A stretch of DNA of 64,000 nt, taken from Lachnospiraceae bacterium (lineage in GTDB: Bacteria; Bacillota; Clostridia; Lachnospirales; Lachnospiraceae). This document shows positions 1 through 64,000 of the stretch, in pieces; positions within the stretch are counted from its first letter, which is position 1, and each line of letters begins with the position of its first letter. The position numbers and the translations under genes were made by a program. The stretch covers positions 21,514 to 85,513 of the forward strand of contig JAKSPC010000006.1 of assembly GCA_024405155.1 (NCBI GenBank), read 5' to 3'. The notes beneath the pieces were generated by a model. That model had not been told where the DNA came from. It worked only from the letters and a program-made list of their open reading frames with translations, and searched no databases.

Positions 1-246
1 GATGCCGCCGATGACGCCCCGCTCCTTAAAGCCTATGAACGTGGCGGTATTCACCATGATAATGCCGGGCGTACACTGACCGATGGCGTAGTAATCCATC
101 ATTTCCTCTTCCGTGGCCCAGTGCCGGTTTTCCACCACTTCCCTCTGCAGCATGGGAAGCATGGCCACCCCGCCGCCGAACGTAAGCCCGCCGATCTTCG
201 CGAAAGTCACGAACAGATCGAAGAGACTGGTCTTTTTCTTCTCCAT
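1..246 (-). CDS. chrA: Chromate transporter (CHR family), N-terminal part, cut by window edge
   Basis: The 82 visible residues match the start of a CHR-family chromate transporter, an inner-membrane protein. They show a FGGG motif at about residues 23-26, LQREVVENRHW soon after, and DYYAIGQCTPGI followed by NTATFIGF. Known: members export or exchange chromate or other oxyanions; the true substrate here is unknown. The start is fixed by a TAATG overlap with the stop of the copper ATPase, so the two are probably translationally coupled. The rest of the gene lies outside the window. The family call is solid; the substrate is not shown. Confidence 0.85.
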   Translation of the reverse strand, partial: MEKKKTSLFDLFVTFAKIGGLTFGGGVAMLPMLQREVVENRHWATEEEMMDYYAIGQCTPGIIMVNTATFIGFKERGVIGGI

Positions 247-2561
247 TACAGCACCTTATATCCTGCTTCGGTGACGGCTTTTGCAAGCGCTTCTTTCGAA
301 GCGTTTCCCGTTACCACCGCATTTCCTTTTTCATGAGAAACTTCTGCGCCTTCCACGCCGGGGACCTTAAGGAGCGCTTCCTTTACCCTGGCCTCGCAGT
401 GGGGGCACATCATGCCTTCGATCTTTATCTCCGTCGTCATTTTCTTTATCCCTTCTTTCAGACTCTTTAAACCGGACAGTCTCAGCGCGTTGCAGACCAC
501 GAAAAGACTGGAACAGCTCATGCATGCCGCACCGATCATGGGGTTTAATGAGATCCCCAGCGGCTTTACGAAACATCCCGCGGCAAGGGGGATGCAGATC
601 ACGTTGTAGAAAAACGCCCAGAACAGATTCTCCTTGATGTTCTTTACCACCTTGCGGGAGAAATATATGGCGTCGGGCACGGTGAAGAGGTCCGGCCTTA
701 CCAGAACCACGTCTGCCGCGCTCATGGCCACGTCCGTCCCGGAGCGGAGCCCCGCGCCGATATCCGCTTCCTTTAAGGCCACCGCGTCGTTGATGCCGTC
801 ACCCACCATCATCACGGGTCCTTCCTTCCGGAGCGTGCGGATGAGATCCGCCTTTTCCCCGGGGAGCACGCCCGCGTGGACACGTTCGATGCCGGCCTTT
901 TTTGCGATCACCTGAGCCGTCTCCCTGTGATCGCCGGTGATCATGACCGGAGTGATGCCCATTTCCTTTAAAAGACGTATGGCTTCCGCCGCATCCTCCT
1001 TCAGGACGTCGGCAAATTCCAGATAGCCGAGAGGCTTTCCATCCTTCGTGAAATAGACCGGTGTCTTTCCCTCTCTGCTTCCTTCCGAAATTTTCGCCCC
1101 TGCTCCGGGCACGCCGCCGGCTTCGATACGGCTCCCGTCCATGAGGACGCTTACGGAACTTCCCGTGGCGGTAAACTCCGTCACTTCCGGTGCCGGGATA
1201 TTTTTCAGTGCGGCATAGTCCACAACGGCTTTCGCGATGGGGTGTTCCGACTTTAGCTCTGCGGCAAGGGCGGCCGTCAGCAGTTCCTCTTTCGTCACGC
1301 CTTCCTCCGGATAGATCCCCACCAGAGAAAGCGTTCCTCTGGTGACGGTGCCGGTCTTATCGAAAGCCGCAATGCGGACCTTTCCCGTCTGCTCCAGAGA
1401 CTGTGCCGTCTTGAACAGGATGCCGTTTTTCGCCGCGGCGCCGTTTCCCGTCATGATGGCTGCCGGTGTGGCAAGCCCCATGGCGCAGGGACAGCTGATC
1501 ACCAGAACGGAAATGGCATATCTGAGGGCGGAAACGAAAGGTTCTCCGTTTACGCACCATACGATCAGGGTAAGAAGCGCGATGCCCAGCACCACCGGCA
1601 CGAAAACGCCGGCCACCTTATCGGCAAGTCTGGCGATGGGTGCCTTTGTGCTTCCCGCGTCCTCCACCATGCGGAGGATCTCCGAAAAGGCGGTATCCTT
1701 TCCGGTCTTGTCGGCGCGGCAGGTAAGCATGCCGGAACGGTTCACGGTGGCGGCAAACAGGGGATCTCCCGGCTTTTTCCATGCGGGAGCGCTCTCTCCC
1801 GTCAGCATGGATTCATCCGTAAAACTGTTTCCCGATATCACGGTACCGTCCGCGGGGATACTGTCCCCGGGCTTTAAATAAAACGTATCCCCCGGCTTTA
1901 CTTCCGCGGCGGGAACTACCGCTTCCGCCCCGTCCTTCATCACTCTCGCCGTCTGCGGCTTTAACCGTAAAAGCTCCTTTACCGCATTCGTGGTGCGGCC
2001 TTTGGTCTTTTCCTCCAGAAGCTTTCCCACGGTGATAAGGGTAAGGATCATGGCCGCGGAGTCATAGTATCCTCCCAGAAACGATGCCGCCGAGCCAAGG
2101 CTCACCAGGGTATCCATGTTGGGAGCTCCTGCTATTACGGCCTTTATGCCGCTTACAAAGAAGCGGCGGTTCACAAGCATCACAAGGAGCGCAATGCACG
2201 CTTCGACGATCCCGTGCTTTCCCATCCCCATGGTGCGCACCATCAGAAAAGCGGTGAGGCATATGGAGATCACCAGGCAGGTAAGGATCTTTTTCTCCCG
2301 GGGATCCATGGTTTTTCCGGCGCCTTCCGCAGTTCCTGCCGTATCTCCGCTTCCTGTGCCGGCATTTTCACCGATGCCGTAGCCGGCGTCGATGACTGCT
2401 TTCTTCACATCTTCTTCCCCGGCGGTCCCTTCCACGCGAAGATCCCCCGTCAGCAGATTAACGGAAACGTTTTCTGCTCCGGGGACCTTGCTTACCGCTT
2501 TTTCCACGCGGGCCTGACAGGCCGCGCAGCTCATGCCGGTGACCACAAGTCTTACAGCCAT
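246..2561 (-). CDS. copA: Copper-translocating P1B-type ATPase with HMA domains at both ends
   Basis: Heavy-metal P-type ATPase of 771 aa. An N-terminal HMA domain carries GMSCAAC (about residues 9-15). The core has TGES, the metal-site CPC in SCPCAMGL, the phosphorylation motif DKTGT, the SEHP motif and the hinge GDGIND. This pattern is typical of Cu(I) exporters. Unusually, a second complete HMA domain (GMMCPHC, about residues 716-722) is attached at the C-terminus behind an internal Met. It reads like a CopZ-type chaperone fused to the pump. The gene overlaps the Nudix gene by 10 bp and is coupled to chrA, suggesting a metal-stress operon. No copper repressor is visible. Confidence 0.93.
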   Translation of the reverse strand: MAVRLVVTGMSCAACQARVEKAVSKVPGAENVSVNLLTGDLRVEGTAGEEDVKKAVIDAGYGIGENAGTGSGDTAGTAEGAGKTMDPREKKILTCLVISICLTAFLMVRTMGMGKHGIVEACIALLVMLVNRRFFVSGIKAVIAGAPNMDTLVSLGSAASFLGGYYDSAAMILTLITVGKLLEEKTKGRTTNAVKELLRLKPQTARVMKDGAEAVVPAAEVKPGDTFYLKPGDSIPADGTVISGNSFTDESMLTGESAPAWKKPGDPLFAATVNRSGMLTCRADKTGKDTAFSEILRMVEDAGSTKAPIARLADKVAGVFVPVVLGIALLTLIVWCVNGEPFVSALRYAISVLVISCPCAMGLATPAAIMTGNGAAAKNGILFKTAQSLEQTGKVRIAAFDKTGTVTRGTLSLVGIYPEEGVTKEELLTAALAAELKSEHPIAKAVVDYAALKNIPAPEVTEFTATGSSVSVLMDGSRIEAGGVPGAGAKISEGSREGKTPVYFTKDGKPLGYLEFADVLKEDAAEAIRLLKEMGITPVMITGDHRETAQVIAKKAGIERVHAGVLPGEKADLIRTLRKEGPVMMVGDGINDAVALKEADIGAGLRSGTDVAMSAADVVLVRPDLFTVPDAIYFSRKVVKNIKENLFWAFFYNVICIPLAAGCFVKPLGISLNPMIGAACMSCSSLFVVCNALRLSGLKSLKEGIKKMTTEIKIEGMMCPHCEARVKEALLKVPGVEGAEVSHEKGNAVVTGNASKEALAKAVTEAGYKVL

Positions 2562-2989
2562 TTTCCCTCGCTTCTGAGCGCCAGATACCTTGCGTAGGCC
2601 TTTTCCAACATTTCCTTTTCGTTGGGGAACTTAAGGAGATGGATGGCCTCGTGATACTTGTAGTATCCGCTGTCCTTGAAATACTCCTCTGTCTGAGGTT
2701 TCGAATAGTAGGACCTGCCTTTCATCAGATACCAGTGGACTTCCTTCACCACCGTATCCTCCGGTACCGTAAAGGTATAGGAACTGGAGTCCAGATACTC
2801 CACGATCTCCGCGTCTGCCCCCGACTCTTCCTTTACCTCTCTCAGTGCCGTCTGCTCGTGGGTCTCACCTTCTTCCACGGTGCCCTTGGGCAGCACCCAG
2901 CCCTCGTAACGGTTTTTGTAATTTTTATACAGGAGAAGGATCTTTCCCCTGAATATCACTACCCCGCCACAGCTTACCGCTTCGATCAT
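2552..2989 (-). CDS. Nudix hydrolase
   Basis: About 145 aa with a full Nudix box (GTVEEGE followed by REVKEESG), so a nucleoside-diphosphate-linked substrate is cleaved; which one cannot be told. The reading frame is open further upstream, but GGAGG sits 7 bases before the ATG at 2989 and the protein then begins MIEAVSCGGVV, the usual start of this fold. I therefore reject the longer start at 3007. The gene is first in the block leading into copA and follows a hairpin that ends the hydrogenase operon. Confidence 0.88.
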   Translation of the reverse strand: MIEAVSCGGVVIFRGKILLLYKNYKNRYEGWVLPKGTVEEGETHEQTALREVKEESGADAEIVEYLDSSSYTFTVPEDTVVKEVHWYLMKGRSYYSKPQTEEYFKDSGYYKYHEAIHLLKFPNEKEMLEKAYARYLALRSEGKWL

Positions 2990-3024
2990 TGCGATACCTC
3001 CCTGCAAGATTGGTGTAGTACTTG

Positions 3025-3047
3025 ACTGCAGCCTCTCAGGCTGCAGT
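3025..3047 (-). terminator. Hairpin after the hydrogenase gene
   Basis: A perfect 10-bp inverted repeat (ACTGCAGCCT / AGGCTGCAGT) with a 3-base loop sits just after the hydrogenase stop codon and before the Nudix ribosome site. No U-run follows on the minus strand, so it may be a weak terminator or an mRNA 3'-end stabiliser. Confidence 0.5.
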
Positions 3048-3052
3048 GATCT

Positions 3053-4816
3053 TTATAATTCCCAGGTCTCCTGATTCGTGTGCAGAAGTTCTTCCGCCTT
3101 TTCGGAAAGGGGACTCCCCAGATACGTTTCGTACAGCTTCAGAACTTCCATGTTTTTGTGGGAGAAGCGGACCGCCCTGGACGCATCCAGACGGTACAGT
3201 TCTTTTCCTCTGGCAAAGGCCTTTTCCTCGCCGTCGGTAAACGGCTGTCCGCCGCCGCCGGCGCAGCCGCCGGGACATGCCATGATCTCCACGAAATCGT
3301 ACATCACCAGACCCGCACGGATGGCCTCCACCAGAGCCCTGGCATTTTTGAGACCGGACGCCACGGCAACGCTCAGCGTAGCGTCACCCAATTTGAATTC
3401 CGCGTCACGCCAGCACTTCACAAGCGCCGGATCGGCGCTTTCCGCACGTACCTCTTTAAAGGCGTCCGCTTTCGGATCCCTGCCGTTTACTACGAAATAC
3501 GCGGTACGAAGCGCAGCCTCCATGACGCCGCCCGTGGCCCCGAAGATGGAGCCGGCACCGGTATACTCTCCCAGAAGCGAATCGAATCCCACTTCCGGAA
3601 GGGCCGCCACATCCGTTCCCCGAAGCATCCTCCCCAGTTCCCTGGTGGTAAGGGAAAGATCCACGTCTCTTCCCCCGGTGCTGTTCACTTCTCTGACCGC
3701 CGCCTCATATTTCTTGGCGGTACAGGGCATGATGGAGACGCAGCGGATCTTTTCGGCGGGAATGCCTGTTTTTTCTGCAAAATAGGTCTTTGTCACCGCG
3801 CCGAACATCTGCTGGGGGCTCTTCGCGCTGGAAAGACAGCCCGCCATGTCCGGATAATTGATCTTCAAAAATCTTACCCAGCCGGGGCAGCAGGAAGTAA
3901 ACATGGGGTAAAAGACCTTCTCGCCCCGCTTTGCGGCCTCCGCGGCCGTTCCTTTTTCGGCGATCCTTCGAAGGAGTTCGTTTCCCTCCTCCATGATGGT
4001 AAGATCGGCCGTAAAGTCCGTGGAGAACACGTAATCCGCACCCAGCTTCTTTAAAGCAGCTGCCATGCGCTGTTCCGTTCCCTGCGCCTTCGTAAGACCT
4101 GTTGCTTCCGCAAAGCCGGTCCGGACAGCCGGGGCGATCTGCACCACGGTGGTAAGCTCCGCATCGTCCGCAAAGGAGCGGAATACTTCCGTATCGTCTC
4201 TTTCGGAAAGGGCTCCCGTGGGGCAGTGGGTGATGCACTGTCCGCAGTAGGTGCATCCTGCCTCTCCAAAGGAAAGCCCGTCACGGATGCCTACGTGAGC
4301 GCCGGCACCGGTGCCCCGAAGCTCCCACACGTTCACCGACTGGATCTTCCCGCAGATATTTACGCAGCGCAGACACTGCACGCACTTGGAGGCATCCCGC
4401 TGTAAAAGGAGCGCCTCGTCCCATTTTTTCTTCGGAAAACTTACCGGGAAATCATTGTCCAGAAGGTTCATCTCTTTGGAAAGTTCCTGCAGGGTGCAGT
4501 TTCCGTCGCGCACGCAGGTGGTGCAGGAAGTGTTGTGCCGGGAAAGGAGAAGTTTCAGATTCGTTTTCCTCGCCTTAAGCACCTCGGGCGCCGTGGTGGA
4601 TACCACCATGCCCTCTTCGCAAAGGGTATTGCAGGAAGCAGAGAGCCTCTCCTGCCCTTCCACCTTCACCAGGCAGATCCTGCAGGCGGCCGTTTCGCTG
4701 ACTTCCTTTAAGTAACACAATGTAGGGATACGGATGCCGGCTTTTTTTGCCGCTTCCAGAATGGTGGTACCCTTCTGTACCCGGATCTCTTTTCCGTCGA
4801 TCGTAAGATTTACCAT
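3053..4816 (-). CDS. hydA: [FeFe]-hydrogenase, catalytic subunit
   Basis: 587 aa with the classic modular layout. Residues 1-78 are a 2Fe-2S ferredoxin domain (CRIC plus two further Cys). HNTSCTTC and a later Cys form the His-ligated 4Fe-4S site. Next come two CxxCxxC clusters (CVQCLRC and CTYCGQC). The H-cluster domain shows TSCCPGW, MPCTAKKYE and MACPGGCAGGGGQP. Known: this enzyme makes or consumes H2. It overlaps the upstream flavoprotein by 7 bp, so the two are probably one complex. The hydEFG maturation genes are not in the window. Family certain; the electron partner is inferred from context. Confidence 0.95.
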   Translation of the reverse strand: MVNLTIDGKEIRVQKGTTILEAAKKAGIRIPTLCYLKEVSETAACRICLVKVEGQERLSASCNTLCEEGMVVSTTAPEVLKARKTNLKLLLSRHNTSCTTCVRDGNCTLQELSKEMNLLDNDFPVSFPKKKWDEALLLQRDASKCVQCLRCVNICGKIQSVNVWELRGTGAGAHVGIRDGLSFGEAGCTYCGQCITHCPTGALSERDDTEVFRSFADDAELTTVVQIAPAVRTGFAEATGLTKAQGTEQRMAAALKKLGADYVFSTDFTADLTIMEEGNELLRRIAEKGTAAEAAKRGEKVFYPMFTSCCPGWVRFLKINYPDMAGCLSSAKSPQQMFGAVTKTYFAEKTGIPAEKIRCVSIMPCTAKKYEAAVREVNSTGGRDVDLSLTTRELGRMLRGTDVAALPEVGFDSLLGEYTGAGSIFGATGGVMEAALRTAYFVVNGRDPKADAFKEVRAESADPALVKCWRDAEFKLGDATLSVAVASGLKNARALVEAIRAGLVMYDFVEIMACPGGCAGGGGQPFTDGEEKAFARGKELYRLDASRAVRFSHKNMEVLKLYETYLGSPLSEKAEELLHTNQETWEL

Positions 4817-6636
4817 TCTTCCGTCCTCCCGTTTCTGAATGCGCCCATTCCGTAATGGTCACAGCGTAAGCATCTGGAGCACTCCGCCGCGGCTTCTTCC
4901 GCCGTGAGGGGGCATGCCATGATGTCAAAATCTCCGTTTCTCTCTTCCGCCGCACGTTCCCCGGCGTCGATCCTGCCGCGGGCGGGCGCGGAGCCGGCCT
5001 TTGCCGCCGGCACTTCTACCGTGCGCTCCAGCACGTTGTCGAATCCCAGTCTGTCGTCGATGGCCGCTGCCGCCACTTTGCCGGCCTCCACGGCTCTTAC
5101 CACGGTGGAAGGTCCCGTCAGGGCATCACCGCCGGCAAACACCGGCGTGCCGCCGATCTCACAGCAAAGGCAGCTTTCCTCTGCCGAGAACCGTCCCCGT
5201 TTTGCGGGAACGCCCCGCTTTACGAAGGCATCGGAATCGATCTGCTGACCGATGGCGATCACCACGATGTCGCAGAGGATCACCACAGGGTCCTTGTCGG
5301 CATCCACCGGCTTCGGTCTGCCGTGTTCCACGGGACCGGGGATCTGAGGCTTGCCCACGAAGGCAGTCACCTTTCCGTTTTCATCCTTCACGATCCGTTC
5401 GGGAGAAAGCATGGGGATCACTTCGCAGCCTTCCGCAATGGCGCCCTGTACCTCATCCGGCTGGGCCGTCATGTCTTCGATCCTTCTGCGGTATACGCAT
5501 TTCACGCTCTTTGCCCCCAGGCGCTTTGCCGTACGGGTGCAGTCCATGGCCACGTTGCCGCCGCCGATGACCACCACCCGCTTCCCCTTGAAGGAAGGCG
5601 CCTTTTTATCGCCCATGCTCCTTAACAGGCTGACGGCACTGTATACGCCGTCCGCGTCCGCGCCTTCCACGGAGAGATTCGCTCCCTGGGCGCCGATGGG
5701 CAGATACACGGCATCATACTCGCGAAGGATCTCCGCGAACTTTTCTTCGTCCACGGATGTATTCAGGTATGTCTTTACGCCGGTGGAAAGGATGGCGTCG
5801 ATGTCTTTATTCAGATACCTTTCCGGCAGACGGTAGCGGGGAATGCCGTAGCGCATCATACCGCCAAGCTTTGCGCGCTGCTCGAACACAGTGGTCTCAT
5901 GACCCATGAGCTGCAGATAGTACGCCGCAGTAAGGCCGGAAGGACCTCCGCCTACGATGGCGATCTTTTTGCCGGTCTTCTCCAGGCACTCCGGTACCGG
6001 CACATTTCCGGCATGGTCCACCGCCACGCGCTTTATTTCACGGATATTGACGGGAGCGTCCACCAGGCTCCTGCGGCAGCCGCCCTCACAGGGGTGCTCA
6101 CAGATGAGCGCGCAGGCTGCGGGGAAGGGGTTGTCATAACGGATCATGCGGATGGCATCCTTATAACGGCCCTCTTTTGTGAGAGCGATATACGCGGGGA
6201 TATCCACGTGGGCCGGGCAGGCCGCGCTGCAGGGCACGGCGTCGAAGGTCACGGTACACTCTCCTTTGGTCACGTGGGAAAGGAAGTCCTTTTCGGAAGC
6301 TTCCGTCACGGAAAGGATCTGTCTTGCCGCTTCAAAACCGATGGCACAGTCCGCACTCTGAAGGATGGTCTGTGCCAGGTCCTTAAGGACCGTAAAATCT
6401 TCCTGTTCCGCAGCCCCGGAAAGGATGTCCGAAAGGATGTCCGCTGCCCGGGCAAGGCCGATGCGGCAGGGGGTGCACTTTCCGCAGGACTGGGAAAGGC
6501 AAAGTTCCACGAAGCTTTTCAGCTGCGCCACGGGGCAGCATACGGACGCGGACGCGCGCTTTCCCGCTTCCGCGTACAGAGCGTCCACGGCCAGCTGGGA
6601 CGCGCTCTTCTTCTGCAGTTTGATCTTACGTGCCAT
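4810..6636 (-). CDS. NuoF-type Fe-S domain fused to GltD-like FAD/NAD(P)H oxidoreductase
   Basis: 608 aa. The first ~110 residues match only the C-terminal 4Fe-4S domain of NuoF (SCGKCTPCR, later DCAIGF); the NADH/FMN fold of NuoF is absent. From about residue 130 it is GltD-like: cysteine motifs CSAACP and CEHPCEGGC, the FAD loop VGGGPSG, a second nucleotide loop (VIGGGNVAMDC) and the FAD-closing AGGD motif. A last cysteine cluster (CSRCLRC) ends the protein. I infer it passes electrons between NAD(P)H and the hydrogenase; bifurcation is possible but not shown. The start has GAGGT 6 bases upstream. Confidence 0.85.
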   Translation of the reverse strand: MARKIKLQKKSASQLAVDALYAEAGKRASASVCCPVAQLKSFVELCLSQSCGKCTPCRIGLARAADILSDILSGAAEQEDFTVLKDLAQTILQSADCAIGFEAARQILSVTEASEKDFLSHVTKGECTVTFDAVPCSAACPAHVDIPAYIALTKEGRYKDAIRMIRYDNPFPAACALICEHPCEGGCRRSLVDAPVNIREIKRVAVDHAGNVPVPECLEKTGKKIAIVGGGPSGLTAAYYLQLMGHETTVFEQRAKLGGMMRYGIPRYRLPERYLNKDIDAILSTGVKTYLNTSVDEEKFAEILREYDAVYLPIGAQGANLSVEGADADGVYSAVSLLRSMGDKKAPSFKGKRVVVIGGGNVAMDCTRTAKRLGAKSVKCVYRRRIEDMTAQPDEVQGAIAEGCEVIPMLSPERIVKDENGKVTAFVGKPQIPGPVEHGRPKPVDADKDPVVILCDIVVIAIGQQIDSDAFVKRGVPAKRGRFSAEESCLCCEIGGTPVFAGGDALTGPSTVVRAVEAGKVAAAAIDDRLGFDNVLERTVEVPAAKAGSAPARGRIDAGERAAEERNGDFDIMACPLTAEEAAAECSRCLRCDHYGMGAFRNGRTEEW

Positions 6637-6675
6637 TTTTGTACCTCAAAAATATTCGATGTCAGCTGCGGCGTC

Positions 6676-6837
6676 ATGCATGTGCGGGCATGCGCATTGC
6701 GGAGGCTTTTCAGATTTTCAAGATTTCCCAGACCGGAGTGCGAGGGAAACCAAGGTTCCCGAGCGCTTACGAAGGTCGCAGGAAAACTTAGAAAATCGAA
6801 AAACGGAGCAACCAGCGCTTGCACGTACATGCATGCA
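6676..6837 (+). repeat. Long imperfect hairpin element, copy 1 (upstream of hydrogenase operon)
   Basis: The left arm (6688-6728) and right arm (6781-6822) are imperfect inverted copies over about 40 bases, for example GATTTTCAAGATTTCC against GGAAAACTTAGAAAATC. The centre holds a small GGGAA/TTCCC hairpin. The arms recur almost unchanged at 22959-22999 and 23108-23149. The element fills the 236-bp gap between the U32 gene and the hydrogenase operon, about 40 bases before its start codon. There is no gene in it. Confidence 0.85.
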
Positions 6838-6872
6838 GCCACAGCGTATTATATATATTGTACCATAATTGC

Positions 6873-7682
6873 CTACTCCACACCACGGTGAAAATGCCCG
6901 CGGGTGTAGTTCTTCGGAACGATGCCGGCAAGGACGTTTTTCATCTCTGCGGCCGTTTCCGTGGTGAATTCATAGCGGATCGCATCCGCGCGGGTCTTTT
7001 CGACCTCGTCTGTAAGGTCATAAAGCACCGTGGGGACGCTGTTGTATACGGTGTTGTAACAGAACCGGCAGGTGTTTTTCACCGGCATCATGGCGCCGGT
7101 CCGGTCTTTCAGGTATAAAACGCCTTCCCTTCTGTCGCAGCGAAGGGACGTCCTTCGGATGCACTGGGCGCTTACCATGAGGGGCGCTCTGCCATACACC
7201 ACCAGTTCCGCGGGATGTCCGGTTTCCTTAAGCTGTGCGATCTCCCGGAAGTTAAGTTCCAGCGAGAACGTCTTCCGGTAGTCGGGGATCCCGGTGAGCA
7301 GTTCCAGCTCTCCGTCCGTTACGGCGTTAAACACGTAGACGGTGTGATCCAGGGTGATCTCCCCCGGCTCTGTGACCGTTTCCGAAAGCCACAGTACGCT
7401 TTCCACGCTGCGGCACAGATATCCGTCGAAGCCCGCCTCCCGGATGAAAGCCCCGTTTTCCAGAGACCATTTTTCCGCTTTTTCCCGCCAGATATGGGGG
7501 AGCCGGAGCCATATCTTCTTTCCGATGCCGCCTTTTCCCTTGTGGGCCGCCTTTACCAGCTCCCCGAAAGAAGACACGGCAAACAGCCCAGCATCCACGT
7601 AGATCCCGTCGATGCCCGGCAGTTCACATGCCGTCTTAAACTGTTCCTCCGTTTCCACGGAGACTCTTACGGATCGCCTCAT
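6873..7682 (-). CDS. U32 peptidase-like protein, C-terminal module
   Basis: 269 aa that I recognise as the second half of long U32-family proteins, with NTCRFCYNT near the C-terminus as a cysteine patch. In relatives this module often follows the peptidase module on one chain. Here it is a separate frame overlapping the upstream U32 gene by 47 bp. The ATG at 7682 lies inside the end of that gene; GGAGG occurs only after it, so its own initiation is not well supported. It could be a real split gene or a frameshift in a once-single gene. Confidence 0.7.
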   Translation of the reverse strand: MRRSVRVSVETEEQFKTACELPGIDGIYVDAGLFAVSSFGELVKAAHKGKGGIGKKIWLRLPHIWREKAEKWSLENGAFIREAGFDGYLCRSVESVLWLSETVTEPGEITLDHTVYVFNAVTDGELELLTGIPDYRKTFSLELNFREIAQLKETGHPAELVVYGRAPLMVSAQCIRRTSLRCDRREGVLYLKDRTGAMMPVKNTCRFCYNTVYNSVPTVLYDLTDEVEKTRADAIRYEFTTETAAEMKNVLAGIVPKNYTRGHFHRGVE

Positions 7683-8973
7683 AAAGTTCTTCCACTGCCT
7701 GTCTTCTCAGTGCCTTCAGTTCTCCGGAGGGCACAAATATGTCTTCTTCCGCCTCAATGGTCTCTTCCACCGGTTCCAGTTCCGTGGTGCCGAAACCAAA
7801 GAGTTTTTCCCGGATCACGTCTTCCGTCACCGGACGGCTCCCGGCCTGCTGGACTTCCTGCCCCCTTACCGTCACGCTCTCCCCGCCGCCGGCTTCCGAA
7901 ATCGTAAGGCTTGCGGGGGTCCCTTTTCTGAGGACCGCTTTCACCCGTACCGGGATCTTTCCGGATATGTCAAGGTATTTTTCCGTGATCTCTTCCACCA
8001 CTTTTGCGTCCGGCACTCTGAGCTCTTCCTTTTCGGTAAGCTGCACCATGTCCCGGCCGTTCTTTCCGTCCAGATATCCGTCGGTGGTGCCGCCCCGGTC
8101 GAAGATCTCGCCAAGCCTTCTCATGTCTTCGGCAAACTCCGCTTCGTCCCGGTCCGCGGGGGCCTTATCCAGCCATTTGCGGTAAATGCCCGTCACTCCG
8201 GCCACGTACAGAGGGGATTTCATCCTGCCTTCTATCTTTAAGGAGCATACCCCGGCTTCCTCCAGTTCGGAAAGCCTTCCCAGGGTGTTCAGATCTTTCA
8301 TGGAAAGCACGTAATTCTCGTCCTCGCCGCCGATGGGGCGCCGGTTCTCGTCCAGCACTTCATAGGGCAGACGGCAGGGGCCGGCACAACGGCCGCGGTT
8401 TCCGCTGCGGCCTCCTATCATGGAGCTCATGAGGCACTGCCCGGAGTAACTGTAGCAAAGGGCGCCGTGGATGAATGCCTCCACCTCGATGCCGGTATCC
8501 GCAATGGCACGAAGCTCCTTAAGGCTCAGTTCCCTGGCAGGGACCACTCTCACTGCCCCCAGTTCCTTAAGCCGCCTTGCATACCGGGGACCCGTCACCG
8601 CCGCCTGGGTACTTACGTGAAGGGGCACTTCCGGGAACACCTTTTTCAGATGCGCCATCAGGCCCGGATCCTGTACGATGAAGGCGTCGATGCCCTGTTC
8701 CACATAGGGCCGCAGGTATTCTTCGATGCCGGAAAGCTCCTTTTCTTTCATGAGGGTGTTTACCGTCATGTACACCTTCACCCGGTGCAGATGGCAGTAG
8801 GAAAGGGCCTTCATGAGGGGCGTTTCGGCCTCTTCTTTTTCCATGCCGTCGGCGCTGGACTTTGCGTAGGCGCGTGCAGAAAAAAGCGGACCACCCATGT
8901 AAATGGCGTCCGCTCCCGCATTCACTGCCGCTTTCGCTGCCTCAAAAGATCCTGCCGGCGCAAGTAATTCCAT
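7636..8973 (-). CDS. U32 family peptidase / RlhA-like protein
   Basis: 445 aa starting MELLAPAGSFEAAKAAV, the family signature. The core motif EAFIHGALCYSYSGQC followed by GGRSGNRGRCAGPC carries the conserved cysteines. Known: members are annotated as collagenase-like peptidases; RlhA hydroxylates 23S rRNA and others act with partner proteins in hydroxylation. Which applies here is open. The gene starts 5 bp after zapA ends and runs into the C-terminal module gene. AGAGGT precedes the start. Confidence 0.85.
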   Translation of the reverse strand: MELLAPAGSFEAAKAAVNAGADAIYMGGPLFSARAYAKSSADGMEKEEAETPLMKALSYCHLHRVKVYMTVNTLMKEKELSGIEEYLRPYVEQGIDAFIVQDPGLMAHLKKVFPEVPLHVSTQAAVTGPRYARRLKELGAVRVVPARELSLKELRAIADTGIEVEAFIHGALCYSYSGQCLMSSMIGGRSGNRGRCAGPCRLPYEVLDENRRPIGGEDENYVLSMKDLNTLGRLSELEEAGVCSLKIEGRMKSPLYVAGVTGIYRKWLDKAPADRDEAEFAEDMRRLGEIFDRGGTTDGYLDGKNGRDMVQLTEKEELRVPDAKVVEEITEKYLDISGKIPVRVKAVLRKGTPASLTISEAGGGESVTVRGQEVQQAGSRPVTEDVIREKLFGFGTTELEPVEETIEAEEDIFVPSGELKALRRQAVEELYEAIRKSLRGNGGTV

Positions 8974-8978
8974 GTCTG

Positions 8979-9311
8979 TTACCTCTGATTCCTCAGCGTA
9001 TTTTCCAGCTTCATTTTCGCGCTGGCAACGTCATGCCTCGCCGCGTAAAGTTCTTTTTCCAGTTCTTCGCACTTTTTGCGAAGTTCCGCCGCTTCATCCT
9101 TCATCTTGAAGTAATCGTCGGCAATATTCAGATTCAGAAGGAGTGCCTTGTAATCCGCGTCCAGATTCCGGTAGCCGGCCGAAGTCTTCACTTCCGCCAT
9201 CTTCGTGTTGAGGTATCCGGAGATCTTCTGGATATAATCGGTATCTTCCCCTGCCAGATTGTAGATCTTGCCGTCGATGAGTACGTCTGTTCCTCTTTCC
9301 TTTCCGGTCAT
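8979..9311 (-). CDS. zapA: Cell division protein ZapA
   Basis: 110 aa small protein with the ZapA N-terminal fold (VLIDGKIYNLAGE, then YIQKISGYLNTKM) and a long C-terminal coiled coil rich in Glu, Lys and Leu. Known: ZapA binds and bundles FtsZ at the division ring. Placement just after ruvB and before the U32 gene fits many Clostridia. The start has GGAGAGGAG closely upstream. Confidence 0.88.
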   Translation of the reverse strand: MTGKERGTDVLIDGKIYNLAGEDTDYIQKISGYLNTKMAEVKTSAGYRNLDADYKALLLNLNIADDYFKMKDEAAELRKKCEELEKELYAARHDVASAKMKLENTLRNQR

Positions 9312-9325
9312 AGCTCCTCTCCTTT

Positions 9326-10342
<1,017 letters not shown>

Positions 10343-10377
10343 AAAAGAATCCTCTCCGTGCACGTCCGCACGCAGGT

Positions 10378-10438
10378 ATTATACCACAAAACAGACGGCA
10401 AAGTCTTTTATTTCTTGTATTTAAAGTCTTTTATTTCT
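10378..10438 (-). promoter_or_regulatory. ruvB promoter with two 16-bp direct repeats
   Basis: On the minus strand an extended -10 (TGGTATAAT; TATAAT at 10378-10383) lies upstream of ruvB. Two identical 16-mers, AGAAATAAAAGACTTT on minus, occupy 10423-10438 and 10400-10415, 23 bp apart, and the nearer one reaches the -35 position. They look like a paired regulator or activator site. No LexA-type box was seen. Confidence 0.6.
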
Positions 10439-10469
10439 CCTGACATTATCGTATTCTCCCGTTCCTTTG

Positions 10470-12020
10470 TTATTTTGTTATTTTGTTGATTCTATGCAAT
10501 CCCTCGGGATCTGAGTAAAGCGATCCCGGAATGATTCCATTCAGATCATTTTTGATGTATGTTTCGATTACATCATGATCCACTCCGATACATGAACAAT
10601 CATCAGCCGTCTTTTTTATTATATCTTTATTTGCCGTCAGCAAATAATACTCTGAACCGGTAACGGAATATACTTTGTTTTCGTCTATAGGTTCTTCCCC
10701 TATCATTACGGATCTTATCCGACTGTTAGTGTTTTCTTTCCAGGGAACCGATGCATCAATTGTAAATGTCATTCCCGATACTGCCGGACCGGCAGGGGTA
10801 TAAGCGGGATAATTTCTCAGATTATATTCCAAAACTTCAATGATCTGCCGGCCGCTCAGTTCTGTGGTATATACCTTAAGGTTCCATGGATACAGATTAC
10901 ATATGTCAAGTCTGGTAACCGTTCCCGGAAACAGCCCCACCCTGGCACTGTCAAAATTCAGAATTGCAATGTCTGTTTTTCCGGCCGCACGAAACGCATC
11001 CGCAAGAAGATCCGTGGAATTGTATTCAATACAATCTACATACTGAGGAAATGTCATCGGATCATAAACGCATAATGTACATTCCGATTCTCCTACTTTC
11101 ACCAGGTACGGCTGCATTGTCTCATCACATTGTTTCACGAACCTGTTACAGGCGTCCCTGACCATTGCAGCACTTTTCAATACAGGATCCTTCATTTCCG
11201 ATTCCAATTCATCAACGGTTTTTAATTGAAAGCTGTATCGGATCTTTTCCGATTCACAATCAAGTATGAGTTTTCCCATATACTTTAGGCCTGTACCGGT
11301 TTCATACACAGGAACACTTTTTCCTTCCCTGTCCCTGTATGATAAAATCCGTTCTTCTGCATCATTTACAGCATGGTCATGGGCATTCAGATATACGTCT
11401 ATCCCTGCATTATTCTCTATGATTGCTTTTACATCATGTCCGGTATGTCCGACTGCTATGATATAATCCGCTCCTTCCTCCGTGGCGTCGGCGATTGCTT
11501 TCTGCACCTTTTTCATATACGCATCTTCTGTTTTTTCATATTCTATCCCGATCAGCGCAATATGATGCCTGCCAACCTCCAGAACTTTGTATGCCTCATA
11601 TGGAAATTCTTTTTCACCTGTGCCGGTCCCGATAAAGTTACAGGTGATCCATTCAAAACCGGCACTGTTTGCGTTTTCAACGAATGCATCCATTCCATAA
11701 TCATAATCATGATTTCCGGGAACAGCATAATCATATCCTGCTGCATTCATAAGCCGGATCATCGTTGCTCCCTTATCTGACGCTCCCGCAGGATTTCCCT
11801 GAACGAAATCTCCTCCGTCAACAAGAACTATATTGATTCCGTTACCTTTTAAGGTTTCTTTATATGCAGCTATTGTCGGGTAATTCGCGTAACTGCAATG
11901 GACATCGTTTGTATATAGTATTGTTAGCGAAGACTCGTTGTTTTGCTTTTCTGAACAGGCACAAAAGAGTCCCGATGAAAATACCAGGCATGCCGCAATA
12001 ATCAGTACTTCTCTCAACAT
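10470..12020 (-). CDS. 5'-nucleotidase / UshA-family metallophosphoesterase, secreted lipoprotein
   Basis: 516 aa. The N-terminus is a lipoprotein signal (hydrophobic run ending LFCAC, Cys at about 22). The metallophosphatase part has TILYTNDVHC, DGGDFVQGNP, PGNHDYDYG and GHTGHD; the C-terminal nucleotidase part includes YNSTDLLADA. Known: these enzymes release phosphate from nucleotides or related esters outside the membrane. The gene is visibly AT-richer than its neighbours and sits between ruvB and ruvA, suggesting later insertion. It follows a 56-aa ORF by 23 bp, probably as one transcript. Confidence 0.88.
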   Translation of the reverse strand: MLREVLIIAACLVFSSGLFCACSEKQNNESSLTILYTNDVHCSYANYPTIAAYKETLKGNGINIVLVDGGDFVQGNPAGASDKGATMIRLMNAAGYDYAVPGNHDYDYGMDAFVENANSAGFEWITCNFIGTGTGEKEFPYEAYKVLEVGRHHIALIGIEYEKTEDAYMKKVQKAIADATEEGADYIIAVGHTGHDVKAIIENNAGIDVYLNAHDHAVNDAEERILSYRDREGKSVPVYETGTGLKYMGKLILDCESEKIRYSFQLKTVDELESEMKDPVLKSAAMVRDACNRFVKQCDETMQPYLVKVGESECTLCVYDPMTFPQYVDCIEYNSTDLLADAFRAAGKTDIAILNFDSARVGLFPGTVTRLDICNLYPWNLKVYTTELSGRQIIEVLEYNLRNYPAYTPAGPAVSGMTFTIDASVPWKENTNSRIRSVMIGEEPIDENKVYSVTGSEYYLLTANKDIIKKTADDCSCIGVDHDVIETYIKNDLNGIIPGSLYSDPEGLHRINKITK

Positions 12021-12043
12021 TCACCGATCCCCTACATCTTTGA

Positions 12044-12214
12044 TCATTTTTTTTCGCGCTTTATGATATCCAGGTTGCCGGGATCGTCGAAAATGACGGC
12101 ACCGTCAAGCGGGAGTTTTTCGCCTTCGCCATATTGAGCAAGGGGATCTTCCTTTTTGCGTGCGAGTTCCTGAAGATATTTCAAGAGTTCCGGATCATTT
12201 CTGTTATCTGACAT
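12044..12214 (-). CDS. Small acidic/charged protein of unknown function (56 aa)
   Basis: An ATG at 12214 preceded by AGGAGG eight bases upstream opens a 56-codon frame ending TGA at 12044. The product begins MSDNRNDPELLKYLQELARK and is highly charged, with a C-terminal stretch of Lys and Glu. I do not recognise it. The strong ribosome site and the short gap to the nucleotidase gene argue it is real and co-transcribed. Confidence 0.6.
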   Translation of the reverse strand: MSDNRNDPELLKYLQELARKKEDPLAQYGEGEKLPLDGAVIFDDPGNLDIIKREKK

Positions 12215-12250
12215 TTCTTTTCCTCCTGTCCTGATTTAATATAATGTAAA

Positions 12251-12520
12251 ACCGGCATGTGAGCCTCTGGGCGGTTTGAACCGTTTCCGGCTCACATAAA
12301 TACTCAATGAATTTCTGCCGATTTGAACCTTTGGGGCCCTTACCCCCGTTCCGGCTCACATTGTTCTCGAAAATCCTACTGAAATTGTTCCAAAATAGTT
12401 TACATAACTTTTACCATGTGAGCCGGACGGCGTCAAATCATGCCAGCGGCTCACATGCGAGTTTTTGACCTTTTTCAGCGTGTGAGCCGGAGCGGCCATA
12501 ATGTGCTCTGCGGCTCACAT
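12251..12520 (+). repeat. 270-bp phased nonamer/hairpin element, copy A
   Basis: Inverted nonamers ATGTGAGCC / GGCTCACAT lie at 12257, 12289, 12321 (degenerate ATTTGAACC), 12353, 12416, 12448, 12480 and 12512: steps of 32 bp with one of 63. They form four hairpins of 41 bp in two pairs, around a centre with AGTTTACATAACT (12397-12409). Some loops have inner stems, e.g. CGGTT/AACCG. The element fills the gap between the YprB-like gene and the 56-aa ORF. No protein-coding frame is supported here. Confidence 0.95.
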
Positions 12521-12596
12521 TACAGTTTCTAACAGGTCAGGCTGGTGGTTGATGTGAGAAAACCGACATCGAAAGGAACAAAAAGGGCGCGATGAT

Positions 12597-13745
12597 CTAC
12601 AATGCTGCCAGCAGCAGCTCTTTCCATTTTTCGCCGTCGGCCAGGGCTTCTTCGGTAAGTTCCGCATACCGGGTGCCGTCCTTGGTCTCATGAAAGACCG
12701 GCACAAAGACCGGCGCAGGCTCCTGGAAGAACCGCCCCTCTTTTCTGGTATAACAGGTGGCAGCCGTCGCTTTCACCCGGTGATCTGCCGGAACGAAGGA
12801 GGCCAGGGACTTGTGAACGGCCCGGTCTTCCGCCGGCAGGTAGTAGTAGTTTTTATAGTCAACGAAATAGTAACGGAGCTCGCCGCAATAGATATCCAGG
12901 CAAAGTTCCAGAAGCAGCGGATCCTCGCCGGATGCGGAAACGGTCATGCCCGGTCTTTCCTTGTAGAGCTCCTTCGGAAGGGACGTGCGGAGCTTAAACT
13001 TCACGTCCAGCACCAGGCCGCTCTTTCCCTTCACCTTCGGCACTTCGATCACTTCCGCGCTGAGGAAATCAAAGTCTCCGTCCTTTAACAGCCGGTAGCC
13101 GTACAGTTCCATGACCTTCGGCATGTCCGCCACGTCTTCCGCATTATGCAGAAGAAGGCATTTCAGGCAGTTCTCTTTCAGTTCGTCGTTTAATTCGTTA
13201 TCCTCACAGCCGCCCTTCAGGATGTTTTTAAGGCGCAGGAACTCTTCGTACACGTAGATGAGCTCGCCGCCGTCATAGGTGTCCTCCCGGCAGATGCCGC
13301 ACAGCTTTTCCACGGTCTTTAACCGCATGTTGGGCGTGCCCATGATCTCCTTGCAGGGCTTTATGAACCGGTACAGATCAAAACTGATGGTATTCTGAAA
13401 AATGTCTCCCAGTCCGTACTGGGTCCCCACGGACTTAAGGTAGGGGATGTCGAACGTATCGCCGTTGTAGGAAACGAGGATGGGCCTGCCGGCAGACGCC
13501 CGGGAATTCACCAGGTCTTTAAAAGATCTGAGCACCACCATCTCCTCACCGGGCGTTTCGGCAAAGAACTGCCGAAGCACCCAGCCGCCGTCCTCAAAAG
13601 TGGCCGTGCCGATAAGATAAAGCTGAGAGCTCCCTGCCTTAAGCCCCGTGGTCTCGATGTCAAAAAACACGATCCTCTCTTTCGGGCCGACAAGGGAAAA
13701 ATCAAAAGCGGATTCTGTTGTGATCTTCTGTTCTGTTTTTATCAT
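12597..13745 (-). CDS. YprB-like RNase H-fold exonuclease
   Basis: 382 aa. The DEDD nuclease core is visible: FFDIETTG near residue 30, LVSYNGDTFDIPYL, and HNAEDVADM. This matches the YprB ribonuclease H-like domain. The substrate is unknown; related proteins act on nucleic acid 3' ends. It lies 5 bp from ApbE, so the two are co-transcribed with ruvA. The C-terminal half has no recognisable domain. Confidence 0.8.
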   Translation of the reverse strand: MIKTEQKITTESAFDFSLVGPKERIVFFDIETTGLKAGSSQLYLIGTATFEDGGWVLRQFFAETPGEEMVVLRSFKDLVNSRASAGRPILVSYNGDTFDIPYLKSVGTQYGLGDIFQNTISFDLYRFIKPCKEIMGTPNMRLKTVEKLCGICREDTYDGGELIYVYEEFLRLKNILKGGCEDNELNDELKENCLKCLLLHNAEDVADMPKVMELYGYRLLKDGDFDFLSAEVIEVPKVKGKSGLVLDVKFKLRTSLPKELYKERPGMTVSASGEDPLLLELCLDIYCGELRYYFVDYKNYYYLPAEDRAVHKSLASFVPADHRVKATAATCYTRKEGRFFQEPAPVFVPVFHETKDGTRYAELTEEALADGEKWKELLLAAL

Positions 13746-13749
13746 AATA

Positions 13750-14748
13750 TTATTCTTCTATGTAGAACGCCTTATAATCCGTCTGGTGCGCGGCATTCCA
13801 GGCGGAAAGCATGGTCTCTGCCTTATCCCGTCCGAGGACCAGGGCTGCCGTGGCCAGACAGTCGCAGACGAAGGAGGACGGGCCGGAAACGGTGACGCTT
13901 GCAAGGCCCGATCTTGCCGGATAGCCGGTGTCGGGATCCAGGATGTGATGATACCGAACGCCGTCTGCTTCAAAATACCGCTCGTAGGTGCCTGCGGTGA
14001 CCACGGAAATGTCATCCGCTTCCAGAGCCGTCACGGCTGCCTCTTTCCCGGAAGGGTCTTTTACGCCGATGCGAAACGGCGTGCCGTCCGCATTCTTACC
14101 CACGGTCTGTATGTTGCCGCCCAGGTCGATGATGGCGGAAGTGACGCCCGCGCTCACCAGCTCTTCCTTCATCCGGTCGGCGATATAGCCTTTTGCAAAA
14201 GCGCCGGGTTCTATTTTCGTTTCTTCATTTCCTGCGGCGAAATAAGCCTCTCCGCCCGAAACTTCTGCCCCGCTGATCTCCCAGGAGGCATTTTGGCTTT
14301 TATGAAGAGCGTCTGCCACTTCTGATACCTCGGGGACCGTGGTGCGGTTTTTGATGTCCCACAGTTTTGTGAGGGGACGGATGCCGGGCCAGAGGGCGCC
14401 GCCGGTAAACGTTTCCATCTCTTTTGCCTGCGCCAGCATGTCCGCGGTCTCGGCGGAAATCCGTACTTGCGCTTCACTTCTGTGATTGATGTTCCAGATG
14501 TCGGAGCCTTCCCGGTTGGCGTCAAGAAGGTCGTCGTATCTGCGGAGCACCATGGCGGCACGGTCTGCCGCTTCGGAAAGATCGCCGTCCCCGGCGTATA
14601 CGGTAATGGCACAGAAGGTATCCAACGCGTAGACGTCTTTTATCACCGGCTCTGCCCGGTGCGTGCGCAGAGCAAAAAAAGCACCGGCAGCAATCACTGC
14701 CGCCGATGCGATGCCTATTCCGATGATCTTCTTTACGCTGTCTTTCAT
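13750..14748 (-). CDS. apbE: FAD:protein FMN transferase, membrane-anchored
   Basis: ApbE family, about 332 aa: AGAFAKGYIADRM in the form PGAFAKGYIAD, then DLGGNIQTVG, and YHHILDPDTGYP with TAGTYERYF. Known: it attaches FMN by a phosphoester bond to Thr/Ser of target proteins outside the membrane and uses FAD and Mg. A TTG at 14787 would extend the frame by 13 residues; I prefer the ATG at 14748, which places a clean N-terminal transmembrane anchor right after MKDSVKK. No strong ribosome site marks either start. Its flavoprotein target is not in the window. Confidence 0.85.
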   Translation of the reverse strand: MKDSVKKIIGIGIASAAVIAAGAFFALRTHRAEPVIKDVYALDTFCAITVYAGDGDLSEAADRAAMVLRRYDDLLDANREGSDIWNINHRSEAQVRISAETADMLAQAKEMETFTGGALWPGIRPLTKLWDIKNRTTVPEVSEVADALHKSQNASWEISGAEVSGGEAYFAAGNEETKIEPGAFAKGYIADRMKEELVSAGVTSAIIDLGGNIQTVGKNADGTPFRIGVKDPSGKEAAVTALEADDISVVTAGTYERYFEADGVRYHHILDPDTGYPARSGLASVTVSGPSSFVCDCLATAALVLGRDKAETMLSAWNAAHQTDYKAFYIEE

Positions 14749-14798
14749 AGTGACAAAAATGCCGTTCCCCCGCGTTTCGCCGGTCAAGTCCGGGACGA

Positions 14799-15419
14799 TC
14801 AGCGTATGGCCTTCAGAGCCGCTTTCAGAAGTTCTTCCGTGGTCATGCCTTCCTGAAGCGGAACGGCGCCTACGGCCCGGCCGGCTTCCATGCGGCTGTA
14901 GCCCAGCATGGTCAGCGCGTCGATGGCTTCGGCCACGGGGCCTTCGCCCATGGGGGAGGCAGCACCCGCGCTCTCGAAAATGACCGCCGTGGGATCACTG
15001 TATCCCGCTTCCTTGCTGAGTTTGTCACGAAGATCCAGGATCACCCGCTCTGCCGTCTTCTTGCCGATGCCGGGAGCCTGGCTGATGGATTTGGCGTCTC
15101 CGGTCATAATGGCCATGCGCAGGTCGGAGGGCTTCAGCACGCTTAAGATGCCCAGAGCTCCCTTGGGGCCGATGCCGTTCACGGAAATGAGCTGAATGAA
15201 CATCTCCCTGTCTTCCCTTGTGAGGAAGCCGAACAGGCTCTGACCGTCCTCTTTCACGCTGAAATAGGTGTGGATCTTCACTTCCACACCCAGACCGGGC
15301 AGTGACGGCAATACGGAGGAAGGTACGCTGATCTCATACCCCACGCCCGCGGCCTCCACCACGATGGTGCCGGTCCCTATATTCAGTTCCTCCAGAGTTC
15401 CTTTGATATATGCGTACAT
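14799..15419 (-). CDS. ruvA: Holliday junction branch migration protein RuvA
   Basis: 206 aa. It begins MYAYIKGTLEEL; GVGYEI and FLTREDREMF fit the OB-fold domain, and VNGIGPKGAL and APGIGKKTAERV are the two helix-hairpin-helix motifs. The C-terminal domain III (TMLGYSRMEAGRAV) would contact RuvB. Normally directly followed by ruvB; here ApbE, the YprB-like nuclease, a repeat element, a small ORF and a nucleotidase separate them. Confidence 0.94.
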   Translation of the reverse strand: MYAYIKGTLEELNIGTGTIVVEAAGVGYEISVPSSVLPSLPGLGVEVKIHTYFSVKEDGQSLFGFLTREDREMFIQLISVNGIGPKGALGILSVLKPSDLRMAIMTGDAKSISQAPGIGKKTAERVILDLRDKLSKEAGYSDPTAVIFESAGAASPMGEGPVAEAIDALTMLGYSRMEAGRAVGAVPLQEGMTTEELLKAALKAIR

Positions 15420-15431
15420 AACGTCTCCTGC

Positions 15432-16982
15432 TCAATATGACGGTACGGGAGTGGGTCTTACGGGATCGAAGATCTTTGAGGTATCGTCCCACAGATCCGT
15501 AAATCTGCCTTTGTTCTCCGTCATCTCATACCAGAAATTGTAGCCGTCCAGGGCGCGCCGGCCGGTGCGCAGGCTGTGGCTTCCCACCTGCACCCAGGTC
15601 TTTGCGGAATCCACGTTGCAGAAATACCGGAACCCCAGATCGTAGAGATAATTGAACTTTTCCCGGCATCCGGCCTTCGCCTGATTATCCGCTTCGTAGC
15701 CTCTCCAGTCGCCGATATCCGCGCCTTTGGGGTAGATCAGGATATCCGCGTCCTTCCCGGTGGCCTCTTTGATGAGGCTGTTCACGTTGCGGTCCCACTT
15801 GTCGGAATCTTCCTTCAGCGCGCCCACGCTCATGGCACCCATGTCACGGTGGCCCCAGGAATGGGATCCCAGGTCGTAACCGTCCTCGTACAGTGCCCTC
15901 AGCACCTTCACGGCCTCCTTCCGTTCCGCTTCCACGTCGTGGCCGCCTTCCACCTTGTGTTCCTTGTAGTTTTCGGGAAGATAGGTCTCGTCGGTGCGGT
16001 AGCCCAGCACGCCGTTATAGCCGGTGAATACCAGACAGGCCTTGTGCCCGTGATAGGAAAAATCCGGATGCTCATCGATGAATTTATCCAGAATGGGAAC
16101 CAGGTCGTAGTCGCCCGTGGACTCGTTCCCTTCTTTGTCCGTATAGTGCAGCGTGGGCCTTCCGTCCTCGCCGATGATCATCTTATCGGCAAAGCCGTCT
16201 CCCTTCATGTACTCGTAATAGCACACGTCGTCCTCGCTCATGACGAAAGCCTTCTTGCCGGGAGGCAGCATGATGTCGCCTTCCACCATCTTTTCGGTAC
16301 CGTCGTCCTGCTTCTCCATGTGTCCCATGTCGTGGAGGGAAATGAGCACGTACCCCCGCTCATACATGGAAGCAAGGATCGCCTTGAATTCCGGGATGGA
16401 GGTCATCAGGGAATTGTAGCCTCCGGGATTGGAGCTTTTCGTAAAGGCATATTCCGCATCCACGGGAAGGATGTGGAAGAAAATGTGCGTCACGTCATGC
16501 GGGTCGAAACGGACCAGCGTGGACTTTGTCTCTTCTGTCGAAGCAATGAATGACTTTACGTCTTCCCGCTCCATAAGCTCTGTGTCGCTCTTTGCAAGCT
16601 CCAGGGCTCCGTCATAGTCGTACTGCGCCGCCAGAAGGCCTGCCGCCTGAAGGAGCGCTTCCGCTTTTGCCGCCGCAGCCTCGGTGGTGGGTTCCTCCGT
16701 GGTGGTCTCTTCCGTGGAAACGGTCTCTGCCGGAGTGCTTTCCGCGCTTCCGCCCTTATTCATCAGTTTTTTCGCAAGGAAAAATGCCCCCACGATCACC
16801 AGAGCGGCGATCACAAAGGCGATCAGCAGCTGAATGCCCGTATTGTTCTTTTTCCTGCGGCGCCTTTTGGAAGCGCGTGCCCGGGTGGACGCGCTGCCGT
16901 CCGCCGCTCTGCGTGCAGAACGGGTGGTCTCATATCGTGCACGGCTCTGCCGCGCTCTTTCTCTTCTCTCTTCGGGGGTCAA
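15432..16982 (-). CDS. Membrane-anchored polysaccharide deacetylase-like protein
   Basis: 516 aa. A very basic N-terminal tail (about 45 residues, Arg/Lys rich) precedes one transmembrane helix (about 50-70), then a Thr/Glu/Pro linker, then an extracytoplasmic domain. GSHSWGHRDMG resembles the SHTxxH metal motif of NodB-type deacetylases, and YDLGFRYFCNVD resembles their C-terminal strand. The domain call is moderate, since other NodB motifs are not clear. It is likely a wall-modifying enzyme; substrate unknown. It lies 12 bp upstream of ruvA. Confidence 0.65.
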   Translation of the reverse strand: MTPEERRERARQSRARYETTRSARRAADGSASTRARASKRRRRKKNNTGIQLLIAFVIAALVIVGAFFLAKKLMNKGGSAESTPAETVSTEETTTEEPTTEAAAAKAEALLQAAGLLAAQYDYDGALELAKSDTELMEREDVKSFIASTEETKSTLVRFDPHDVTHIFFHILPVDAEYAFTKSSNPGGYNSLMTSIPEFKAILASMYERGYVLISLHDMGHMEKQDDGTEKMVEGDIMLPPGKKAFVMSEDDVCYYEYMKGDGFADKMIIGEDGRPTLHYTDKEGNESTGDYDLVPILDKFIDEHPDFSYHGHKACLVFTGYNGVLGYRTDETYLPENYKEHKVEGGHDVEAERKEAVKVLRALYEDGYDLGSHSWGHRDMGAMSVGALKEDSDKWDRNVNSLIKEATGKDADILIYPKGADIGDWRGYEADNQAKAGCREKFNYLYDLGFRYFCNVDSAKTWVQVGSHSLRTGRRALDGYNFWYEMTENKGRFTDLWDDTSKIFDPVRPTPVPSY

Positions 16983-17078
16983 GCTGCTTCCTCCTGTTCA
17001 AAACGGTAACGGTGCGGTGCACCGGCCATGTGAAATAATCACCAAAACTACATGGTTCAATTTTAGCACATCTGCTTC

Positions 17079-17150
17079 TTGAATTCCATCCGCTTTCGGT
17101 TTACAATTACTTTAATATTTTAAAGTCCGAAAATTTTACAGTTGTAAAAT
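17079..17150 (+). promoter_or_regulatory. yerC promoter and palindromic operator
   Basis: A promoter with -35 TTGAAT (17079-17084), a 17-bp spacer and -10 TACAAT (17102-17107) faces yerC. Downstream, ATTTTACA-GT-TGTAAAAT (17133-17150) is a perfect 8-bp palindrome directly before the AAAGGAG ribosome site. Its position suggests an operator, perhaps for YerC itself. Confidence 0.6.
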
Positions 17151-17165
17151 CCGAAAGGAGACCAT

Positions 17166-17465
17166 ATGAATTCCAAAATCAAGACCGATTCCGTAGAAGC
17201 CCTGTTTGATGCCGTACTTACCTTAAAGACCAAGGAAGACTGCTACAAGTTCTTCGAGGACGTATGCACCATCAAGGAGCTCCTGGCCATGGCACAGCGC
17301 TACGAAGTGGCAAAGCTTCTGACCAAGAAGATGACCTATCTGGACATCGCGGAAAAGACCGGCGCTTCCACCGCCACGATAAGCCGCGTGAACCGTTCTC
17401 TGGAATACGGTGCCGACGGGTACCAGATGGTGTTCGAGCGCCTGGGGATCACGAAAAAAGACTGA
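17166..17465 (+). CDS. yerC: YerC/YecD family TrpR-like transcriptional regulator
   Basis: 99 aa. The middle (CTIKELLAMAQRYEVAKLL) and the helix-turn-helix (MTYLDIAEKTGASTATISRV) match the TrpR-related YerC family of Firmicutes. Ligand and targets are not known to me. It is the only plus-strand gene in the first 58 kb and runs toward rmuC, ending 8 bp from it. AAAGGAG is 5 bases before the ATG. It is possibly self-regulated through the palindrome upstream. Confidence 0.88.
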   Translation: MNSKIKTDSVEALFDAVLTLKTKEDCYKFFEDVCTIKELLAMAQRYEVAKLLTKKMTYLDIAEKTGASTATISRVNRSLEYGADGYQMVFERLGITKKD

Positions 17466-17472
17466 TCCCGGT

Positions 17473-18792
17473 TTACATCTCTGTTTCGGATATCCCCAGA
17501 AGCTCTTTTGCCTCCAGGGGATCCAGTTCCTCCACGGAAGAAAGCTTCCGGTTGATGATCTCTGTCCGGTGTTTCAGCTCGCCGTTGGCCTTTTTGGCCA
17601 GGTCGATCCTGTCACCGGCTTTTTCTATGAGTTCACTTAACGTGCCGTACTGCGTCTTGATGGCCGAAAGCAGCTTTAAGATGTTCTGACTGTCCTTGTT
17701 GACCGCCATGTACCGGAAACCGATGGCCAGGGAATTAAGGAGTGCCGCAATGGTAGTGGGTCCCGTGACCACCACGTGATCCTCCTTCTGCAGCGTCTCC
17801 ACCAGGCCGGGGATGCGCAGCACCTCCGCGTAAAGCCCCTCGGTGGGCAGGAACATGATGCCGAAATCCGTGGTATGGGGCGGATCCAGATATTTGTCAC
17901 GGATGTCGCGTGCTTCCTGACGGATCCTCTGCTCCATCTCCTTTACCGCTCTCTTTACCTCTTCCGCGTCCGCCGCTTCCGAAGCATCCACGATCCGCTC
18001 GTATATTGTGGCGGGAAACTTGGAGTCGATGGGCAGATACAGAAATCCGCCGCCGTCCTTATCCGGGATTTTCACGGCAAATTCCACCGCGTCCCGGTTC
18101 TGACCGTCGCCGGTCTTGGTCACCACGTTCTTTTCATAAAGCCCGGCGGTAAAAACGTTTGCCAGGATATTTTCCAGCTGCATCTCCCCGAAGATGCCCC
18201 TGGTCTTTACGTTGGAAAGCGTGCGGTTCAGCGCGCTCACTCCCGTCTCCAGCCGGGTGAGCTCTCCCAGAGAAACGTAGAGCTTGTTCAACTGTTCTCC
18301 CACGTTTTTAAAGCTCTGGTCCAGCCGCTCGTTAAGCCCCGTATCCAGACGCTTGTTGATGCCTTCCTGAATGTCCGTAAGCTTCTCTCTGTTCGCCTGC
18401 TGCAGTTCCTTAAGGCTCTCCTTTAAGACCGTCTCCGTCTTTTCCCGGTACTCGTCCAGCCGGTCCATCTGATCCTTCTGCATGGCAAGCATCTGACGGG
18501 ACTGCTTCTCGCTGTCGTTTTCGATCATTTCCGCAACTTCCCTGCGGTTCTTGCGGTTCTCGTCCGCATCCTGCAGAAGGCGCTTTCCGATATCCTCCCG
18601 GATCTCGCCTACCCTGCCGCTCACCATTTCGGTGATGTGATCTTCCGTATCGTCCAGAAGATTTTCCATGTCGGAGGCGATGACCTCACGGAACCGGGAA
18701 CCGGTGCGGCGTAAAAGAAGCACCAGAATAAGACCCATCATCAGAAGGATGAGTCCCAGCATGATGAAGATTATAAGTTCATTTCCCTGCAT
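17473..18792 (-). CDS. rmuC: DNA recombination protein RmuC homologue
   Basis: 439 aa. One N-terminal membrane helix, a long coiled coil (about residues 30-180), then the RmuC domain with FAVKIPDKDGG, LPIDSKFP, FLPTEGLYAEVLR and GPTTIAALLNSLAIGFR. Known: the RmuC domain is nuclease-like; loss of rmuC raises the rate of inversions at short repeats. That link is of interest in a region so rich in inverted repeats, but it is only a suggestion. It overlaps rdgB by 22 bp. Confidence 0.9.
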   Translation of the reverse strand: MQGNELIIFIMLGLILLMMGLILVLLLRRTGSRFREVIASDMENLLDDTEDHITEMVSGRVGEIREDIGKRLLQDADENRKNRREVAEMIENDSEKQSRQMLAMQKDQMDRLDEYREKTETVLKESLKELQQANREKLTDIQEGINKRLDTGLNERLDQSFKNVGEQLNKLYVSLGELTRLETGVSALNRTLSNVKTRGIFGEMQLENILANVFTAGLYEKNVVTKTGDGQNRDAVEFAVKIPDKDGGGFLYLPIDSKFPATIYERIVDASEAADAEEVKRAVKEMEQRIRQEARDIRDKYLDPPHTTDFGIMFLPTEGLYAEVLRIPGLVETLQKEDHVVVTGPTTIAALLNSLAIGFRYMAVNKDSQNILKLLSAIKTQYGTLSELIEKAGDRIDLAKKANGELKHRTEIINRKLSSVEELDPLEAKELLGISETEM

Positions 18793-19388
18793 AAAAATTC
18801 TCTCACTTTCCTGAGCACCTTGCCTCTGTGAGAAACGGCGTTTTTCTCTTCCGGGGTCAGCTCTCCGCCGGTCTTCCCGTATTCCGGCACGTAGAAGATC
18901 GGATCATATCCGAACCCTTCGCCGCCCTTTGCCTCTTCGGCGATACTTCCCCGCATCTCGCTCTCCGCGTCGATCACCCGGCCGTCCGGCAGGACGGTGC
19001 ACACGTGGCAGACGAAGGAAGCGCCGCGGTCACCGTCGCGGGCGCCTTTCAGAAGATCAAGGATCGCTCTGTTTTTCTCATTATACGGCGTGGAGTGTCC
19101 CATAAAACGGGCTGACTTTACGCCGGGCTCCCCGCCCAGGAAATCGATGCACAGTCCCGAGTCGTCCGCCATGACGATGGTATCCTTCTCTTCTCCCGCC
19201 GCCTTCAGCTTTTCATACACGTCCATGGCCTTGATGCGGGCATTTTCGGCAAACGTCTCCCCGTTTTCCTCCGGATCGGAGACCATGCCGATATCCTTAA
19301 GCGTCAGCACCTCGACGGAAATGTCCGACAGTACTTCCTTGAACTCTTTTGCTTTTCCTTTGTTGTTGGTGGCAACGATGATCCTCAT
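18771..19388 (-). CDS. rdgB: XTP/dITP diphosphatase (RdgB/HAM1)
   Basis: 205 aa. The N-terminal ATNNKGKAKEF nucleotide-binding motif, MADDSGLCID, and GEGFGYDPIF followed by SHRGKVL are the HAM1 family markers. It removes deaminated purine triphosphates (XTP, dITP) from the pool. It overlaps the methyltransferase gene upstream by 4 bp and rmuC downstream by 22 bp. Confidence 0.94.
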   Translation of the reverse strand: MRIIVATNNKGKAKEFKEVLSDISVEVLTLKDIGMVSDPEENGETFAENARIKAMDVYEKLKAAGEEKDTIVMADDSGLCIDFLGGEPGVKSARFMGHSTPYNEKNRAILDLLKGARDGDRGASFVCHVCTVLPDGRVIDAESEMRGSIAEEAKGGEGFGYDPIFYVPEYGKTGGELTPEEKNAVSHRGKVLRKVREFLCREMNL

Positions 19389-20548
19389 GTTCTCTCCGGC
19401 TTCTTTCCGTAATAGCTCAAAAAATAGGTCTTCAGCATGCCGTTGTAGATCTTGCGGTTCTTATCCGCCTTCCGGCCCAGGTACTTTTCCGCGTCCTCGT
19501 ACCCCGTGATCACATACATGGACCAGTCGTCAAGAGCGCGGAACCGCTCTCCCAGCGCCGTATACAGAGGCGGCATGGCCTCCTTTTCCTCCAGTCTCTC
19601 CCCGTAGGGCGGGTTGGTGACGATAAAGCCGTGCTTTCCGGGATGGGCAAGTTCCGAAACGTCTTTCTTTTCAAAGCGGATCAGATCCCCCACGCCGGCG
19701 GAACGGGCGTTGTTTTCCGCCGCCCACAGCACGTCCCCGTCAATGTCGGACCCGGAAATGTCGCAGATGTCACACAGCTCTTTCCTGTTCACCGATTCCG
19801 CCAGATCCATGGCCTCGTCGTAGGCCCGGTACCAGTTCTTCTTGTCAATGAGATGGTCCCAGGAAGTGGACGCGAAATCCCGCTTCATGCCCGGGGCGAT
19901 CTTTGCCGCCATCATGGCCGCCTCAATGAGGAAAGTACCGGATCCGCAGAAGGGATCCACAAGGATCCGGTCACGGTTCCAGGGCGTGAGCATGAGGAGC
20001 GCTGCCGCCAGGGTCTCCGTAATGGGAGCCTTTGCAGTGAGCCTTCTGTATCCCCGCTTGTGCAGGGACTCTCCGCTGGTATCCAGCCCGATGAGCACCC
20101 GGTCCTTGTAGGCGGAGACCCGGATGGGAACATCCGCTCCGTCCATGGGCAGTACCTGCCCCTCCCGGTGATAGTGTGCCTGCAGCCGTTTCACGATGGC
20201 CTTCTGAATGATGGTCTGAAAATCCCGTGACGAAAACAGCATGGACTTGATTCCGGAGGCCTTCGCCACATAAAACCTGGCGTCCCAGGGCAGATATTCC
20301 TCCCAGGGGATGGCACGGGTACGCTCGAAAAGCTCGTCCCAGGTCGTGGCTTCAAAATCGCCGCACTTTAAAAGCACCCGCTCCGTGGTGCGCAGAAACA
20401 TGTTGGCGCGGCACACGGCACTTTCATTTCCGGTAAAACAGACACGGCCGTCGGTCACTTCCGTGACCAGGCAGCCGAGCTCCGTAATTTCTTTTTTTGT
20501 ACATGCCTCCAGCCCGAAATGGCAGGGGGCCATCAGTTCCCATTGCAT
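19385..20548 (-). CDS. THUMP-domain 23S rRNA guanine methyltransferase (RlmL/YpsC-like)
   Basis: 387 aa. The N-terminal THUMP region (about 1-160) precedes a Rossmann methyltransferase: DPFCGSGTFLIEAA for SAM binding and the catalytic NPPYGERL. Known relatives make m2G in 23S rRNA; the exact base is inferred only from family. It abuts the DUF1700 gene and overlaps rdgB by 4 bp. Confidence 0.9.
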   Translation of the reverse strand: MQWELMAPCHFGLEACTKKEITELGCLVTEVTDGRVCFTGNESAVCRANMFLRTTERVLLKCGDFEATTWDELFERTRAIPWEEYLPWDARFYVAKASGIKSMLFSSRDFQTIIQKAIVKRLQAHYHREGQVLPMDGADVPIRVSAYKDRVLIGLDTSGESLHKRGYRRLTAKAPITETLAAALLMLTPWNRDRILVDPFCGSGTFLIEAAMMAAKIAPGMKRDFASTSWDHLIDKKNWYRAYDEAMDLAESVNRKELCDICDISGSDIDGDVLWAAENNARSAGVGDLIRFEKKDVSELAHPGKHGFIVTNPPYGERLEEKEAMPPLYTALGERFRALDDWSMYVITGYEDAEKYLGRKADKNRKIYNGMLKTYFLSYYGKKPERT

Positions 20549-21091
20549 TTACTTTCTGCTCTTTCTGAAAAGAAGGACGAGCCCCAGTACCGCCACGATC
20601 AGAAGCGTTACCGAGGGATCCATGTTGGAAAGGAGGGACATGAGGAGGGACCAGACGCCCACGGCGATGAGACAGATCACCAGGCAGCCGCCGCAGCCGA
20701 TCTCTCTGCCGTTTACGCTGAACCTGCCGTCGCTTCCCTTTCCGACGGACGGTCCTCCGCCGGCAGCCTTCTTTCCGGCGGAAGTGGCCCTTCCTTTCTG
20801 GTCCACCTCCGGTGCTTCCTGTTTGCCGCTTCCGTAGATCTCCTCACGGAAATTCACGTCATCGGTGCTTCCGGGAATGCCGTCGGCACCGGATTTTGCC
20901 GCGTCGATCACAGACCGGGCAATGAGCCGGGGATCTCCCAGATCCTCCAGCACCTGCTGCTCCGACTTGCCGGCCCGCACTTCCTCACTGATGTAATTGT
21001 TGTAGTAATCTACGTTCTCTTTGACCAGACGCTCCGGGAGTTCAAAAGCAAGATCCTCCCGAAGTTCCGTCAGAAATTCCGATCTCTTCAT
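20549..21091 (-). CDS. DUF1700/HAAS-type membrane protein
   Basis: 180 aa. The N-terminal helical domain with YYNNYISEEVRAGKSEQQVL and DLGDPRLIARSV is the HAAS/DUF1700 fold, often found on membrane signalling proteins. A Gly/Ser-rich middle and about two membrane segments at the C-terminus (GCGGCLVICLIAVGVWSLL, then LLIVAVLGLVLLF) follow. Function unknown. It overlaps aspS by 4 bp; the usual PadR regulator partner is not present nearby. Confidence 0.75.
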   Translation of the reverse strand: MKRSEFLTELREDLAFELPERLVKENVDYYNNYISEEVRAGKSEQQVLEDLGDPRLIARSVIDAAKSGADGIPGSTDDVNFREEIYGSGKQEAPEVDQKGRATSAGKKAAGGGPSVGKGSDGRFSVNGREIGCGGCLVICLIAVGVWSLLMSLLSNMDPSVTLLIVAVLGLVLLFRKSRK

Positions 21092-22902
21092 CCATTATCC
21101 TTTTTGTTGATGGCGTCGTAATCTACCTTGATGGCCAGATCACGAAGCTGCTTTTCGTCCACCACGCTGGGAGCGCCCATCATGAGGTCGGAAGCGTCCT
21201 TTACCTTGGGGAACGCCATCACGTCGCGGATGGACTCCGCGCCGGCCATCCACATGGCCACACGGTCCAGACCGTAGGCAAGACCTGCGTGAGGCGGAAC
21301 GCCGTACTTGAAAGCTTCCAGCAGGAAACCGAACTGGCTCTGTGCCATCTCCGGCGTGAATCCCAATACTTCCAGCATCTTCTTCTGGATGTCGGCACGG
21401 TGGATACGCACGGAACCGCCGCCAAGCTCAGTGCCGTTTAAGACGATATCATAAGCCTTTGCTCTTACGCGGCCGGGATCGGAATCGATGTACTGCCAGT
21501 CTTCCTCCATAGGGCTCGTGAAAGGATGGTGCATGGCCATGAAACGGCCCTCTTCGTCGCTCCACTCCAGAAGCGGGAACTCCGTTACCCACAGGAACCT
21601 CCAGGCATTCCTGTCGATGAGATCCAGACTCCTGCCAAGCTCCAGTCTTACCTGGCCCATCACCTGGCATACCCTGGTGAATTTATCGGCTGCAATGACG
21701 ATCAGGTCGCCCTTTTCGGCGCCGCAGGCCTTAATGATGGCTTCCAGCTCTTCTTCCTTCATGAACTTGGCAAAAGAGCACTTGTGGCTGCCGTCGTCGG
21801 CGCAGTTCACGCACAGATAGGCAAGGCCCTTGCCGCCGTAGTATTTGGCAACTTCCACCAGAGCGTCGATCTTTTTGCGGGGCATATGTCCCTCGCCGGG
21901 CACACGGATGGCTCTTACGAAACCGCCGTCCTTTACGGTATCGGCAAATACGGAGAAGCCGCAGTCCTTCACCACGTCGGAAATATCGGTAATGGGCAGG
22001 TCGAAACGAAGATCCGGCTTATCGGAGCCGTACTTGTCCATGGCTGCCTGCCAGGTCATGCGCTCGATGGGAGTCTTTATATCAACGCCCAGCACTTCCT
22101 TCCAGATGCGCTTGATAAGGCCCTCGTTCACGGCGATGACGTCATCCACGTCCGCGAAGGAAAGCTCCATGTCGATCTGGGTGAACTCCGGCTGTCTGTC
22201 GGCACGAAGATCCTCGTCACGGTAGCATCTGGCCAGCTGGAAATAGCGGTCGAAACCGGAGCACATCAGAAGCTGCTTCAGAAGCTGCGGGCTCTGGGGC
22301 AGAGCGTAGAACTCTCCCTGGTGTACACGGGAGGGTACCAGATAGTCTCTGGCGCCTTCGGGCGTGGACTTTATGAAGGTGGGAGTCTCGATCTCCAGGA
22401 AACCCTGCTCGTCCATGTAGTTTCTTACGGCGATGCAGAGCTTGTGGCGCAGCATGATATTTCTCTGCAGGGGAGAACGTCTCAGATCCAGATAACGGTA
22501 CTGGAGCCTCAGTTCTTCTCTGGTGTTGATCTCGTCTTCGATCTGGAAGGGAGGCACTGCGGATTCGCTCAAGATGCGAAGCTGTTTTGCTTCCACTTCG
22601 ATGGCGCCGGTGGCGATCTTTTCGTTGGCGTCGGTACCGCGGGAGCGAAGGAGGCCTACCACGGCCACGCAGTATTCGCTGCGGAGCGTCGCTGCCTTTT
22701 CAAACACTTCCTTGCCGCATTTTTCCTCTTCAAATACCACCTGCAGGATGCCGCTTCTGTCACGCACGTCCGTGAAGATAAGGCCGCCCTTGTTTCTGGA
22801 TTTCTGCACCCAGCCCATGACGGTGACTTCTTTGCCGATGTCTTCCTTAGTGAATTCTGCGCATCTTGCGGTCCTGTGCAGACCTTTCATTGTTTCGCCC
22901 AT
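21088..22902 (-). CDS. aspS: Aspartate-tRNA ligase
   Basis: 604 aa, the usual length of a bacterial AspRS. It has an N-terminal anticodon OB fold (VMGWVQKSRNKGGLIF), class II motif 2 (RCYRDEDLRADRQPEFTQ) and motif 3 (GLAYGLDRVAMW), plus the bacterial GAD insertion. AGGAG lies 7 bases before the ATG at 22902. A long-hairpin element fills the upstream gap instead of a T-box leader; I saw no T-box sequence. Confidence 0.96.
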   Translation of the reverse strand: MGETMKGLHRTARCAEFTKEDIGKEVTVMGWVQKSRNKGGLIFTDVRDRSGILQVVFEEEKCGKEVFEKAATLRSEYCVAVVGLLRSRGTDANEKIATGAIEVEAKQLRILSESAVPPFQIEDEINTREELRLQYRYLDLRRSPLQRNIMLRHKLCIAVRNYMDEQGFLEIETPTFIKSTPEGARDYLVPSRVHQGEFYALPQSPQLLKQLLMCSGFDRYFQLARCYRDEDLRADRQPEFTQIDMELSFADVDDVIAVNEGLIKRIWKEVLGVDIKTPIERMTWQAAMDKYGSDKPDLRFDLPITDISDVVKDCGFSVFADTVKDGGFVRAIRVPGEGHMPRKKIDALVEVAKYYGGKGLAYLCVNCADDGSHKCSFAKFMKEEELEAIIKACGAEKGDLIVIAADKFTRVCQVMGQVRLELGRSLDLIDRNAWRFLWVTEFPLLEWSDEEGRFMAMHHPFTSPMEEDWQYIDSDPGRVRAKAYDIVLNGTELGGGSVRIHRADIQKKMLEVLGFTPEMAQSQFGFLLEAFKYGVPPHAGLAYGLDRVAMWMAGAESIRDVMAFPKVKDASDLMMGAPSVVDEKQLRDLAIKVDYDAINKKDNG

Positions 22903-22945
22903 ACGATATCTCCTCGTTAAATAGTGTTACTGAACGCTGATGTGA

Positions 22946-23166
22946 CATGCAGGCAGGTGCATGCGCATTGCGGAGGCTTTTCAGATTTTCAAGGTTTCCC
23001 AGTCCGGAGTGCGCTTGGGGGTGCAAGACGTCCAGTGGACGTCTGCTCTGCACGGACCGGAGCGGAGCGTAGAGAGCGGGGCCCCGAGCGCGCTTACGCA
23101 GGACGCAGGAAAACTTAGAAAATCGAAAACCGGAGCAACTAGCGCTTGCAATGCGTGCATGGCGCA
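22946..23166 (+). repeat. Long imperfect hairpin element, copy 2 (upstream of aspS)
   Basis: The left arm 22959-22999 and right arm 23108-23149 are nearly identical to copy 1 and inverted to each other. The centre differs: it includes the palindrome AGACGTCCAGTGGACGTCT and a GC-rich stretch. The element lies 44 bases before the aspS start and 14 bases after hisS, the same relation to genes as copy 1. Confidence 0.85.
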
Positions 23167-23179
23167 GAAGCGTTAAAAA

Positions 23180-24478
23180 TCAGTTGTTAAAGAACTCTTT
23201 GATCTGGTCATAGCCGTTTGCGGCGAGACCGTCTTTCTGGAACTTCTTGTTCTTTGCCATGGTGACGGTAAGGATCTGCTTTCCTTCCCCGCGGAGCTTC
23301 GTGGCTTCGGCAAGGATGGCGGCAAGCTTTTCGCTGTCCATGCCTTTTTCAATGAGCCAGGCTTCTTTTTCGCCGCTCCTTGTGAATCCGTTTTCCGGAT
23401 CGTCCATCAGGATGGTCATGATCCGCTCGAAACCGATGGAGAAGCCCACTGCCGGCACGTTGACGCCGGTGAATTTTCCCACCATCTTGTCGTAGCGTCC
23501 GCCGCCGCCCACGGAGGAACCGAAGGAGGCAAGCTTTATCTCAAAGATGGTGCCGGTGTAGTACCCCATGCCTCTTACCAGCGTGGGATCGAATTCCACG
23601 CGGATCTTCCGGCCGGGCACGTTCATGACGGTATTCATGATGTCCGCCACGCTCTCTCCCGCTTCTTTGGCCGCGTCGGTACCGATCTTTCCGGTAAACT
23701 CTGCGGCACCTGCCGCGTCTTTTTTGCAGCCGTCCATGAGGGACCGGAGCTTTCCGATCTGCTCGGCGGCATATCCCATTTCGGCCAGTTCCTTATCCAC
23801 GCCGTCGGCGCCGATCTTGTCGAATTTATCCAGCACCACCAGGATCCTGTCCGCGTCCTCTTCCGGCATGCCCGCGTACTTTACCAGCTCCATAAGGATC
23901 CGGCGGTCGTTGATCACGATGTAGTAGTCATATTTTCCGAATCCCATCCGGTCCAGCGCATCGGTGGTGGCCAGGATCAGCTCCTTTTCCGAAAGGTTGG
24001 TGGGATCGCCCAGCACGTCGATGTCGCACTGCATGAACTGGCGGAAACGTCCCTTCTGGGGCCTGTCCGCGCGGAACACGCTGCCCATCTGCAGCGCCTT
24101 GAAAGGCTGCGGCAGAGATGCCGCGTTGGCTGCGTAATACCGGGACAGCGGTAGGGTCAGATCGTAGCGGAGGCCTTCCTCGCAAAGGACTGCAGCACCG
24201 GTGCCTTCTTCATCGGAAGCATCGGCGGAAGCCTTCAGATCTTCCACCGCCTTTTTAAATTTGTCGCCTCTCTTAAGGACTTTGAAGATAAGCTTCTCAT
24301 TGTCGCCGCCCTGCTTGGAAGTCAGGTTTTCGATGTGCTCCACCACGGGAGTCTCGATCTCCGTAAAGCCGTACTTTCTGTAGGTCTCGCGGATGATGTT
24401 CATGAGAGAACTGCGTATTTCCATCTCGCCGGGAAGTATGTCTCTCATTCCCGTGACGGGTTTCTTGATAAATGCCAT
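23180..24478 (-). CDS. hisS: Histidine-tRNA ligase
   Basis: 432 aa class II enzyme. It starts MAFIKKPVTGMRDILPGEM. The eukaryote/bacterial HisRS motifs are present: motif 2 (GSVFRADRPQKGRFRQF), and the histidine motifs LVRGMGYYTGTIFE and GGGGRYDKM. Only 14 bp separate it from ctpA, so it is probably transcribed with the upstream cluster and no leader control is seen. AGAGGAA precedes the ATG. Confidence 0.95.
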   Translation of the reverse strand: MAFIKKPVTGMRDILPGEMEIRSSLMNIIRETYRKYGFTEIETPVVEHIENLTSKQGGDNEKLIFKVLKRGDKFKKAVEDLKASADASDEEGTGAAVLCEEGLRYDLTLPLSRYYAANAASLPQPFKALQMGSVFRADRPQKGRFRQFMQCDIDVLGDPTNLSEKELILATTDALDRMGFGKYDYYIVINDRRILMELVKYAGMPEEDADRILVVLDKFDKIGADGVDKELAEMGYAAEQIGKLRSLMDGCKKDAAGAAEFTGKIGTDAAKEAGESVADIMNTVMNVPGRKIRVEFDPTLVRGMGYYTGTIFEIKLASFGSSVGGGGRYDKMVGKFTGVNVPAVGFSIGFERIMTILMDDPENGFTRSGEKEAWLIEKGMDSEKLAAILAEATKLRGEGKQILTVTMAKNKKFQKDGLAANGYDQIKEFFNN

Positions 24479-24492
24479 GTTTCGTTCCTCTG

Positions 24493-25890
24493 TTACTGTT
24501 TTAATAACTTAAGCGTTTCCCTAAGCTGGTTGTCGATTCCGGGATCCGGCGCGCTGACGTCGATGCCGGTCTCTTCCAGTTCCTCGGTGGGCTCCACCCG
24601 TAGATCCGGTTCAATGCCCTTGCCGTGGATCTTGTCGCCGTTTGGCAGCACGTATTCGGCAGAAGTATACTTCATGCCGGAATTATCATAAAGCATTCTG
24701 ACGCTTTGTACAATACCTTTTCCGAAGGTGGTGAGGCCTGCGCTCTTATAGCCGTAGCTCTTCATGACTCCGGTGAATATCTCCGAGGCGGAGGCAGAGC
24801 TTTCGTCCGCCAGGATCACCAGGTCCAGGGGGGAGGAATGTCCGTCCCGGGCAAAGTACCGTATGGGATCCGCGGTACGGGACTCTATGGTAAGCAGCAG
24901 CGTCTTTCCGTGATACAGGGTCGTGGCCTCCGCTCCGGTGTAGGTATCCAGATCGTCCGGCAGGATGTAATCCAGCATGTCAAGCGCCACGTTCATGTCG
25001 CCGCCGGGATCGGACCTCAAGTCCATGACCACGCCTTTGATATCTTCCTTTTCCATGGCGTCCACGGCTTCCCTGAATCCGGTCAGGGTCGTTCCCTCGA
25101 ACTGCCGCACGAAAATGTAGCCGTATTTTTCGCCGTCCGACGTGAAAGTGGACCAGTACACGGTCTTATCGTCCAGTACACGGCGCTCCACGGTGAACAT
25201 CTGTTTTCTGCCGTCCCGTAAGACTCCCAGTTCCACGGTGGTGCCTTCCTCGCCCTTTACGTGGTCGTTGGTGGCTTCGGAAAGGGGCATGCCCCTTAAG
25301 TCCACGCCGTCCGCTTCCACGATGATGTCCTTGTGACGGATGCCGGCCGCCTCCGCCGGTCCGCCCACGGTGACCGCTTCCACGAAAAGTCCCTGGGTCT
25401 GTTCGTCCACGGATACCGTCACGCCGATGCCCACGTAGGTGCCGCCGATGCTGGTCAGCTCGTCCTTCAGTTCCTTTTCCGTGTAGTAACGGCTGTAGGG
25501 ATCCTGTTCCGACAGAGCGTCCACCAGGCCCCGGTAGATGCCTTCCGTCACTTCCTTTTTGTCCGCGTTGTAGTAGTATTCCTCGTCCAGGTAGTACTCC
25601 ATCTCACGGATCTTGCGGTCGATCTCGTCCGTATTGAACTTTGCGGGATCGTTCTTGTGAAACCAGGAATAGGTGGGAAGCTTCACGGTAGCCTGCCCCA
25701 CGCCGGGGATGGTCACCACGTAATAGCCTCTTACCAGCAGCACGACCAGAAGCGTAAGGAGCACCCCCAGGAAAAGCCCCAGAACGAACTTCCAGTTATG
25801 CTTGTTTTCCTTTGCAGGCCTCCCGGTCTCTTGGACTTTTACTTCGGGCGTCTTGCTCTCTTCCTCGGGTCGTTTTTCTAATTCATCCAT
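24493..25890 (-). CDS. ctpA: Carboxyl-terminal processing protease (S41 family)
   Basis: 465 aa. A charged N-terminal tail (about 30 residues) and one membrane helix (about 34-56) place the enzyme outside the cell membrane. A PDZ domain (GGTYVGIGVTV through KGEEGTTVELGV) precedes the S41 catalytic part with DLRSDPGG, the serine in DESSASASEIF and the lysine in TFGKGIVQ. It cleaves proteins from the C-terminus; in relatives it is linked with the FtsEX-regulated hydrolase beside it. Confidence 0.93.
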   Translation of the reverse strand: MDELEKRPEEESKTPEVKVQETGRPAKENKHNWKFVLGLFLGVLLTLLVVLLVRGYYVVTIPGVGQATVKLPTYSWFHKNDPAKFNTDEIDRKIREMEYYLDEEYYYNADKKEVTEGIYRGLVDALSEQDPYSRYYTEKELKDELTSIGGTYVGIGVTVSVDEQTQGLFVEAVTVGGPAEAAGIRHKDIIVEADGVDLRGMPLSEATNDHVKGEEGTTVELGVLRDGRKQMFTVERRVLDDKTVYWSTFTSDGEKYGYIFVRQFEGTTLTGFREAVDAMEKEDIKGVVMDLRSDPGGDMNVALDMLDYILPDDLDTYTGAEATTLYHGKTLLLTIESRTADPIRYFARDGHSSPLDLVILADESSASASEIFTGVMKSYGYKSAGLTTFGKGIVQSVRMLYDNSGMKYTSAEYVLPNGDKIHGKGIEPDLRVEPTEELEETGIDVSAPDPGIDNQLRETLKLLKQ

Positions 25891-25902
25891 ATCCTTCTCC
25901 TT

Positions 25903-27147
25903 TTAAGGAGCCACATATCCCAGGGGATCCACGTAGCTTCCGTCGATCCTCAGGCCGAAATGCAGGTGCGGCCCGGTGGAGTATCCGGTGTTTCCGGAAA
26001 GGCCTATCACGTCGCCTTTCTTCACTTCCGCGCCCACGCTCGTTTTGATCTCGCTCATGTGCATGTATACGGTGGCAGCGTCGCCGCCGTGGCTGATCAT
26101 CACGTAATTGCCCGCCGACGCGGAATAGGTGGCGATGACCACTTCTCCGTCCGCGGCCGCCAGCACCTTATTGCCGGTCCCCACACCGATGTCGATGCCT
26201 TTGTGGGATGTGCTGGCTCCGGCCACCGGTGCCTCCCGGGAGCCGAAGGTACTGGTGATGCGGGAAGACGCGGGACAGGGCCAGGTGAAGGAAATGCTGC
26301 CCACGCTCTTTTTCACGTAGGTCTTTCCTTCCGCCTCCGCCTTCTTTCTGGCTTCCTCCTCCCGTTTCCGGATGGCGGCCTCCATGGCGGCGATGCTGTT
26401 CTCTTCTTCCTTTATGGCCTTCTGAATGCCGGCAATGTCACCGGCAAGCTTTTCGATCTCGTTTTCCTCGGAAGTGATCTTTGCCTCGTATTCCGAAAGA
26501 TCCTTCTGCTTGGCTTCCTGCAGACCGGTAAGCTCCGCCTTTTCCTCGTCCAGAAGCCCCTTCTGCCCTTCCAGTACGGAAAGCGCCTCCGAAAGTTCCT
26601 GTTTCGTCTGCTCCGTTTCCGCTACCAACGTCTTGTATTCTTCCAGCTTTTTTCTGTCGTAGGCAGAGATCTTCCGCACGTACTCCATGCGGTTTAAGAG
26701 ATCTCCCAGAGAGCCGCTTTTGAAAAGTTTCGCCAGGCCGTCTCCGGTGCTGTTTTCGTACATATATCGGATACGCACCATCATGGAGCTGTGCTGCTCC
26801 GCCATTCTGACCGAGGCCTCGTTGTGCCGGGCTTCCACCTCCGCAATGGCTTTTTCCGTGGCGGAAATATCCGCCTCCAGAGACGCGATGCCTTCCTCCG
26901 TGTTATGAAGCTTGCCGTCGATCTCACTGATATAGGCCGCCGCGTCGTTTTTCAGCTTCTCCAGCTCTTTTTTCTCCGCGTCCGCCTGCTTCTTCTTTTC
27001 CTGCGCCTTTTTCAGTTTTTCCTTGCTGTCCAGGATGGTCTTCCTGGACTTCGCAATCTCGTCCGCCTCCGTGGCATAGGTGCACAGGCAGCTCTGAGAA
27101 AGGGCCATCAGGGCGGCAAGCAGGATCAGTACTATTCGTTTCTTCAT
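25903..27147 (-). CDS. Murein hydrolase activator, EnvC/PcsB-like, M23 domain
   Basis: 414 aa. A signal peptide, then about 230 residues of coiled coil, then an M23/LytM domain (about 290-414) with HKGIDIG and HLHFG. Known: such proteins are coupled to FtsEX and open or activate wall hydrolysis at septation. The M23 zinc ligands look intact (H..D, HxH), so it may itself be active. It lies 1 bp after ftsX. Confidence 0.9.
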   Translation of the reverse strand: MKKRIVLILLAALMALSQSCLCTYATEADEIAKSRKTILDSKEKLKKAQEKKKQADAEKKELEKLKNDAAAYISEIDGKLHNTEEGIASLEADISATEKAIAEVEARHNEASVRMAEQHSSMMVRIRYMYENSTGDGLAKLFKSGSLGDLLNRMEYVRKISAYDRKKLEEYKTLVAETEQTKQELSEALSVLEGQKGLLDEEKAELTGLQEAKQKDLSEYEAKITSEENEIEKLAGDIAGIQKAIKEEENSIAAMEAAIRKREEEARKKAEAEGKTYVKKSVGSISFTWPCPASSRITSTFGSREAPVAGASTSHKGIDIGVGTGNKVLAAADGEVVIATYSASAGNYVMISHGGDAATVYMHMSEIKTSVGAEVKKGDVIGLSGNTGYSTGPHLHFGLRIDGSYVDPLGYVAP

Positions 27148-27148
27148 G

Positions 27149-28066
27149 TCACACCCTCAGATGACGGCCGATGGTAATAAACGATACCACCATGCCCGTG
27201 CCAACGCCCATCAGAAGCCCCGCCAGTGCCATCTGCGGAAAGATCTCCGACAGCGGGATCAGTACCACGATATCTTTCAAAAATCCGGAGGAAGCCTGCA
27301 GGCTTTCCGCCAGGTACGTTTCCGCCCGGTGATAAATGAGCCTGACGGCGATCAGCGGGATCACCGTTCCCAGAATGCCGATCAGCGTTCCTTCCACCAC
27401 GAAAGGTGCCCGGATCATGAGATCCGTGGCGCCGATCATGCGCATGATCTCGTTTTCCCGCCGGCGGAATGCCGCCGCCACGCTGATGGTGTTGCTGATA
27501 AGGAATACGGTCACCGCGAACAGCACCCCTGTGATCACCAGAGACACCACATATACGGCCCGGTTCACCTTTTTCATGGAGGCCACGAATTCACTCAGGT
27601 AATTTACCTCCCGTACCCCGGGCAGGGACCGGATATAGGCCACCAGTTCCTCCTGTACGTCCACGGAAGCGGGGAACACTTCCAGGGAATCGGACTTTGC
27701 CAGGGGATTGTCGTCTTCGAAAGCTTTGGAAAGCTCTTCCTCCGCATCCCCGAAATACTCTTTTTTGAAACTCTCCCAGGCTTCGTCCGCGGAAATGTAT
27801 CTCACCGCGTCCACACCGCCGTGATCGATGATCTTCTGACGGATGGTCGTCTTTTCGGCTTCCTCTGCGTCTTCGGCAAAGAAGACCGTGATGCCCACGC
27901 TGTTTTCCGCCTTGTGGATCATGCCCGTCAGATTGGTGACGATGGCCAGAAAGGCGCAGAACAGAAAGATGGAAAGTGAAGCCGTTGCCACGGAGGCAAT
28001 GGTGAAAAGCGGCTTTTGCGCGAAGTTTTTAAAGCCCTGTTTGATGCAGTAGAGAAACGTGCTCAT
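27149..28066 (-). CDS. ftsX: Cell division permease FtsX
   Basis: 305 aa with four membrane helices: one near residues 20-45, then a large extracellular loop, then three near the C-terminus. YISADEAWESFKKEYFGD in the loop and FRRRENEIMRMIGATD match FtsX. With FtsE it relays cytosolic ATP hydrolysis to the wall enzyme encoded next. It overlaps ftsE by 4 bp. Confidence 0.95.
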   Translation of the reverse strand: MSTFLYCIKQGFKNFAQKPLFTIASVATASLSIFLFCAFLAIVTNLTGMIHKAENSVGITVFFAEDAEEAEKTTIRQKIIDHGGVDAVRYISADEAWESFKKEYFGDAEEELSKAFEDDNPLAKSDSLEVFPASVDVQEELVAYIRSLPGVREVNYLSEFVASMKKVNRAVYVVSLVITGVLFAVTVFLISNTISVAAAFRRRENEIMRMIGATDLMIRAPFVVEGTLIGILGTVIPLIAVRLIYHRAETYLAESLQASSGFLKDIVVLIPLSEIFPQMALAGLLMGVGTGMVVSFITIGRHLRV

Positions 28067-28752
28067 AGTTCCGTTCCTCCCCTCAGGCCCGTGGGATAGT
28101 CTCCCACGATGGAGCCCTTCTCCATGTGGATCACCCGCTTCCCCATGGTGGTAAGCAGGTTTCTGTTATGGGTGATCACCACCACGGTGGTGCCCATTTC
28201 GTTGATCCTTGTAAGGAGCCGCATGATGTCTTCGGTGTTCTTTTCATCCAGGTTGCCGGTGGGCTCGTCTGCCAGGATGATGTCCGGCCGGTTCACCAGC
28301 GCTCTGGCAATGGCCACCCTCTGCTGCTCGCCGCCGGACAGTTCCTCCGGCATGCAGCGGTACTTGGCCGAAAGCCCGGTAAGCTGCAGGATCTTCGCCA
28401 CGTTCTCCTTGATCTTTTCGGCCGGCACCCCTATGACGCGCTGGGCAAAGGCCACGTTTTCAAACACGTTCCGATCGTTTAACAGGCGGAAATCCTGAAA
28501 CACCACGCCAAGATGCCTCCGGTACTGCGGAAGCTCTCTGCGCTTTATTTTGTTCATGACGGTGCCGTTTACCTCCACCAGCCCGTCCGTGGGCTTCACT
28601 TCTCCCGTGAGAAGCTTAATGACGGTGGATTTGCCGCTGCCGGACCTGCCGGCAATGAAGACAAATTCCCCGTCACTGATCTTGAGGCTCAGATCCTTTA
28701 CGGCCCGTACGCCTTTGGTATAGGTTTTGTTTGCGTGTATCAGACGAATCAC
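28063..28752 (-). CDS. ftsE: Cell division ATPase FtsE
   Basis: 229 aa ABC ATPase: Walker A GRSGSGKST, Q-loop GVVFQDFRLL, signature LSGGEQQRVAIARAL, Walker B ILADEPTG, and a switch His in VVITHN. It drives FtsX. The four-gene order ftsE-ftsX-M23-ctpA is typical of Firmicutes. It starts 3 bp after the CdaR-like gene ends. Confidence 0.95.
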   Translation of the reverse strand: MIRLIHANKTYTKGVRAVKDLSLKISDGEFVFIAGRSGSGKSTVIKLLTGEVKPTDGLVEVNGTVMNKIKRRELPQYRRHLGVVFQDFRLLNDRNVFENVAFAQRVIGVPAEKIKENVAKILQLTGLSAKYRCMPEELSGGEQQRVAIARALVNRPDIILADEPTGNLDEKNTEDIMRLLTRINEMGTTVVVITHNRNLLTTMGKRVIHMEKGSIVGDYPTGLRGGTEL

Positions 28753-28755
28753 TTT

Positions 28756-29838
28756 TTAGTAATCTATTTTCTTCATGTACTCCATGTACTTTACTACCAT
28801 CAGCGCGATCTTGAAGGTGATGGCGTCGTCAAAGGCACGGAGGTCCAGACCCGTGTTCTTCTGGATCTTGTCCAGGCGGTATACCAGCGTGTTTCTGTGA
28901 ATGAACAGCTGGCGGGAGGTCTCGGAAACGTTCAGGTTGTTCTCAAAGAACTTGTTGATGGTGGTAATGGTCTCTTTGTCGAACTGATCCGGCGTCTTTT
29001 CTCCGAAGATCTCGCGGATGAACATGCGGCACAGATTCAGGGGCAGCTGGTAGATGAGCCTGCCGATGCCAAGGTTATTGAAGGCCACGATCTTTTTGTC
29101 CGCGTAGAAGATCTTTCCCACGTCCAGAGCCAGCTTGGCTTCCTTGTAGGATTTGGAGACTTCCTTGATCTCTCCCACCACGGCGCCGTAGGAGACCCGC
29201 ACGTCCGCGCCTGCCTCGTTGAGATCACCCAGGAGCTTTTCGGCATAGGTACGGAGCTCTTTCACCGGATCGTTTTCCTTAAGCTCGTGCACGATGACCA
29301 CGTTTTCCTCATCCACGGTGGTAAAGAAATCGCCGGGATACTGCACGGGAAGATCTCTAAGCGTCTCGCTCACCACGTTCTCATAGCCCGCCGCTTCCAC
29401 GATGAATACGGCTCTCTTGGCGGCCAGGTCGATGTGCAAACGCTTTGCCCTGTTGTAGATATCGATCTGCAGAAGGTTATCCAGGATCAGGTTCTTGATG
29501 AAGCCGTCCTTGTCCATCTTCTCCTTGTATGCGGCAGCCAGCGCTTCGATCTGATTGTGCAGGAGCGTAAGTGTCATCACCGCATTGGGCGTGTTCCTGG
29601 AAACGACTGCCACATACACGGTATCCGCTTCGTCCCGGCACCGGCTCATCATCACGTCATCGTTCTGATCTTCGGCCAGCCCGGATCTCACCATGTCACG
29701 TATCACTTCGGGATCCACGTTTGGCATGCTTCCGCCGGAAGCGATCAGCTTTCCGGTGGATTCGAAAACGGCTGCCGCCGCGCCGGTGGCTTTGACCGTG
29801 TTTTCAAGCGTTGTCTGTAAGACCTGATTCGAAACCAT
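28756..29838 (-). CDS. CdaR/PucR-type transcriptional regulator
   Basis: 360 aa. The N-terminal half resembles the diacid-sensing region of CdaR. A GGDEF-like middle domain follows, and the C-terminal helix-turn-helix NNLNVSETSRQLFIHRNTLVYRLDKI is the PucR/CdaR HTH_30 motif. A longer frame from 29877 exists, but GGAGG five bases before the ATG at 29838 fixes the start. Known: family members sense sugar diacids or purine products; no such pathway is adjacent. It may control the ftsEX cluster it leads. Confidence 0.85.
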   Translation of the reverse strand: MVSNQVLQTTLENTVKATGAAAAVFESTGKLIASGGSMPNVDPEVIRDMVRSGLAEDQNDDVMMSRCRDEADTVYVAVVSRNTPNAVMTLTLLHNQIEALAAAYKEKMDKDGFIKNLILDNLLQIDIYNRAKRLHIDLAAKRAVFIVEAAGYENVVSETLRDLPVQYPGDFFTTVDEENVVIVHELKENDPVKELRTYAEKLLGDLNEAGADVRVSYGAVVGEIKEVSKSYKEAKLALDVGKIFYADKKIVAFNNLGIGRLIYQLPLNLCRMFIREIFGEKTPDQFDKETITTINKFFENNLNVSETSRQLFIHRNTLVYRLDKIQKNTGLDLRAFDDAITFKIALMVVKYMEYMKKIDY

Positions 29839-29891
29839 TGTTTCCTCCATTTGTGTGCTGTTTACTGCAATGTGCACAAATCACGGTGATT

Positions 29892-29920
29892 ATTTTATAA
29901 CAAAATTATGCCGTTTGCAA
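29892..29920 (-). promoter_or_regulatory. Promoter of the CdaR-ftsEX operon
   Basis: On the minus strand, -35 TTGCAA (29915-29920), a 17-bp spacer and -10 TAAAAT (29892-29897) form a good sigma-A promoter about 55 bases before the CdaR-like start. Confidence 0.7.
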
Positions 29921-30002
29921 GGATGTATATACAGAAACATCCAAAAAAGCAAACGGCAATTGTGCAAAAGCTATGAATCCGGCTTACACCCCTTCACTGC
30001 TA

Positions 30003-30193
30003 TATGTCCACAGAGCCAAACTACCGCTCCGGACACGCACGACTTCGTACGCTGTATGTCCAAGCGGCCGAAATCCCTGCTGTGGACATGCGCTGCCTCG
30101 TTTGCTATATGTCCACAGAGCCAAACTACCGCTGTGGACACGCACGGCCCCGTACACTGCGTTTTCATAAAGCCGAATTCTCCGCCGCAGACA
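30003..30193 (+). repeat. Tandem palindromic array, ~53-bp period, four units
   Basis: Units start at about 30003, 30055, 30108 and 30161. Each pairs TGTCCACAG (30005, 30057 degenerate, 30110) with CTGTGGACA (30027 degenerate, 30080, 30132, 30185 degenerate) 22-23 bp later, giving 9-bp stems. Units 1 and 3 are nearly identical over 50 bases. The array abuts element copy B. No gene lies here. Confidence 0.85.
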
Positions 30194-30210
30194 TACAGAA
30201 AGGTCTAATA

Positions 30211-30480
30211 ACCGGCATGTGAGCCGCTTAGTTGTTTAAGCCGCTTCCGGCTCACATAAACACTCACGAAATTTTTGCCGATTTGGACCTCTGAGGCCTT
30301 TACCCCCTTTCCGGCTCACATCACTCTCGAAAATCCTGCCGAAATCATCCCAAATCAGTTTACATAACTATTTTTATGTGAGCTAAATGCCGGCAAAACG
30401 CGTCTCCGGCTCACATCCCGGTTTTTGGGCTTGGAACGCATGTGAGCCGGAACGGCCAAAATGCGTCCTGCGGCTCACAT
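30211..30480 (+). repeat. 270-bp phased nonamer/hairpin element, copy B
   Basis: Nonamers at 30217, 30249, 30281 (degenerate ATTTGGACC), 30313, 30376 (ATGTGAGCT), 30408, 30440 and 30472 repeat the spacing of copy A to the base. The central AGTTTACATAACT is at 30357-30369. The first loop re-forms an inner stem with other bases (CTTA/TAAG). It lies between the CdaR promoter and the mntP terminator. Confidence 0.95.
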
Positions 30481-30504
30481 GGAGGTTTCTCACACAAACG
30501 CATG

Positions 30505-30534
30505 CACTCCTTATTTCCAGGGCGCGTAAGCGCC
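30505..30534 (+). repeat. 30-bp motif shared with 57727-57756
   Basis: CACTCCTTATTTCCAGG followed by a small GGCGC/GCGCC hairpin occurs here and, reversed with one base change and one indel, at 57727-57756. The surrounding 30481-30710 is GC-rich intergenic DNA with short inverted repeats and no gene I can support. Confidence 0.7.
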
Positions 30535-30710
30535 CCATCGCATCCACTGGACGTCAGGGGAACTGCAGTTCCGCCTGCAAAGTGAGCACGGAGTGCGAAG
30601 CGGCGCAGATGCGGAATGCAGTTTGCCAGACGGACACGCACAGCGATACCGTGGGTGCGAGCAAAGCGAGCAGCCAGGCGAGGTGTGCGGACCCGCGTAC
30701 CAATGGACTA

Positions 30711-30740
30711 GAAAAAAATGCCCCGGCGAACCGCCGGGGT
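30711..30740 (-). terminator. Rho-independent terminator of the cvfB-mntP operon
   Basis: Perfect 8-bp stem CCCCGGCG / CGCCGGGG with a 3-base loop, followed on the minus strand by CATTTTTTTC. It lies about 70 bases after mntP. Confidence 0.92.
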
Positions 30741-30811
30741 TGTGTATTCGTTATTTTCGACAAAGTCTGAGCGCTGAGCCAGAAGAGTAACTGCCGGACG
30801 CCCCAGGCAGG

Positions 30812-31447
30812 TCACAGATGGGTGACGAAGATCTCTACGCCGATGAGGATAAGGATCACGCCGCCCAGAATGGAAGCTTTTCCGGAAAGGCGGGTGCCGA
30901 ACTTCTTTCCGATGCGGATCCCCGCATAGGATATGATAAAAGTCACCACGCCGATGATCACGGTTTCCACCAGCGCATGGGAAAAGTCATATTCCGCAAT
31001 AGTGAAGCCCACGGACAGAGCGTCGATGGAGGTGGCCACCGCCTGCACAAAGAGAGCCCACAGGCCAAGCTTTGCGGCGGGCTTTACGGCGTCGGGGCCT
31101 TTGGCTTCGGCTGCGGGGGCGGCGCTTTCCGGCTGAGCCTCCTTACGGCTCTGCACGCCCTCGGCGATCATCTTGCCGCCGATCCAGCACAAAAGGATCA
31201 GCGCGATCCAGGGGATAAACTTCTGGATCTGCTGAAAGGTATTCATGGCGGTGTGCACCAACACCCAGCCGATGAGCGGCATCAGCGTCTGAAACACGCC
31301 GAAGGCCCCTGCGATCAGCAATTCCTTCTTCCGATCCATTTCCGGCTCATTGAGGCCATTGGCCATGGAGACCGAAAACGCGTCCATGGCAAGTCCTATG
31401 CCGAACAGTATGCTGTTGACAAAAAACAGAATGCCCCAGTCCATCAT
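30812..31447 (-). CDS. mntP: Manganese efflux pump MntP
   Basis: 211 aa with six predicted membrane helices. The repeated family motifs are AMDAFSVSMANG in the first half and TSIDALSVGFTIAEY in the second, each with the conserved acidic residue. A charged Ala/Pro/Glu loop (about 103-125) separates the halves. It exports Mn2+ across the cell membrane. It overlaps cvfB by 4 bp. No Mn riboswitch is seen; expression would depend on the cvfB transcript. Confidence 0.92.
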   Translation of the reverse strand: MMDWGILFFVNSILFGIGLAMDAFSVSMANGLNEPEMDRKKELLIAGAFGVFQTLMPLIGWVLVHTAMNTFQQIQKFIPWIALILLCWIGGKMIAEGVQSRKEAQPESAAPAAEAKGPDAVKPAAKLGLWALFVQAVATSIDALSVGFTIAEYDFSHALVETVIIGVVTFIISYAGIRIGKKFGTRLSGKASILGGVILILIGVEIFVTHL

Positions 31448-32526
31448 TTCTCACCGAGTCCTTTGGGGTTTGCGATCAGTTTTACCGTATCCGTCTCACG
31501 ATCGATCTCAATGAGGCGCTTCTTGTAAAGTCCGCCCAGCGCACGCTTGAACTGGTTCTTGCTCATGCCGAAAACTTCCGCGATCACTGCCGCGTCAGCT
31601 TTGTCCGCGTAGGGAAGCGTGCCGCCGTTTTCGGAAAGCTTTGCAAGGATCTTTTCGGCATCATTGCCGGAAGAAAGATACAGCTTTTCGCGGATCAGAA
31701 GATCCAGCTTGCCGTCATTTCTCACGCGCTGCACTCTGGCGCTCACTCTGTCGCCGTAGGAAAGCTTTTCGAAGATCTCCTGGCGGGGGATCATGCCGTA
31801 GATGTGGCCATCCACCGCCACGAAAGCGCCCATTTCGGGATTGATCTCGTAGACGAAGGCCTTCACCATATCGCCTTCTTTGTAGGTCTCGTTTTTATCC
31901 AGATGGTCGTACACCCGCATGGTGGCAGCTGTCCGGCCGGATTTATCCTTGTACATGTGCACCAGAAGCTCGTCTCCCGGCTCCGGCGTATGCTGCAGCT
32001 CCCGGAAGGGCACCAGCACCTCTTTCGGCATGCCGTTATTCACAAAAGCGCCGATCTTTGTCATGGCGGAAACTTTCAGCACGCCGGTCTGCCCGTCCTT
32101 CAGGATAGGCTCCCGCATGGTGGCAGTGATCCTGCCGCCCTTGTCCTCGTACAGCGTCACCTTCACCCGGTCGCCCGCGGCAACTTTCCTGGTCTGCTCG
32201 GAAAACGGCAGAAGCATCTTCACTTCCTGTTCTTTTCCGTCTTTTCCCTGCACGTGCGCCGTCAGGAATGCGCCGATGTCGCCGGTCTCCGTAACGGCAA
32301 GCTCCAGCGTATCGCCTTCCTTAAGGCCTTCCCGCACTTTGTGCACCACTTTGGAGAGTGCGGAGTTTCCGCCGCGCTTTCCCTTGCCGATGCCGGGCAT
32401 GCGAACGTGCTCATCGCTTCCGGCATTGTCATTTTGCCCGAAACGCCCGCCGCGCTCTTCACGCTTTGCGGGGTAGTCGTTTCTCTTCTTTTCGTCCTTG
32501 TGTTCAAAGGGGTAATATCTTTCCAT
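31444..32526 (-). CDS. cvfB: CvfB-like S1-domain RNA-binding protein
   Basis: 360 aa. After a charged N-terminal extension (about 60 residues, longer than usual) there are S1-type repeats (GVLKVSAMTKIGAFVNNG; FVYEINPEMGAFVAVDG) and a C-terminal winged helix (FGMSKNQFKRALGGLYKK). Known: CvfB homologues bind RNA and affect virulence gene expression in staphylococci. The charged N-terminal tail is unlike the short CvfB N-terminus and may be extra RNA-binding sequence. Confidence 0.85.
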   Translation of the reverse strand: MERYYPFEHKDEKKRNDYPAKREERGGRFGQNDNAGSDEHVRMPGIGKGKRGGNSALSKVVHKVREGLKEGDTLELAVTETGDIGAFLTAHVQGKDGKEQEVKMLLPFSEQTRKVAAGDRVKVTLYEDKGGRITATMREPILKDGQTGVLKVSAMTKIGAFVNNGMPKEVLVPFRELQHTPEPGDELLVHMYKDKSGRTAATMRVYDHLDKNETYKEGDMVKAFVYEINPEMGAFVAVDGHIYGMIPRQEIFEKLSYGDRVSARVQRVRNDGKLDLLIREKLYLSSGNDAEKILAKLSENGGTLPYADKADAAVIAEVFGMSKNQFKRALGGLYKKRLIEIDRETDTVKLIANPKGLGEK

Positions 32527-32576
32527 TGTCTTTCCGTCCTTTCACTTGATGGTCGCCGGTACTTGTCCGGCAAGTT

Positions 32577-32850
32577 TTGTAACCGCAAGCCCTAAAAACA
32601 GCCTTGCGGATGAAAAATCTCTCCCGGCCAATGTTTGCGCCGCCGTGACTTTCCATCCGAAAGCCCGAAAAAAGGCCTCGCGGATGAAATTTTCCTCTCA
32701 ACCTATGTTTGCGTCACTGTGACTTTCCATCCGAAAGGCCGAAATACAACCTCGCGGATGAAAAATCTCTCCCGGCCTATGTTTGCGTCGCCGGGACTTT
32801 CCATCCGAAAGCCCGAAAAAAGGCCTCGCGGATGGAATTTTCTTTTGCCG
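32577..32850 (+). repeat. Tandem hairpin array, exact 74-bp period (array D1)
   Basis: Four units start at 32577 (degenerate), 32651, 32725 and 32799, exactly 74 bp apart. The three good units begin TTTCCATCCGAAAG and return with CCTCGCGGATG to form hairpins. The spacer, about half the unit, is also repeated. The array fills the 331-bp gap between DUF362 and cvfB; no gene is here. Confidence 0.9.
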
Positions 32851-32857
32851 ACTGCTG

Positions 32858-34120
32858 TCAGGGGCTGATGAGATCACTTAGTGCCCTGAAAATCTCGTCT
32901 TCATCTGCGGGGCAGCCGGGCACATGGCAGGCAAAGCCCGCGCAGCAATCGCCGATGCCCACGCGCAGTCCCTGCGCATTGCTTTCGTCAGCAGTATCCG
33001 CTGCCGAAATGCTGCCCTGGGCATTCGCTGCATTTGCCCGTTCCCTGCGCCAGCCCTGGCCGATGCAGATCTTTCCGCCGGCATCGGTAAATTTCTGAAG
33101 CATCTCCTCTTCGCGAAGGCGCACCAGCGCTCCGGTAAGCGCCGCATAGCAGTCGCTGCAGGAATCCGCGTCATCCACGGCATAGCTGACTTCCAGTGCG
33201 TGGGAAATTCCTTCCGGCACGTCCCGCTCCGCGTCAGCGTAAGGGTCTTCCACCGTGATCACTTTAAGCTTCTCCAAAGAAGCGGTACCCACGCTTAAGG
33301 TTTCCGCCAGGCCCACGTAGGGAACGTCCTCTGCGGAAAGTCCCAGGATGCGGCAGGCGAAGGAATCGCAGAGCACCGGGTCCGTGGCCGCCATGATGCA
33401 GTTTCGCACCAGGGGATCGCCGCCCTCTTCAAAGGAAGGATCGCCGCAGATGTGATCGATGACGATGAAGTCCTGCCGGATCACGGTGTTGAGATGGGCG
33501 ATGGGCCTGTGAAGTCCCAGGGTGTGAAAACGCCTCTTTTCACTGTCGGGGATAAGCCCCTTCATGTTTTTTAAAGCGCAAGTCATGCGGGTCTGGCAGT
33601 GGCCTTTCAGCACCGGCACGTTGATAAGGAAATCGTAGTCCTTAAGGAACGCGCAGACATGAAGCAGCATGCCGTCCTCTTCACCGGGAAAAGCTCCAGC
33701 CTCAGCATCCGCTGCGGCCGAAACATCCCGCCCCGTTTTCACTTCCTCTGCCGGCATCTTTTTGGTATCGATAAAGGGCACGCCGTATTTTTCACAAAGC
33801 GCGTAGAAGCCGCAGTACTCAGCCGCCTCTTCCGTGCTGTCGCCGGCCCAGGAGCCTTCCGCCACGGTGATATCTTCGTATCCGTTTTCTTTCAGGTATT
33901 CAATGATCCCCGAAACGATCTCCGGGTGGGTGGTGCCGCCGAAATCCGCCGGCTGGGGCGTGACAAGGTTTGGCTTAATGAGGATGCGAAGCCGGTCATG
34001 GGTCGATTTTTCCTTCTCTTTCTCCGAAAGCAGCGTAAGGAGCGGCGAAGCCGCCAGCAGCCGCTTCGTCATTCCCAGGTATTCACGTCCGTATATCCTA
34101 TAAAGAGTCGTGTCCATCAC
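32858..34120 (-). CDS. DUF362 domain protein
   Basis: 420 aa. DUF362 markers: LIKPNLVTPQ, VAEGSWAGDSTEEA, NVPVLKGHCQTRMT, and SFACRILG. A C-terminal part holds CSDCYAAL and CCAGFACHVPGC, cysteines that could bind metal or an Fe-S cluster. The family's function is not settled. It overlaps the SUV3-like helicase by 4 bp (ATGA). Confidence 0.82.
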   Translation of the reverse strand: MMDTTLYRIYGREYLGMTKRLLAASPLLTLLSEKEKEKSTHDRLRILIKPNLVTPQPADFGGTTHPEIVSGIIEYLKENGYEDITVAEGSWAGDSTEEAAEYCGFYALCEKYGVPFIDTKKMPAEEVKTGRDVSAAADAEAGAFPGEEDGMLLHVCAFLKDYDFLINVPVLKGHCQTRMTCALKNMKGLIPDSEKRRFHTLGLHRPIAHLNTVIRQDFIVIDHICGDPSFEEGGDPLVRNCIMAATDPVLCDSFACRILGLSAEDVPYVGLAETLSVGTASLEKLKVITVEDPYADAERDVPEGISHALEVSYAVDDADSCSDCYAALTGALVRLREEEMLQKFTDAGGKICIGQGWRRERANAANAQGSISAADTADESNAQGLRVGIGDCCAGFACHVPGCPADEDEIFRALSDLISP

Positions 34121-35772
34121 GTATCAAACCAGCCGATCTGCATTTTCTGGTAGCACTTGTCGCACATGCCGTAGGAGCTTGTGGAGGGCAGCACCCGTCC
34201 GCAGTAGCTGCAGTGGCGCAGGTACCTGTCCTTATCCGCCGCCAGAAGATCGTTGATCTTCCTGCAGAGAGCCAGCTTCTGATCCATGCGGTCCTCTTCC
34301 ACGCCGATACGGCGCAGCAGCTGATGCCGCACGTCCAGCTGCTTGTATTTCAGCTCACACTCCTCAAGAGTTCCCTCTTCCTTTGCGGGCTCCGGCAGGG
34401 GCCGCTCCCGGAAAATGGCCAGACAGCAGTGCGTCCAGTATTCCACCAGCGCATCGTTCTTTACGTCCACGGGACAGGTGATCATCTTGTAGATCAGCTG
34501 CCGGTCGAAAACTCCCTCCGGGATCTCTCCCTTGCGCTTTCCTTCCGAAAGCCGCACGATGGCAGCGTGCAGCGCCTTATAAAGGATCAGAGACTCGCTC
34601 ATGTCCGCCCGGTGGAATCCTTCCACCTCCGGCAGTTTGTTCCACACCTTCATCAAAAGATCCAGGGGATACTCCGTCTCCAGAGCTTCCTCCGGGAAGG
34701 GAATGGTGATATCCTCCGCCTGGGGAAGCACCGTATTCAGCGCGTCTTTCACCATGCGCTGATCCGTCATGGAAAGCACTTCGCCGTGATCGTAAATGCC
34801 GTACCGGCCGGCACGGCCCGCGATCTGCTTGATCTCCGCCGCATTCAGCTTCCGGTTCTTTATCCCGTCGAATTTCTTCGTTTCGCAGAAAACGATCCGC
34901 TTGATGGGGAGCGAGATCCCCATGCCGATGGCATCGGTAGCCACCACAACGTTCGTTTCGCCCTCGGAAAACCTACGCACTTCCTCTCTGCGGGACACCG
35001 GCGGCAGGGCGCCGTAGATCACGCTGGCGCTGATGCCGGAATGTTCCAGTTCCGCCGCCACGGAAAGCACGGCCCTGCGGGAAAACACGATGAGGGCGTC
35101 TCCCGGCTTTGCCCCTTTCACGGAGCGCATGGGCCCCTCAAATACAAGCGGTGCCAGCCGCTCGTGGCGCTCGATGCGGTAGTAAGCATGGAAGCTCTCC
35201 AATATCCTTACGATCAGGTCTTCCGCTTCCGGCGCCAGACAGATGTGCACTTCCGATGCGTTCACGCAGTAAATGGCCTTTGCCCAGCGGTCGCCCCGGA
35301 ACTTGTCCGTGATCATCTGAGCCTCGTCGATAACAGCAATGTCCACCCGCCGGGAATAGTCGCACAGCTCGATGGTGGACGAGGTATGTCGGGAACCGGG
35401 AATGCGGATGCTCTCCTCCCCGGTCATCAGATCGCACCGCACGCCGGCGGCGTTCATCTCATCGTACATCTCCAGCGCCAGCAGACGAAGCGGTCCCAGA
35501 TAGAACCCGCTCTCCGCCTTCTTTAACGCCTGAATGGACTGATAGGTCTTTCCGCTGTTGGTGGAACCGATGTGCAGGATGAAAAGGCGGTCCAGCGTCT
35601 CCGCGTGGCGGCGAAGCTTCTCCATATCAAAAGTGAGGAGATAATTTCTTATCTCCTCCCTCATTACTTCGTTTGGATCCGGCGTGCGCGGCTTCTTTTC
35701 TTTCTGCTTAAGGCGCAGCCTTTTCCAGTAACCGGCTTTTGATCTGTGATTACTTTTCTTCTTTTCCGGCAT
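34117..35772 (-). CDS. SUV3-like DExH RNA helicase
   Basis: 551 aa. Motif I GSTNSGKTYQ, motif II DEAQM, motif V VVATDAIGMGISLPI and motif VI QIAGRAGRYG are those of the SUV3 branch known from mitochondrial degradosomes. A C-terminal zinc ribbon (CSYCGRVL, CDKCY) is added. The basic N-terminal tail (about 40 residues) may bind RNA. I infer an RNA turnover role; no PNPase is nearby. It overlaps the DUF308 gene by 23 bp and the DUF362 gene by 4 bp. Confidence 0.87.
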   Translation of the reverse strand: MPEKKKSNHRSKAGYWKRLRLKQKEKKPRTPDPNEVMREEIRNYLLTFDMEKLRRHAETLDRLFILHIGSTNSGKTYQSIQALKKAESGFYLGPLRLLALEMYDEMNAAGVRCDLMTGEESIRIPGSRHTSSTIELCDYSRRVDIAVIDEAQMITDKFRGDRWAKAIYCVNASEVHICLAPEAEDLIVRILESFHAYYRIERHERLAPLVFEGPMRSVKGAKPGDALIVFSRRAVLSVAAELEHSGISASVIYGALPPVSRREEVRRFSEGETNVVVATDAIGMGISLPIKRIVFCETKKFDGIKNRKLNAAEIKQIAGRAGRYGIYDHGEVLSMTDQRMVKDALNTVLPQAEDITIPFPEEALETEYPLDLLMKVWNKLPEVEGFHRADMSESLILYKALHAAIVRLSEGKRKGEIPEGVFDRQLIYKMITCPVDVKNDALVEYWTHCCLAIFRERPLPEPAKEEGTLEECELKYKQLDVRHQLLRRIGVEEDRMDQKLALCRKINDLLAADKDRYLRHCSYCGRVLPSTSSYGMCDKCYQKMQIGWFDT

Positions 35773-36472
35773 CTTCTACTGCCTTCTTGATCTCCTCGGC
35801 TGCCTTGTCAACGTTAACGCCGTATTCCTTCTTAACAGCTTCCTTTACGGCCTGAACGCCTTCTTCGTATTCCTTTCTGGTCTCTTCCACGTAGTTCTTT
35901 ACTTCTTTTTCAGCGTTCTTAACTGCGCTGTTGGCCTTGGAAACGGCGATGGCAACGATGATGAACTCAACGCCCTTAAGGATGGTGGCGATACCTGCCC
36001 AGGTGCCCAGGGTAAGGATGTTGAGAACGGGGTTGAAAGCAAGCATGATAGCCGCAATGATGGTAAGGATGCCGATCACGAGAGTGAGCCACCAGGTCTT
36101 GACGCCCATCTTCTTGATAGCGATGGAAGACTCGATACTGTTGATACCCATCAGCAGAACGCCGGCTGCGAACATGCCGCCCACCAGGCCAAGCTGTGCA
36201 ACGGGAGCAAACAGAAGCGCGATACCCATGATCACCATGATGATGGCAGCTGCCAGATCCCATCCCCATGCCGGGATCCTGTCCTTATTGCCCAGTACAT
36301 AGAACACGCTGTAAACACCGGTAAGGATGAATACTGCCACAAGTACCTTGGCAAGAACGCCTACGGCGTCTCCGGGATTCTGAAGCATCCACACACCGGC
36401 AACGATGAGCAGGATACCTAAGATCAGGGCGATCCACCATTTGCTGAGAACTGATTTGATCTTTTCGTACAT
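35750..36472 (-). CDS. DUF308/HdeD-like membrane protein with amphipathic C-terminal tail
   Basis: 240 aa. Six membrane helices in repeated pairs (LGILLIVAGVWMLQNP is the DUF308 signature) end near residue 180. A tail of about 60 residues, rich in Lys, Glu and Ala, follows and looks like a long amphipathic helix. Role unknown; HdeD relatives are linked to acid stress. The visible ribosome site is ATGGAGG. Confidence 0.8.
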   Translation of the reverse strand: MYEKIKSVLSKWWIALILGILLIVAGVWMLQNPGDAVGVLAKVLVAVFILTGVYSVFYVLGNKDRIPAWGWDLAAAIIMVIMGIALLFAPVAQLGLVGGMFAAGVLLMGINSIESSIAIKKMGVKTWWLTLVIGILTIIAAIMLAFNPVLNILTLGTWAGIATILKGVEFIIVAIAVSKANSAVKNAEKEVKNYVEETRKEYEEGVQAVKEAVKKEYGVNVDKAAEEIKKAVEDAGKEEK

Positions 36473-36506
36473 ATTGAGCCTCCATGTAATTTTTAAATAT
36501 GATGAA

Positions 36507-36520
36507 GCACCCTTCGGTGC
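36507..36520 (-). terminator. Short hairpin before the DUF308 gene
   Basis: GCACC-CTTC-GGTGC, a 5-bp stem, lies between the small ORF and the DUF308 gene; TTCATCATATTT follows on minus. A weak terminator at best. Confidence 0.3.
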
Positions 36521-36536
36521 CCATTACCGGTTATGG

Positions 36537-36626
36537 TTAAATGTCGTATACGTCACCTGCGCGGGCGAATACGGAATTGGGGCAGATCTCCTTTGCCTTC
36601 CTTCCTGCCGCAAAAGTTTTTTCCAT
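36537..36626 (-). CDS. Possible 29-aa peptide
   Basis: An ATG at 36626 with GGAG five bases upstream opens a 30-codon frame with host-like codon choice, ending TAA at 36537. The product begins MEKTFAAGRKAKEICP. I do not recognise it; a chance ORF is possible. Confidence 0.35.
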   Translation of the reverse strand: MEKTFAAGRKAKEICPNSVFARAGDVYDI

Positions 36627-36668
36627 TTTAACTCCGCATATGCCATCCGTCAATCCTTTTTGTGAACA

Positions 36669-37607
36669 TCAGTCCTCTCTCAGCTTCCGCCCCACTTTCC
36701 AGCCCCAGGTAAGCACCAGGTTCCGTATGCCTTCCTCGAAGGTCACCTCCGGCATCCAGCCTGTATCTTTCCGGACCTCCGAAATGTCCGCCTTCAGATA
36801 CATGACCTGATTCCTGCCGTAGGGAAGAGCGCCGATACCAAGGGCCGCCCCCGGCGCGCAGATATCACGGATCACTTCCATGTATTCCCGAAGAGGTCTT
36901 GCCGAACCGCTTCCCAGCACGTAGGTCTTTCCGTCCACGCCTTTTTCTCCCAGCAGATAGAGCGCCCTGCCGGCGTCCAGGCTGTACAGATAATCCCACA
37001 TCTGCTCGCCCCGGGTAAACTCCGGCGTGCGGCCGGAACGCAGTTTCTCAATGGTGGACATGATCATGGAACCGTTCTGGTCATAGGGGCCGTACACGCT
37101 TAAAATGCGCACCCACAGATGGCGCATGCCAAGCTGATGCGCGCAGGCTCTCGTCATCTGACCGGCACAGAGCTTTGCCATGCCGTAGGCCGTTTCCGGC
37201 GCCGCCGGGGTATCCGGCAGAAGGTCTTCCTCTTTCCGTCCGTACTCCGCCTGGGAACCGATCCCCACGAAAGAATGGCAGCCGAACCTTCTGGCCAGAG
37301 CCACCGCGTCCAGCGCGTACTTCACGTTCCGGTTCTGCAGCTCGAAATCGTTCCGTTCCTCTCCCGTGGTCCCCATCCAGGCAAGGTGATAGAACACGTC
37401 GTAATCCTTTCCGGTAATATTCTGAAGCTCTTCCATTTCCTCCAGGGAACAGAAGGCCACAGAGATCAGCGGATCCGCGGGAATGTTGTCGTTCCGGCGG
37501 GAACCTTTTCTGGAAAGCACCAGGACTTCCACGCCCTGCCGTACAAGCTCCAGGGCCAGTGCCGTTCCCACGGCGCCCGTAGCTCCGGTAATGATTGCTC
37601 TTTTCAT
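36669..37607 (-). CDS. NAD-dependent epimerase/dehydratase
   Basis: 312 aa, extended SDR: NAD loop GATGAVG at residues 8-14, catalytic Tyr-Lys in YGMAK, and an active-site Ser in GIGSQAEYG. It acts on a nucleotide sugar; the substrate cannot be deduced. It starts 12 bp after the GDPD gene, so a role in envelope glycan or teichoic acid supply is possible. Confidence 0.85.
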   Translation of the reverse strand: MKRAIITGATGAVGTALALELVRQGVEVLVLSRKGSRRNDNIPADPLISVAFCSLEEMEELQNITGKDYDVFYHLAWMGTTGEERNDFELQNRNVKYALDAVALARRFGCHSFVGIGSQAEYGRKEEDLLPDTPAAPETAYGMAKLCAGQMTRACAHQLGMRHLWVRILSVYGPYDQNGSMIMSTIEKLRSGRTPEFTRGEQMWDYLYSLDAGRALYLLGEKGVDGKTYVLGSGSARPLREYMEVIRDICAPGAALGIGALPYGRNQVMYLKADISEVRKDTGWMPEVTFEEGIRNLVLTWGWKVGRKLRED

Positions 37608-37619
37608 AGAAAACCTCCT

Positions 37620-39515
37620 TTACTCCGCCTGGATCTGGTCGAAATTCTCCGCCAGATGACCCATGTCCTCAATGGCGTCGTTGATGGCATTCCCCAGCAC
37701 GAAGCGGTCCAGGTCGCCCATATTCTTGTGCAGGATATCGTTCACCTTTTCCGGCTCGTCGGTAATGAGTCCGTCCACGCCCAGGTCTGCCATTTCCTTC
37801 ACGAACTTCTCGTCGTTGACGGTCCAGGCATAGACCTGCTTTCCCCGGGAATGCGCCTCATTCATTACGGTATTGTTGATGAAAGTATGCTCGATGGAGA
37901 AGAAATCGCAGGCGGGCAGGTCGTAAAACGCGCCCAGCGCCGCCGCCATGACCCAGCCGCATTTCAGGTTCGGATCATACTGCTTTACCTTCACCAGACT
38001 CTCATAGGAAGGAGACTGAATGATGCACTTGTCTTCGAAATGCATCTTGTGGATGGTATCCACCACCGTCTTTTCGAACTCGGGACAGTCGTCCGTATTC
38101 TTTATCTCGATCAGCAGGTCGATTTCCCCGTCACAGGCGGCGATCAGATCTTCCAGCGTAGGCACTTTCGTTCCCGCGAACTCCTTGGAGAACCAGCTGC
38201 CCGCATCCAGCGTGCGGATCTTATCCGACATGGTATCCCGGATGGCGGCGTCGTATCCCGTGGTACGGGTCAGAGTGGCGTCATGCATCACGATGGGCAC
38301 CCCGTCCTTGGAGGGGCGCACGTCCAGCTCGCCGTAGGCCACCAGCCCGGTATCCGCCGCCGCGATATAGGCGGGAACGGTGGATTCCGGCGCCTTGGAG
38401 CAGTATCCTCTGTGGGCTGCCAGCTCCACGTCCGGCAGAAAATAGGCTGCCACGGCATGGTCCTGTGTAAACACGGCGGAAAGCACCGCGGTAAGGCCCA
38501 GGCCCAGACCCAGGAGCACCCCGTACGCCGTGGCCATCACCCAGGTATAGGACCGGTTCTTCTTAAGCTCCGTGACCTTCACCTCAATGGGAGGCATCTC
38601 CTGTTCCTTCCGGTATCTTGCGTAAAGCACGGCAAGGAAGCCGAAAAGGATGGCGGACTTCACCATTTCGGAAAGGCCGTCCAGTACGGGCAGCATGAGG
38701 CGCTTGAGGATGACGTCCGTAGCCGCCGGAAAGCCGCTCTGCCCCGAAAACCAGATCCCCAGGAACTTGTGGCACACCCACACGATCCCGTTGGGCAGAT
38801 GGGAGAAAACGATCTCCGTGACCCCTTCCAGGATGACGATCATGAAATAAATGCGGAAACCTTTTTTATACACCAGCTTTTTCGCTTCCCGGACCGCCCC
38901 TTTAAAATCCTTCCCTGCCAGTATGAATGCATGGAGGGAGAACACGAACTTGATGAGGAACACTTCCAGAAGAGCCAGTGCCGCCATATAAAAAATGGTG
39001 AGCAGCCAGGAACGGAACACCACGTCGCTGATGTATTCCGGCAGACGGAACCCGGCAAACTTTCCGTTCTGGTTGAAAAGGTCCAGGAACACGCAGAAAA
39101 TGAACGCCACCACCAGCATGGGAAAATTCTTCCACTGGAACCCGTTCTTTAAGCGCCGGAACGACTCCCGGAAGATCTCCACGATCCCCGCGGACTTTCC
39201 TTCCCTGCCCAGCTCCATGGTCACGATCATAAGAGAGGTAAGGAACAGGAGCATGGAGGAATAGCCGATAAAAAGCACCGCTCCCGCCAGGATGATGAAA
39301 GGATTGAGGATCCGCCAGATGTTGGAAAAGGTAATGAACTCCTCCGGCACCGTGCGCAGCGCCTCCCGCCAGAGGAACCGCCCTATGGGCGAGATCACCA
39401 GATCCTGCAGGGCGCCGAACACCAGAAGGATGACGAACACACGGCCGAACTCCCTGAGTGCCAGCAGAAAGCCCTCTTTTCCGTCAAAAAACAGATCCTT
39501 GAAAAACTTTTTCAT
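37620..39515 (-). CDS. Membrane glycerophosphodiester phosphodiesterase
   Basis: 631 aa. The N-terminal half (about 1-330) has around eight membrane helices, the membrane domain typical of Gram-positive GDPDs. The C-terminal GDPD barrel starts AAHRGYCSKAPEST, with ELDVRPSKDG and HDATLTRTT as metal and catalytic motifs. It hydrolyses glycerophosphodiesters, likely from lipids or teichoic acid, outside the membrane. Confidence 0.9.
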   Translation of the reverse strand: MKKFFKDLFFDGKEGFLLALREFGRVFVILLVFGALQDLVISPIGRFLWREALRTVPEEFITFSNIWRILNPFIILAGAVLFIGYSSMLLFLTSLMIVTMELGREGKSAGIVEIFRESFRRLKNGFQWKNFPMLVVAFIFCVFLDLFNQNGKFAGFRLPEYISDVVFRSWLLTIFYMAALALLEVFLIKFVFSLHAFILAGKDFKGAVREAKKLVYKKGFRIYFMIVILEGVTEIVFSHLPNGIVWVCHKFLGIWFSGQSGFPAATDVILKRLMLPVLDGLSEMVKSAILFGFLAVLYARYRKEQEMPPIEVKVTELKKNRSYTWVMATAYGVLLGLGLGLTAVLSAVFTQDHAVAAYFLPDVELAAHRGYCSKAPESTVPAYIAAADTGLVAYGELDVRPSKDGVPIVMHDATLTRTTGYDAAIRDTMSDKIRTLDAGSWFSKEFAGTKVPTLEDLIAACDGEIDLLIEIKNTDDCPEFEKTVVDTIHKMHFEDKCIIQSPSYESLVKVKQYDPNLKCGWVMAAALGAFYDLPACDFFSIEHTFINNTVMNEAHSRGKQVYAWTVNDEKFVKEMADLGVDGLITDEPEKVNDILHKNMGDLDRFVLGNAINDAIEDMGHLAENFDQIQAE

Positions 39516-39533
39516 AACACGCCTCGCAAAAAA

Positions 39534-40862
39534 TCAGGCAAGTCCGATGGCAAGACCGAACAGCAAAAGCCCCGAGGTAAGCAGGAGGTTCGCCAGCTGG
39601 AACTTTTTGCTCCAGGAAAACCATTCCCCGTAGCTTACACCCACCAGCCCCAGGGAAATGAGCAGGGCCGGATTGGTGGGATAGAACACGTTGGAAAAGC
39701 CGTCACCGAAAGCATAGGCAACCACGCACAGCTGCGCGGAGATCCCGAACTGCGCCGCCAGGGGCACGATGATGGGGATCAGCATGATGGCCTTTGCCGA
39801 ACCGGAGGGGATGAAGAAATTCATCACCAGCACCAGAAGATAAATGAACAGGATCACTGCCCAGCGGGGGAAGGACTGTGCCGCCACCATGGCTTTCTGA
39901 ATGATGACGTCCAGCGCTCCGGATTCCTGCAGCGTATATTTGATGGAAGAAGCCATGAGGATCATGACGATGGCCGGCAGCATGGATACCATGCCGCTTC
40001 CCATGCCCTTTCCGAAATCGGAAAGCTTCATGCCGCTAGTGAGACAGGCGACCGTGCCCGCGATGAGAAACATGACCGCCACGATGATCATGGTGTAATC
40101 CTGAAGTACGGTGATCAGGGCGCTGGCCATGACGATGGCAAGACCGATGCCCATGATCACGGCAAAGCAGAGAATGGCTCTGTCCATCCGCTTATCCGGC
40201 ACAAAACCGGTGAGACCTTCCTGCTTTACCCCTGTATCCACGGCCTTCGCCCGGGCTCTCAGGAAATACATGAGGAGGAGGTAGATGAGAACGAAGCCGA
40301 TGGCTCTGAACCACCAGCCCGAAAACATCGGAAGCCCTGCGAGCTCCTGGGCGATCCCTACGGTAAAGGGATTGAAAACGCCGGCTGCAAAGCCGCAGCC
40401 AACAGCAAGAAGGCTCATTCCCATGCCTGTCACCGCATCCCATCCCAGGCGGATGGCAAGGGCGGTCACGATGGGAACGAGAGGAACACATTCTTCAAAG
40501 GATCCCATCAGAGATCCCATGGCCATGAAGAAAAGAACGATGACCGACATGAGACGGTACCGGGAGCCGCCGTACCGGGCCGAGATCCGGTCCAGCATGT
40601 AGCGCATGATGCCCCGCTTGTCCATGGCGTTGAAGATCCCACCGATCACCAGGAGGAAAATGAGCACCGCGATCAGCGTAGCGCTCCCCTCCGCTCCCAG
40701 CACCAGTACGGGGGAAGCGAGCCATTTGAGGAACGGGATCCCCTCACAGGGAATGACAAGGGTAAGCACGTAGGTAAGCACCATCAGCACCGCAATGACG
40801 ATCAATGCGGAAGTGAATGCCTTCACGTTGATAAACGACGATTCCTTTTTCTTTTCAGACAT
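39534..40862 (-). CDS. YfcC-family transporter
   Basis: 442 aa, about 12 membrane helices. GFAAGVFNPFTVGIAQELAG and FIPSGSAKAIMLIPI are the family markers. Known: YfcC proteins belong to the ion transporter superfamily with ArcD-like and C4-dicarboxylate carriers; substrates are peptides or amino acids in some annotations. It overlaps the M20 peptidase by 8 bp, which suggests a dipeptide or acyl-amino-acid substrate. Confidence 0.85.
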   Translation of the reverse strand: MSEKKKESSFINVKAFTSALIVIAVLMVLTYVLTLVIPCEGIPFLKWLASPVLVLGAEGSATLIAVLIFLLVIGGIFNAMDKRGIMRYMLDRISARYGGSRYRLMSVIVLFFMAMGSLMGSFEECVPLVPIVTALAIRLGWDAVTGMGMSLLAVGCGFAAGVFNPFTVGIAQELAGLPMFSGWWFRAIGFVLIYLLLMYFLRARAKAVDTGVKQEGLTGFVPDKRMDRAILCFAVIMGIGLAIVMASALITVLQDYTMIIVAVMFLIAGTVACLTSGMKLSDFGKGMGSGMVSMLPAIVMILMASSIKYTLQESGALDVIIQKAMVAAQSFPRWAVILFIYLLVLVMNFFIPSGSAKAIMLIPIIVPLAAQFGISAQLCVVAYAFGDGFSNVFYPTNPALLISLGLVGVSYGEWFSWSKKFQLANLLLTSGLLLFGLAIGLA

Positions 40863-42186
40863 GATTTGCCTCTTTCATCAGATACTTGTAAAACTTTACG
40901 GCGGGCTCCAGCGTGGAAAGATCCACACATTCATCCAGCCCGTGGATGCTCTCCATCTGCTTCTTGTCGATGTAGAACGGCGTGAAATGCAGACAGTTTT
41001 TCGTGAGCGGATCCATGTGACGGGCATCACTGCAGCCGGTCATGATATAAGGCGCGGTAATGGCTTTCGGGAAAGCCTCCTTTACGGCCTTTTCCATCAG
41101 CCCGAAAACGGGGTCGTTATAGTCTGCCAGCCGGGAATCCTCCGCCTTTTCCAGAACGGACGTTTCCAGATCATACTTTGCGGCCAGATTGGAGATAGCT
41201 TTCAGGCTGCTCTCCCATCCCTGATGGTGGGAGACACGCATGTTGCCCACCAGCGTGGCTTTTGCCGGGATCACGTTGTAGCCGTCGGAACCCTCCGCCA
41301 TGGTAAAGGCGATGGTGGTCTGCACCAGCGCTCTTGCCGTGGGCGAGATCTTCGGCATCACCAGCTTTAAGACCGGCGCGAAAAAGTCCGAATGGCGGTA
41401 CACGAAGCCAAGGGGCCCTTTCACCGTGGGCGCCATGCGGCGGAGCATCTCGCGGATCACGTGATTTACGTGTACGTCGAAGATCCTGTTCTTGTCCGCT
41501 TCGGCCATGAACTTACCCAGCCGCACAAGCGGCGTGTTTTCCTCCGGCACGGAGGCGTGTCCGCCTTCGCCTGTTGCCGTAAACAGAAGGCTGGAGCAGC
41601 CTCTTTCCGCCATGCCGATCATGGCGAAATCCGCCTTGGCACCGGAAAACGGCTCGTAAAGCACCATGCCGCCTTCATCCAGCACGAAACGGAACGTAAT
41701 GCCCCGCTCCTTAAGTACCTCGGCAATGTGGGCGGCCCCCAGATTGGTGGTCTCCTCGTTGCAGGCAGACTCGAAATAAATATCCATCTCCGGAACGAAC
41801 CCTTCCGCCGCCAGCTCATCCGCCGCCTGCAGCATGGCCCACAGACCGCCCTTGGTATCCAGCGTTCCGCGGCCCCACAGTTTCCCGTCGCGGATCTCAC
41901 CGCCGAAAGGATCGCAGGTCCAGTCCCCGTTCGCCTCCACCGTGTCGTGATGATTCATGAACAGCACCGGAAGCGCCGAAGAGTCCTTCCCCTTCCAGCG
42001 CATCAGGAAACTGCCGTCCATGTCCTCAAACTCTGCCACAGCAAAGATATGGGGGAACAGTTCTTTCAAAAGGGCATGAAACTCCCGGAACTTCGTCCGG
42101 TCCTCATTTCCCACTTCGGAGACCGTCTCTTTTCGGATCATGGCCGAAAGGACGGCGGCATACTTCTCCCGTACATTTTCAGACAT
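40855..42186 (-). CDS. M20 family metallopeptidase
   Basis: 443 aa. Zinc ligands and catalytic residues: NHHDTV, GRGTLDTKGG, CNEETTN (the catalytic Glu pair) and a late His in DARHMDP. It hydrolyses N-acyl or peptide bonds in the cytosol. Coupled to YfcC, it is probably the first catabolic step for what that transporter imports. Its promoter carries a palindrome. Confidence 0.9.
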   Translation of the reverse strand: MSENVREKYAAVLSAMIRKETVSEVGNEDRTKFREFHALLKELFPHIFAVAEFEDMDGSFLMRWKGKDSSALPVLFMNHHDTVEANGDWTCDPFGGEIRDGKLWGRGTLDTKGGLWAMLQAADELAAEGFVPEMDIYFESACNEETTNLGAAHIAEVLKERGITFRFVLDEGGMVLYEPFSGAKADFAMIGMAERGCSSLLFTATGEGGHASVPEENTPLVRLGKFMAEADKNRIFDVHVNHVIREMLRRMAPTVKGPLGFVYRHSDFFAPVLKLVMPKISPTARALVQTTIAFTMAEGSDGYNVIPAKATLVGNMRVSHHQGWESSLKAISNLAAKYDLETSVLEKAEDSRLADYNDPVFGLMEKAVKEAFPKAITAPYIMTGCSDARHMDPLTKNCLHFTPFYIDKKQMESIHGLDECVDLSTLEPAVKFYKYLMKEANHV

Positions 42187-42206
42187 AACAAAAAACCTCT
42201 GACGTT

Positions 42207-42239
42207 CCTGCCTATTGGCAGGTTATTAGGTATATTATA
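42207..42239 (-). promoter_or_regulatory. Promoter and operator-like palindrome of the M20-YfcC operon
   Basis: An extended -10 TGTTATAAT (TATAAT at 42234-42239, minus) lies upstream of the M20 gene. The 16-bp perfect palindrome CCTGCC-TATT-GGCAGG (42207-42222) covers the expected transcript start. This is a likely repressor site. Confidence 0.65.
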
Positions 42240-42277
42240 ACATAACCCGTCACCAAATGGCAGGTTTTGTTCCGAAA

Positions 42278-42292
42278 GGGGCCATGCGCCCC
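42278..42292 (-). terminator. Weak hairpin after the ABC transporter operon
   Basis: GGGGC/GCCCC with a 5-base loop lies about 50 bases after the second permease; CCTTTCGG follows on minus. No long U-run. Confidence 0.3.
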
Positions 42293-42339
42293 GCAGGCAG
42301 CGAGGGGATCAGAACGCCGCCGGTCACTCCGCGCTTTCC

Positions 42340-43260
42340 TCAGTACGGGATGCCTGACGCCTTCGGCGCATGGGACTTTTTGGAAAAGATCACCAGGATC
42401 AGAAGGGAAATGATGTACGGCAGCATGTTGTACACCGCTCCCGGAATGTTCAATGCGTTTAAGAAACCGATGCCCATGTAGACGTTGCTGAGTGCCCGGA
42501 AAAAGCCGAAAATAAGCGCCGCCAGCGCGATCTTCACCGGATCCCACTGACCGAAGATCATCACAGCCAGAGCCAGGAATCCGTACCCGGCCACGCCCTT
42601 GTCGAACTGCCACGACGAAACAGAACTGGTCACGTAGGCAAGACCGGCAAGGCCGGAGAGCGCCCCGGAAATGAGAACGCCGATGTAGCGCATCCATCTT
42701 ACGTTCACGCCGGCGGAAGCCGCCGCTTTCGGGTTCTCGCCGCAGGCACAGAGCCGGAGACCGAAGCGGGTCTTTTTGAAAACGTAGACCGAAAGCACCG
42801 CGACGGCCACGGCGATCAGGAAGAAAACGTCCACCCGGAAAACACCCGCCGTGAAAGAAAGGGCTTCCTTTTCTTCGATATAGGTAATGGTGGGGCTCGC
42901 TTTTCCCGTCACGTCAAGATTCACGGCCTTTACGATCACCGTCGCCGCAGCCACTGCCAGCATGTTGACGGCAGTGCCGATAAGGGTCTGATCCGCCTTA
43001 TAGGTCACGGCAGGAACGGAAAGCAGGAGCGACCACGCCATGCCGGCGGCCACCGCCGCCAGAAGCGTACAGATGACCATCACGAAAGGCGCCGCATGGG
43101 AAAGCAGTTTCATGGTCAGCGTGCCGCCCAGGGCTCCCATCACCATCATGCCCTCGATACCAATGTTCATGACGCCGGAATGTTCGCTGAAGCAGCCTCC
43201 CATGGCCGCCAGAAAAAGTACCGTGGCAAATATGTGCGTATATTGGATCAGCAGGATCAT
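42340..43260 (-). CDS. Nucleoside ABC transporter permease 2 (NupQ/YufQ-like)
   Basis: 306 aa, about eight membrane helices. GVMNIGIEGMMVMGAL is the BPD_transp_2 signature of simple-sugar/nucleoside permeases. The open frame extends to 43515, but GGAGG seven bases before the ATG at 43260, and the ATGA overlap with permease 1, set the start. It is the last gene of the operon BMP-ATPase-permease-permease. Confidence 0.9.
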   Translation of the reverse strand: MILLIQYTHIFATVLFLAAMGGCFSEHSGVMNIGIEGMMVMGALGGTLTMKLLSHAAPFVMVICTLLAAVAAGMAWSLLLSVPAVTYKADQTLIGTAVNMLAVAAATVIVKAVNLDVTGKASPTITYIEEKEALSFTAGVFRVDVFFLIAVAVAVLSVYVFKKTRFGLRLCACGENPKAAASAGVNVRWMRYIGVLISGALSGLAGLAYVTSSVSSWQFDKGVAGYGFLALAVMIFGQWDPVKIALAALIFGFFRALSNVYMGIGFLNALNIPGAVYNMLPYIISLLILVIFSKKSHAPKASGIPY

Positions 43261-44327
43261 GACGCCGCCTCCTTCTTTCTTCTCTTCGCGATAAGCTGAC
43301 TTAAGAATGCCGCAAAGGCGCTGGCATAGATCGTTACGGCGATCACTAAAGACGCCACCTCCTGCGGATAGATCAGACGGTCCATGTGCAGACTGCCCTG
43401 CTGGATATGGCTGATGAAATACGACGCCAGCAGCGCGCCGAAGGGATCCAGCGCGCCCAGATAGGCGGCCGCGATGCCGTTGAAGCCTATAGCGGGCACG
43501 ATGGCTGCCGAACACTGCCAGGTCTCGGCCCCGGAAAGGAACAGCGCCCCCGCAGCCGCGCCGGAAAATGCCCCGGCGATAAACATGGTGATCACCACGT
43601 TCCGCTTTTCAAACATGCCGGAAAGCTCCGCCGCCGCAGGATTGAGGCCCACTGCCCTGGTCTCGAACCCCAGCCTGGTGCGCGCCAGGATGAACTTTGC
43701 AAGAAACGCCAGCGCCGGCGTAAGAAGCAGCGCCAGCGTCACCGTCTCGTTTCCGGAAAACAGCCTGTCAAGTCCCAGAGAAGGGATCAGGGCATCCGGC
43801 CGGTTGGTCACCAGATCCAGCGTGTAGGTGTTGCTGTCAGTGTAGGGCGTCAGCACCGTGTTTGCCGTATACAGAAGGATCCAGTTCATAAGGATCCCGG
43901 AGATCACTTCATTCACGCTGCGGTAGGCTTTCAGAAGGCCGGCAAGCGCGCCGGCAATGCCGCCGGCGAGGATGGCCGCCGGAAGGCATACCCACCAGGG
44001 GCAGTGACAAGCGATGGCCAGATACAGCGCCGCGATGGCGCCTGCCGTAAACTGCCCGGAAGCACCGATATTAAAAAGCCCCGCGCTCTTTGCGTAGATC
44101 ACCGAAATGGCGCAGAGCGAAAGAGGCGCCGCCTGCACCAGCGTCCCTCCGAAATATTCCAAAACCACGTCCGCCCTGGGAAAGTAGAAGAAATTCTGAA
44201 GCATGGTGACAAAGGCGACCCCCGCCCCCGAAGGATCCACCACCAGAAGGACCACGAACCCCAGGACGAGCTCTATCGCCACGCAGAGGAGCGAGGCGGC
44301 ACCGATACCGATCTTGCGTTTTCTCAT
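43257..44327 (-). CDS. Nucleoside ABC transporter permease 1 (NupP/YufP-like)
   Basis: 356 aa, about ten membrane helices. AGLFNIGASGQFTAGAIAAL is the family signature; GFNGIAAAYLG is near the C-terminus. It forms the membrane channel with permease 2. It overlaps the ATPase by 4 bp and permease 2 by 4 bp, so all are translated together. Confidence 0.9.
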   Translation of the reverse strand: MRKRKIGIGAASLLCVAIELVLGFVVLLVVDPSGAGVAFVTMLQNFFYFPRADVVLEYFGGTLVQAAPLSLCAISVIYAKSAGLFNIGASGQFTAGAIAALYLAIACHCPWWVCLPAAILAGGIAGALAGLLKAYRSVNEVISGILMNWILLYTANTVLTPYTDSNTYTLDLVTNRPDALIPSLGLDRLFSGNETVTLALLLTPALAFLAKFILARTRLGFETRAVGLNPAAAELSGMFEKRNVVITMFIAGAFSGAAAGALFLSGAETWQCSAAIVPAIGFNGIAAAYLGALDPFGALLASYFISHIQQGSLHMDRLIYPQEVASLVIAVTIYASAFAAFLSQLIAKRRKKEAAS

Positions 44328-45850
44328 TTCGTCATCCTCCGTGCTCCCGTCATGTAAAGTCCCAGTTCTTCCCTGGTCACCTTATCCGGCGTAAACTCGC
44401 CCACGATCTCTCCCTCATACATCACAAGGATCCTGTCGGAAAGCGACATGACCTCGGAAAGCTCCAGGCTTACCAGAAGGATCGCCTTCCCTTCGGCCCG
44501 TTCCTTAAGAAGCGCTCTGTGAATGTTTCCCGTGGCCAGAAGATCCACGCCGCGGACCGGCTGAACGGCCACGATGAGCGAGGGATCCCTGTCCAGTTCT
44601 CTTCCCACCACGGCTTTCTGCTGATTTCCGCCGGAAAGGCTTCCGAAAAGGGAGCGGATCCCGTCCGCGCTCCTTACGTCTCTCTCCTTCGTGATCTTTT
44701 CGGCATACCGGGCGACGGCACCCGTTTCCATCACACCGTTTTTACAGAATTCCGGTTCCCGGTATCTCTTTAAAATAATGTTTTCCGCCAGCGTAAAGTC
44801 CGGGATCGCCCCGTCCCGCAGACGGTCCACGGGGATCAGTCCCATTCCCATGTCGATCCGTTCCCGTATGGCGGAGCGTGTGATGTCTTTTCCCAGGAAC
44901 GTAACACTTCCGGTCACGGGCTTACTCTTTCCGCTCACCACTTTCACCAGTTCATCCTGGCCGTTTCCGTCGATGCCGGCAATGGTGACGATCTCGCCTT
45001 TGCGGACCGTAAACGAAACGTCCTTCAGCTTCGTCTTCTTTGTCTGCGGATCCGCGAAGCCTATTCCGGAGAGGGTAAGCACCGGCTCTCCGGGAACGGA
45101 AGGCTCCTTCACGATGGTAAGGTCTACCTTCTGCCCCACCATCATTTCGGAAAGTTCCTCGACGGTGGTCTCGGTCGCATTCACGGTCCCCACGTATTCG
45201 CCCTTCCGTATGACGGTGCAGCGGTCGGACACGGAAAGGATCTCGTTCATCTTGTGGGAAATGAACAGGATGGCTTTCCCTTCTGCCCGGAGTCCCCGCA
45301 TGATCTTTAATAGTTCTTCCGCCTCCTGCACGGTAAGCACGGCCGTGGGCTCGTCAAAGATCAGCACCTCGTTGTCGCGGTAGAGCATCTTTAAGATCTC
45401 CACCCTCTGCTGCATGCCCACGGTGATATCGCTCACCACTGCGTCCGGGTCCACCTTGAGCCCGTACTTTTCCGAAAGCGCCATTACCTTCTTCCTGGCG
45501 GCAGCCCGGTCGATGGCCGTCCCCTTCATGGTCTCGGCGCCCAGGATGATATTGTCCAGCACCGTAAAGCACTGCACCTGGCGGAAATGCTGGTGCACCA
45601 TGCCGATCCCCAGAGCCGTCGCGTCATTGGGGTCGCTGATGACGACCTTCCTGCCGTTTCGGAAGATCTCTCCTTCGTCCGGCTGTAAGAGCCCGAACAG
45701 AATGTTCATCAGCGTGGATTTTCCCGCGCCGTTCTCGCCAAGCAGGGCGTGGATCTCTCCCGCCCGCAGCGTAAGCGTTATGTCTTTATTTGCTGCCAGA
45801 TCCCCGAAATACTTGGAGATCCCGCGCATTTCCACTGCGAATTGTTCCAC
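44324..45850 (-). CDS. Nucleoside ABC transporter ATPase (NupO/YufO-like), double domain
   Basis: 508 aa with two ABC domains. The first has Walker A GENGAGKST, signature VGMQQRVEIL and Walker B LIFDEPTAVL. The second has a changed P-loop region (GIDGNGQDEL) and signature LSGGNQQKAVVGREL, as usual for RbsA-type ATPases, where the second site is degenerate. It starts immediately after the BMP lipoprotein stop. Confidence 0.92.
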   Translation of the reverse strand: MEQFAVEMRGISKYFGDLAANKDITLTLRAGEIHALLGENGAGKSTLMNILFGLLQPDEGEIFRNGRKVVISDPNDATALGIGMVHQHFRQVQCFTVLDNIILGAETMKGTAIDRAAARKKVMALSEKYGLKVDPDAVVSDITVGMQQRVEILKMLYRDNEVLIFDEPTAVLTVQEAEELLKIMRGLRAEGKAILFISHKMNEILSVSDRCTVIRKGEYVGTVNATETTVEELSEMMVGQKVDLTIVKEPSVPGEPVLTLSGIGFADPQTKKTKLKDVSFTVRKGEIVTIAGIDGNGQDELVKVVSGKSKPVTGSVTFLGKDITRSAIRERIDMGMGLIPVDRLRDGAIPDFTLAENIILKRYREPEFCKNGVMETGAVARYAEKITKERDVRSADGIRSLFGSLSGGNQQKAVVGRELDRDPSLIVAVQPVRGVDLLATGNIHRALLKERAEGKAILLVSLELSEVMSLSDRILVMYEGEIVGEFTPDKVTREELGLYMTGARRMTK

Positions 45851-47110
45851 TTAGAGTATCGTCCCTTCCCGTTTTTCCAGTTTAAAGTTGATCGTAGGCA
45901 AATGATCCGTAGCCGGATCGGAGGTAAGCGTGCCGTCCAGAAGTTTCTTAAGAAGCGTCTGATAATCCGCCACGCCGAAGGTCTCATTCCACTGAGTGCT
46001 TTCCACGGGAAGCCCCACGTAGTTGAGCGCGGGATCCTCCGCCGAGGCAAGGCCCAGTTTTTCCTGTTTCCCGGCAATGGTTTCGTCCCATTTCCCTTCA
46101 TATATGGTCTTAAGAGAAAACCTTACGCAGGCGCCCAGATCCTTCAGTGCACTGGTGAGTGCCAGTCCCTTGCGGTAGGCGTCCAGTTCCTCCTTCTGAT
46201 CGATGTCCACGCCGATCACCTTTGACCCGCTCCTGGCAGCTGCCTCCGCCACGGAGGAAACGATGCTTCCGCCGCAGGAAAAGACCACGTCCGTGCCGTT
46301 CTGGCACCAGGTCTCCATAGCTGCCGTGATCTCCGCGGAAGCCGCGAACTGGCCCGCATAGGCATACCGCACAAGGACCTTATCTGCATTGCCCGTTTCC
46401 TTTGCCGCGTCACGGATCCCCTGCAGAAAGCCGTATCCATAGCGCATGACCGCGGGGATCTCAATGCCGCCTATGAATCCCAGGCTTTGATAGCCCAGGC
46501 GCACCGCCGCATAGCCGGCAAGATACCCGGCGATATCTTCGCGGAAGGTGACCAGATAGGTATTTTTCTGCCCCAGATACTCGCTGATATCATAATGAGA
46601 GGGATCACCGTCATAGTTTACTCCCAGTGTCTGTGAAAGCAGGTCCGCAGACGCCATATCCAGTCCTATGAATCTGACATCCGGATATTTGAGAGACATC
46701 TCTCCCACAGTCTCCGCATACTGGTTGCCGCAGCCTATAATGACGTTGTAGCCGGAAGCGATCGCCGCGTCGAAAATGTTCCGGTAGGAATACCTTGTTG
46801 CCTTATCCGGCGCATAGTAGGTATAGGGGATCCCGTATTCCTTACAGAAATCCCGGCAGGCTTCATAGGCCTGCTGATTGAATCCCTTGTCGTCGATGCC
46901 GCTGGAATCCGCGATCATTGCCACCCTCATGGGTCCGTCTTCTTCCGTCACTTTTTTCAGCGGCCCGCAGGAAGCAAGAGCGAGCACCATGGCACAGCAG
47001 ATAAGCACCGCCGCGATCCTTGCCGCGAGCCCTGCTCCGTGCGCCGCCGCACGCGCCGCGCTTTCTTCTTTGTGATCAATTAATGTCTGTCGATATCGGA
47101 ATTTCCGCAT
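45851..47110 (-). CDS. BMP-family substrate-binding lipoprotein
   Basis: 419 aa. The signal segment ends LALASC, the lipobox Cys near residue 48 after an unusually long basic N-terminus of about 33 residues. The BMP fold shows MIADSSGIDDKGFNQ and KYPDVRFIGLD. Known: BMP/PnrA-type proteins bind purine nucleosides for this ABC family. It leads the operon. Confidence 0.9.
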   Translation of the reverse strand: MRKFRYRQTLIDHKEESAARAAAHGAGLAARIAAVLICCAMVLALASCGPLKKVTEEDGPMRVAMIADSSGIDDKGFNQQAYEACRDFCKEYGIPYTYYAPDKATRYSYRNIFDAAIASGYNVIIGCGNQYAETVGEMSLKYPDVRFIGLDMASADLLSQTLGVNYDGDPSHYDISEYLGQKNTYLVTFREDIAGYLAGYAAVRLGYQSLGFIGGIEIPAVMRYGYGFLQGIRDAAKETGNADKVLVRYAYAGQFAASAEITAAMETWCQNGTDVVFSCGGSIVSSVAEAAARSGSKVIGVDIDQKEELDAYRKGLALTSALKDLGACVRFSLKTIYEGKWDETIAGKQEKLGLASAEDPALNYVGLPVESTQWNETFGVADYQTLLKKLLDGTLTSDPATDHLPTINFKLEKREGTIL

Positions 47111-47178
47111 TTTCTATGTCCTTATTTCTGAGTATGATACAGTCTCAACGTATTTTTCTGTCATGGCGTCCCGCTGAT

Positions 47179-48141
47179 TCAGCGGTTCACCACGTTTACC
47201 GGCGTACCGGCAAGGAACTTTTCGATGTTTCCGAAAGTAATGTCCATCAGCCGCTTCCTTGCTTCCACGGTGGCCCAGGCAATGTGAGGCGTGATGATGC
47301 AGTTTGGCGCCGAAAGCAGCGGATCATCCGCGGGGATGGGCTCTTCGGAAACCACGTCCACGCCCGCCGCCCGGATCTTTCCGGACTTAAGCGCTTCCGC
47401 CACGTCCGCCTCGTTGATCACCGGCCCCCGGGACGCGTTGATGAGGATCACACCGTCCTTCATTTCGGCAATGGTCTCTTTGCAGATAAGCCCCCGGGTC
47501 TCCTCGTTCAGAAGACAGTGCAGCGTGATCACGTCGGACCGCGCCAGCAGCGTGTCAAAGTCCACATACTCCACATAGGAAAAACCTTCTTTGATGTGAG
47601 GCGTATAGGTGATCACCTTCATGCCAAGGGCATCGGCCGCCTTTGCCACCGCTTTCCCTATGGTACCGAAGCCGATAATGCCCAGGGTCTTTCCGTCCAG
47701 TTCCGTAAGGTCGCAGTCCCAGAAGGAAAACGTCCTGCTTTCCGTCCATTTGCCCTCGTGCACCGCCTGGCTGTGATGACCGATCTGCAGACAGATCTCC
47801 AGCAGAAGCCCTATCACATGCTGGCACACGGACATGGTGCTGTAGGAAGGAACGTTGCACACCGCAATGCCCTTTTCCTTAGCATACGCCACGTCGATCA
47901 CGTTGTATCCCGTGGCCAGCACCTGGATCATGCGAAGGTTCCTGCAGGCATCCATCACCCGTTTCGTGATGGGGATCTTGTTGGTAAGCACCACCTGGGC
48001 GTCGCCGATGAAACCGATGACCTCTTCCTCCGTATTCTCTCCGTTAAAGTCAGCCATCTCATAGCTGCCGAACCTGTTTAATTCATCCCATACGTCCCGG
48101 GAATACCCCAGCGTATTTCCGTCCAGAACCGCGATCCTCAT
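47179..48141 (-). CDS. D-2-hydroxyacid dehydrogenase
   Basis: 320 aa. The NAD loop GFGTIGKAVAKAADALG, the catalytic Arg in INASRGPVINEADV, the Glu in GVDVVSEEP and the His in ITPHIAWAT are all present. It reduces a 2-keto acid to the D-hydroxy acid, or acts as a hydroxypyruvate reductase. A longer frame from 48180 exists; AAGGAG nine bases before the ATG at 48141 decides the start. Confidence 0.9.
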   Translation of the reverse strand: MRIAVLDGNTLGYSRDVWDELNRFGSYEMADFNGENTEEEVIGFIGDAQVVLTNKIPITKRVMDACRNLRMIQVLATGYNVIDVAYAKEKGIAVCNVPSYSTMSVCQHVIGLLLEICLQIGHHSQAVHEGKWTESRTFSFWDCDLTELDGKTLGIIGFGTIGKAVAKAADALGMKVITYTPHIKEGFSYVEYVDFDTLLARSDVITLHCLLNEETRGLICKETIAEMKDGVILINASRGPVINEADVAEALKSGKIRAAGVDVVSEEPIPADDPLLSAPNCIITPHIAWATVEARKRLMDITFGNIEKFLAGTPVNVVNR

Positions 48142-48216
48142 ATCAAAACACTCCTTACAGAAAACAATAATTTCGCCCAAAAAGCACAGCGGCCGTATGG
48201 CCCGTGCTCCAAGGCG

Positions 48217-48222
48217 ATTATA
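48217..48222 (-). promoter_or_regulatory. -10 box of the hydroxyacid dehydrogenase promoter
   Basis: TATAAT on minus lies about 75 bases before the start codon; the -35 (TTTCCC) is poor and overlaps the terminator hairpin just upstream. Confidence 0.5.
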
Positions 48223-48224
48223 GC

Positions 48225-48252
48225 AAAAAAAGATCTCCCGGGAAAGAGATCT
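48225..48252 (-). terminator. Terminator after sortase and element copy C
   Basis: AGATCTC / GAGATCT stem with an 8-base loop, followed on minus by seven T. It ends the sortase transcript after it has read through the repeat element. Confidence 0.85.
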
Positions 48253-48278
48253 CTAAGGCAAATTCAACTCCTTATGTT

Positions 48279-48550
48279 ATGTGAGCCGCAGACCGTGTTT
48301 TAGCCGTTCCGGCTCACATGCGATCAGAAGCCAAAAACTGCGATGTGAGCCGGAGGAACGTTTAAACGCCGAGAGGTTCACATACAGAAAGTTATGTAAA
48401 CTATTTTAAGACGATTTCGGCATGATTTTCGGGACCGATGTGAGCCGGAAAGGGGGGGTCAGAGCGCCAGAGGTCCAAATCGGCAAAAATTTCGTGAGCT
48501 TTTATGTGAGCCGCACGCGGTAAAAACCGCTCTCCGGCTCACATGCCGGT
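48279..48550 (-). repeat. 270-bp phased nonamer/hairpin element, copy C (reversed)
   Basis: Sites start at 48279, 48311, 48343, 48375, 48438, 48472, 48504 and 48536: steps of 32, 32, 32, 63, 34, 32, 32. The 34 comes from two extra G in one loop. The central 13-mer is at 48390-48402. The first loop (minus sense) has a GCGGT/ACCGC inner stem. Its left end overlaps the last codons of the sortase gene. Confidence 0.95.
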
Positions 48551-49516
48551 TTTTACGCACCTTTTTGCGGCGACCACCACGAACCTGCCGTTTTCCGTAT
48601 GATAGGAACAGGTAGACAGCGTAAGGAGCTGCTGCCCGTACTGCGCCGTCTTTCCCGTGTCGTACAGGGAGTGCGCCCTTATCTGATCCATATACTCCCG
48701 AAACTGTGCTTCCGTGAGCTTGCCGCAGTAATTGTAGTAGCGGAACACATTCGTTTCGTCCCGATAATGGACCTGCTCTCTGAAGACCGCGATGATATCG
48801 TAGATCCCGTCTCCTTCCGGCGTATCAAAGCTTATCTCCGGATGATTCCTGAAATATCCCTCGTCAGCGTACTTCAGGAGTCCCGCGAACATGGTGCCGT
48901 TCTTCATGTTGTGGGCATACAGAATGACATTGTCGCTGTCCGGACCGCAGCCCTTCCCGATATACGGCACACCGCTTGAAGACTCGTTCTTGTCGAAATC
49001 GTGATGGAGATAGAAATCCGCATCTTTCGGAGCATACATCACGGGATAGTCGATCTGTGTTCCGTCGATCTTAAGCCAGCCGGCGAAATCCGGATTGCGC
49101 TTTAAAAGCGCGGCAAATCGCCGGGCATTCACGGGAGCGGCTGTCAGTATCTCCACGTCTGAACCTTCATCGTCACTTCCCCGGGCTGCGGCGGAAACTG
49201 CCGAAGCAGGGCCTTCAGGCTTTCCGACAGGGGCACTGCTGCCGGCTGAGGCCACGCCGCCGGCTGCACTGCTGCTGCCTGCTGAGGTAGCGTCGGCTGA
49301 TGCGGCACTGCTGCCCGCCGGAGCTGCGCTGTCTCCGGTCACGGGCTGGCGGATATCCGGCGATACCGCCTCCGCGTTTCCCTTCAGTTCCTGTATCTCT
49401 TTAAGATTCTCCCTGTCACGAACAAGGCCCGCCCCCAGAGAGGCGAGCCTTGCTGCTGAAAAGATCAGCACAGCGGTCAGCAACACTTTCAGGGTAGTCA
49501 GCACATATCTTCTCAT
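48539..49516 (-). CDS. srtB: Class B sortase
   Basis: 325 aa. One N-terminal membrane helix (about 8-28), then a Ser/Ala/Gly-rich spacer of about 75 residues, then the sortase fold: the catalytic His in ILYAHNM, Cys in TLSTCSY, and Arg in VVVAAKR. YPVMYAPKDADFYLHHDF is typical of class B. It anchors proteins to the wall. Its last codons and TGA stop are supplied by element copy C, giving the ending VKTGM. AAGGAG is six bases before the ATG. Its likely substrate is the next gene upstream. Confidence 0.92.
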   Translation of the reverse strand: MRRYVLTTLKVLLTAVLIFSAARLASLGAGLVRDRENLKEIQELKGNAEAVSPDIRQPVTGDSAAPAGSSAASADATSAGSSSAAGGVASAGSSAPVGKPEGPASAVSAAARGSDDEGSDVEILTAAPVNARRFAALLKRNPDFAGWLKIDGTQIDYPVMYAPKDADFYLHHDFDKNESSSGVPYIGKGCGPDSDNVILYAHNMKNGTMFAGLLKYADEGYFRNHPEISFDTPEGDGIYDIIAVFREQVHYRDETNVFRYYNYCGKLTEAQFREYMDQIRAHSLYDTGKTAQYGQQLLTLSTCSYHTENGRFVVVAAKRCVKTGM

Positions 49517-49545
49517 GTGTTTCTCCTTTTTGAAAACTGCTTTTG

Positions 49546-50964
49546 TTACTTAAGAGTTGCTTCTGCGTTTACTTTCTTTCTTTTGTACGCGTTTCTTTTT
49601 TCCACGATCAGGGTGATCACCAGAGAGATCATGGAGAGTACCGAGATCACCAGAAGGATGGTGAATTCTGCGGGCATCCCGGTCTTGGGAGTTTCATCCA
49701 GTACTCTGCCCTTTGCGCTGTCCAGCAGTCCGGTCTTCGGCTGGTCATCCAGGATGTGCGCCGTGGCGGGGCCGTTGGAAGCCGCTTCGCTGTTTCCGGT
49801 TCCTGACGAACCAAGGGGCACGGTGCTGCTGTGGTAGGTGTGTACGGTTCCGGTACTGACCACATGGTCCGCAGGGGTCTCCGGCTCGGTTTCCGGTGGG
49901 GTGTCTTCTTCCGGTTCGTTGCCTGTTGCGGTCTCCTCGGGAAGTGTTTCTGTCTCGTGCTCTGTATCCCCGTCCAGCACTGTTTCCGTTTCCTGCTCTG
50001 TGGTCCCTTCTGTCTCAGGCTCAGACACCGGCTCTGACTCGGGTTCAGACTCCGGTTCGGATTCGGGTTCGGTTTCGGTCTCAGGCTCAGACACCGGCTC
50101 GGTTTCAGGCTCGGACTCAGGCTCGGACTCAGGTTCAGACTCGGGTTCGGTTTCAGGCTCGGATTCAGGCTCAGACACCGGCTCAGACTCGGGTTCAGAC
50201 TCCGGCTCGGTTTCCGGCGGGGTGTCTTCTTCCGGTTCGTTGCCTGTAGCGGTCTCCTCGGGGAGTGTTTCTGTCTCATGCTCTGTATCCCCGTCCAGTA
50301 CTGTTTCCGACTCAGTCTCGGATTCCGACTCAGGCTCGGATTCCGGTTCGGATTCGAGTTCGGTTTCAGGCTCGGATTCCGACTCGGACTCGGGTTCGGT
50401 TTCAGTCTCAGACTCGGGTTCGTTTTCGGTCTCGGACTCAGGTTCAGACACCGGCTCGGATTCTGTTTCAGATTCAGTTTCTGTCTCAGTTTCAGTTTCT
50501 GTCTCTGTCTCAGTCTCAGTCTCCGGCTCTGTCTCCGGCTCATTCACCTTCAGCTCTCCGCCGTACAGAAGCGACCAGTTCTTTGTTCTGTCAAAGCTCA
50601 CAGCGCCGCTTGCGCTGTCAACGGTCATGCCGTATGCAGATGCACCGCTGCCGCTCACATACACCACATTCTTCGGATTCCCCACGCCGGGATTTCCTTT
50701 GAAAGACTCCCAGACAGCCGCCTTCTCCTCCTCCGACAACTCGTTTTCCGTCCAGATCACCACCGGCTGGTTTGCCGTAGTCTTTCCCGCGATCACTGTA
50801 GTACCTATTTTCTCCACCGGGATCACCAGGGAATTGTTCGGTTCATATTTTGTCCATGTGGTGACATGCTCTTTTGCCATCACGGGCATCGCGTTTACGC
50901 AAAGCACCGCAGCTGCCAGCAGGATCGCCGAAACGACCGCTTTTCTTCTTTTACGTGCCTTCAT
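49546..50964 (-). CDS. Cell-wall anchored acidic repeat protein with PKTG sorting signal
   Basis: 472 aa. A signal peptide (residues 1-30, ending PVMA) is followed by a unique domain of about 110 residues, then about 240 residues of Glu-Pro-Glu-Ser/Thr repeats, including a 35-residue block present twice. The C-terminus has two copies of PKTG (DDQPKTGLL and DETPKTGMP), a membrane helix and a basic tail, the layout of a sortase substrate. The acidic stalk probably projects the N-terminal domain through the wall. Adjacent sortase B is the likely enzyme. AAGGAGG precedes the ATG. Confidence 0.88.
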
Positions 50965-51094
50965 TTCTATGCCTCCTTAAGATCAAGCTCAATTACTTTT
51001 TTCTTTCGAAGGCAGTGTATCAGGTCAACCTAAAAGGCACATAAATCCCATATGAATATTTATTAAGAAACGAAAGCCCCCGCGGGCGGCTGGC

Positions 51095-52138
51095 TTACGG
51101 CGAACACGGACCCGCCAGAGGCAGGATCACGGTAAACACCGTTCCCTCTCCCACTTTGCTCTCCACAGTGATCTCGCCGCCGTGTTCCTCTATGATGTGC
51201 CGGGAAGTGGCAAGCCCCAGCCCGGTGCCGGAGCCGTTTTCCTTGGTAGTAAAAAACGGCGTGAAGATCTGCTTCAGATTCTCGGCCGAGATCCCCGGCC
51301 CGGTATCCGCAAAGATCATGCGCACGTCGTTTTCGCCCTTTTCCGTGCTGATGAAAAGCGTGCCGCCCTTCGCCTTCATGGCCTGTACGGCATTGATCAC
51401 CAGATTCAGCGCCACCTGGCCCAGCTGCGTCTCGTCCCCCAGGATGCACTTTTTAGGGCAGCGGTAATCTTTCTTTAAAAGCACGTTCTCCGGAAACGTG
51501 ACGGCATACATCTCCTCCGTTTTCCTCAGGATCTCATCCGGACTGAGTAGCTCGAACCGGGACGCGGCTTCCTTTCGGGAAAGGGCCGACAGCTGCTGAA
51601 TGATCTTTTTTGCCCGGGAAGAGGCGTCGTAGATCTCACTTAAGTTTTCCAGAAGCTCCGTATCCTCCGGATCCGCCATATCCATGCTCATCTGGCTGTA
51701 GCCCATGATGGGCGTCAGGATGTTGCCGAACTCGTGGGCGATGCCGCTGGTCATGGTGCCGATGGTCTCCAGCCGCTGCAGATGCTCCAGCTCCATGGAC
51801 CGCTTCCTGAGCTCTTCGGCGGCCCGGTTCTCCTCCTCCAGAAGGGCAAGCTTTTCCCGGATCTCCTCGTTTTTCCTCGCATTGCCGATCATCCGCCTTA
51901 AGATCACCACGGTGCCGAAGACCACCATCAGCACGCTGGCCTGCAGCTGCCAGAAAAGGGCCGTCAGAAGCTCCCGGATCTCCTTAAGATCCCGGATCAC
52001 CGATGCCGTCTCATCTGCCCTTACGGCGAAATCCCGGTAGGCCAGGTAAAACGACAGATACATGCCCGTAAGCCCCAGAAGGATCACTACCACTGAAAGG
52101 ATCGCCGACACGTTCAGAACTTTTTCTTTCTCTTTCAC
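51095..52138 (-). CDS. Sensor histidine kinase
   Basis: 347 aa from a GTG start. Two membrane helices (about 8-30 and 60-82) enclose a short loop of about 30 residues. The H-box is HEFGNILTPIMGY; the ATPase has NLVINAVQAM, DTGPGIS and GTGLGLATS. The frame is open to 52291, overlapping the regulator gene, but AAGGAGG seven bases before the GTG at 52138 decides the start. The stimulus is unknown; the small outside loop suggests sensing within the membrane. Confidence 0.9.
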   Translation of the reverse strand: MKEKEKVLNVSAILSVVVILLGLTGMYLSFYLAYRDFAVRADETASVIRDLKEIRELLTALFWQLQASVLMVVFGTVVILRRMIGNARKNEEIREKLALLEEENRAAEELRKRSMELEHLQRLETIGTMTSGIAHEFGNILTPIMGYSQMSMDMADPEDTELLENLSEIYDASSRAKKIIQQLSALSRKEAASRFELLSPDEILRKTEEMYAVTFPENVLLKKDYRCPKKCILGDETQLGQVALNLVINAVQAMKAKGGTLFISTEKGENDVRMIFADTGPGISAENLKQIFTPFFTTKENGSGTGLGLATSRHIIEEHGGEITVESKVGEGTVFTVILPLAGPCSP

Positions 52139-52155
52139 AGGTACCCCTCCTTCCC

Positions 52156-52839
52156 TTACACCACGAAACGGTAGCCGATGCCGCGGATGGTCTGGATGTA
52201 TCTGGGATTTTCCGGTTCGTCCTCGATCTTCTGGCGCAGGCGGTTGATATACACCATGATGGCGTTGTCGTCCACCAGACTGTTGCCCCATATCAGATCG
52301 TACAGAAGGTTCCGGGAAAACACCCGGCCCGGATTGTCCAAAAAAAGCTTCATCATGGCGTTCTCCTTCCCGGTCAGCACGATCTCTTTGTCGTTCTTCG
52401 TTAAGCGCAGCGTGCTGGTGTTATACGTGAAGGGGCCGGCCCGCAGAAGGTTCTCGTTATCCGTTCCGCCTTTCATCCGCCGTATCATGGCTTTTACTTT
52501 TGCCCCCAGGATCACCGGATTGAACGGCTTCGTGATGTAATCGTCCGCGCCGATGCCCAGGCCGTAAAGCTTGTCCGTATCCTCTTTCCGACCGCTGATG
52601 ATAAAAATGGGGATCTGATTTCCTCTGCTCCGAAGCTTTTCGATCACCTCAAATCCGTCCATGCCGCCCAGGTTGATATCCAGAAGCATGAGCGCGTAGG
52701 AGTTTTCCGAAAGAAGCTTGAGCGCCTCCTCTCCGGAACCTACCGCGTCACAGTCCAGGCCGTTTCCCCGGATCACCTTGGTAAGAAGCTTTAAAACTGC
52801 CGCGTCGTCGTCCACGATCAGTATCTTCTCTGTGGTCAT
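52156..52839 (-). CDS. OmpR-family response regulator
   Basis: 227 aa. Receiver domain: VDDD near residue 10, phospho-Asp in LLDINLGGMDG, Lys in ITKPFNP. Winged-helix effector: DLIWGNSLVDDNAIMVYINRLRQKIED. It pairs with the histidine kinase 17 bp downstream. Its targets may include the surface genes following, which is inference from position only. Confidence 0.93.
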   Translation of the reverse strand: MTTEKILIVDDDAAVLKLLTKVIRGNGLDCDAVGSGEEALKLLSENSYALMLLDINLGGMDGFEVIEKLRSRGNQIPIFIISGRKEDTDKLYGLGIGADDYITKPFNPVILGAKVKAMIRRMKGGTDNENLLRAGPFTYNTSTLRLTKNDKEIVLTGKENAMMKLFLDNPGRVFSRNLLYDLIWGNSLVDDNAIMVYINRLRQKIEDEPENPRYIQTIRGIGYRFVV

Positions 52840-52960
52840 CGTCCTTCCTCCTTTCCGAATGAACAGGGTCAGAGCCGCAGTTCTTCCTTCTGATAGAATT
52901 ATAGAAGAAACTGTCCGCCCGCGCTCCCCTCAAACCTGCCGAAAAAGGCATCAAATATAA

Positions 52961-52994
52961 GACTGCCGGCACCATTCGTGGTACCGGCAGCCTT
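52961..52994 (-). terminator. Hairpin after the nucleotidyltransferase
   Basis: CTGCCGG / CCGGCAG stem, extended through CACC/GGTA, about 45 bases after the stop codon. On minus TCTTATATTTG follows, so only a partial U-run. Confidence 0.6.
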
Positions 52995-53038
52995 ATGCAT
53001 AGCCTCAGCTTATAAGTTTAATTCGTCGATCAGATACT

Positions 53039-53785
53039 TTACTGTCCCAGACGGGTCTTCAGGATCTTCTCGCAGATCATCAGATCCTCCGGTGTGTTCA
53101 CACCTCTCAGGCAATCCCCGTCTTCGATGTGATAGGTCTTCACCTTCAATCCGTCACGGACCATCAGCTCCGGCACTTCCGTAAGGTAGTACTCTCCCTG
53201 CACGTTGTTGGTCCGCACTTTGGGAAGCGTCTCAAACAGCGACCTGCTGCTGAACGCCAGTACGCCGGCAAAAAGCTCCGTGATCTTCTCCTGCTCGGGC
53301 GTGCAGTCCTTTCCTTCCACAATGGCGGAAAACTGTCCGTCCGCGTCCTTCACGATGCGGGCCCACAGCGAAAGGTCCGGATTCTCGGCGGTCATCAGCA
53401 CGCAGTCCGCCTGCTCCTGCTCCACCATCTCGCACATGGCCTTCATGTCGCCCGCTTTAAAAAGCGGCATATCGCCGAAGGTCACCAGCACCACACCGTC
53501 ATAGTCTTTGAACGCGTCCGCGCACACCATCACCGCATGACCGGTGCCCAGCTGCTCCTTCTGCTCCACGTAATGATAGGCGGGGCCGAAATGATCCATC
53601 ACGTCGTCTTTTTTATACCCTACCACCACGTAGGTATCTTCCGGGGCGATAAAATCCGTCGCCTGAAGGACCGTTTCCAGAAGCGGTCTTCCGGCACAAA
53701 GGCGCATCACCTTGGGCGCGTCGTTTTCCGTGGTATGCAGTCTTGTCCCTTTTCCCGCTGCCGGGATGATCACTCTTACGTTCAT
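53039..53785 (-). CDS. Sugar-1-phosphate nucleotidyltransferase (GlmU N-domain-like)
   Basis: 248 aa. IIPAAGKGTRLHT is the NTP-binding loop, with VEQKEQLGTGHAVM, FGDMPLF and GEYYLTEVPEL as in the GlmU pyrophosphorylase domain. The acyltransferase half of GlmU is absent. It activates a sugar phosphate, plausibly N-acetylhexosamine-1-phosphate made by the kinase with which it overlaps by 4 bp. Confidence 0.85.
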   Translation of the reverse strand: MNVRVIIPAAGKGTRLHTTENDAPKVMRLCAGRPLLETVLQATDFIAPEDTYVVVGYKKDDVMDHFGPAYHYVEQKEQLGTGHAVMVCADAFKDYDGVVLVTFGDMPLFKAGDMKAMCEMVEQEQADCVLMTAENPDLSLWARIVKDADGQFSAIVEGKDCTPEQEKITELFAGVLAFSSRSLFETLPKVRTNNVQGEYYLTEVPELMVRDGLKVKTYHIEDGDCLRGVNTPEDLMICEKILKTRLGQ

Positions 53786-55467
53786 ATCTTTGCTTCCAGT
53801 CCCTGTTCTCTGTAGATCTTTCTTAAAATATCTCTGATCTGCGGCAGCTTCCGTTCCATGTCTTCCACCAGCTTAAGCTGTGTTCTGGCGCGGTCCAGGT
53901 TCTGCCCGGTATAGTAAATGTGATAATAGGTATCTCCGTTGATATGATCTGTCAGGAACCGTATGCCGTCTTCCATGGTGATGACGAGAGACGCATATGG
54001 AAGGAGCTCCAGTTCCTCTTTCGTGAGCATCTTTCCGCAGGCTTCCAGATAGCCTCTGGCGTAGCTTTCGTAAAGATTCAGATCGCAGGAGACTTTGGAC
54101 AGATCCTTTTCGTCATCTTTTGCCGTATTGGTACCGATACGCATGCTGTCGCCGAAATCGTAAAGCGGCGTGGAGGGCATCACCGTATCCAGATCGATGA
54201 TGGCCACCGGCAGATGCGATTTCTTGTCGAAAAGAATGTTGTTTAAGTTGCAGTCATTGTGACACACGCGGGTGGGGATCTTGCCGGACTCCAGCGGGTC
54301 GGAAATGATGCGGAACTTTCCCTTCCTTTCCCGGATGAACTCGATCTCCGGCGCCACTTCCTTCACTCTGCCCACGGGATCCTTCGCAATGGCCTGTTCC
54401 AGGTCCTCATACCGTGACCAGGTATTGTGGAAATTGGGAATGGTGATCTTCACCTGCTCCGGAGGCACGTCCGACATTTCTCTGACGAAGGCGCCGAAAG
54501 CCTTGCCGGCCTCGTAGAAAGTCTGGGGGTTATCCGGGATATCCAGAGAATACACATCCGTGAAGTGGGTCATCATGCGCCAGCAGCCGCTGTCGTCCCG
54601 CAGGTAATTCTTACCGTCCACGGTGGTCTTTACCTCGGTGACGCTGCCCTTTTCCCGCTGTCCCGGAAGCTTCAGCCTGTCTTTCAGGTGCTCGGTGACC
54701 AGCATGAAGTTATCCATCAGGGCGTCCACGTCGGGGAAAACGTTGGTGTTGATGCGCTGCAGCGTATACATGTGCACGTGTTTGTTTTCCGACAGCGTCT
54801 CCACACGGTAGGTGCGGTTGATGTAGCCGGCCTTGATCTGGGTGATATTGGTGATGGTGCCATGAATAAGGAACTGGCGCGCCACCCGCTGAATGTCGTT
54901 GATGGGGTCGCTGGTAAGTTCCTGGCTCTTCCCGAAGAAGGGGATCACGGCACCGGTCCGGGACTCCACGTCCACGCGGCCGAAAGTCTCCAGCAGGAAT
55001 TTAAGCACATGCCCGTACCACACGTCCTTCGTGGCGTTGAAATACAGGTAGTAATACGTGATGCGAAGGGCAACGGTCATGGTGAAATTGACGAACACCA
55101 GAGCCGCCGCACGAAGCACGGACACGCCGTATCCGCCAGGCAGGAGCCTCTGCCCGAACACGTAGATCACGCCGCCGAGAACGTCGGCCGCCAGAAGCCT
55201 TGCCAGGGCGCGCATGTTTCCGTAGCGAAGTACCTGCTTGTAGACTTTAAACAGGAACCGGAACCCGAAGATGCACACCATGGGGGCCAGCGCCTGTACC
55301 AGAACGACGGAAAACGTCAGCTTCGTCTGGCTGTAATCGCTGGGGCGGATCACGAACAGGAAGAAATACACCACCAGAAATACCAGGATATCGTAGATCA
55401 CCAGCAATACCCTGAACTTATCCCGCTCGATCTGATTTCTATGCAGTTGTTCCGTTGAAAGTTCCAA
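53782..55467 (-). CDS. Membrane-domain fusion with NahK-like sugar 1-kinase
   Basis: 561 aa. The first ~155 residues have four membrane helices and resemble the membrane domain of CapD/FlaA1 epimerases (FKVYKQVLRYGNMRALARL). From about 190 on it is an APH-fold kinase: VCHNDCNLNNILFD and IDLDTVMPSTPLYDFGD are close to N-acetylhexosamine 1-kinases. I infer phosphorylation of a sugar at the membrane, then nucleotide transfer by the partner. A choline kinase role is a less likely alternative. This fusion is unusual. Confidence 0.8.
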   Translation of the reverse strand: MELSTEQLHRNQIERDKFRVLLVIYDILVFLVVYFFLFVIRPSDYSQTKLTFSVVLVQALAPMVCIFGFRFLFKVYKQVLRYGNMRALARLLAADVLGGVIYVFGQRLLPGGYGVSVLRAAALVFVNFTMTVALRITYYYLYFNATKDVWYGHVLKFLLETFGRVDVESRTGAVIPFFGKSQELTSDPINDIQRVARQFLIHGTITNITQIKAGYINRTYRVETLSENKHVHMYTLQRINTNVFPDVDALMDNFMLVTEHLKDRLKLPGQREKGSVTEVKTTVDGKNYLRDDSGCWRMMTHFTDVYSLDIPDNPQTFYEAGKAFGAFVREMSDVPPEQVKITIPNFHNTWSRYEDLEQAIAKDPVGRVKEVAPEIEFIRERKGKFRIISDPLESGKIPTRVCHNDCNLNNILFDKKSHLPVAIIDLDTVMPSTPLYDFGDSMRIGTNTAKDDEKDLSKVSCDLNLYESYARGYLEACGKMLTKEELELLPYASLVITMEDGIRFLTDHINGDTYYHIYYTGQNLDRARTQLKLVEDMERKLPQIRDILRKIYREQGLEAKI

Positions 55468-55519
55468 AGCTCTCCACTGATCCTTTCCCTGCAGCCGGAC
55501 TCCCCGCCGGCCGCTACCT

Positions 55520-55536
55520 CGCTATTTTAAATAGCG
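55520..55536. promoter_or_regulatory. Palindrome upstream of the kinase gene
   Basis: CGCTATTT-T-AAATAGCG, 8-bp arms, about 55 bases before the kinase start. On minus it includes TAAAAT, a possible -10, so it may be an operator overlapping a promoter. Confidence 0.4.
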
Positions 55537-55596
55537 TACCAAAAAAGCGGGGAAAAATCAATGAATAAACTATGAAAATAAGCGCGTATCCGCTTG

Positions 55597-57534
55597 TCAG
55601 AGCCCCTCTCTGATCCAGCGGTAAACGGTATTCGCCTTCATGTCGATGACCGTGTACTGTGTGTCATTGCAGTACAGGCAGTAATCCCGGGCGGTAAATA
55701 CCAGGTACTCGTTTTGTCCCTGGTCAAAAGCCGCCGCCGGTCTTCCGTTTTCGTCAATGATAAAAAGGCTGTCGGAGAGCATGTTGTACTCTTCGTCCAT
55801 GTCGTACATGGAAACGCACTTCCAGCCCCAGGGAACTTCGGAAGCATGATAGACGGCACTGCCGTAGGGGATCACATGGCCATGCTGTGACGTATGTACC
55901 GGTTCTCCGTCCACATACAGCTCGCAGAGGTGCTTATCGCCCACGTACCTGACAAACTTTGAGTTCCCGCCCAGATCCACGGTCTCCTTTTCTCCGTCCC
56001 ATGTGCCGCTCTCTTCAAAGTAACCGTCGAAGCGTTTCGTCTTCTCCCATTTGTCGTCGCCGTTCTGATAGGCTTCCGTCTCTATGAGAGCACCGTATTT
56101 GTCATAGTGCAGAAGCTCGCCCTTGCAGTCCCACTCCGTAATGTCGTCCGGATGATCCAGGATATACACGGGGTTTTCCGGATCCCTGAAATCGTAATAC
56201 ACGTACTGGTACTCCGGCTTTACGGCCCATTCGCCCGTTTTCACGTTGAAAAGGCCCATGCAGGCAGGGCCTGCATAATAATCCGGAAACTCCTGTCCCG
56301 GCTGTTTCTCCACGGGAAGAGGAAGCTGCGCCGCGATCAGATCGCCGTACATCACCTGATAATCGTCGCCGGGAAGGCGGATGTCGCTGTAACGTACGGA
56401 AGGCTTCAGATCGTTTCCGAACACCTGCACGCCGGCCATGCCGTCAAACCACTCGCCGTTAATGGCAAAAGGTGTCTTCGTGGTCATTGTCACTGTCTTT
56501 TCAGCCGTCAAGGTTTCCGGAAGCTTTTTGCCGCCCTTTGTAAGGCTCACATAACCGGTCTCCTCCACCAGAGACTGTCCGTCCGTGGTGGTGAGCCATT
56601 CAAAGATCTTTCTGGCGTGGCTGTCCTTTGGCGTATCTTTCCGGATGGCCACATAGAAGGGATTTACGTAGGGGTACTCCCCGGACTGAATGGTCTCGTT
56701 GGTGGGCGCCACGCCGTCCACCTTCATGAGGCGGATGCCGGGAAGGGAATACATGTTGTTGATGTAGTAATATACCGAATAACCGATGGAGTTCTCGTCA
56801 TTGTTGTAGCCGGCCACGGCATCCACCAGATCACCCATCTCGCCCGGCCGCCACTCCGCCGGCGCGTCCATGAGGGGCGTATCCTTCATCACCAGATCCT
56901 GCATGAGGGTCTGGCTGCCGGAGTTGAGCGTTCTTTGGAAGGGAATGATGGGCTTGTCCGCGCCGCCCGCTTCCTTCCAGTTCTTCATCTTTCCGGAATA
57001 AATGTCTATGATCTGCTGTCCGGTAAGGGACTCCACCTTGTTCCCCTCATTGCACAAAAAAACCAGGGCGTCCAGACCCACCGGCTTCATCTCCAGATCT
57101 TTGTAACGGGCATCCTCTTTCGGGTCCGGGCCCGGCTCATAGGCAATGACCAGATCCGTCTCCCCGTCCATCAGGTTGAAATAGCAGTTATTCGTAGTGG
57201 TAAAACGGATGTCGTTCTGGGCCTTGAAATCATCGGCGCCTGTGCACAGGCGGTACAGCATCCTGGCCAGGGGCAGATTTGCCGTGGATCCGTCCATGGA
57301 CGGGAAATATTTCGCTTCGATCTGCGGCGCGTCGATCACACCGCCGACTGCCTCCGCCTCAGTTTCTGCAGGCGGGTCCGGTTCCACAGGCGCTGTCGCT
57401 TCCTGCACGGCAGCTTCCGTCACAGCTTCCGTCGCCGTGGCTTCCGCCGTCGTTTCCGGTGCCGCAGTGTTTTTACTGCAGGCAGAAAGACACAGAAGTG
57501 TCAGCACCAGCACGATTGCAGATATCTTTCTCAT
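55597..57534 (-). CDS. PstS-like solute-binding lipoprotein with a long C-terminal extension
   Basis: 645 aa. The signal ends LCLSAC (lipobox Cys at 19), then a Thr/Ala/Glu/Pro linker. Residues of about 65-360 look like a phosphate-type binding domain (FPSMDGSTANLPLARML and TLNSGSQTLMQ). The remaining ~280 residues are Trp/Tyr/Asp-rich; GLFNVKTGEWAVKPEYQYVY resembles one WG-type repeat. No pst permease genes are nearby, so it may sense or bind rather than transport. AAAGGAG precedes the ATG. Confidence 0.75.
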   Translation of the reverse strand: MRKISAIVLVLTLLCLSACSKNTAAPETTAEATATEAVTEAAVQEATAPVEPDPPAETEAEAVGGVIDAPQIEAKYFPSMDGSTANLPLARMLYRLCTGADDFKAQNDIRFTTTNNCYFNLMDGETDLVIAYEPGPDPKEDARYKDLEMKPVGLDALVFLCNEGNKVESLTGQQIIDIYSGKMKNWKEAGGADKPIIPFQRTLNSGSQTLMQDLVMKDTPLMDAPAEWRPGEMGDLVDAVAGYNNDENSIGYSVYYYINNMYSLPGIRLMKVDGVAPTNETIQSGEYPYVNPFYVAIRKDTPKDSHARKIFEWLTTTDGQSLVEETGYVSLTKGGKKLPETLTAEKTVTMTTKTPFAINGEWFDGMAGVQVFGNDLKPSVRYSDIRLPGDDYQVMYGDLIAAQLPLPVEKQPGQEFPDYYAGPACMGLFNVKTGEWAVKPEYQYVYYDFRDPENPVYILDHPDDITEWDCKGELLHYDKYGALIETEAYQNGDDKWEKTKRFDGYFEESGTWDGEKETVDLGGNSKFVRYVGDKHLCELYVDGEPVHTSQHGHVIPYGSAVYHASEVPWGWKCVSMYDMDEEYNMLSDSLFIIDENGRPAAAFDQGQNEYLVFTARDYCLYCNDTQYTVIDMKANTVYRWIREGL

Positions 57535-57691
57535 GGCTGTCTCCTTTACAGAATCATTGAAACCATATGATAAGCGCGATTGATCCGTTTCCGATCCTCA
57601 TGCGCCTTACATAACATCTATTATAGTCGCTGGCAGAAGCATCATCAACCGCCGATTTCCATACGACTATCTTCCAAAAAAGTGACCGGTC

Positions 57692-57788
57692 ATATGACAG
57701 GTCACCGCTGGAGCAAGGGATGTGCTGGGCGCATACGCGCCTGGAAATAAGGAGTGACAGGCTATAGTGTACACCAGACCTGTCATAT
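57692..57788. repeat. 97-bp element with perfect 12-bp terminal inverted repeats
   Basis: ATATGACAGGTC (57692-57703) and GACCTGTCATAT (57777-57788) are perfect inverted copies. Inside, 57727-57756 is the reversed 30-bp motif also found at 30505-30534. It looks like a tiny non-autonomous element. The rest of 57535-57800 shows no gene. Confidence 0.7.
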
Positions 57789-57800
57789 ATCGCGCGGCGG

Positions 57801-58136
57801 GGGCGCGGCGGCGCTCCTCACATAGCAGCCGCCCGCCGCCGCAAGCGCAGAAAGAGAATAATTCCATCCGAAAGGCTGTTTTTTGGCCTTCCGGGGGAAA
57901 AGTCCAGCAGGCGCGAACATGTGCTGAGAGAAATTTTCCATCCGAAAGGCCGTTTTTTGGCCTTCCGGGGGAAAAGTCCAGCAGGCACGGACATGTGCTG
58001 AGAGAGATTTTCCATCCGTGAGGCCTGTTTTTGGCCTTCCGGGGGAAAAGTCCAGCAGGCCCGAACATGTGCTGAGAGAAATTTTCCATCCGAAAGGCCT
58101 GTTTTTGGCCTTCCGGGGGAAAAGTCCAGCAGGCGC
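57801..58136 (+). repeat. Tandem hairpin array, exact 74-bp period (array D2) with leader
   Basis: Units start at 57862, 57936, 58010 and 58084. Each has TTCCATCCGAAAGGCC, a T-rich loop and GGCCTTCCGGGGGAA, then a spacer with CAGCA/TGCTG arms. Units are nearly identical. A 60-bp GC-rich leader (57801-57860) is shared with array D3. Between 58137 and 58307 only a small CGCCG/CGGCG hairpin is seen. Confidence 0.9.
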
Positions 58137-58307
58137 GCATGCCTCCCGTTCCCTCAAGTTTACATACCCGCAGCACCAAGTATAAGAGTGCCGGCTTCAC
58201 GAGTGATGCCGTCATTCTCATTCTTGCGTCTTTTCGCCGAAACACGGCGGTGCTATCTTTAAGGCGCAAAGCAGAAACACACAAACTTTTCAGAAAGGAG
58301 AAAAGAG

Positions 58308-59177
58308 ATGACAAAGAATTTCGCAATGCGGATCGCAAACGCCGTCCTGTTTGCCGCCATGGTAGCAGTAAACGTCCTGGCCAACACCCTGCCCCTGGGA
58401 GACTTCAATACCGGACAGATCTCCGCCATGTACCCCACCCTCATCACCCCGCCGGGCTGGACATTCGCCATCTGGGGGCTCATCTACGCAACGCTCTTTG
58501 TGGTGATCATCCGCCAGCTTCTGGACGAGCGATACAGCCGCATCCTGAGCGTGGGCCCCTGGTTCATAGTAAGCTGCCTGGCGAACATCGGCTGGATCTT
58601 CTCATGGCACTTCAGAAGCATGCTCCCCGCCACCGTAACGATCCTTCTGCTGCTTTTGAGCCTCTATCAGATCTATAAGCGCACCCGCAGAGCGGACCTG
58701 TTCACGAAGATCACCTTCAGCATCTACTATGCCTGGATCACCGCCGCATCCCTCATCATGATCTTTGCGGCAGGAAAGACCCTCACCGGCCACGCACCCA
58801 TCACCCCCATCGTGCCCCGGTCAGCGGTCACCTCGGCAGCGGCCGAAAGCACCCCCGGCATCCTGGATCAGTTCACCGGCATCGTGCTGATATCCGGTAC
58901 GCCCGAGATCGTAAGCTACGTGACCGTACTTGAATACATCTGCGCCGTCGCGGCACTGATCCTCCTTACGGTCATCGCCATCCTGCACACCAGAAAGTAC
59001 AGAGATCCCGCCTACCTGGCAGTGATCCTGTGGGCGCTCATGGGCATCCTGATCCGTCAGGCCACCTCCATCACGCCGCCCATCCTGTTTGACATCATAT
59101 GCGCGATCGCCATCTTCATCGACGCATACCTGATGATAGATATATTCACTACAAAAAAGAAAGGAGAACGCAAATGA
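58308..59177 (+). CDS. TspO/MBR-like tryptophan-rich membrane protein
   Basis: 289 aa, about eight membrane helices. PLITPPGWTFAIWGLIY in the form LITPPGWTFAIWGLIY is the family mark of TspO-related proteins, longer than the five-helix TspO itself. The role may be in tetrapyrrole or redox response; the coupling by ATGA to superoxide reductase supports oxidative stress. AGAAAGGAG is upstream of the ATG. Confidence 0.75.
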   Translation: MTKNFAMRIANAVLFAAMVAVNVLANTLPLGDFNTGQISAMYPTLITPPGWTFAIWGLIYATLFVVIIRQLLDERYSRILSVGPWFIVSCLANIGWIFSWHFRSMLPATVTILLLLLSLYQIYKRTRRADLFTKITFSIYYAWITAASLIMIFAAGKTLTGHAPITPIVPRSAVTSAAAESTPGILDQFTGIVLISGTPEIVSYVTVLEYICAVAALILLTVIAILHTRKYRDPAYLAVILWALMGILIRQATSITPPILFDIICAIAIFIDAYLMIDIFTTKKKGERK

Positions 59178-59569
59178 AAAACACAAGCAAAGTAAAGATC
59201 TACAAGTGCAACACCTGTGGAAACCTGATCTTCATGCTGGAAGACTCCGGCGTCATCCCCGTATGCTGCGGCAGTGACATGGAGCTCCTTACCGCAAAGA
59301 CCACCGATGATTACCACGAGAAGCACGTGCCGGTGATCGTAAGAGACGGCAGCAAAGTGACTGTCACCGTAGGCGAAGTGGTCCACCCCATGACGGATGT
59401 GCATCACATCAACTGGATCCTTCTGGAGACCACCAGGGGAAGCCGCATCACCTATCTGGAGACCAACACGGAGCCCGTAGCCCGCTTCACCCTCTGCGAA
59501 AAAGAGGAGATCGTGGCAGCCTACGCCTACTGCAATCTCCACGGATTCTGGAAAGGCACCTGCTGCTAG
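59174..59569 (+). CDS. Desulfoferrodoxin-type superoxide reductase
   Basis: 131 aa. Desulforedoxin-like Fe centre I: CNTCGN and VCCG. Catalytic centre II: HEKHVP, HHINW and CNLHGFW, with the conserved Glu-Lys-His order. It reduces superoxide to peroxide in anaerobes. I chose the ATG at 59174 (AAGGAG upstream, overlaps the TspO-like stop) over an upstream start. Confidence 0.93.
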   Translation: MKNTSKVKIYKCNTCGNLIFMLEDSGVIPVCCGSDMELLTAKTTDDYHEKHVPVIVRDGSKVTVTVGEVVHPMTDVHHINWILLETTRGSRITYLETNTEPVARFTLCEKEEIVAAYAYCNLHGFWKGTCC

Positions 59570-59642
59570 AGCAAAAGCTCCCCCCTCATAAACGTCCCTG
59601 AAACAAGGGCAAAAACTTCTTCATAACTTCCCCCTGAAACAG

Positions 59643-59671
59643 ACAGAGCCGGCCATGATGGTCGGCTCTGT
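59643..59671. terminator. Bidirectional terminator between SOR and PrsW genes
   Basis: ACAGAGCCG / CGGCTCTGT with a CCAT/ATGG inner stem; CTTTCC follows on plus and CTGTTTC on minus. It sits between converging genes. Confidence 0.8.
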
Positions 59672-59724
59672 CTTTCCATATTCATTTTAGTTTCCGGTTC
59701 ATACTTTGCCCTGCGATGCCCTGT

Positions 59725-60438
59725 TCACTGAACCTTCGGCTTTTCTCTGCTTTCTTTCACTGCTCTATTCAGGCGGATCAGAGTATATATGATAAACACA
59801 AGGAACACTACGATCCACACCAATGCGCCAAGGATCGTAATGGCCGAGAGATCATCCAGCTGTTTCAGCTTCATGATATCGGTCAGAGAGAAGGCAAAGA
59901 AATCATTCATGCCATGCATCAGGAAAGGCACCAGCAGGGCCAGCACAAGGTGAATCTTGCCGCCCGGTGCCCTCTTTTTGTATTCATAGTACTCCAGTCC
60001 CATGAAATACTGCCAGAACAGATGAAACGCCATGATGGAACTGAAAATGGCGTTAGCCACGTTGGTCACGCCGATGGCGCTTTCCGTAAGGCCGAACCCC
60101 AGTCCCACGCCGCCAAACAAAAGCGCGTAGTCTATCATCCGCTTCGGATTTGCTTTCTTTATAACAAAAAGAGCCGCCGCATATTTGAAAAGCTCCTCTG
60201 TCAGTGCGGCAGTAAGAAAGGCATCAAACACGTACTTTGCCCATCCGGCAAGCCCCAGCCGTGAGCACAGAAGTCCCCACAGGACCTGCACTGCCACAGA
60301 CACGATGAACACCGGGACCATTCCCAGAAAGATAGCAAGCAGGCAATACTTAAAGGGAAGCTTATCCGTCTTCCCCTGCCGGAAATACAAAGGCAGATAC
60401 CATATCAGGGAAAAAATAAAAAAGAGAACAGTAGCCAT
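59725..60438 (-). CDS. PrsW-family intramembrane metalloprotease
   Basis: 237 aa, about seven membrane helices. TEELFKY holds the EE motif, GLGFGLTES and FLMHGMND the conserved Glu and His. Known: PrsW cleaves anti-sigma factors in bacilli; no such target is nearby. GAGAGG precedes the ATG. Confidence 0.82.
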   Translation of the reverse strand: MATVLFFIFSLIWYLPLYFRQGKTDKLPFKYCLLAIFLGMVPVFIVSVAVQVLWGLLCSRLGLAGWAKYVFDAFLTAALTEELFKYAAALFVIKKANPKRMIDYALLFGGVGLGFGLTESAIGVTNVANAIFSSIMAFHLFWQYFMGLEYYEYKKRAPGGKIHLVLALLVPFLMHGMNDFFAFSLTDIMKLKQLDDLSAITILGALVWIVVFLVFIIYTLIRLNRAVKESREKPKVQ

Positions 60439-60601
60439 GATTTCCTCTCACTTTCCGTTTACGAGAGATATGTGCATTATACCCACATTTGGGAACGTCA
60501 TCAACAACCGCCCCCAAATATGTACCGTAAATCAAGGGCTTTCCTGTAATAGACGTTTTTCAATGCGGGGGTGCTCGCCGTAACTGTCTCATAATGCGCA
60601 G

Positions 60602-60853
60602 CAGGGGCATGGCGGCGCTCCCACATAGCAGCCGCCAGCCGCCGCAAGCAAGGAAAAAGAGAAATTCCATCCGAAAGGCTGTTTTTTGGCCTTCCGGTGG
60701 AAAAGCCCTGCCGGGGCGTACATTAGCTGAAAGAGATTTTCCATCCGAAAGGCTGATTTTGGGCCTTCCGGGGGAAAAGACGCTGCGGCGCATCGGAAGC
60801 AAAGGGCAAAAATTCCATCCTTAGGCCCTAAAAAAGGACTTTCGGATGGAATT
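60602..60853 (+). repeat. Tandem hairpin array, exact 74-bp period (array D3) with leader
   Basis: Units start at 60665, 60739 and 60813. The first two match array D2; the third is a variant hairpin with AATTCCATCC / GGATGGAATT arms (60811-60853) ending 3 bp from the next gene's stop. The leader 60602-60664 matches that of D2. In 60439-60601 I see nothing else. Confidence 0.9.
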
Positions 60854-60855
60854 TG

Positions 60856-61155
60856 TCAAATCATAAAAGCAAAATTCATATAATATCGTTGTATACTTTC
60901 CTTGTGGCAGTCCAATTCATGCTTTCCGTTATAATCCATAAGCACTTCCCTTCCTATTTCAAGCTCCGGCAGCACCTTCTGATTCTTTGAATCCTCCATC
61001 GTAAGCTCTGTCAGCGCAAGTGCCTTTTCAAGAAAAGCAGTTTTCTTTTCCGCGTTGCTGTCAAACCTTACCGCGCGTTTTACCTCATTTCCGATATTAA
61101 CCATCTGCTCAGGAAGAGAAAGACGAAACCAGCTTTCTTTTAACACTGAATTCAT
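60856..61155 (-). CDS. Small helical protein of unknown function (SLPxQM family)
   Basis: 99 aa. It begins MNSVLKESWFRLSLPEQMVNIGNEV, a pattern I know from conserved hypothetical proteins of Clostridia; all-helical by composition. It lies after the AbiEi-like gene and a 29-aa ORF, as if in one operon. The ribosome site AGGGG is 7 bases before the ATG. No function can be given. Confidence 0.6.
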   Translation of the reverse strand: MNSVLKESWFRLSLPEQMVNIGNEVKRAVRFDSNAEKKTAFLEKALALTELTMEDSKNQKVLPELEIGREVLMDYNGKHELDCHKESIQRYYMNFAFMI

Positions 61156-61165
61156 TCACAATCCC

Positions 61166-61255
61166 CTAACTATTGACTTCCTGTAATTCCTTTTCTATGT
61201 CAACTTTTTCAAATGTACAAAATACTTTTGGCTTATATTCAGCCAATGTTTTCAT
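61166..61255 (-). CDS. 29-aa peptide coupled to the AbiEi-like gene
   Basis: The ATG overlaps the upstream stop as TAATG, with GGAGG seven bases upstream. The product begins MKTLAEYKPKVFCTF and stops after 29 codons at 61166. The good start but short length suggests a small gene or the left end of a lost one. Confidence 0.5.
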   Translation of the reverse strand: MKTLAEYKPKVFCTFEKVDIEKELQEVNS

Positions 61256-61797
61256 TAAAACACCTCCGATCTCAGTCTTTCCGTTATCACTCTGCTTCTT
61301 GGAAATATTTCCGCGTATTCCTGAATCGTTTGGATATCCAGTTCGTCAATATTTTCTCTGTAATGGGCTATGATCTCTTTATAATAATCATACGGCATTT
61401 TGTTCTTGTTTCTGACAGCTTCAATAAGCATTCTTTCTTTACTGTAGATATTTATTTCTGTTCCCTCATAATTTATTCTTTGGGACCCGAGTTTGAAAAT
61501 TCCTTCCGGAACAAACACCTGAACTATCTGAGGGGCTGAAATCTTTGCCGCATCCTTATCTGTCGCAAGGTAATATTTTTGAGGAATTACATCTGTAAGA
61601 GAATGATAATAGAAAGCACTATTCATCGTGAATTTTGCCTTGGGAAATCTGAGCGTTATCAGTTCCAGTTCTGATACATATTTAGTGTCGGAATAAAAGC
61701 CCGGAATCAATTTGAATAAACTGCCGCCGCTTAACTGCTTTTTTATCTGGTAATCTGAATCGTATTTCTCTATACATTGGTCATATGAAAGGATCAT
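61255..61797 (-). CDS. AbiEi-like antitoxin/transcription factor
   Basis: 180 aa. KQLSGGSLFKLIPGFYSDT and FTMNSAFYYHSLTDVIP match the AbiEi-type antitoxin family, where a winged helix and a C-terminal domain control an AbiEii toxin. No nucleotidyltransferase toxin follows. GGAG is about ten bases upstream of the ATG. The gene is AT-rich compared with the backbone. Confidence 0.7.
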   Translation of the reverse strand: MILSYDQCIEKYDSDYQIKKQLSGGSLFKLIPGFYSDTKYVSELELITLRFPKAKFTMNSAFYYHSLTDVIPQKYYLATDKDAAKISAPQIVQVFVPEGIFKLGSQRINYEGTEINIYSKERMLIEAVRNKNKMPYDYYKEIIAHYRENIDELDIQTIQEYAEIFPRSRVITERLRSEVF

Positions 61798-61923
61798 TTG
61801 AGTAATTCTCCGCGTATTTTGTGTTTTCTCGGATATTTACTGTAATTATACTTCTTCTTTTGGCATTGCCAACTCATCTATTTTGGAAAACCAGGGAACG
61901 CTTCTTCTGAATAACATTGCAAA

Positions 61924-61954
61924 AAAGGCAGTCCGAATTTCTCGAACTGCCTTT
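61924..61954. terminator. Bidirectional terminator
   Basis: AAAGGCAGT / ACTGCCTTT stem with a CCGA/TCGA inner part, followed by GTTTTTG on plus and TTTTTTG on minus. It serves the minus-strand gene at 62177-62407. The rest of 61798-62176 is AT-rich with no supported gene. Confidence 0.85.
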
Positions 61955-62176
61955 GTTTTTGCTTTCGCGTATTGATTACTTAAGGGTGACCTTCATTTAA
62001 CCCCCGGTTATATATTTAATGCTTTTTCATTAACCGGCAGTTTGTAACTTATACCGATTTTCTGCATTATTTTCTTTTACTCAGAAAAAAAGAGTCAAAA
62101 AGGGGTCAAAAACTTCCTGCCCTGTCAACTGGCTAGAAATTAAAAACAATGTTTTTTTTCTTTGCCTTGTTTTATA

Positions 62177-62407
62177 TCAGATGATTTTTGCTTTCTTTCC
62201 CTTGAACGGATGCGTTTCCCCGTACTCTACCGCTGCCTGAGACAGTTCTTCAAAAGACATATCATCAAACGCTGTCTGATGCCATTTCGTATAATCAAAT
62301 TGTTCTCTTATCACAATACTGATAAACTGCTCAGCTTCAACTGTTCCCAACTGATTTCTAAGGCAGCGCATTCCACGATTCATTATTTCCATAGTACTAC
62401 TTGTCAT
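62177..62407 (-). CDS. Small protein usually paired with a PIN toxin
   Basis: 76 aa from the ATG at 62407, which has GGGAGG eight bases upstream; the longer frame is rejected. MRCLRNQLGTVEAEQF and FDYTKWHQ are the recognisable parts of a family often encoded next to PIN-domain toxins. It overlaps the PIN remnant's end. Likely once the antitoxin side of a TA pair, or a linked hypothetical. Confidence 0.6.
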   Translation of the reverse strand: MTSSTMEIMNRGMRCLRNQLGTVEAEQFISIVIREQFDYTKWHQTAFDDMSFEELSQAAVEYGETHPFKGKKAKII

Positions 62408-62549
62408 CGTTTTCACCTCCCAATATCCGAACAAAATCAATAGGATTCAAAATTTGCATTCTTTCCGGTCTATACTTCAAGAGCCTCTTATCTGTTGTCA
62501 GGAAATAATCACAGCTCGCAACCACCGCACATGCAACATGGCACGCATT
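62397..62549 (-). pseudogene. PIN-domain toxin remnant (C-terminal 50 residues)
   Basis: The frame read from 62549 to TAG at 62397 gives ACHVACAVVASCDYFLTTDK, then KYRPERMQILNPIDFV, the last third of a VapC-like PIN domain. A TAA lies directly upstream and the N-terminal acidic residues are missing, so the toxin is truncated. Confidence 0.75.
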
Positions 62550-62629
62550 TTACCCTATTACAAGGGAGATTTCAATAACCGTCAGCACATTAAGCAGCAC
62601 CTACACTTCGGGACTTTCCACACCCCCTT

Positions 62630-62687
62630 CATCCAGTGGCGACACCAGCTCCGCCATAACATAGTTCGTGGTCACCGCCACTGGATG
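62630..62687. repeat. 12-bp perfect inverted repeat at the end of a small gene
   Basis: CATCCAGTGGCG (62630-62641) and CGCCACTGGATG (62676-62687), 34 bp apart. The right arm is the last coding part of the 87-aa gene (IQWR-stop); the left arm lies just past its stop. Possibly a terminator or a template-switch duplication. Confidence 0.6.
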
Positions 62688-62935
62688 CGGTCGATCACAT
62701 CATCCGCATCCAGCTCAACGGTATACTTTTCTCTGGAGTCACTGATACTCACTTTGTCCGCATTCGTAGTCAGTGTAAGAAAAGAGCCGTCTTTGCGGTA
62801 GATCTTCATCGTCTCTCGCGCCCGCTTCAGAACCGTTTCCGGATCTTTCATTGCCGTCATACGCTCAGCATCCCTTTCCGAAAGCCGGAAATGCAGATCA
62901 AATAGCTCCCTTGACTTCTTTAACGGCTTCTTCAA
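62672..62935 (-). CDS. Small unknown protein or gene remnant
   Basis: Up to 87 aa with a TTG at the given start and no clear ribosome site. The frame is open further upstream without a start codon (to about 62984), reading RFYDRNGYLLKK. It ends DADDVIDRIQWR. This looks like the C-terminal part of a once longer gene; not recognised. Confidence 0.4.
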   Translation of the reverse strand: MKKPLKKSRELFDLHFRLSERDAERMTAMKDPETVLKRARETMKIYRKDGSFLTLTTNADKVSISDSREKYTVELDADDVIDRIQWR

Positions 62936-63064
62936 GAGATAACCATTTCTGTCATAAAACCTGTCACACGTTACCGCATTTTCACGTATTCATTATCCCG
63001 TTTTTTTCGGGGGACATCCTGATATCGTGGAGATACAATTTTTGGCTTTTATAGTTTCAAAAAC

Positions 63065-63093
63065 AAAAAACCAGGCTGTTCAGACCCGGTTTT
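63065..63093 (-). terminator. Terminator after the 63-kb gene pair
   Basis: AAACCGGG / CCTGGTTT imperfect stem, followed on minus by TTTTTTG; about 40 bases after the small gene's stop. Confidence 0.7.
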
Positions 63094-63133
63094 GTTAACA
63101 AACGGTATTAGAACCATCCCCTTGTACTTCGGG

Positions 63134-63325
63134 TTAAGCTTTTACCCGAGAAAACATCTGCATGATTTCCGGAGTAATATCTCTCCCTTTTAAGCCTTTT
63201 TCCGCGACATAAGCAGCGTACCCTCGAAGGTCAAAAGCAATAGGCGGTTGCTTTTCATAAGGATTTACGCGCTGGATGTACTCCGCAACAATTTGCCTTT
63301 TAGACTTCTTCATCTGTCCATTCAT
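63134..63325 (-). CDS. Small conserved protein (63 aa) paired with the GNAT-like gene
   Basis: QIVAEYIQRVNPYEKQPPIA and DLRGYAAYVAEKGL are recognisable from a family seen with the GNAT-like gene upstream. GGAGG lies nine bases before the third Met of the frame (63325), which I take as the start. The two genes overlap by 26 bp, so translation is coupled and may suffer from the stop codon upstream. Confidence 0.65.
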   Translation of the reverse strand: MNGQMKKSKRQIVAEYIQRVNPYEKQPPIAFDLRGYAAYVAEKGLKGRDITPEIMQMFSRVKA

Positions 63326-63848
63326 AATCATATACCTCCCTGATTTTGGATGCCATCACATCAGAAATCATAAACCGATAAGGATTGTTAACCGGAGGCA
63401 GCGGTAAAGCTCCGAATTCTGACATATAGTAATCAAATAATTCCTGATCCATCGCCTCCGCTACAACAAAACCGTCGTATCCCGCTTTAACCGACAGGTC
63501 GGATGCAATCGCAAAAAGGTGTCCACCGACTCCGGCAAATTTCTTTTCTCCGTATTCCCACACATTATTTTCAGGTGCGGTGCATCCCCACAAAACATAG
63601 ACAGCCTGAGCCTCCCTGTCATACTGAATAGCAACCATTCCCTGAATGTCCATTGTTCCCTTTAACACCAAAGCGTACACTTCAGTCTCTTCCGGAAACT
63701 TGCTCCAATTTACGTACCATCCTGTTTTCTTATTGAATTTACTCAAAAAGCTCTTTCTTTTAATCCTAACGACCTCGGTGTCGTAAATTTCCCCTGTCTT
63801 TACTTCTTAAAGGCATGGAGTAAACTCGTCAATTCTAAATGTAATCAT
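63300..63848 (-). pseudogene. GNAT-like acetyltransferase gene broken by an in-frame stop
   Basis: The real start is the ATG at 63848, with GGAGGAGG eight bases upstream. Codon 14 is TAA (63807-63809); the frame is otherwise open for 182 codons and reads MITFRIDEFTPCL, stop, EVKTGEIYDTEVV and on. A GVGGHLFAIASD motif fits the acetyl-CoA loop of GNAT folds. The downstream TTG at 63746 has no ribosome site. A lysine codon (AAA) changed to TAA would explain it. Confidence 0.75.
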
Positions 63849-63899
63849 CGGATTATCCTCCTCCTTACAAGCAATGTCTGCCCCCTTCTTTTCATTGCT

Positions 63900-63928
63900 A
63901 TTTTATCAAAACCAACCAAAAATCTCAA
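63900..63928 (-). promoter_or_regulatory. Promoter of the GNAT-like gene pair
   Basis: -35 TTGAGA (63923-63928), 17-bp spacer, -10 TAAAAT (63900-63905), all on minus, about 50 bases before the ATG at 63848. From 63929 to the window end nothing else is seen. Confidence 0.75.
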
Positions 63929-64000
63929 CTTCATCACCAAAATTTGACGGCGTAAACTTACTGTAGGAAAAAGAAGATCAGAAACCACCTGTGAAGTGAT

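Follow-up and report, generated by a model that had tools for sequence, protein, structure and literature searches.

A 37-copy intergenic repeat that is probably a helically phased protein-binding array with a putative XerD site at its centre

The window analysed here, the whole stretch of 64,000 nucleotides, carries three copies of a repeat element, E1, each located where it had first been predicted. The features are as follows.

12251..12520, forward strand: E1 copy A, 270 bp, with sites at 12257, 12289, 12321 (variant), 12353, 12416, 12448, 12480 (GTGTGAGCC) and 12512
12313..12333, forward strand: best conserved block around site 3 in copy A, with 2 changes relative to the 16-mer of the block scan
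12397..12424, reverse strand: dif-like 11-6-11 core in copy A, GGCTCACATGG TAAAAG TTATGTAAACT; XerD arm exact, XerC arm poor
29998..30194, forward strand: 105-bp tandem repeat, 1.9 copies, immediately before copy B
30211..30480, forward strand: E1 copy B, 270 bp, with sites at 30217, 30249, 30281 (variant), 30313, 30376 (ATGTGAGCT), 30408, 30440 and 30472
30273..30293, forward strand: best conserved block around site 3 in copy B
30357..30384, reverse strand: dif-like core in copy B, AGCTCACATAA AAATAG TTATGTAAACT; both arms good, score 27.0
30490..30700, forward strand: R4, a distinct GC-rich repeat that lies downstream of several E1 copies and served as indel control
48279..48550, reverse strand: E1 copy C, 272 bp, the second loop being 2 bases longer
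48375..48402, forward strand: dif-like core in copy C, GGTTCACATAC AGAAAG TTATGTAAACT
48468..48488, reverse strand: best conserved block around site 3 in copy C

The eight predicted offsets (0, 32, 64, 96, 159, 191, 223 and 255) hold, but the claimed start lies 6 bases before the first nonamer (12257 in copy A, 30217 in copy B). Copies A and B share their spacing exactly but differ in sequence, with 210 of 270 bases identical, and the reversed copy C has the same layout apart from its variant loop, as described. The end of copy C overlaps 12 bases of the ORF at 48539-49516 on the reverse strand, and one extra exact nonamer, GGCTCACAT, is found outside the E1 copies at 56544. By eye, sequence related to the 105-bp tandem repeat seems to precede some other E1 copies.

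A genome search with E1 gave 54 matches, 35 of them full length (40 of the 53 first-look candidates were scored), and a block scan yielded 34 exact matches plus 3 with 1-2 changes in element copies. Altogether, 37 copies are present in the assembly, of which 35 are full length, one is without the last unit and one is cut by a contig end. Thirty of the full-length copies measure exactly 270 bases; C16, the copy lacking its last unit, is also listed at that length because its end was set by hand. E1 is intergenic, its overlap with a called gene never exceeding 20 bases in 36 copies. This recurrence is far from chance. The repeat first noted in three places is thus real and more numerous than supposed, and the absence of further genome copies, which the original prediction had named as grounds for dropping it, is not what was found. 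By sequence, E1 was not found in 60 genomes of relatives or, with a sequence-only model under strict filters that scored 16 candidates in each genome, in 119 genomes of the family, and plasmid and phage collections gave no match. Scanning GTDB, possibly without the window's own or very near records, for a single nonamer pair with its exact spacing returned 4 places in unrelated taxa, where about 3-4 are expected by chance according to our own arithmetic; viral contigs searched with four patterns gave 0, 2, 1 and 0 stretches. No description of such arrays was found in the open-licence literature with mostly narrow queries, a result that does not imply absence from print.

Site conservation was scored in a 31-row alignment that includes C16. 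Nonamer columns are 98% conserved and other columns 81%. The exact nonamer occupies sites 1, 2, 4, 6 and 8 in 30, 30, 30, 31 and 28 rows, respectively, whereas site 5 is exact in 15 rows and site 7 in 18, with most of the others differing at one end base; a nonamer at every offset, as first claimed, is therefore right for the former five sites and often inexact for the latter two. Site 3, previously called degenerate, is instead a fixed variant, ATTTGGACC, in 30 of 31 rows, and it lies within the best conserved stretch of E1, TTTTGCCGATTTGGACCTCTG. Of the private substitutions (present in one of 35 copies), 6 fall in the 72 nonamer columns, 97 in the 188 spacer columns and 3 in the 12 centre columns. 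Since private mutations spare the nonamers, the sites look selected copy by copy.

The spacing is constrained as well. E1 sites fit h 10.61 and fall at helical turns 0, 3, 6, 9, 15, 18, 21 and 24. In a diverged array, E2, six ATGTGA/TCACA-type sites, which are all the matches of one six-variant pattern, are in phase at the same h, with 0 of 20,000 random placements as good. Pair-to-pair steps in six array families (64/95, 74/95, 63, 41/75, 52 and 53 bp) come close to whole turns when h is 10.57, a fit equalled by 0 of 20,000 null draws on an h grid coarser for the null than for the observed data. Gap openings per substitution are 0.005 in E1 (35 copies) versus 0.028 in the neighbouring R4 (9 copies). 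Phase, rare indels and step tests thus support the predicted placement of the sites on one helix side, as for a bound protein. Within tandem arrays (F4, TAACCGC), equal steps can stem from duplication. AA/TT power at 10.5 bp in E1 was equalled by 31 of 300 shuffles and hence gives no sign of curvature; A-tract bending was rejected accordingly. Because the sites lie at whole turns, indels are rare and copy-specific mutations avoid the nonamers, these data favour double-stranded DNA bound by a putative protein on one helix face.

The original prediction had also pointed to folded RNA or single-stranded DNA, on the grounds that stems re-form with different bases. Over 35 copies (34 distinct), pairing and covariation did not exceed those of shuffles, and RNAalifold has changes on both sides in 1 of 39 pairs; compensatory stem changes are not supported, and the covariation reading was rejected. 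In addition, loop lengths are almost fixed, and the window has no Rfam match at gathering score. Against these results, hairpins 3 and 4 lead into T runs on the element strand, one terminator-like match sits at the edge of copy C, and left-arm changes are mostly of the kind that preserves G-U pairs; a structured RNA or transcription terminator nevertheless appears extremely unlikely.

Arrays of like layout with different half-sites were found in the same genome (F2, F3 and F4), and four with different motifs in a congener, G017. Two G017 arrays, in register over 272 bases, have the same spacing to the base; their sites are identical at 83 of 90 positions, their spacers at 80 of 182 (44%). Since G017 was among the 60 genomes without a match, sequence searches miss re-specified arrays; in relatives, no E1 copy was recognized by sequence, and a similar layout is seen in the differently built G017 arrays. 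F2 does not keep its spacing base for base, since an interval of 117 bp in E2 measures 126 bp in F2 relatives. Outside E1, no exact ATGTGA/TCACAT pair with a 32-bp distance was found among 159 sites in further sequence of the same genome or among 232 sites in loci of relatives, and no such array was seen in the sampled parts of G014 (184 kb) and G005 (280 kb). Two rows of the array detector, L030 and L137, which represent one place in the same genome, were judged TIR pieces and excluded.

The XerD arm of dif, TTATGTAAAC[TC], is found at the centre of 34 of 36 copies, with near variants in the other 2, at an identical position in all 36 and in 11-6-11 register. The XerC arm is good in 5 of 36, where it reads AGCTCACATAA and scores 9.8 on a XerC matrix that gives known sites -3.2 to 14.6; four of these five score 27.0 for both arms. 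These features could mark a site of the cer or psi type for site-specific recombination by Xer proteins, with accessory arms: XerC and XerD would act at its centre while the phased sites wrap an accessory protein. It would fit such a site that cer is likewise described as a 280-bp region of core plus accessory DNA (PMC5357621), and that one E1 copy abuts an N-truncated Xer-family recombinase gene. The median score of the XerC place, 0.1, is within the top 2.3% of window positions, but it is below all but 2 of 29 known sites. Moreover, F3 and F4 have the XerD arm without a XerC arm, and F2 and the four G017 arrays have neither; the XerD link of F4 is not independent, as F4 was chosen for this arm. 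E1 copies show signs of exchange, with the minimum of linkage near columns 65-115 rather than at the core; Xer exchange was therefore rejected as the source of the mosaic. Taken together, a Xer recombination site seems quite improbable. A search for a separate canonical dif gave only a core from an E1 copy.

Seven of 36 copies lie within a TIR element with ends GTTACTGTTCAGAGG...CTCTGAACAGTAAC; both ends are within 3 mismatches at six of them, and the left end is degraded at C16. An automatic scan reported these ends in 5 copies, plus a 17-base inverted match at C15:6167 and a second C11:161 row that were both judged chance. At C13:3006, an 8-bp duplication, CCTATTGC, flanks the TIR element on both sides (8/8); the duplication is 7/8 at C14 and at C13:38757 (T-rich) and is swapped between the two C11 copies. 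None is present at C6:1098 and C16, and none was seen by eye at other copies. From the location of the seven copies inside the TIR element, some E1 copies have apparently spread by transposition. E1 looks like cargo, because E2, a different array, is found in the TIR element as well. The genome encodes two Y1 transposases, one IS200-like and one RAYT-like. The RAYT gene is flanked by its own palindrome, GGGACGGTTCTTC, and those flanks contain no E1 match; a RAYT-mobilised REP was thus rejected. That no transposase or known family fits, as originally stated, is consistent with this palindrome and with the Rfam search, but leaves out the TIR element and the XerD arm. E1 could still be a MITE- or BIME-like non-autonomous mobile element whose transposase recognises the hairpins and whose active source copies explain the conservation. 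Its high copy number, alternating palindromic units, extragenic place and signs of exchange are in line with such an element, yet 29 of 36 copies lack the terminal inverted repeats, copies A-C have no GTAG-type tetranucleotide beside a hairpin (some REPs lack it too, according to PMC2817692), and private mutations spare the nonamers, which makes this explanation rather unlikely. E1 is no CRISPR array either, its layout differing from the CRISPR-like G012 rows (inverted distance 13, pitch 66-70).

Gene context was considered for an operator array, through which a regulator would control the operon starting on the ACCGGC side. On this side, 29 of 33 genes (31 distinct) have their start at the end that faces E1, and where E1 has both neighbours (30 copies), the arrangement is co-directional in 23 cases, divergent in 6 and convergent in 1; the G017 arrays likewise look intergenic and upstream of an ORF. 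However, E1 orientation tracks the neighbour gene strand and the regional strand equally, and the distance from E1 to the gene ranges from an overlap of 12 to 1,969 bp. Five of the 28 first genes scanned look like regulators, but the set has no common function (MreB, SecA, GlmM, ProC, RnfC, sortase, TnpB and others; 7 without match), and a regulon was rejected for these mixed neighbours. Promoter-like sites near A, B and C number 3, 1 and 0 versus 1.3, 1.1 and 0.7 in shuffles. Operator function is thus decidedly improbable.

Our best reading of E1 is a BIME-like nucleoprotein array that can be re-specified and serves chromosome organisation; it would consist of intergenic double-stranded DNA that binds protein, probably with XerD at its centre. 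We infer that a putative DNA-binding protein docks on the nine-base half-sites, in alternating orientation, on one helix face; with all half-sites on that face, bound subunits would join into a single complex, continuous or bridged, around the centre, where the match to a XerD-binding half-site suggests that XerD or a Xer-type recombinase is probably held. The most likely role would lie in chromosome organisation, with E1 serving between operons to anchor loops, to insulate or to unload SMC; control of a single gene is less likely. Layout would be the conserved property and half-site sequence replaceable as a set, as in the other arrays of this genome and of G017, and E1 may have spread partly inside the TIR element and partly by exchange between copies. 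More tentatively, these arrays might belong to a genus-wide class with 8-10 symmetric inverted half-sites on one helix face, whose sequence is swapped whole between elements and species while geometry is kept, and in which an array-binding protein family with rapidly changing specificity anchors chromosome domains, here with XerD. Intergenic repeats of bacteria are mostly dismissed as debris of hairpins or mobile elements. In E1 and the arrays like it, what is constrained appears to be the geometry of double-stranded DNA, with several half-sites and in two species, so that such repeats may be understood as docking arrays. XerD at the centre, if present, would connect an intergenic repeat with SMC unloading, or with Xer control at places other than dif.

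None of the RAYT/REP, MITE, cer and Rfam families fits E1 fully. BIMEs, as presented in PMC2817692, are similarly intergenic and numerous, with regularly spaced palindromic units in alternating orientation, and bind gyrase, IHF and Pol I; inter-REP segments vary in length in the Stenotrophomonas BIMEs described there, whereas E1 spacing is nearly fixed to the base. E1 further differs in that the genome's RAYT has another palindrome, in a half-site set that varies between arrays and in its central XerD arm. The Correia, BOX, RUP and CIR MITEs resemble E1 in size, intergenic place and clustering of several repeat kinds, and the Correia element contains an IHF site (as outlined in PMC10969869); unlike these prokaryotic MITEs, E1 mostly lacks TIRs and has eight phased half-sites. 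cer and psi, also about 280 bp, combine a Xer core with protein-bound arms, the accessory DNA of cer covering about 180 bp by the account in PMC5357621, while E1 is chromosomal, has 37 copies and a mostly poor XerC arm, and carries a half-site array. The B. subtilis dif (ACTTCCTAGAATATATATTATGTAAACT), as given in PMC3025954, has a XerD arm identical to that of E1, and the 11-6-11 register is common to both (dif as set out in PMC2731167), but dif occurs once per genome and matches the XerC arm better. Finally, XerD is reported as an SMC unloader acting at the terminus in B. subtilis, in accounts whose relevant parts do not mention phased arrays of the E1 kind (PMC12322038, PMC8242196); such unloading would give the XerD-only half-sites of E1 a use.

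The three copies of E1, an intergenic element of ~270 bp with eight inverted nonamer sites, were found in the window where and as the original prediction described them:

12251-12520: E1, copy A
30211-30480: E1, copy B
48279-48550 (-): E1, copy C

In the window's assembly (2.03 Mb, 46 contigs, 93% complete), E1 had at least 54 matches; of 53 candidates from the first look, 40 went on to scoring. Among the matches, 35 were full length, one (C16) was without the last 64-bp unit, one (C32) was cut at a contig end, and the remainder were short or reverse. A scan for the best conserved block put the count in this assembly at 37 copies, 34 with the exact block and 3 with one or two changes. Outside these copies, the block was matched once with 1 mismatch (C13:23644) and 22 times with 3 mismatches. 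Fragments consisting of the first nonamer pair only lie on C18 and C25, and a last-pair fragment lies at C1:15187. As judged by a simple self-written coding-potential caller, overlap with called genes was at most 20 bases in 36 of 36 copies, and copy C overlaps a neighbouring gene by 12 bases. On contig C43, the copies at 15286, 33764, 51724, and 69792 are spaced 18.5, 18.0, and 18.1 kb apart, a regularity absent on other contigs; on C15 (locus L018), the pairs 6167/7521 and 15897/17392, 1,354 and 1,495 bp apart, have similar flanks, a pattern as after tandem duplication.

E1 is exactly 270 bases long in 30 of 35 full copies, 269 in four, and 272 in copy C. In a 31-row alignment including the C16 copy, sites 1, 2, 4, 6, and 8 (offsets 0, 32, 96, 191, and 255) were exact in 28 to 31 rows, and sites 5 and 7 in 15 and 18 rows, respectively. 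Site 3, previously read as degenerate, is instead ATTTGGACC in 30 of 31 rows, within the stretch TTTTGCCGATTTGGACCTCTG; this fixed variant breaks the predicted symmetry and gives the element a direction. At the left border, AAA precedes ACCGGC in 35 or 36 of 36 copies, with nothing in common further out; the right border, at about CGCAGTTTTT, is softer. Pairwise identity outside the nonamers ranged from 50 to 100% (median, 73%), and on C21 one extra 64-bp unit is joined to E1.

Of 33 ACCGGC-side neighbours, representing 31 distinct genes, 29 are directed away from the element. Some copies at contig ends have one neighbour unknown; among the 30 with both known, the neighbours are co-directional in 23, divergent in 6, and convergent in 1. 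The strand of the surrounding genes (29/36) and GC skew (26/36) share this orientation bias, so that replication and gene direction are not separable. A scan of 28 of the 31 ACCGGC-side genes, with three short genes left out, gave 7 without a match, five regulator-like genes, and an otherwise mixed set.

The placement of the sites on one helix face was borne out, the E1 sites fitting a helical repeat of 10.61 with a resultant of 0.993. The suggestion that inner stems re-form with other bases, as in a folded RNA or single-stranded DNA, was not: covariation was absent, and 171 of 500 shuffles paired equally well over all named stems (304 for stem 1 and 351 for stem 3 when taken singly). The nonamer arms hardly vary and therefore carry little information on pairing; the left-arm changes that do exist mostly retain a G-U pair. 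Two results favour double-stranded DNA instead. Private substitutions avoid the nonamers: the 188 spacer columns held 97 of them, the 72 nonamer columns 6, and the 12 columns of the centre 3. Gap openings per substitution were 0.005 in E1 versus 0.028 in 9 copies of the neighbouring repeat R4, related copies not being independent.

R4 itself (GC-rich; window 30490-30700) has 22 more genome matches; six of its matches reach a contig end, so R4 probably breaks the assembly. Immediately ahead of copy B, window 29998-30194 holds a 105-bp tandem repeat (10 turns) with the inverted pairs GTGGACAT/ATGTCCAC, and by eye related sequence seems to lie ahead of some of the other copies as well. A 74-bp unit (7 turns) is tandemly repeated in window 32583-32834, 57862-58137, and 60650-60820, with indels of 0 to 4% and, in two of them, a palindromic core GGCC...GGCC; on C25 (L044), a similar array follows the E1 fragment. 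The long imperfect tandem repeat at 49877-50539 lies inside an open reading frame (49546-50964, -) and is thus probably a low-complexity protein stretch.

On the opposite strand, the E1 centre, AGTTTACATAA, reads TTATGTAAACT, the sequence given for the XerD arm of Bacillus subtilis dif (PMC3025954). We scored Xer arms with a matrix built from 29 proteobacterial dif sites, as listed in PMC2731167. By this proteobacterial matrix, the best XerD arm occupied one fixed position in 36 of 36 copies, scoring 11.1 to 16.8 (dif sites, 6.6 to 18.1); 16.8 was attained at 3 of 127,944 window positions, one each in copies A, B, and C. The 11-6-11 register is exact, the putative XerC arm being site 5 plus two bases, six bases on from the XerD arm; this arm is good only where AGCTCACATAA stands, in 5 copies including B. 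The genome contains 29 instances of TTATGTAAACT, of which 22 fall in E1, and 0 of its reversed control. A genome search of the incomplete assembly for a separate dif returned an E1 core as its sole match. On C42 (L029 3299-4048), a Xer-family recombinase gene without its N-terminal part lies directly downstream of an E1 copy, co-directional with it, and its open frame extends into E1.

Seven E1 copies are enclosed by copies of a TIR element with ends GTTACTGTTCAGAGG/CTCTGAACAGTAAC; no ends of this type lie within 500 bases of the other copies, although the C42 copy has a TIR-related flank. The E1-bearing element at C13:3006 is bordered on either side by CCTATTGC. Two further such elements lie on C11:

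L032 161-430: E1-bearing TIR element
L032 4532-4801: E1-bearing TIR element, opposite orientation

The 8-bp sequence CTTTATAG flanks both of them, on crossed sides, a pattern as after inversion of the intervening 4-kb segment. A TnpB gene (L031 1556-2896) and what by eye is a TnpB-like fragment (L032 4044-4433) adjoin E1-bearing TIR elements. A RAYT at C14 (REP_Tyr_transpos, 68.1 bits, below the cut-off of 80) was rejected as a partner of E1, being flanked by its own palindrome.

Arrays with other half-sites were sought with a detector requiring at least three inverted 7-mer pairs at constant distance, run on selected sequence of this genome and its relatives. The own-genome input (354,709 partly overlapping bases picked around E1 and XerD-arm matches) yielded 31 rows, 27 with ATGTGA/GAGCC-type seeds; two from one place were dropped as TIR pieces. 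The own-genome arrays are as follows:

C1:180196-180703: E2, in a TIR element with no E1 inside; ATGTGA/TCACA-type sites at 190, 307, 339, 392, 424, and 456
C18: F3, from the detector; half-site TGGCATC, pairs at 0, 74, and 169
C21: F4, from the detector; half-site TTATATG, pairs at 0, 63, and 126

E2 is a diverged relative of a ~350-bp repeat adjoining four E1 copies (family F2) and is in phase at the E1-derived helical repeat (0 of 20,000 random placements equal); other F2 copies are less regular, with one interval of 126 versus 117. No further exact ATGTGA/TCACAT pairs at 32 bp occurred in the rest of the own-genome sequence examined. The C18 locus is a composite of an E1 pair, F3 pairs, the inverted pair ATGTGCACC/GGTGCACA, and finally an E1-like pair. 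The XerD arm is also present in F3 and in F4, which was fetched on its account, and absent from F2 and the arrays of the congener G017.

G017 (200,000 bases) gave four arrays: two built on the half-site TAGTGGGAC, one on TAGCGAA, and one on TAACCGC. The two TAGTGGGAC arrays agree at 83 of 90 site positions and 80 of 182 spacer positions, keeping register over 272 bases; the TAACCGC array, whose spacers are near-identical, may be a plain tandem duplication. The detector found no arrays in G014 (183,838 bases), G005 (280,000 bases), 22 short congener loci (84,567 bases), or 18 loci of relatives (61,359 bases), and two CRISPR-like rows in G012 (120,000 bases), where the CRISPR-like array at L114 100-1000 has an inverted distance of 13 and a pitch of 66 to 70. 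Across six families (E1, F3, F4, and three of G017, with F2 left out), pair-to-pair steps were near whole turns at 10.57, equalled by 0 of 20,000 null draws made on a coarser h grid.

We propose that E1 would act as a docking array, with protein subunits on its eight half-sites along one helix face around a putative XerD site. In B. subtilis, SMC is described as being unloaded by XerD at the terminus (PMC12322038, PMC8242196); XerD half-sites mostly lacking a XerC partner, inside phased inter-operon arrays, would be compatible with a role in anchoring loops or unloading SMC. Put most boldly, E1-type arrays would form a class of their own, in which the half-sites can be re-specified. Among known kinds the BIME comes nearest; as presented in PMC2817692, it differs in having inter-unit segments of variable length and a palindrome common to a RAYT. 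Given these differences, we take E1 to be a variant of the BIME-like kind.
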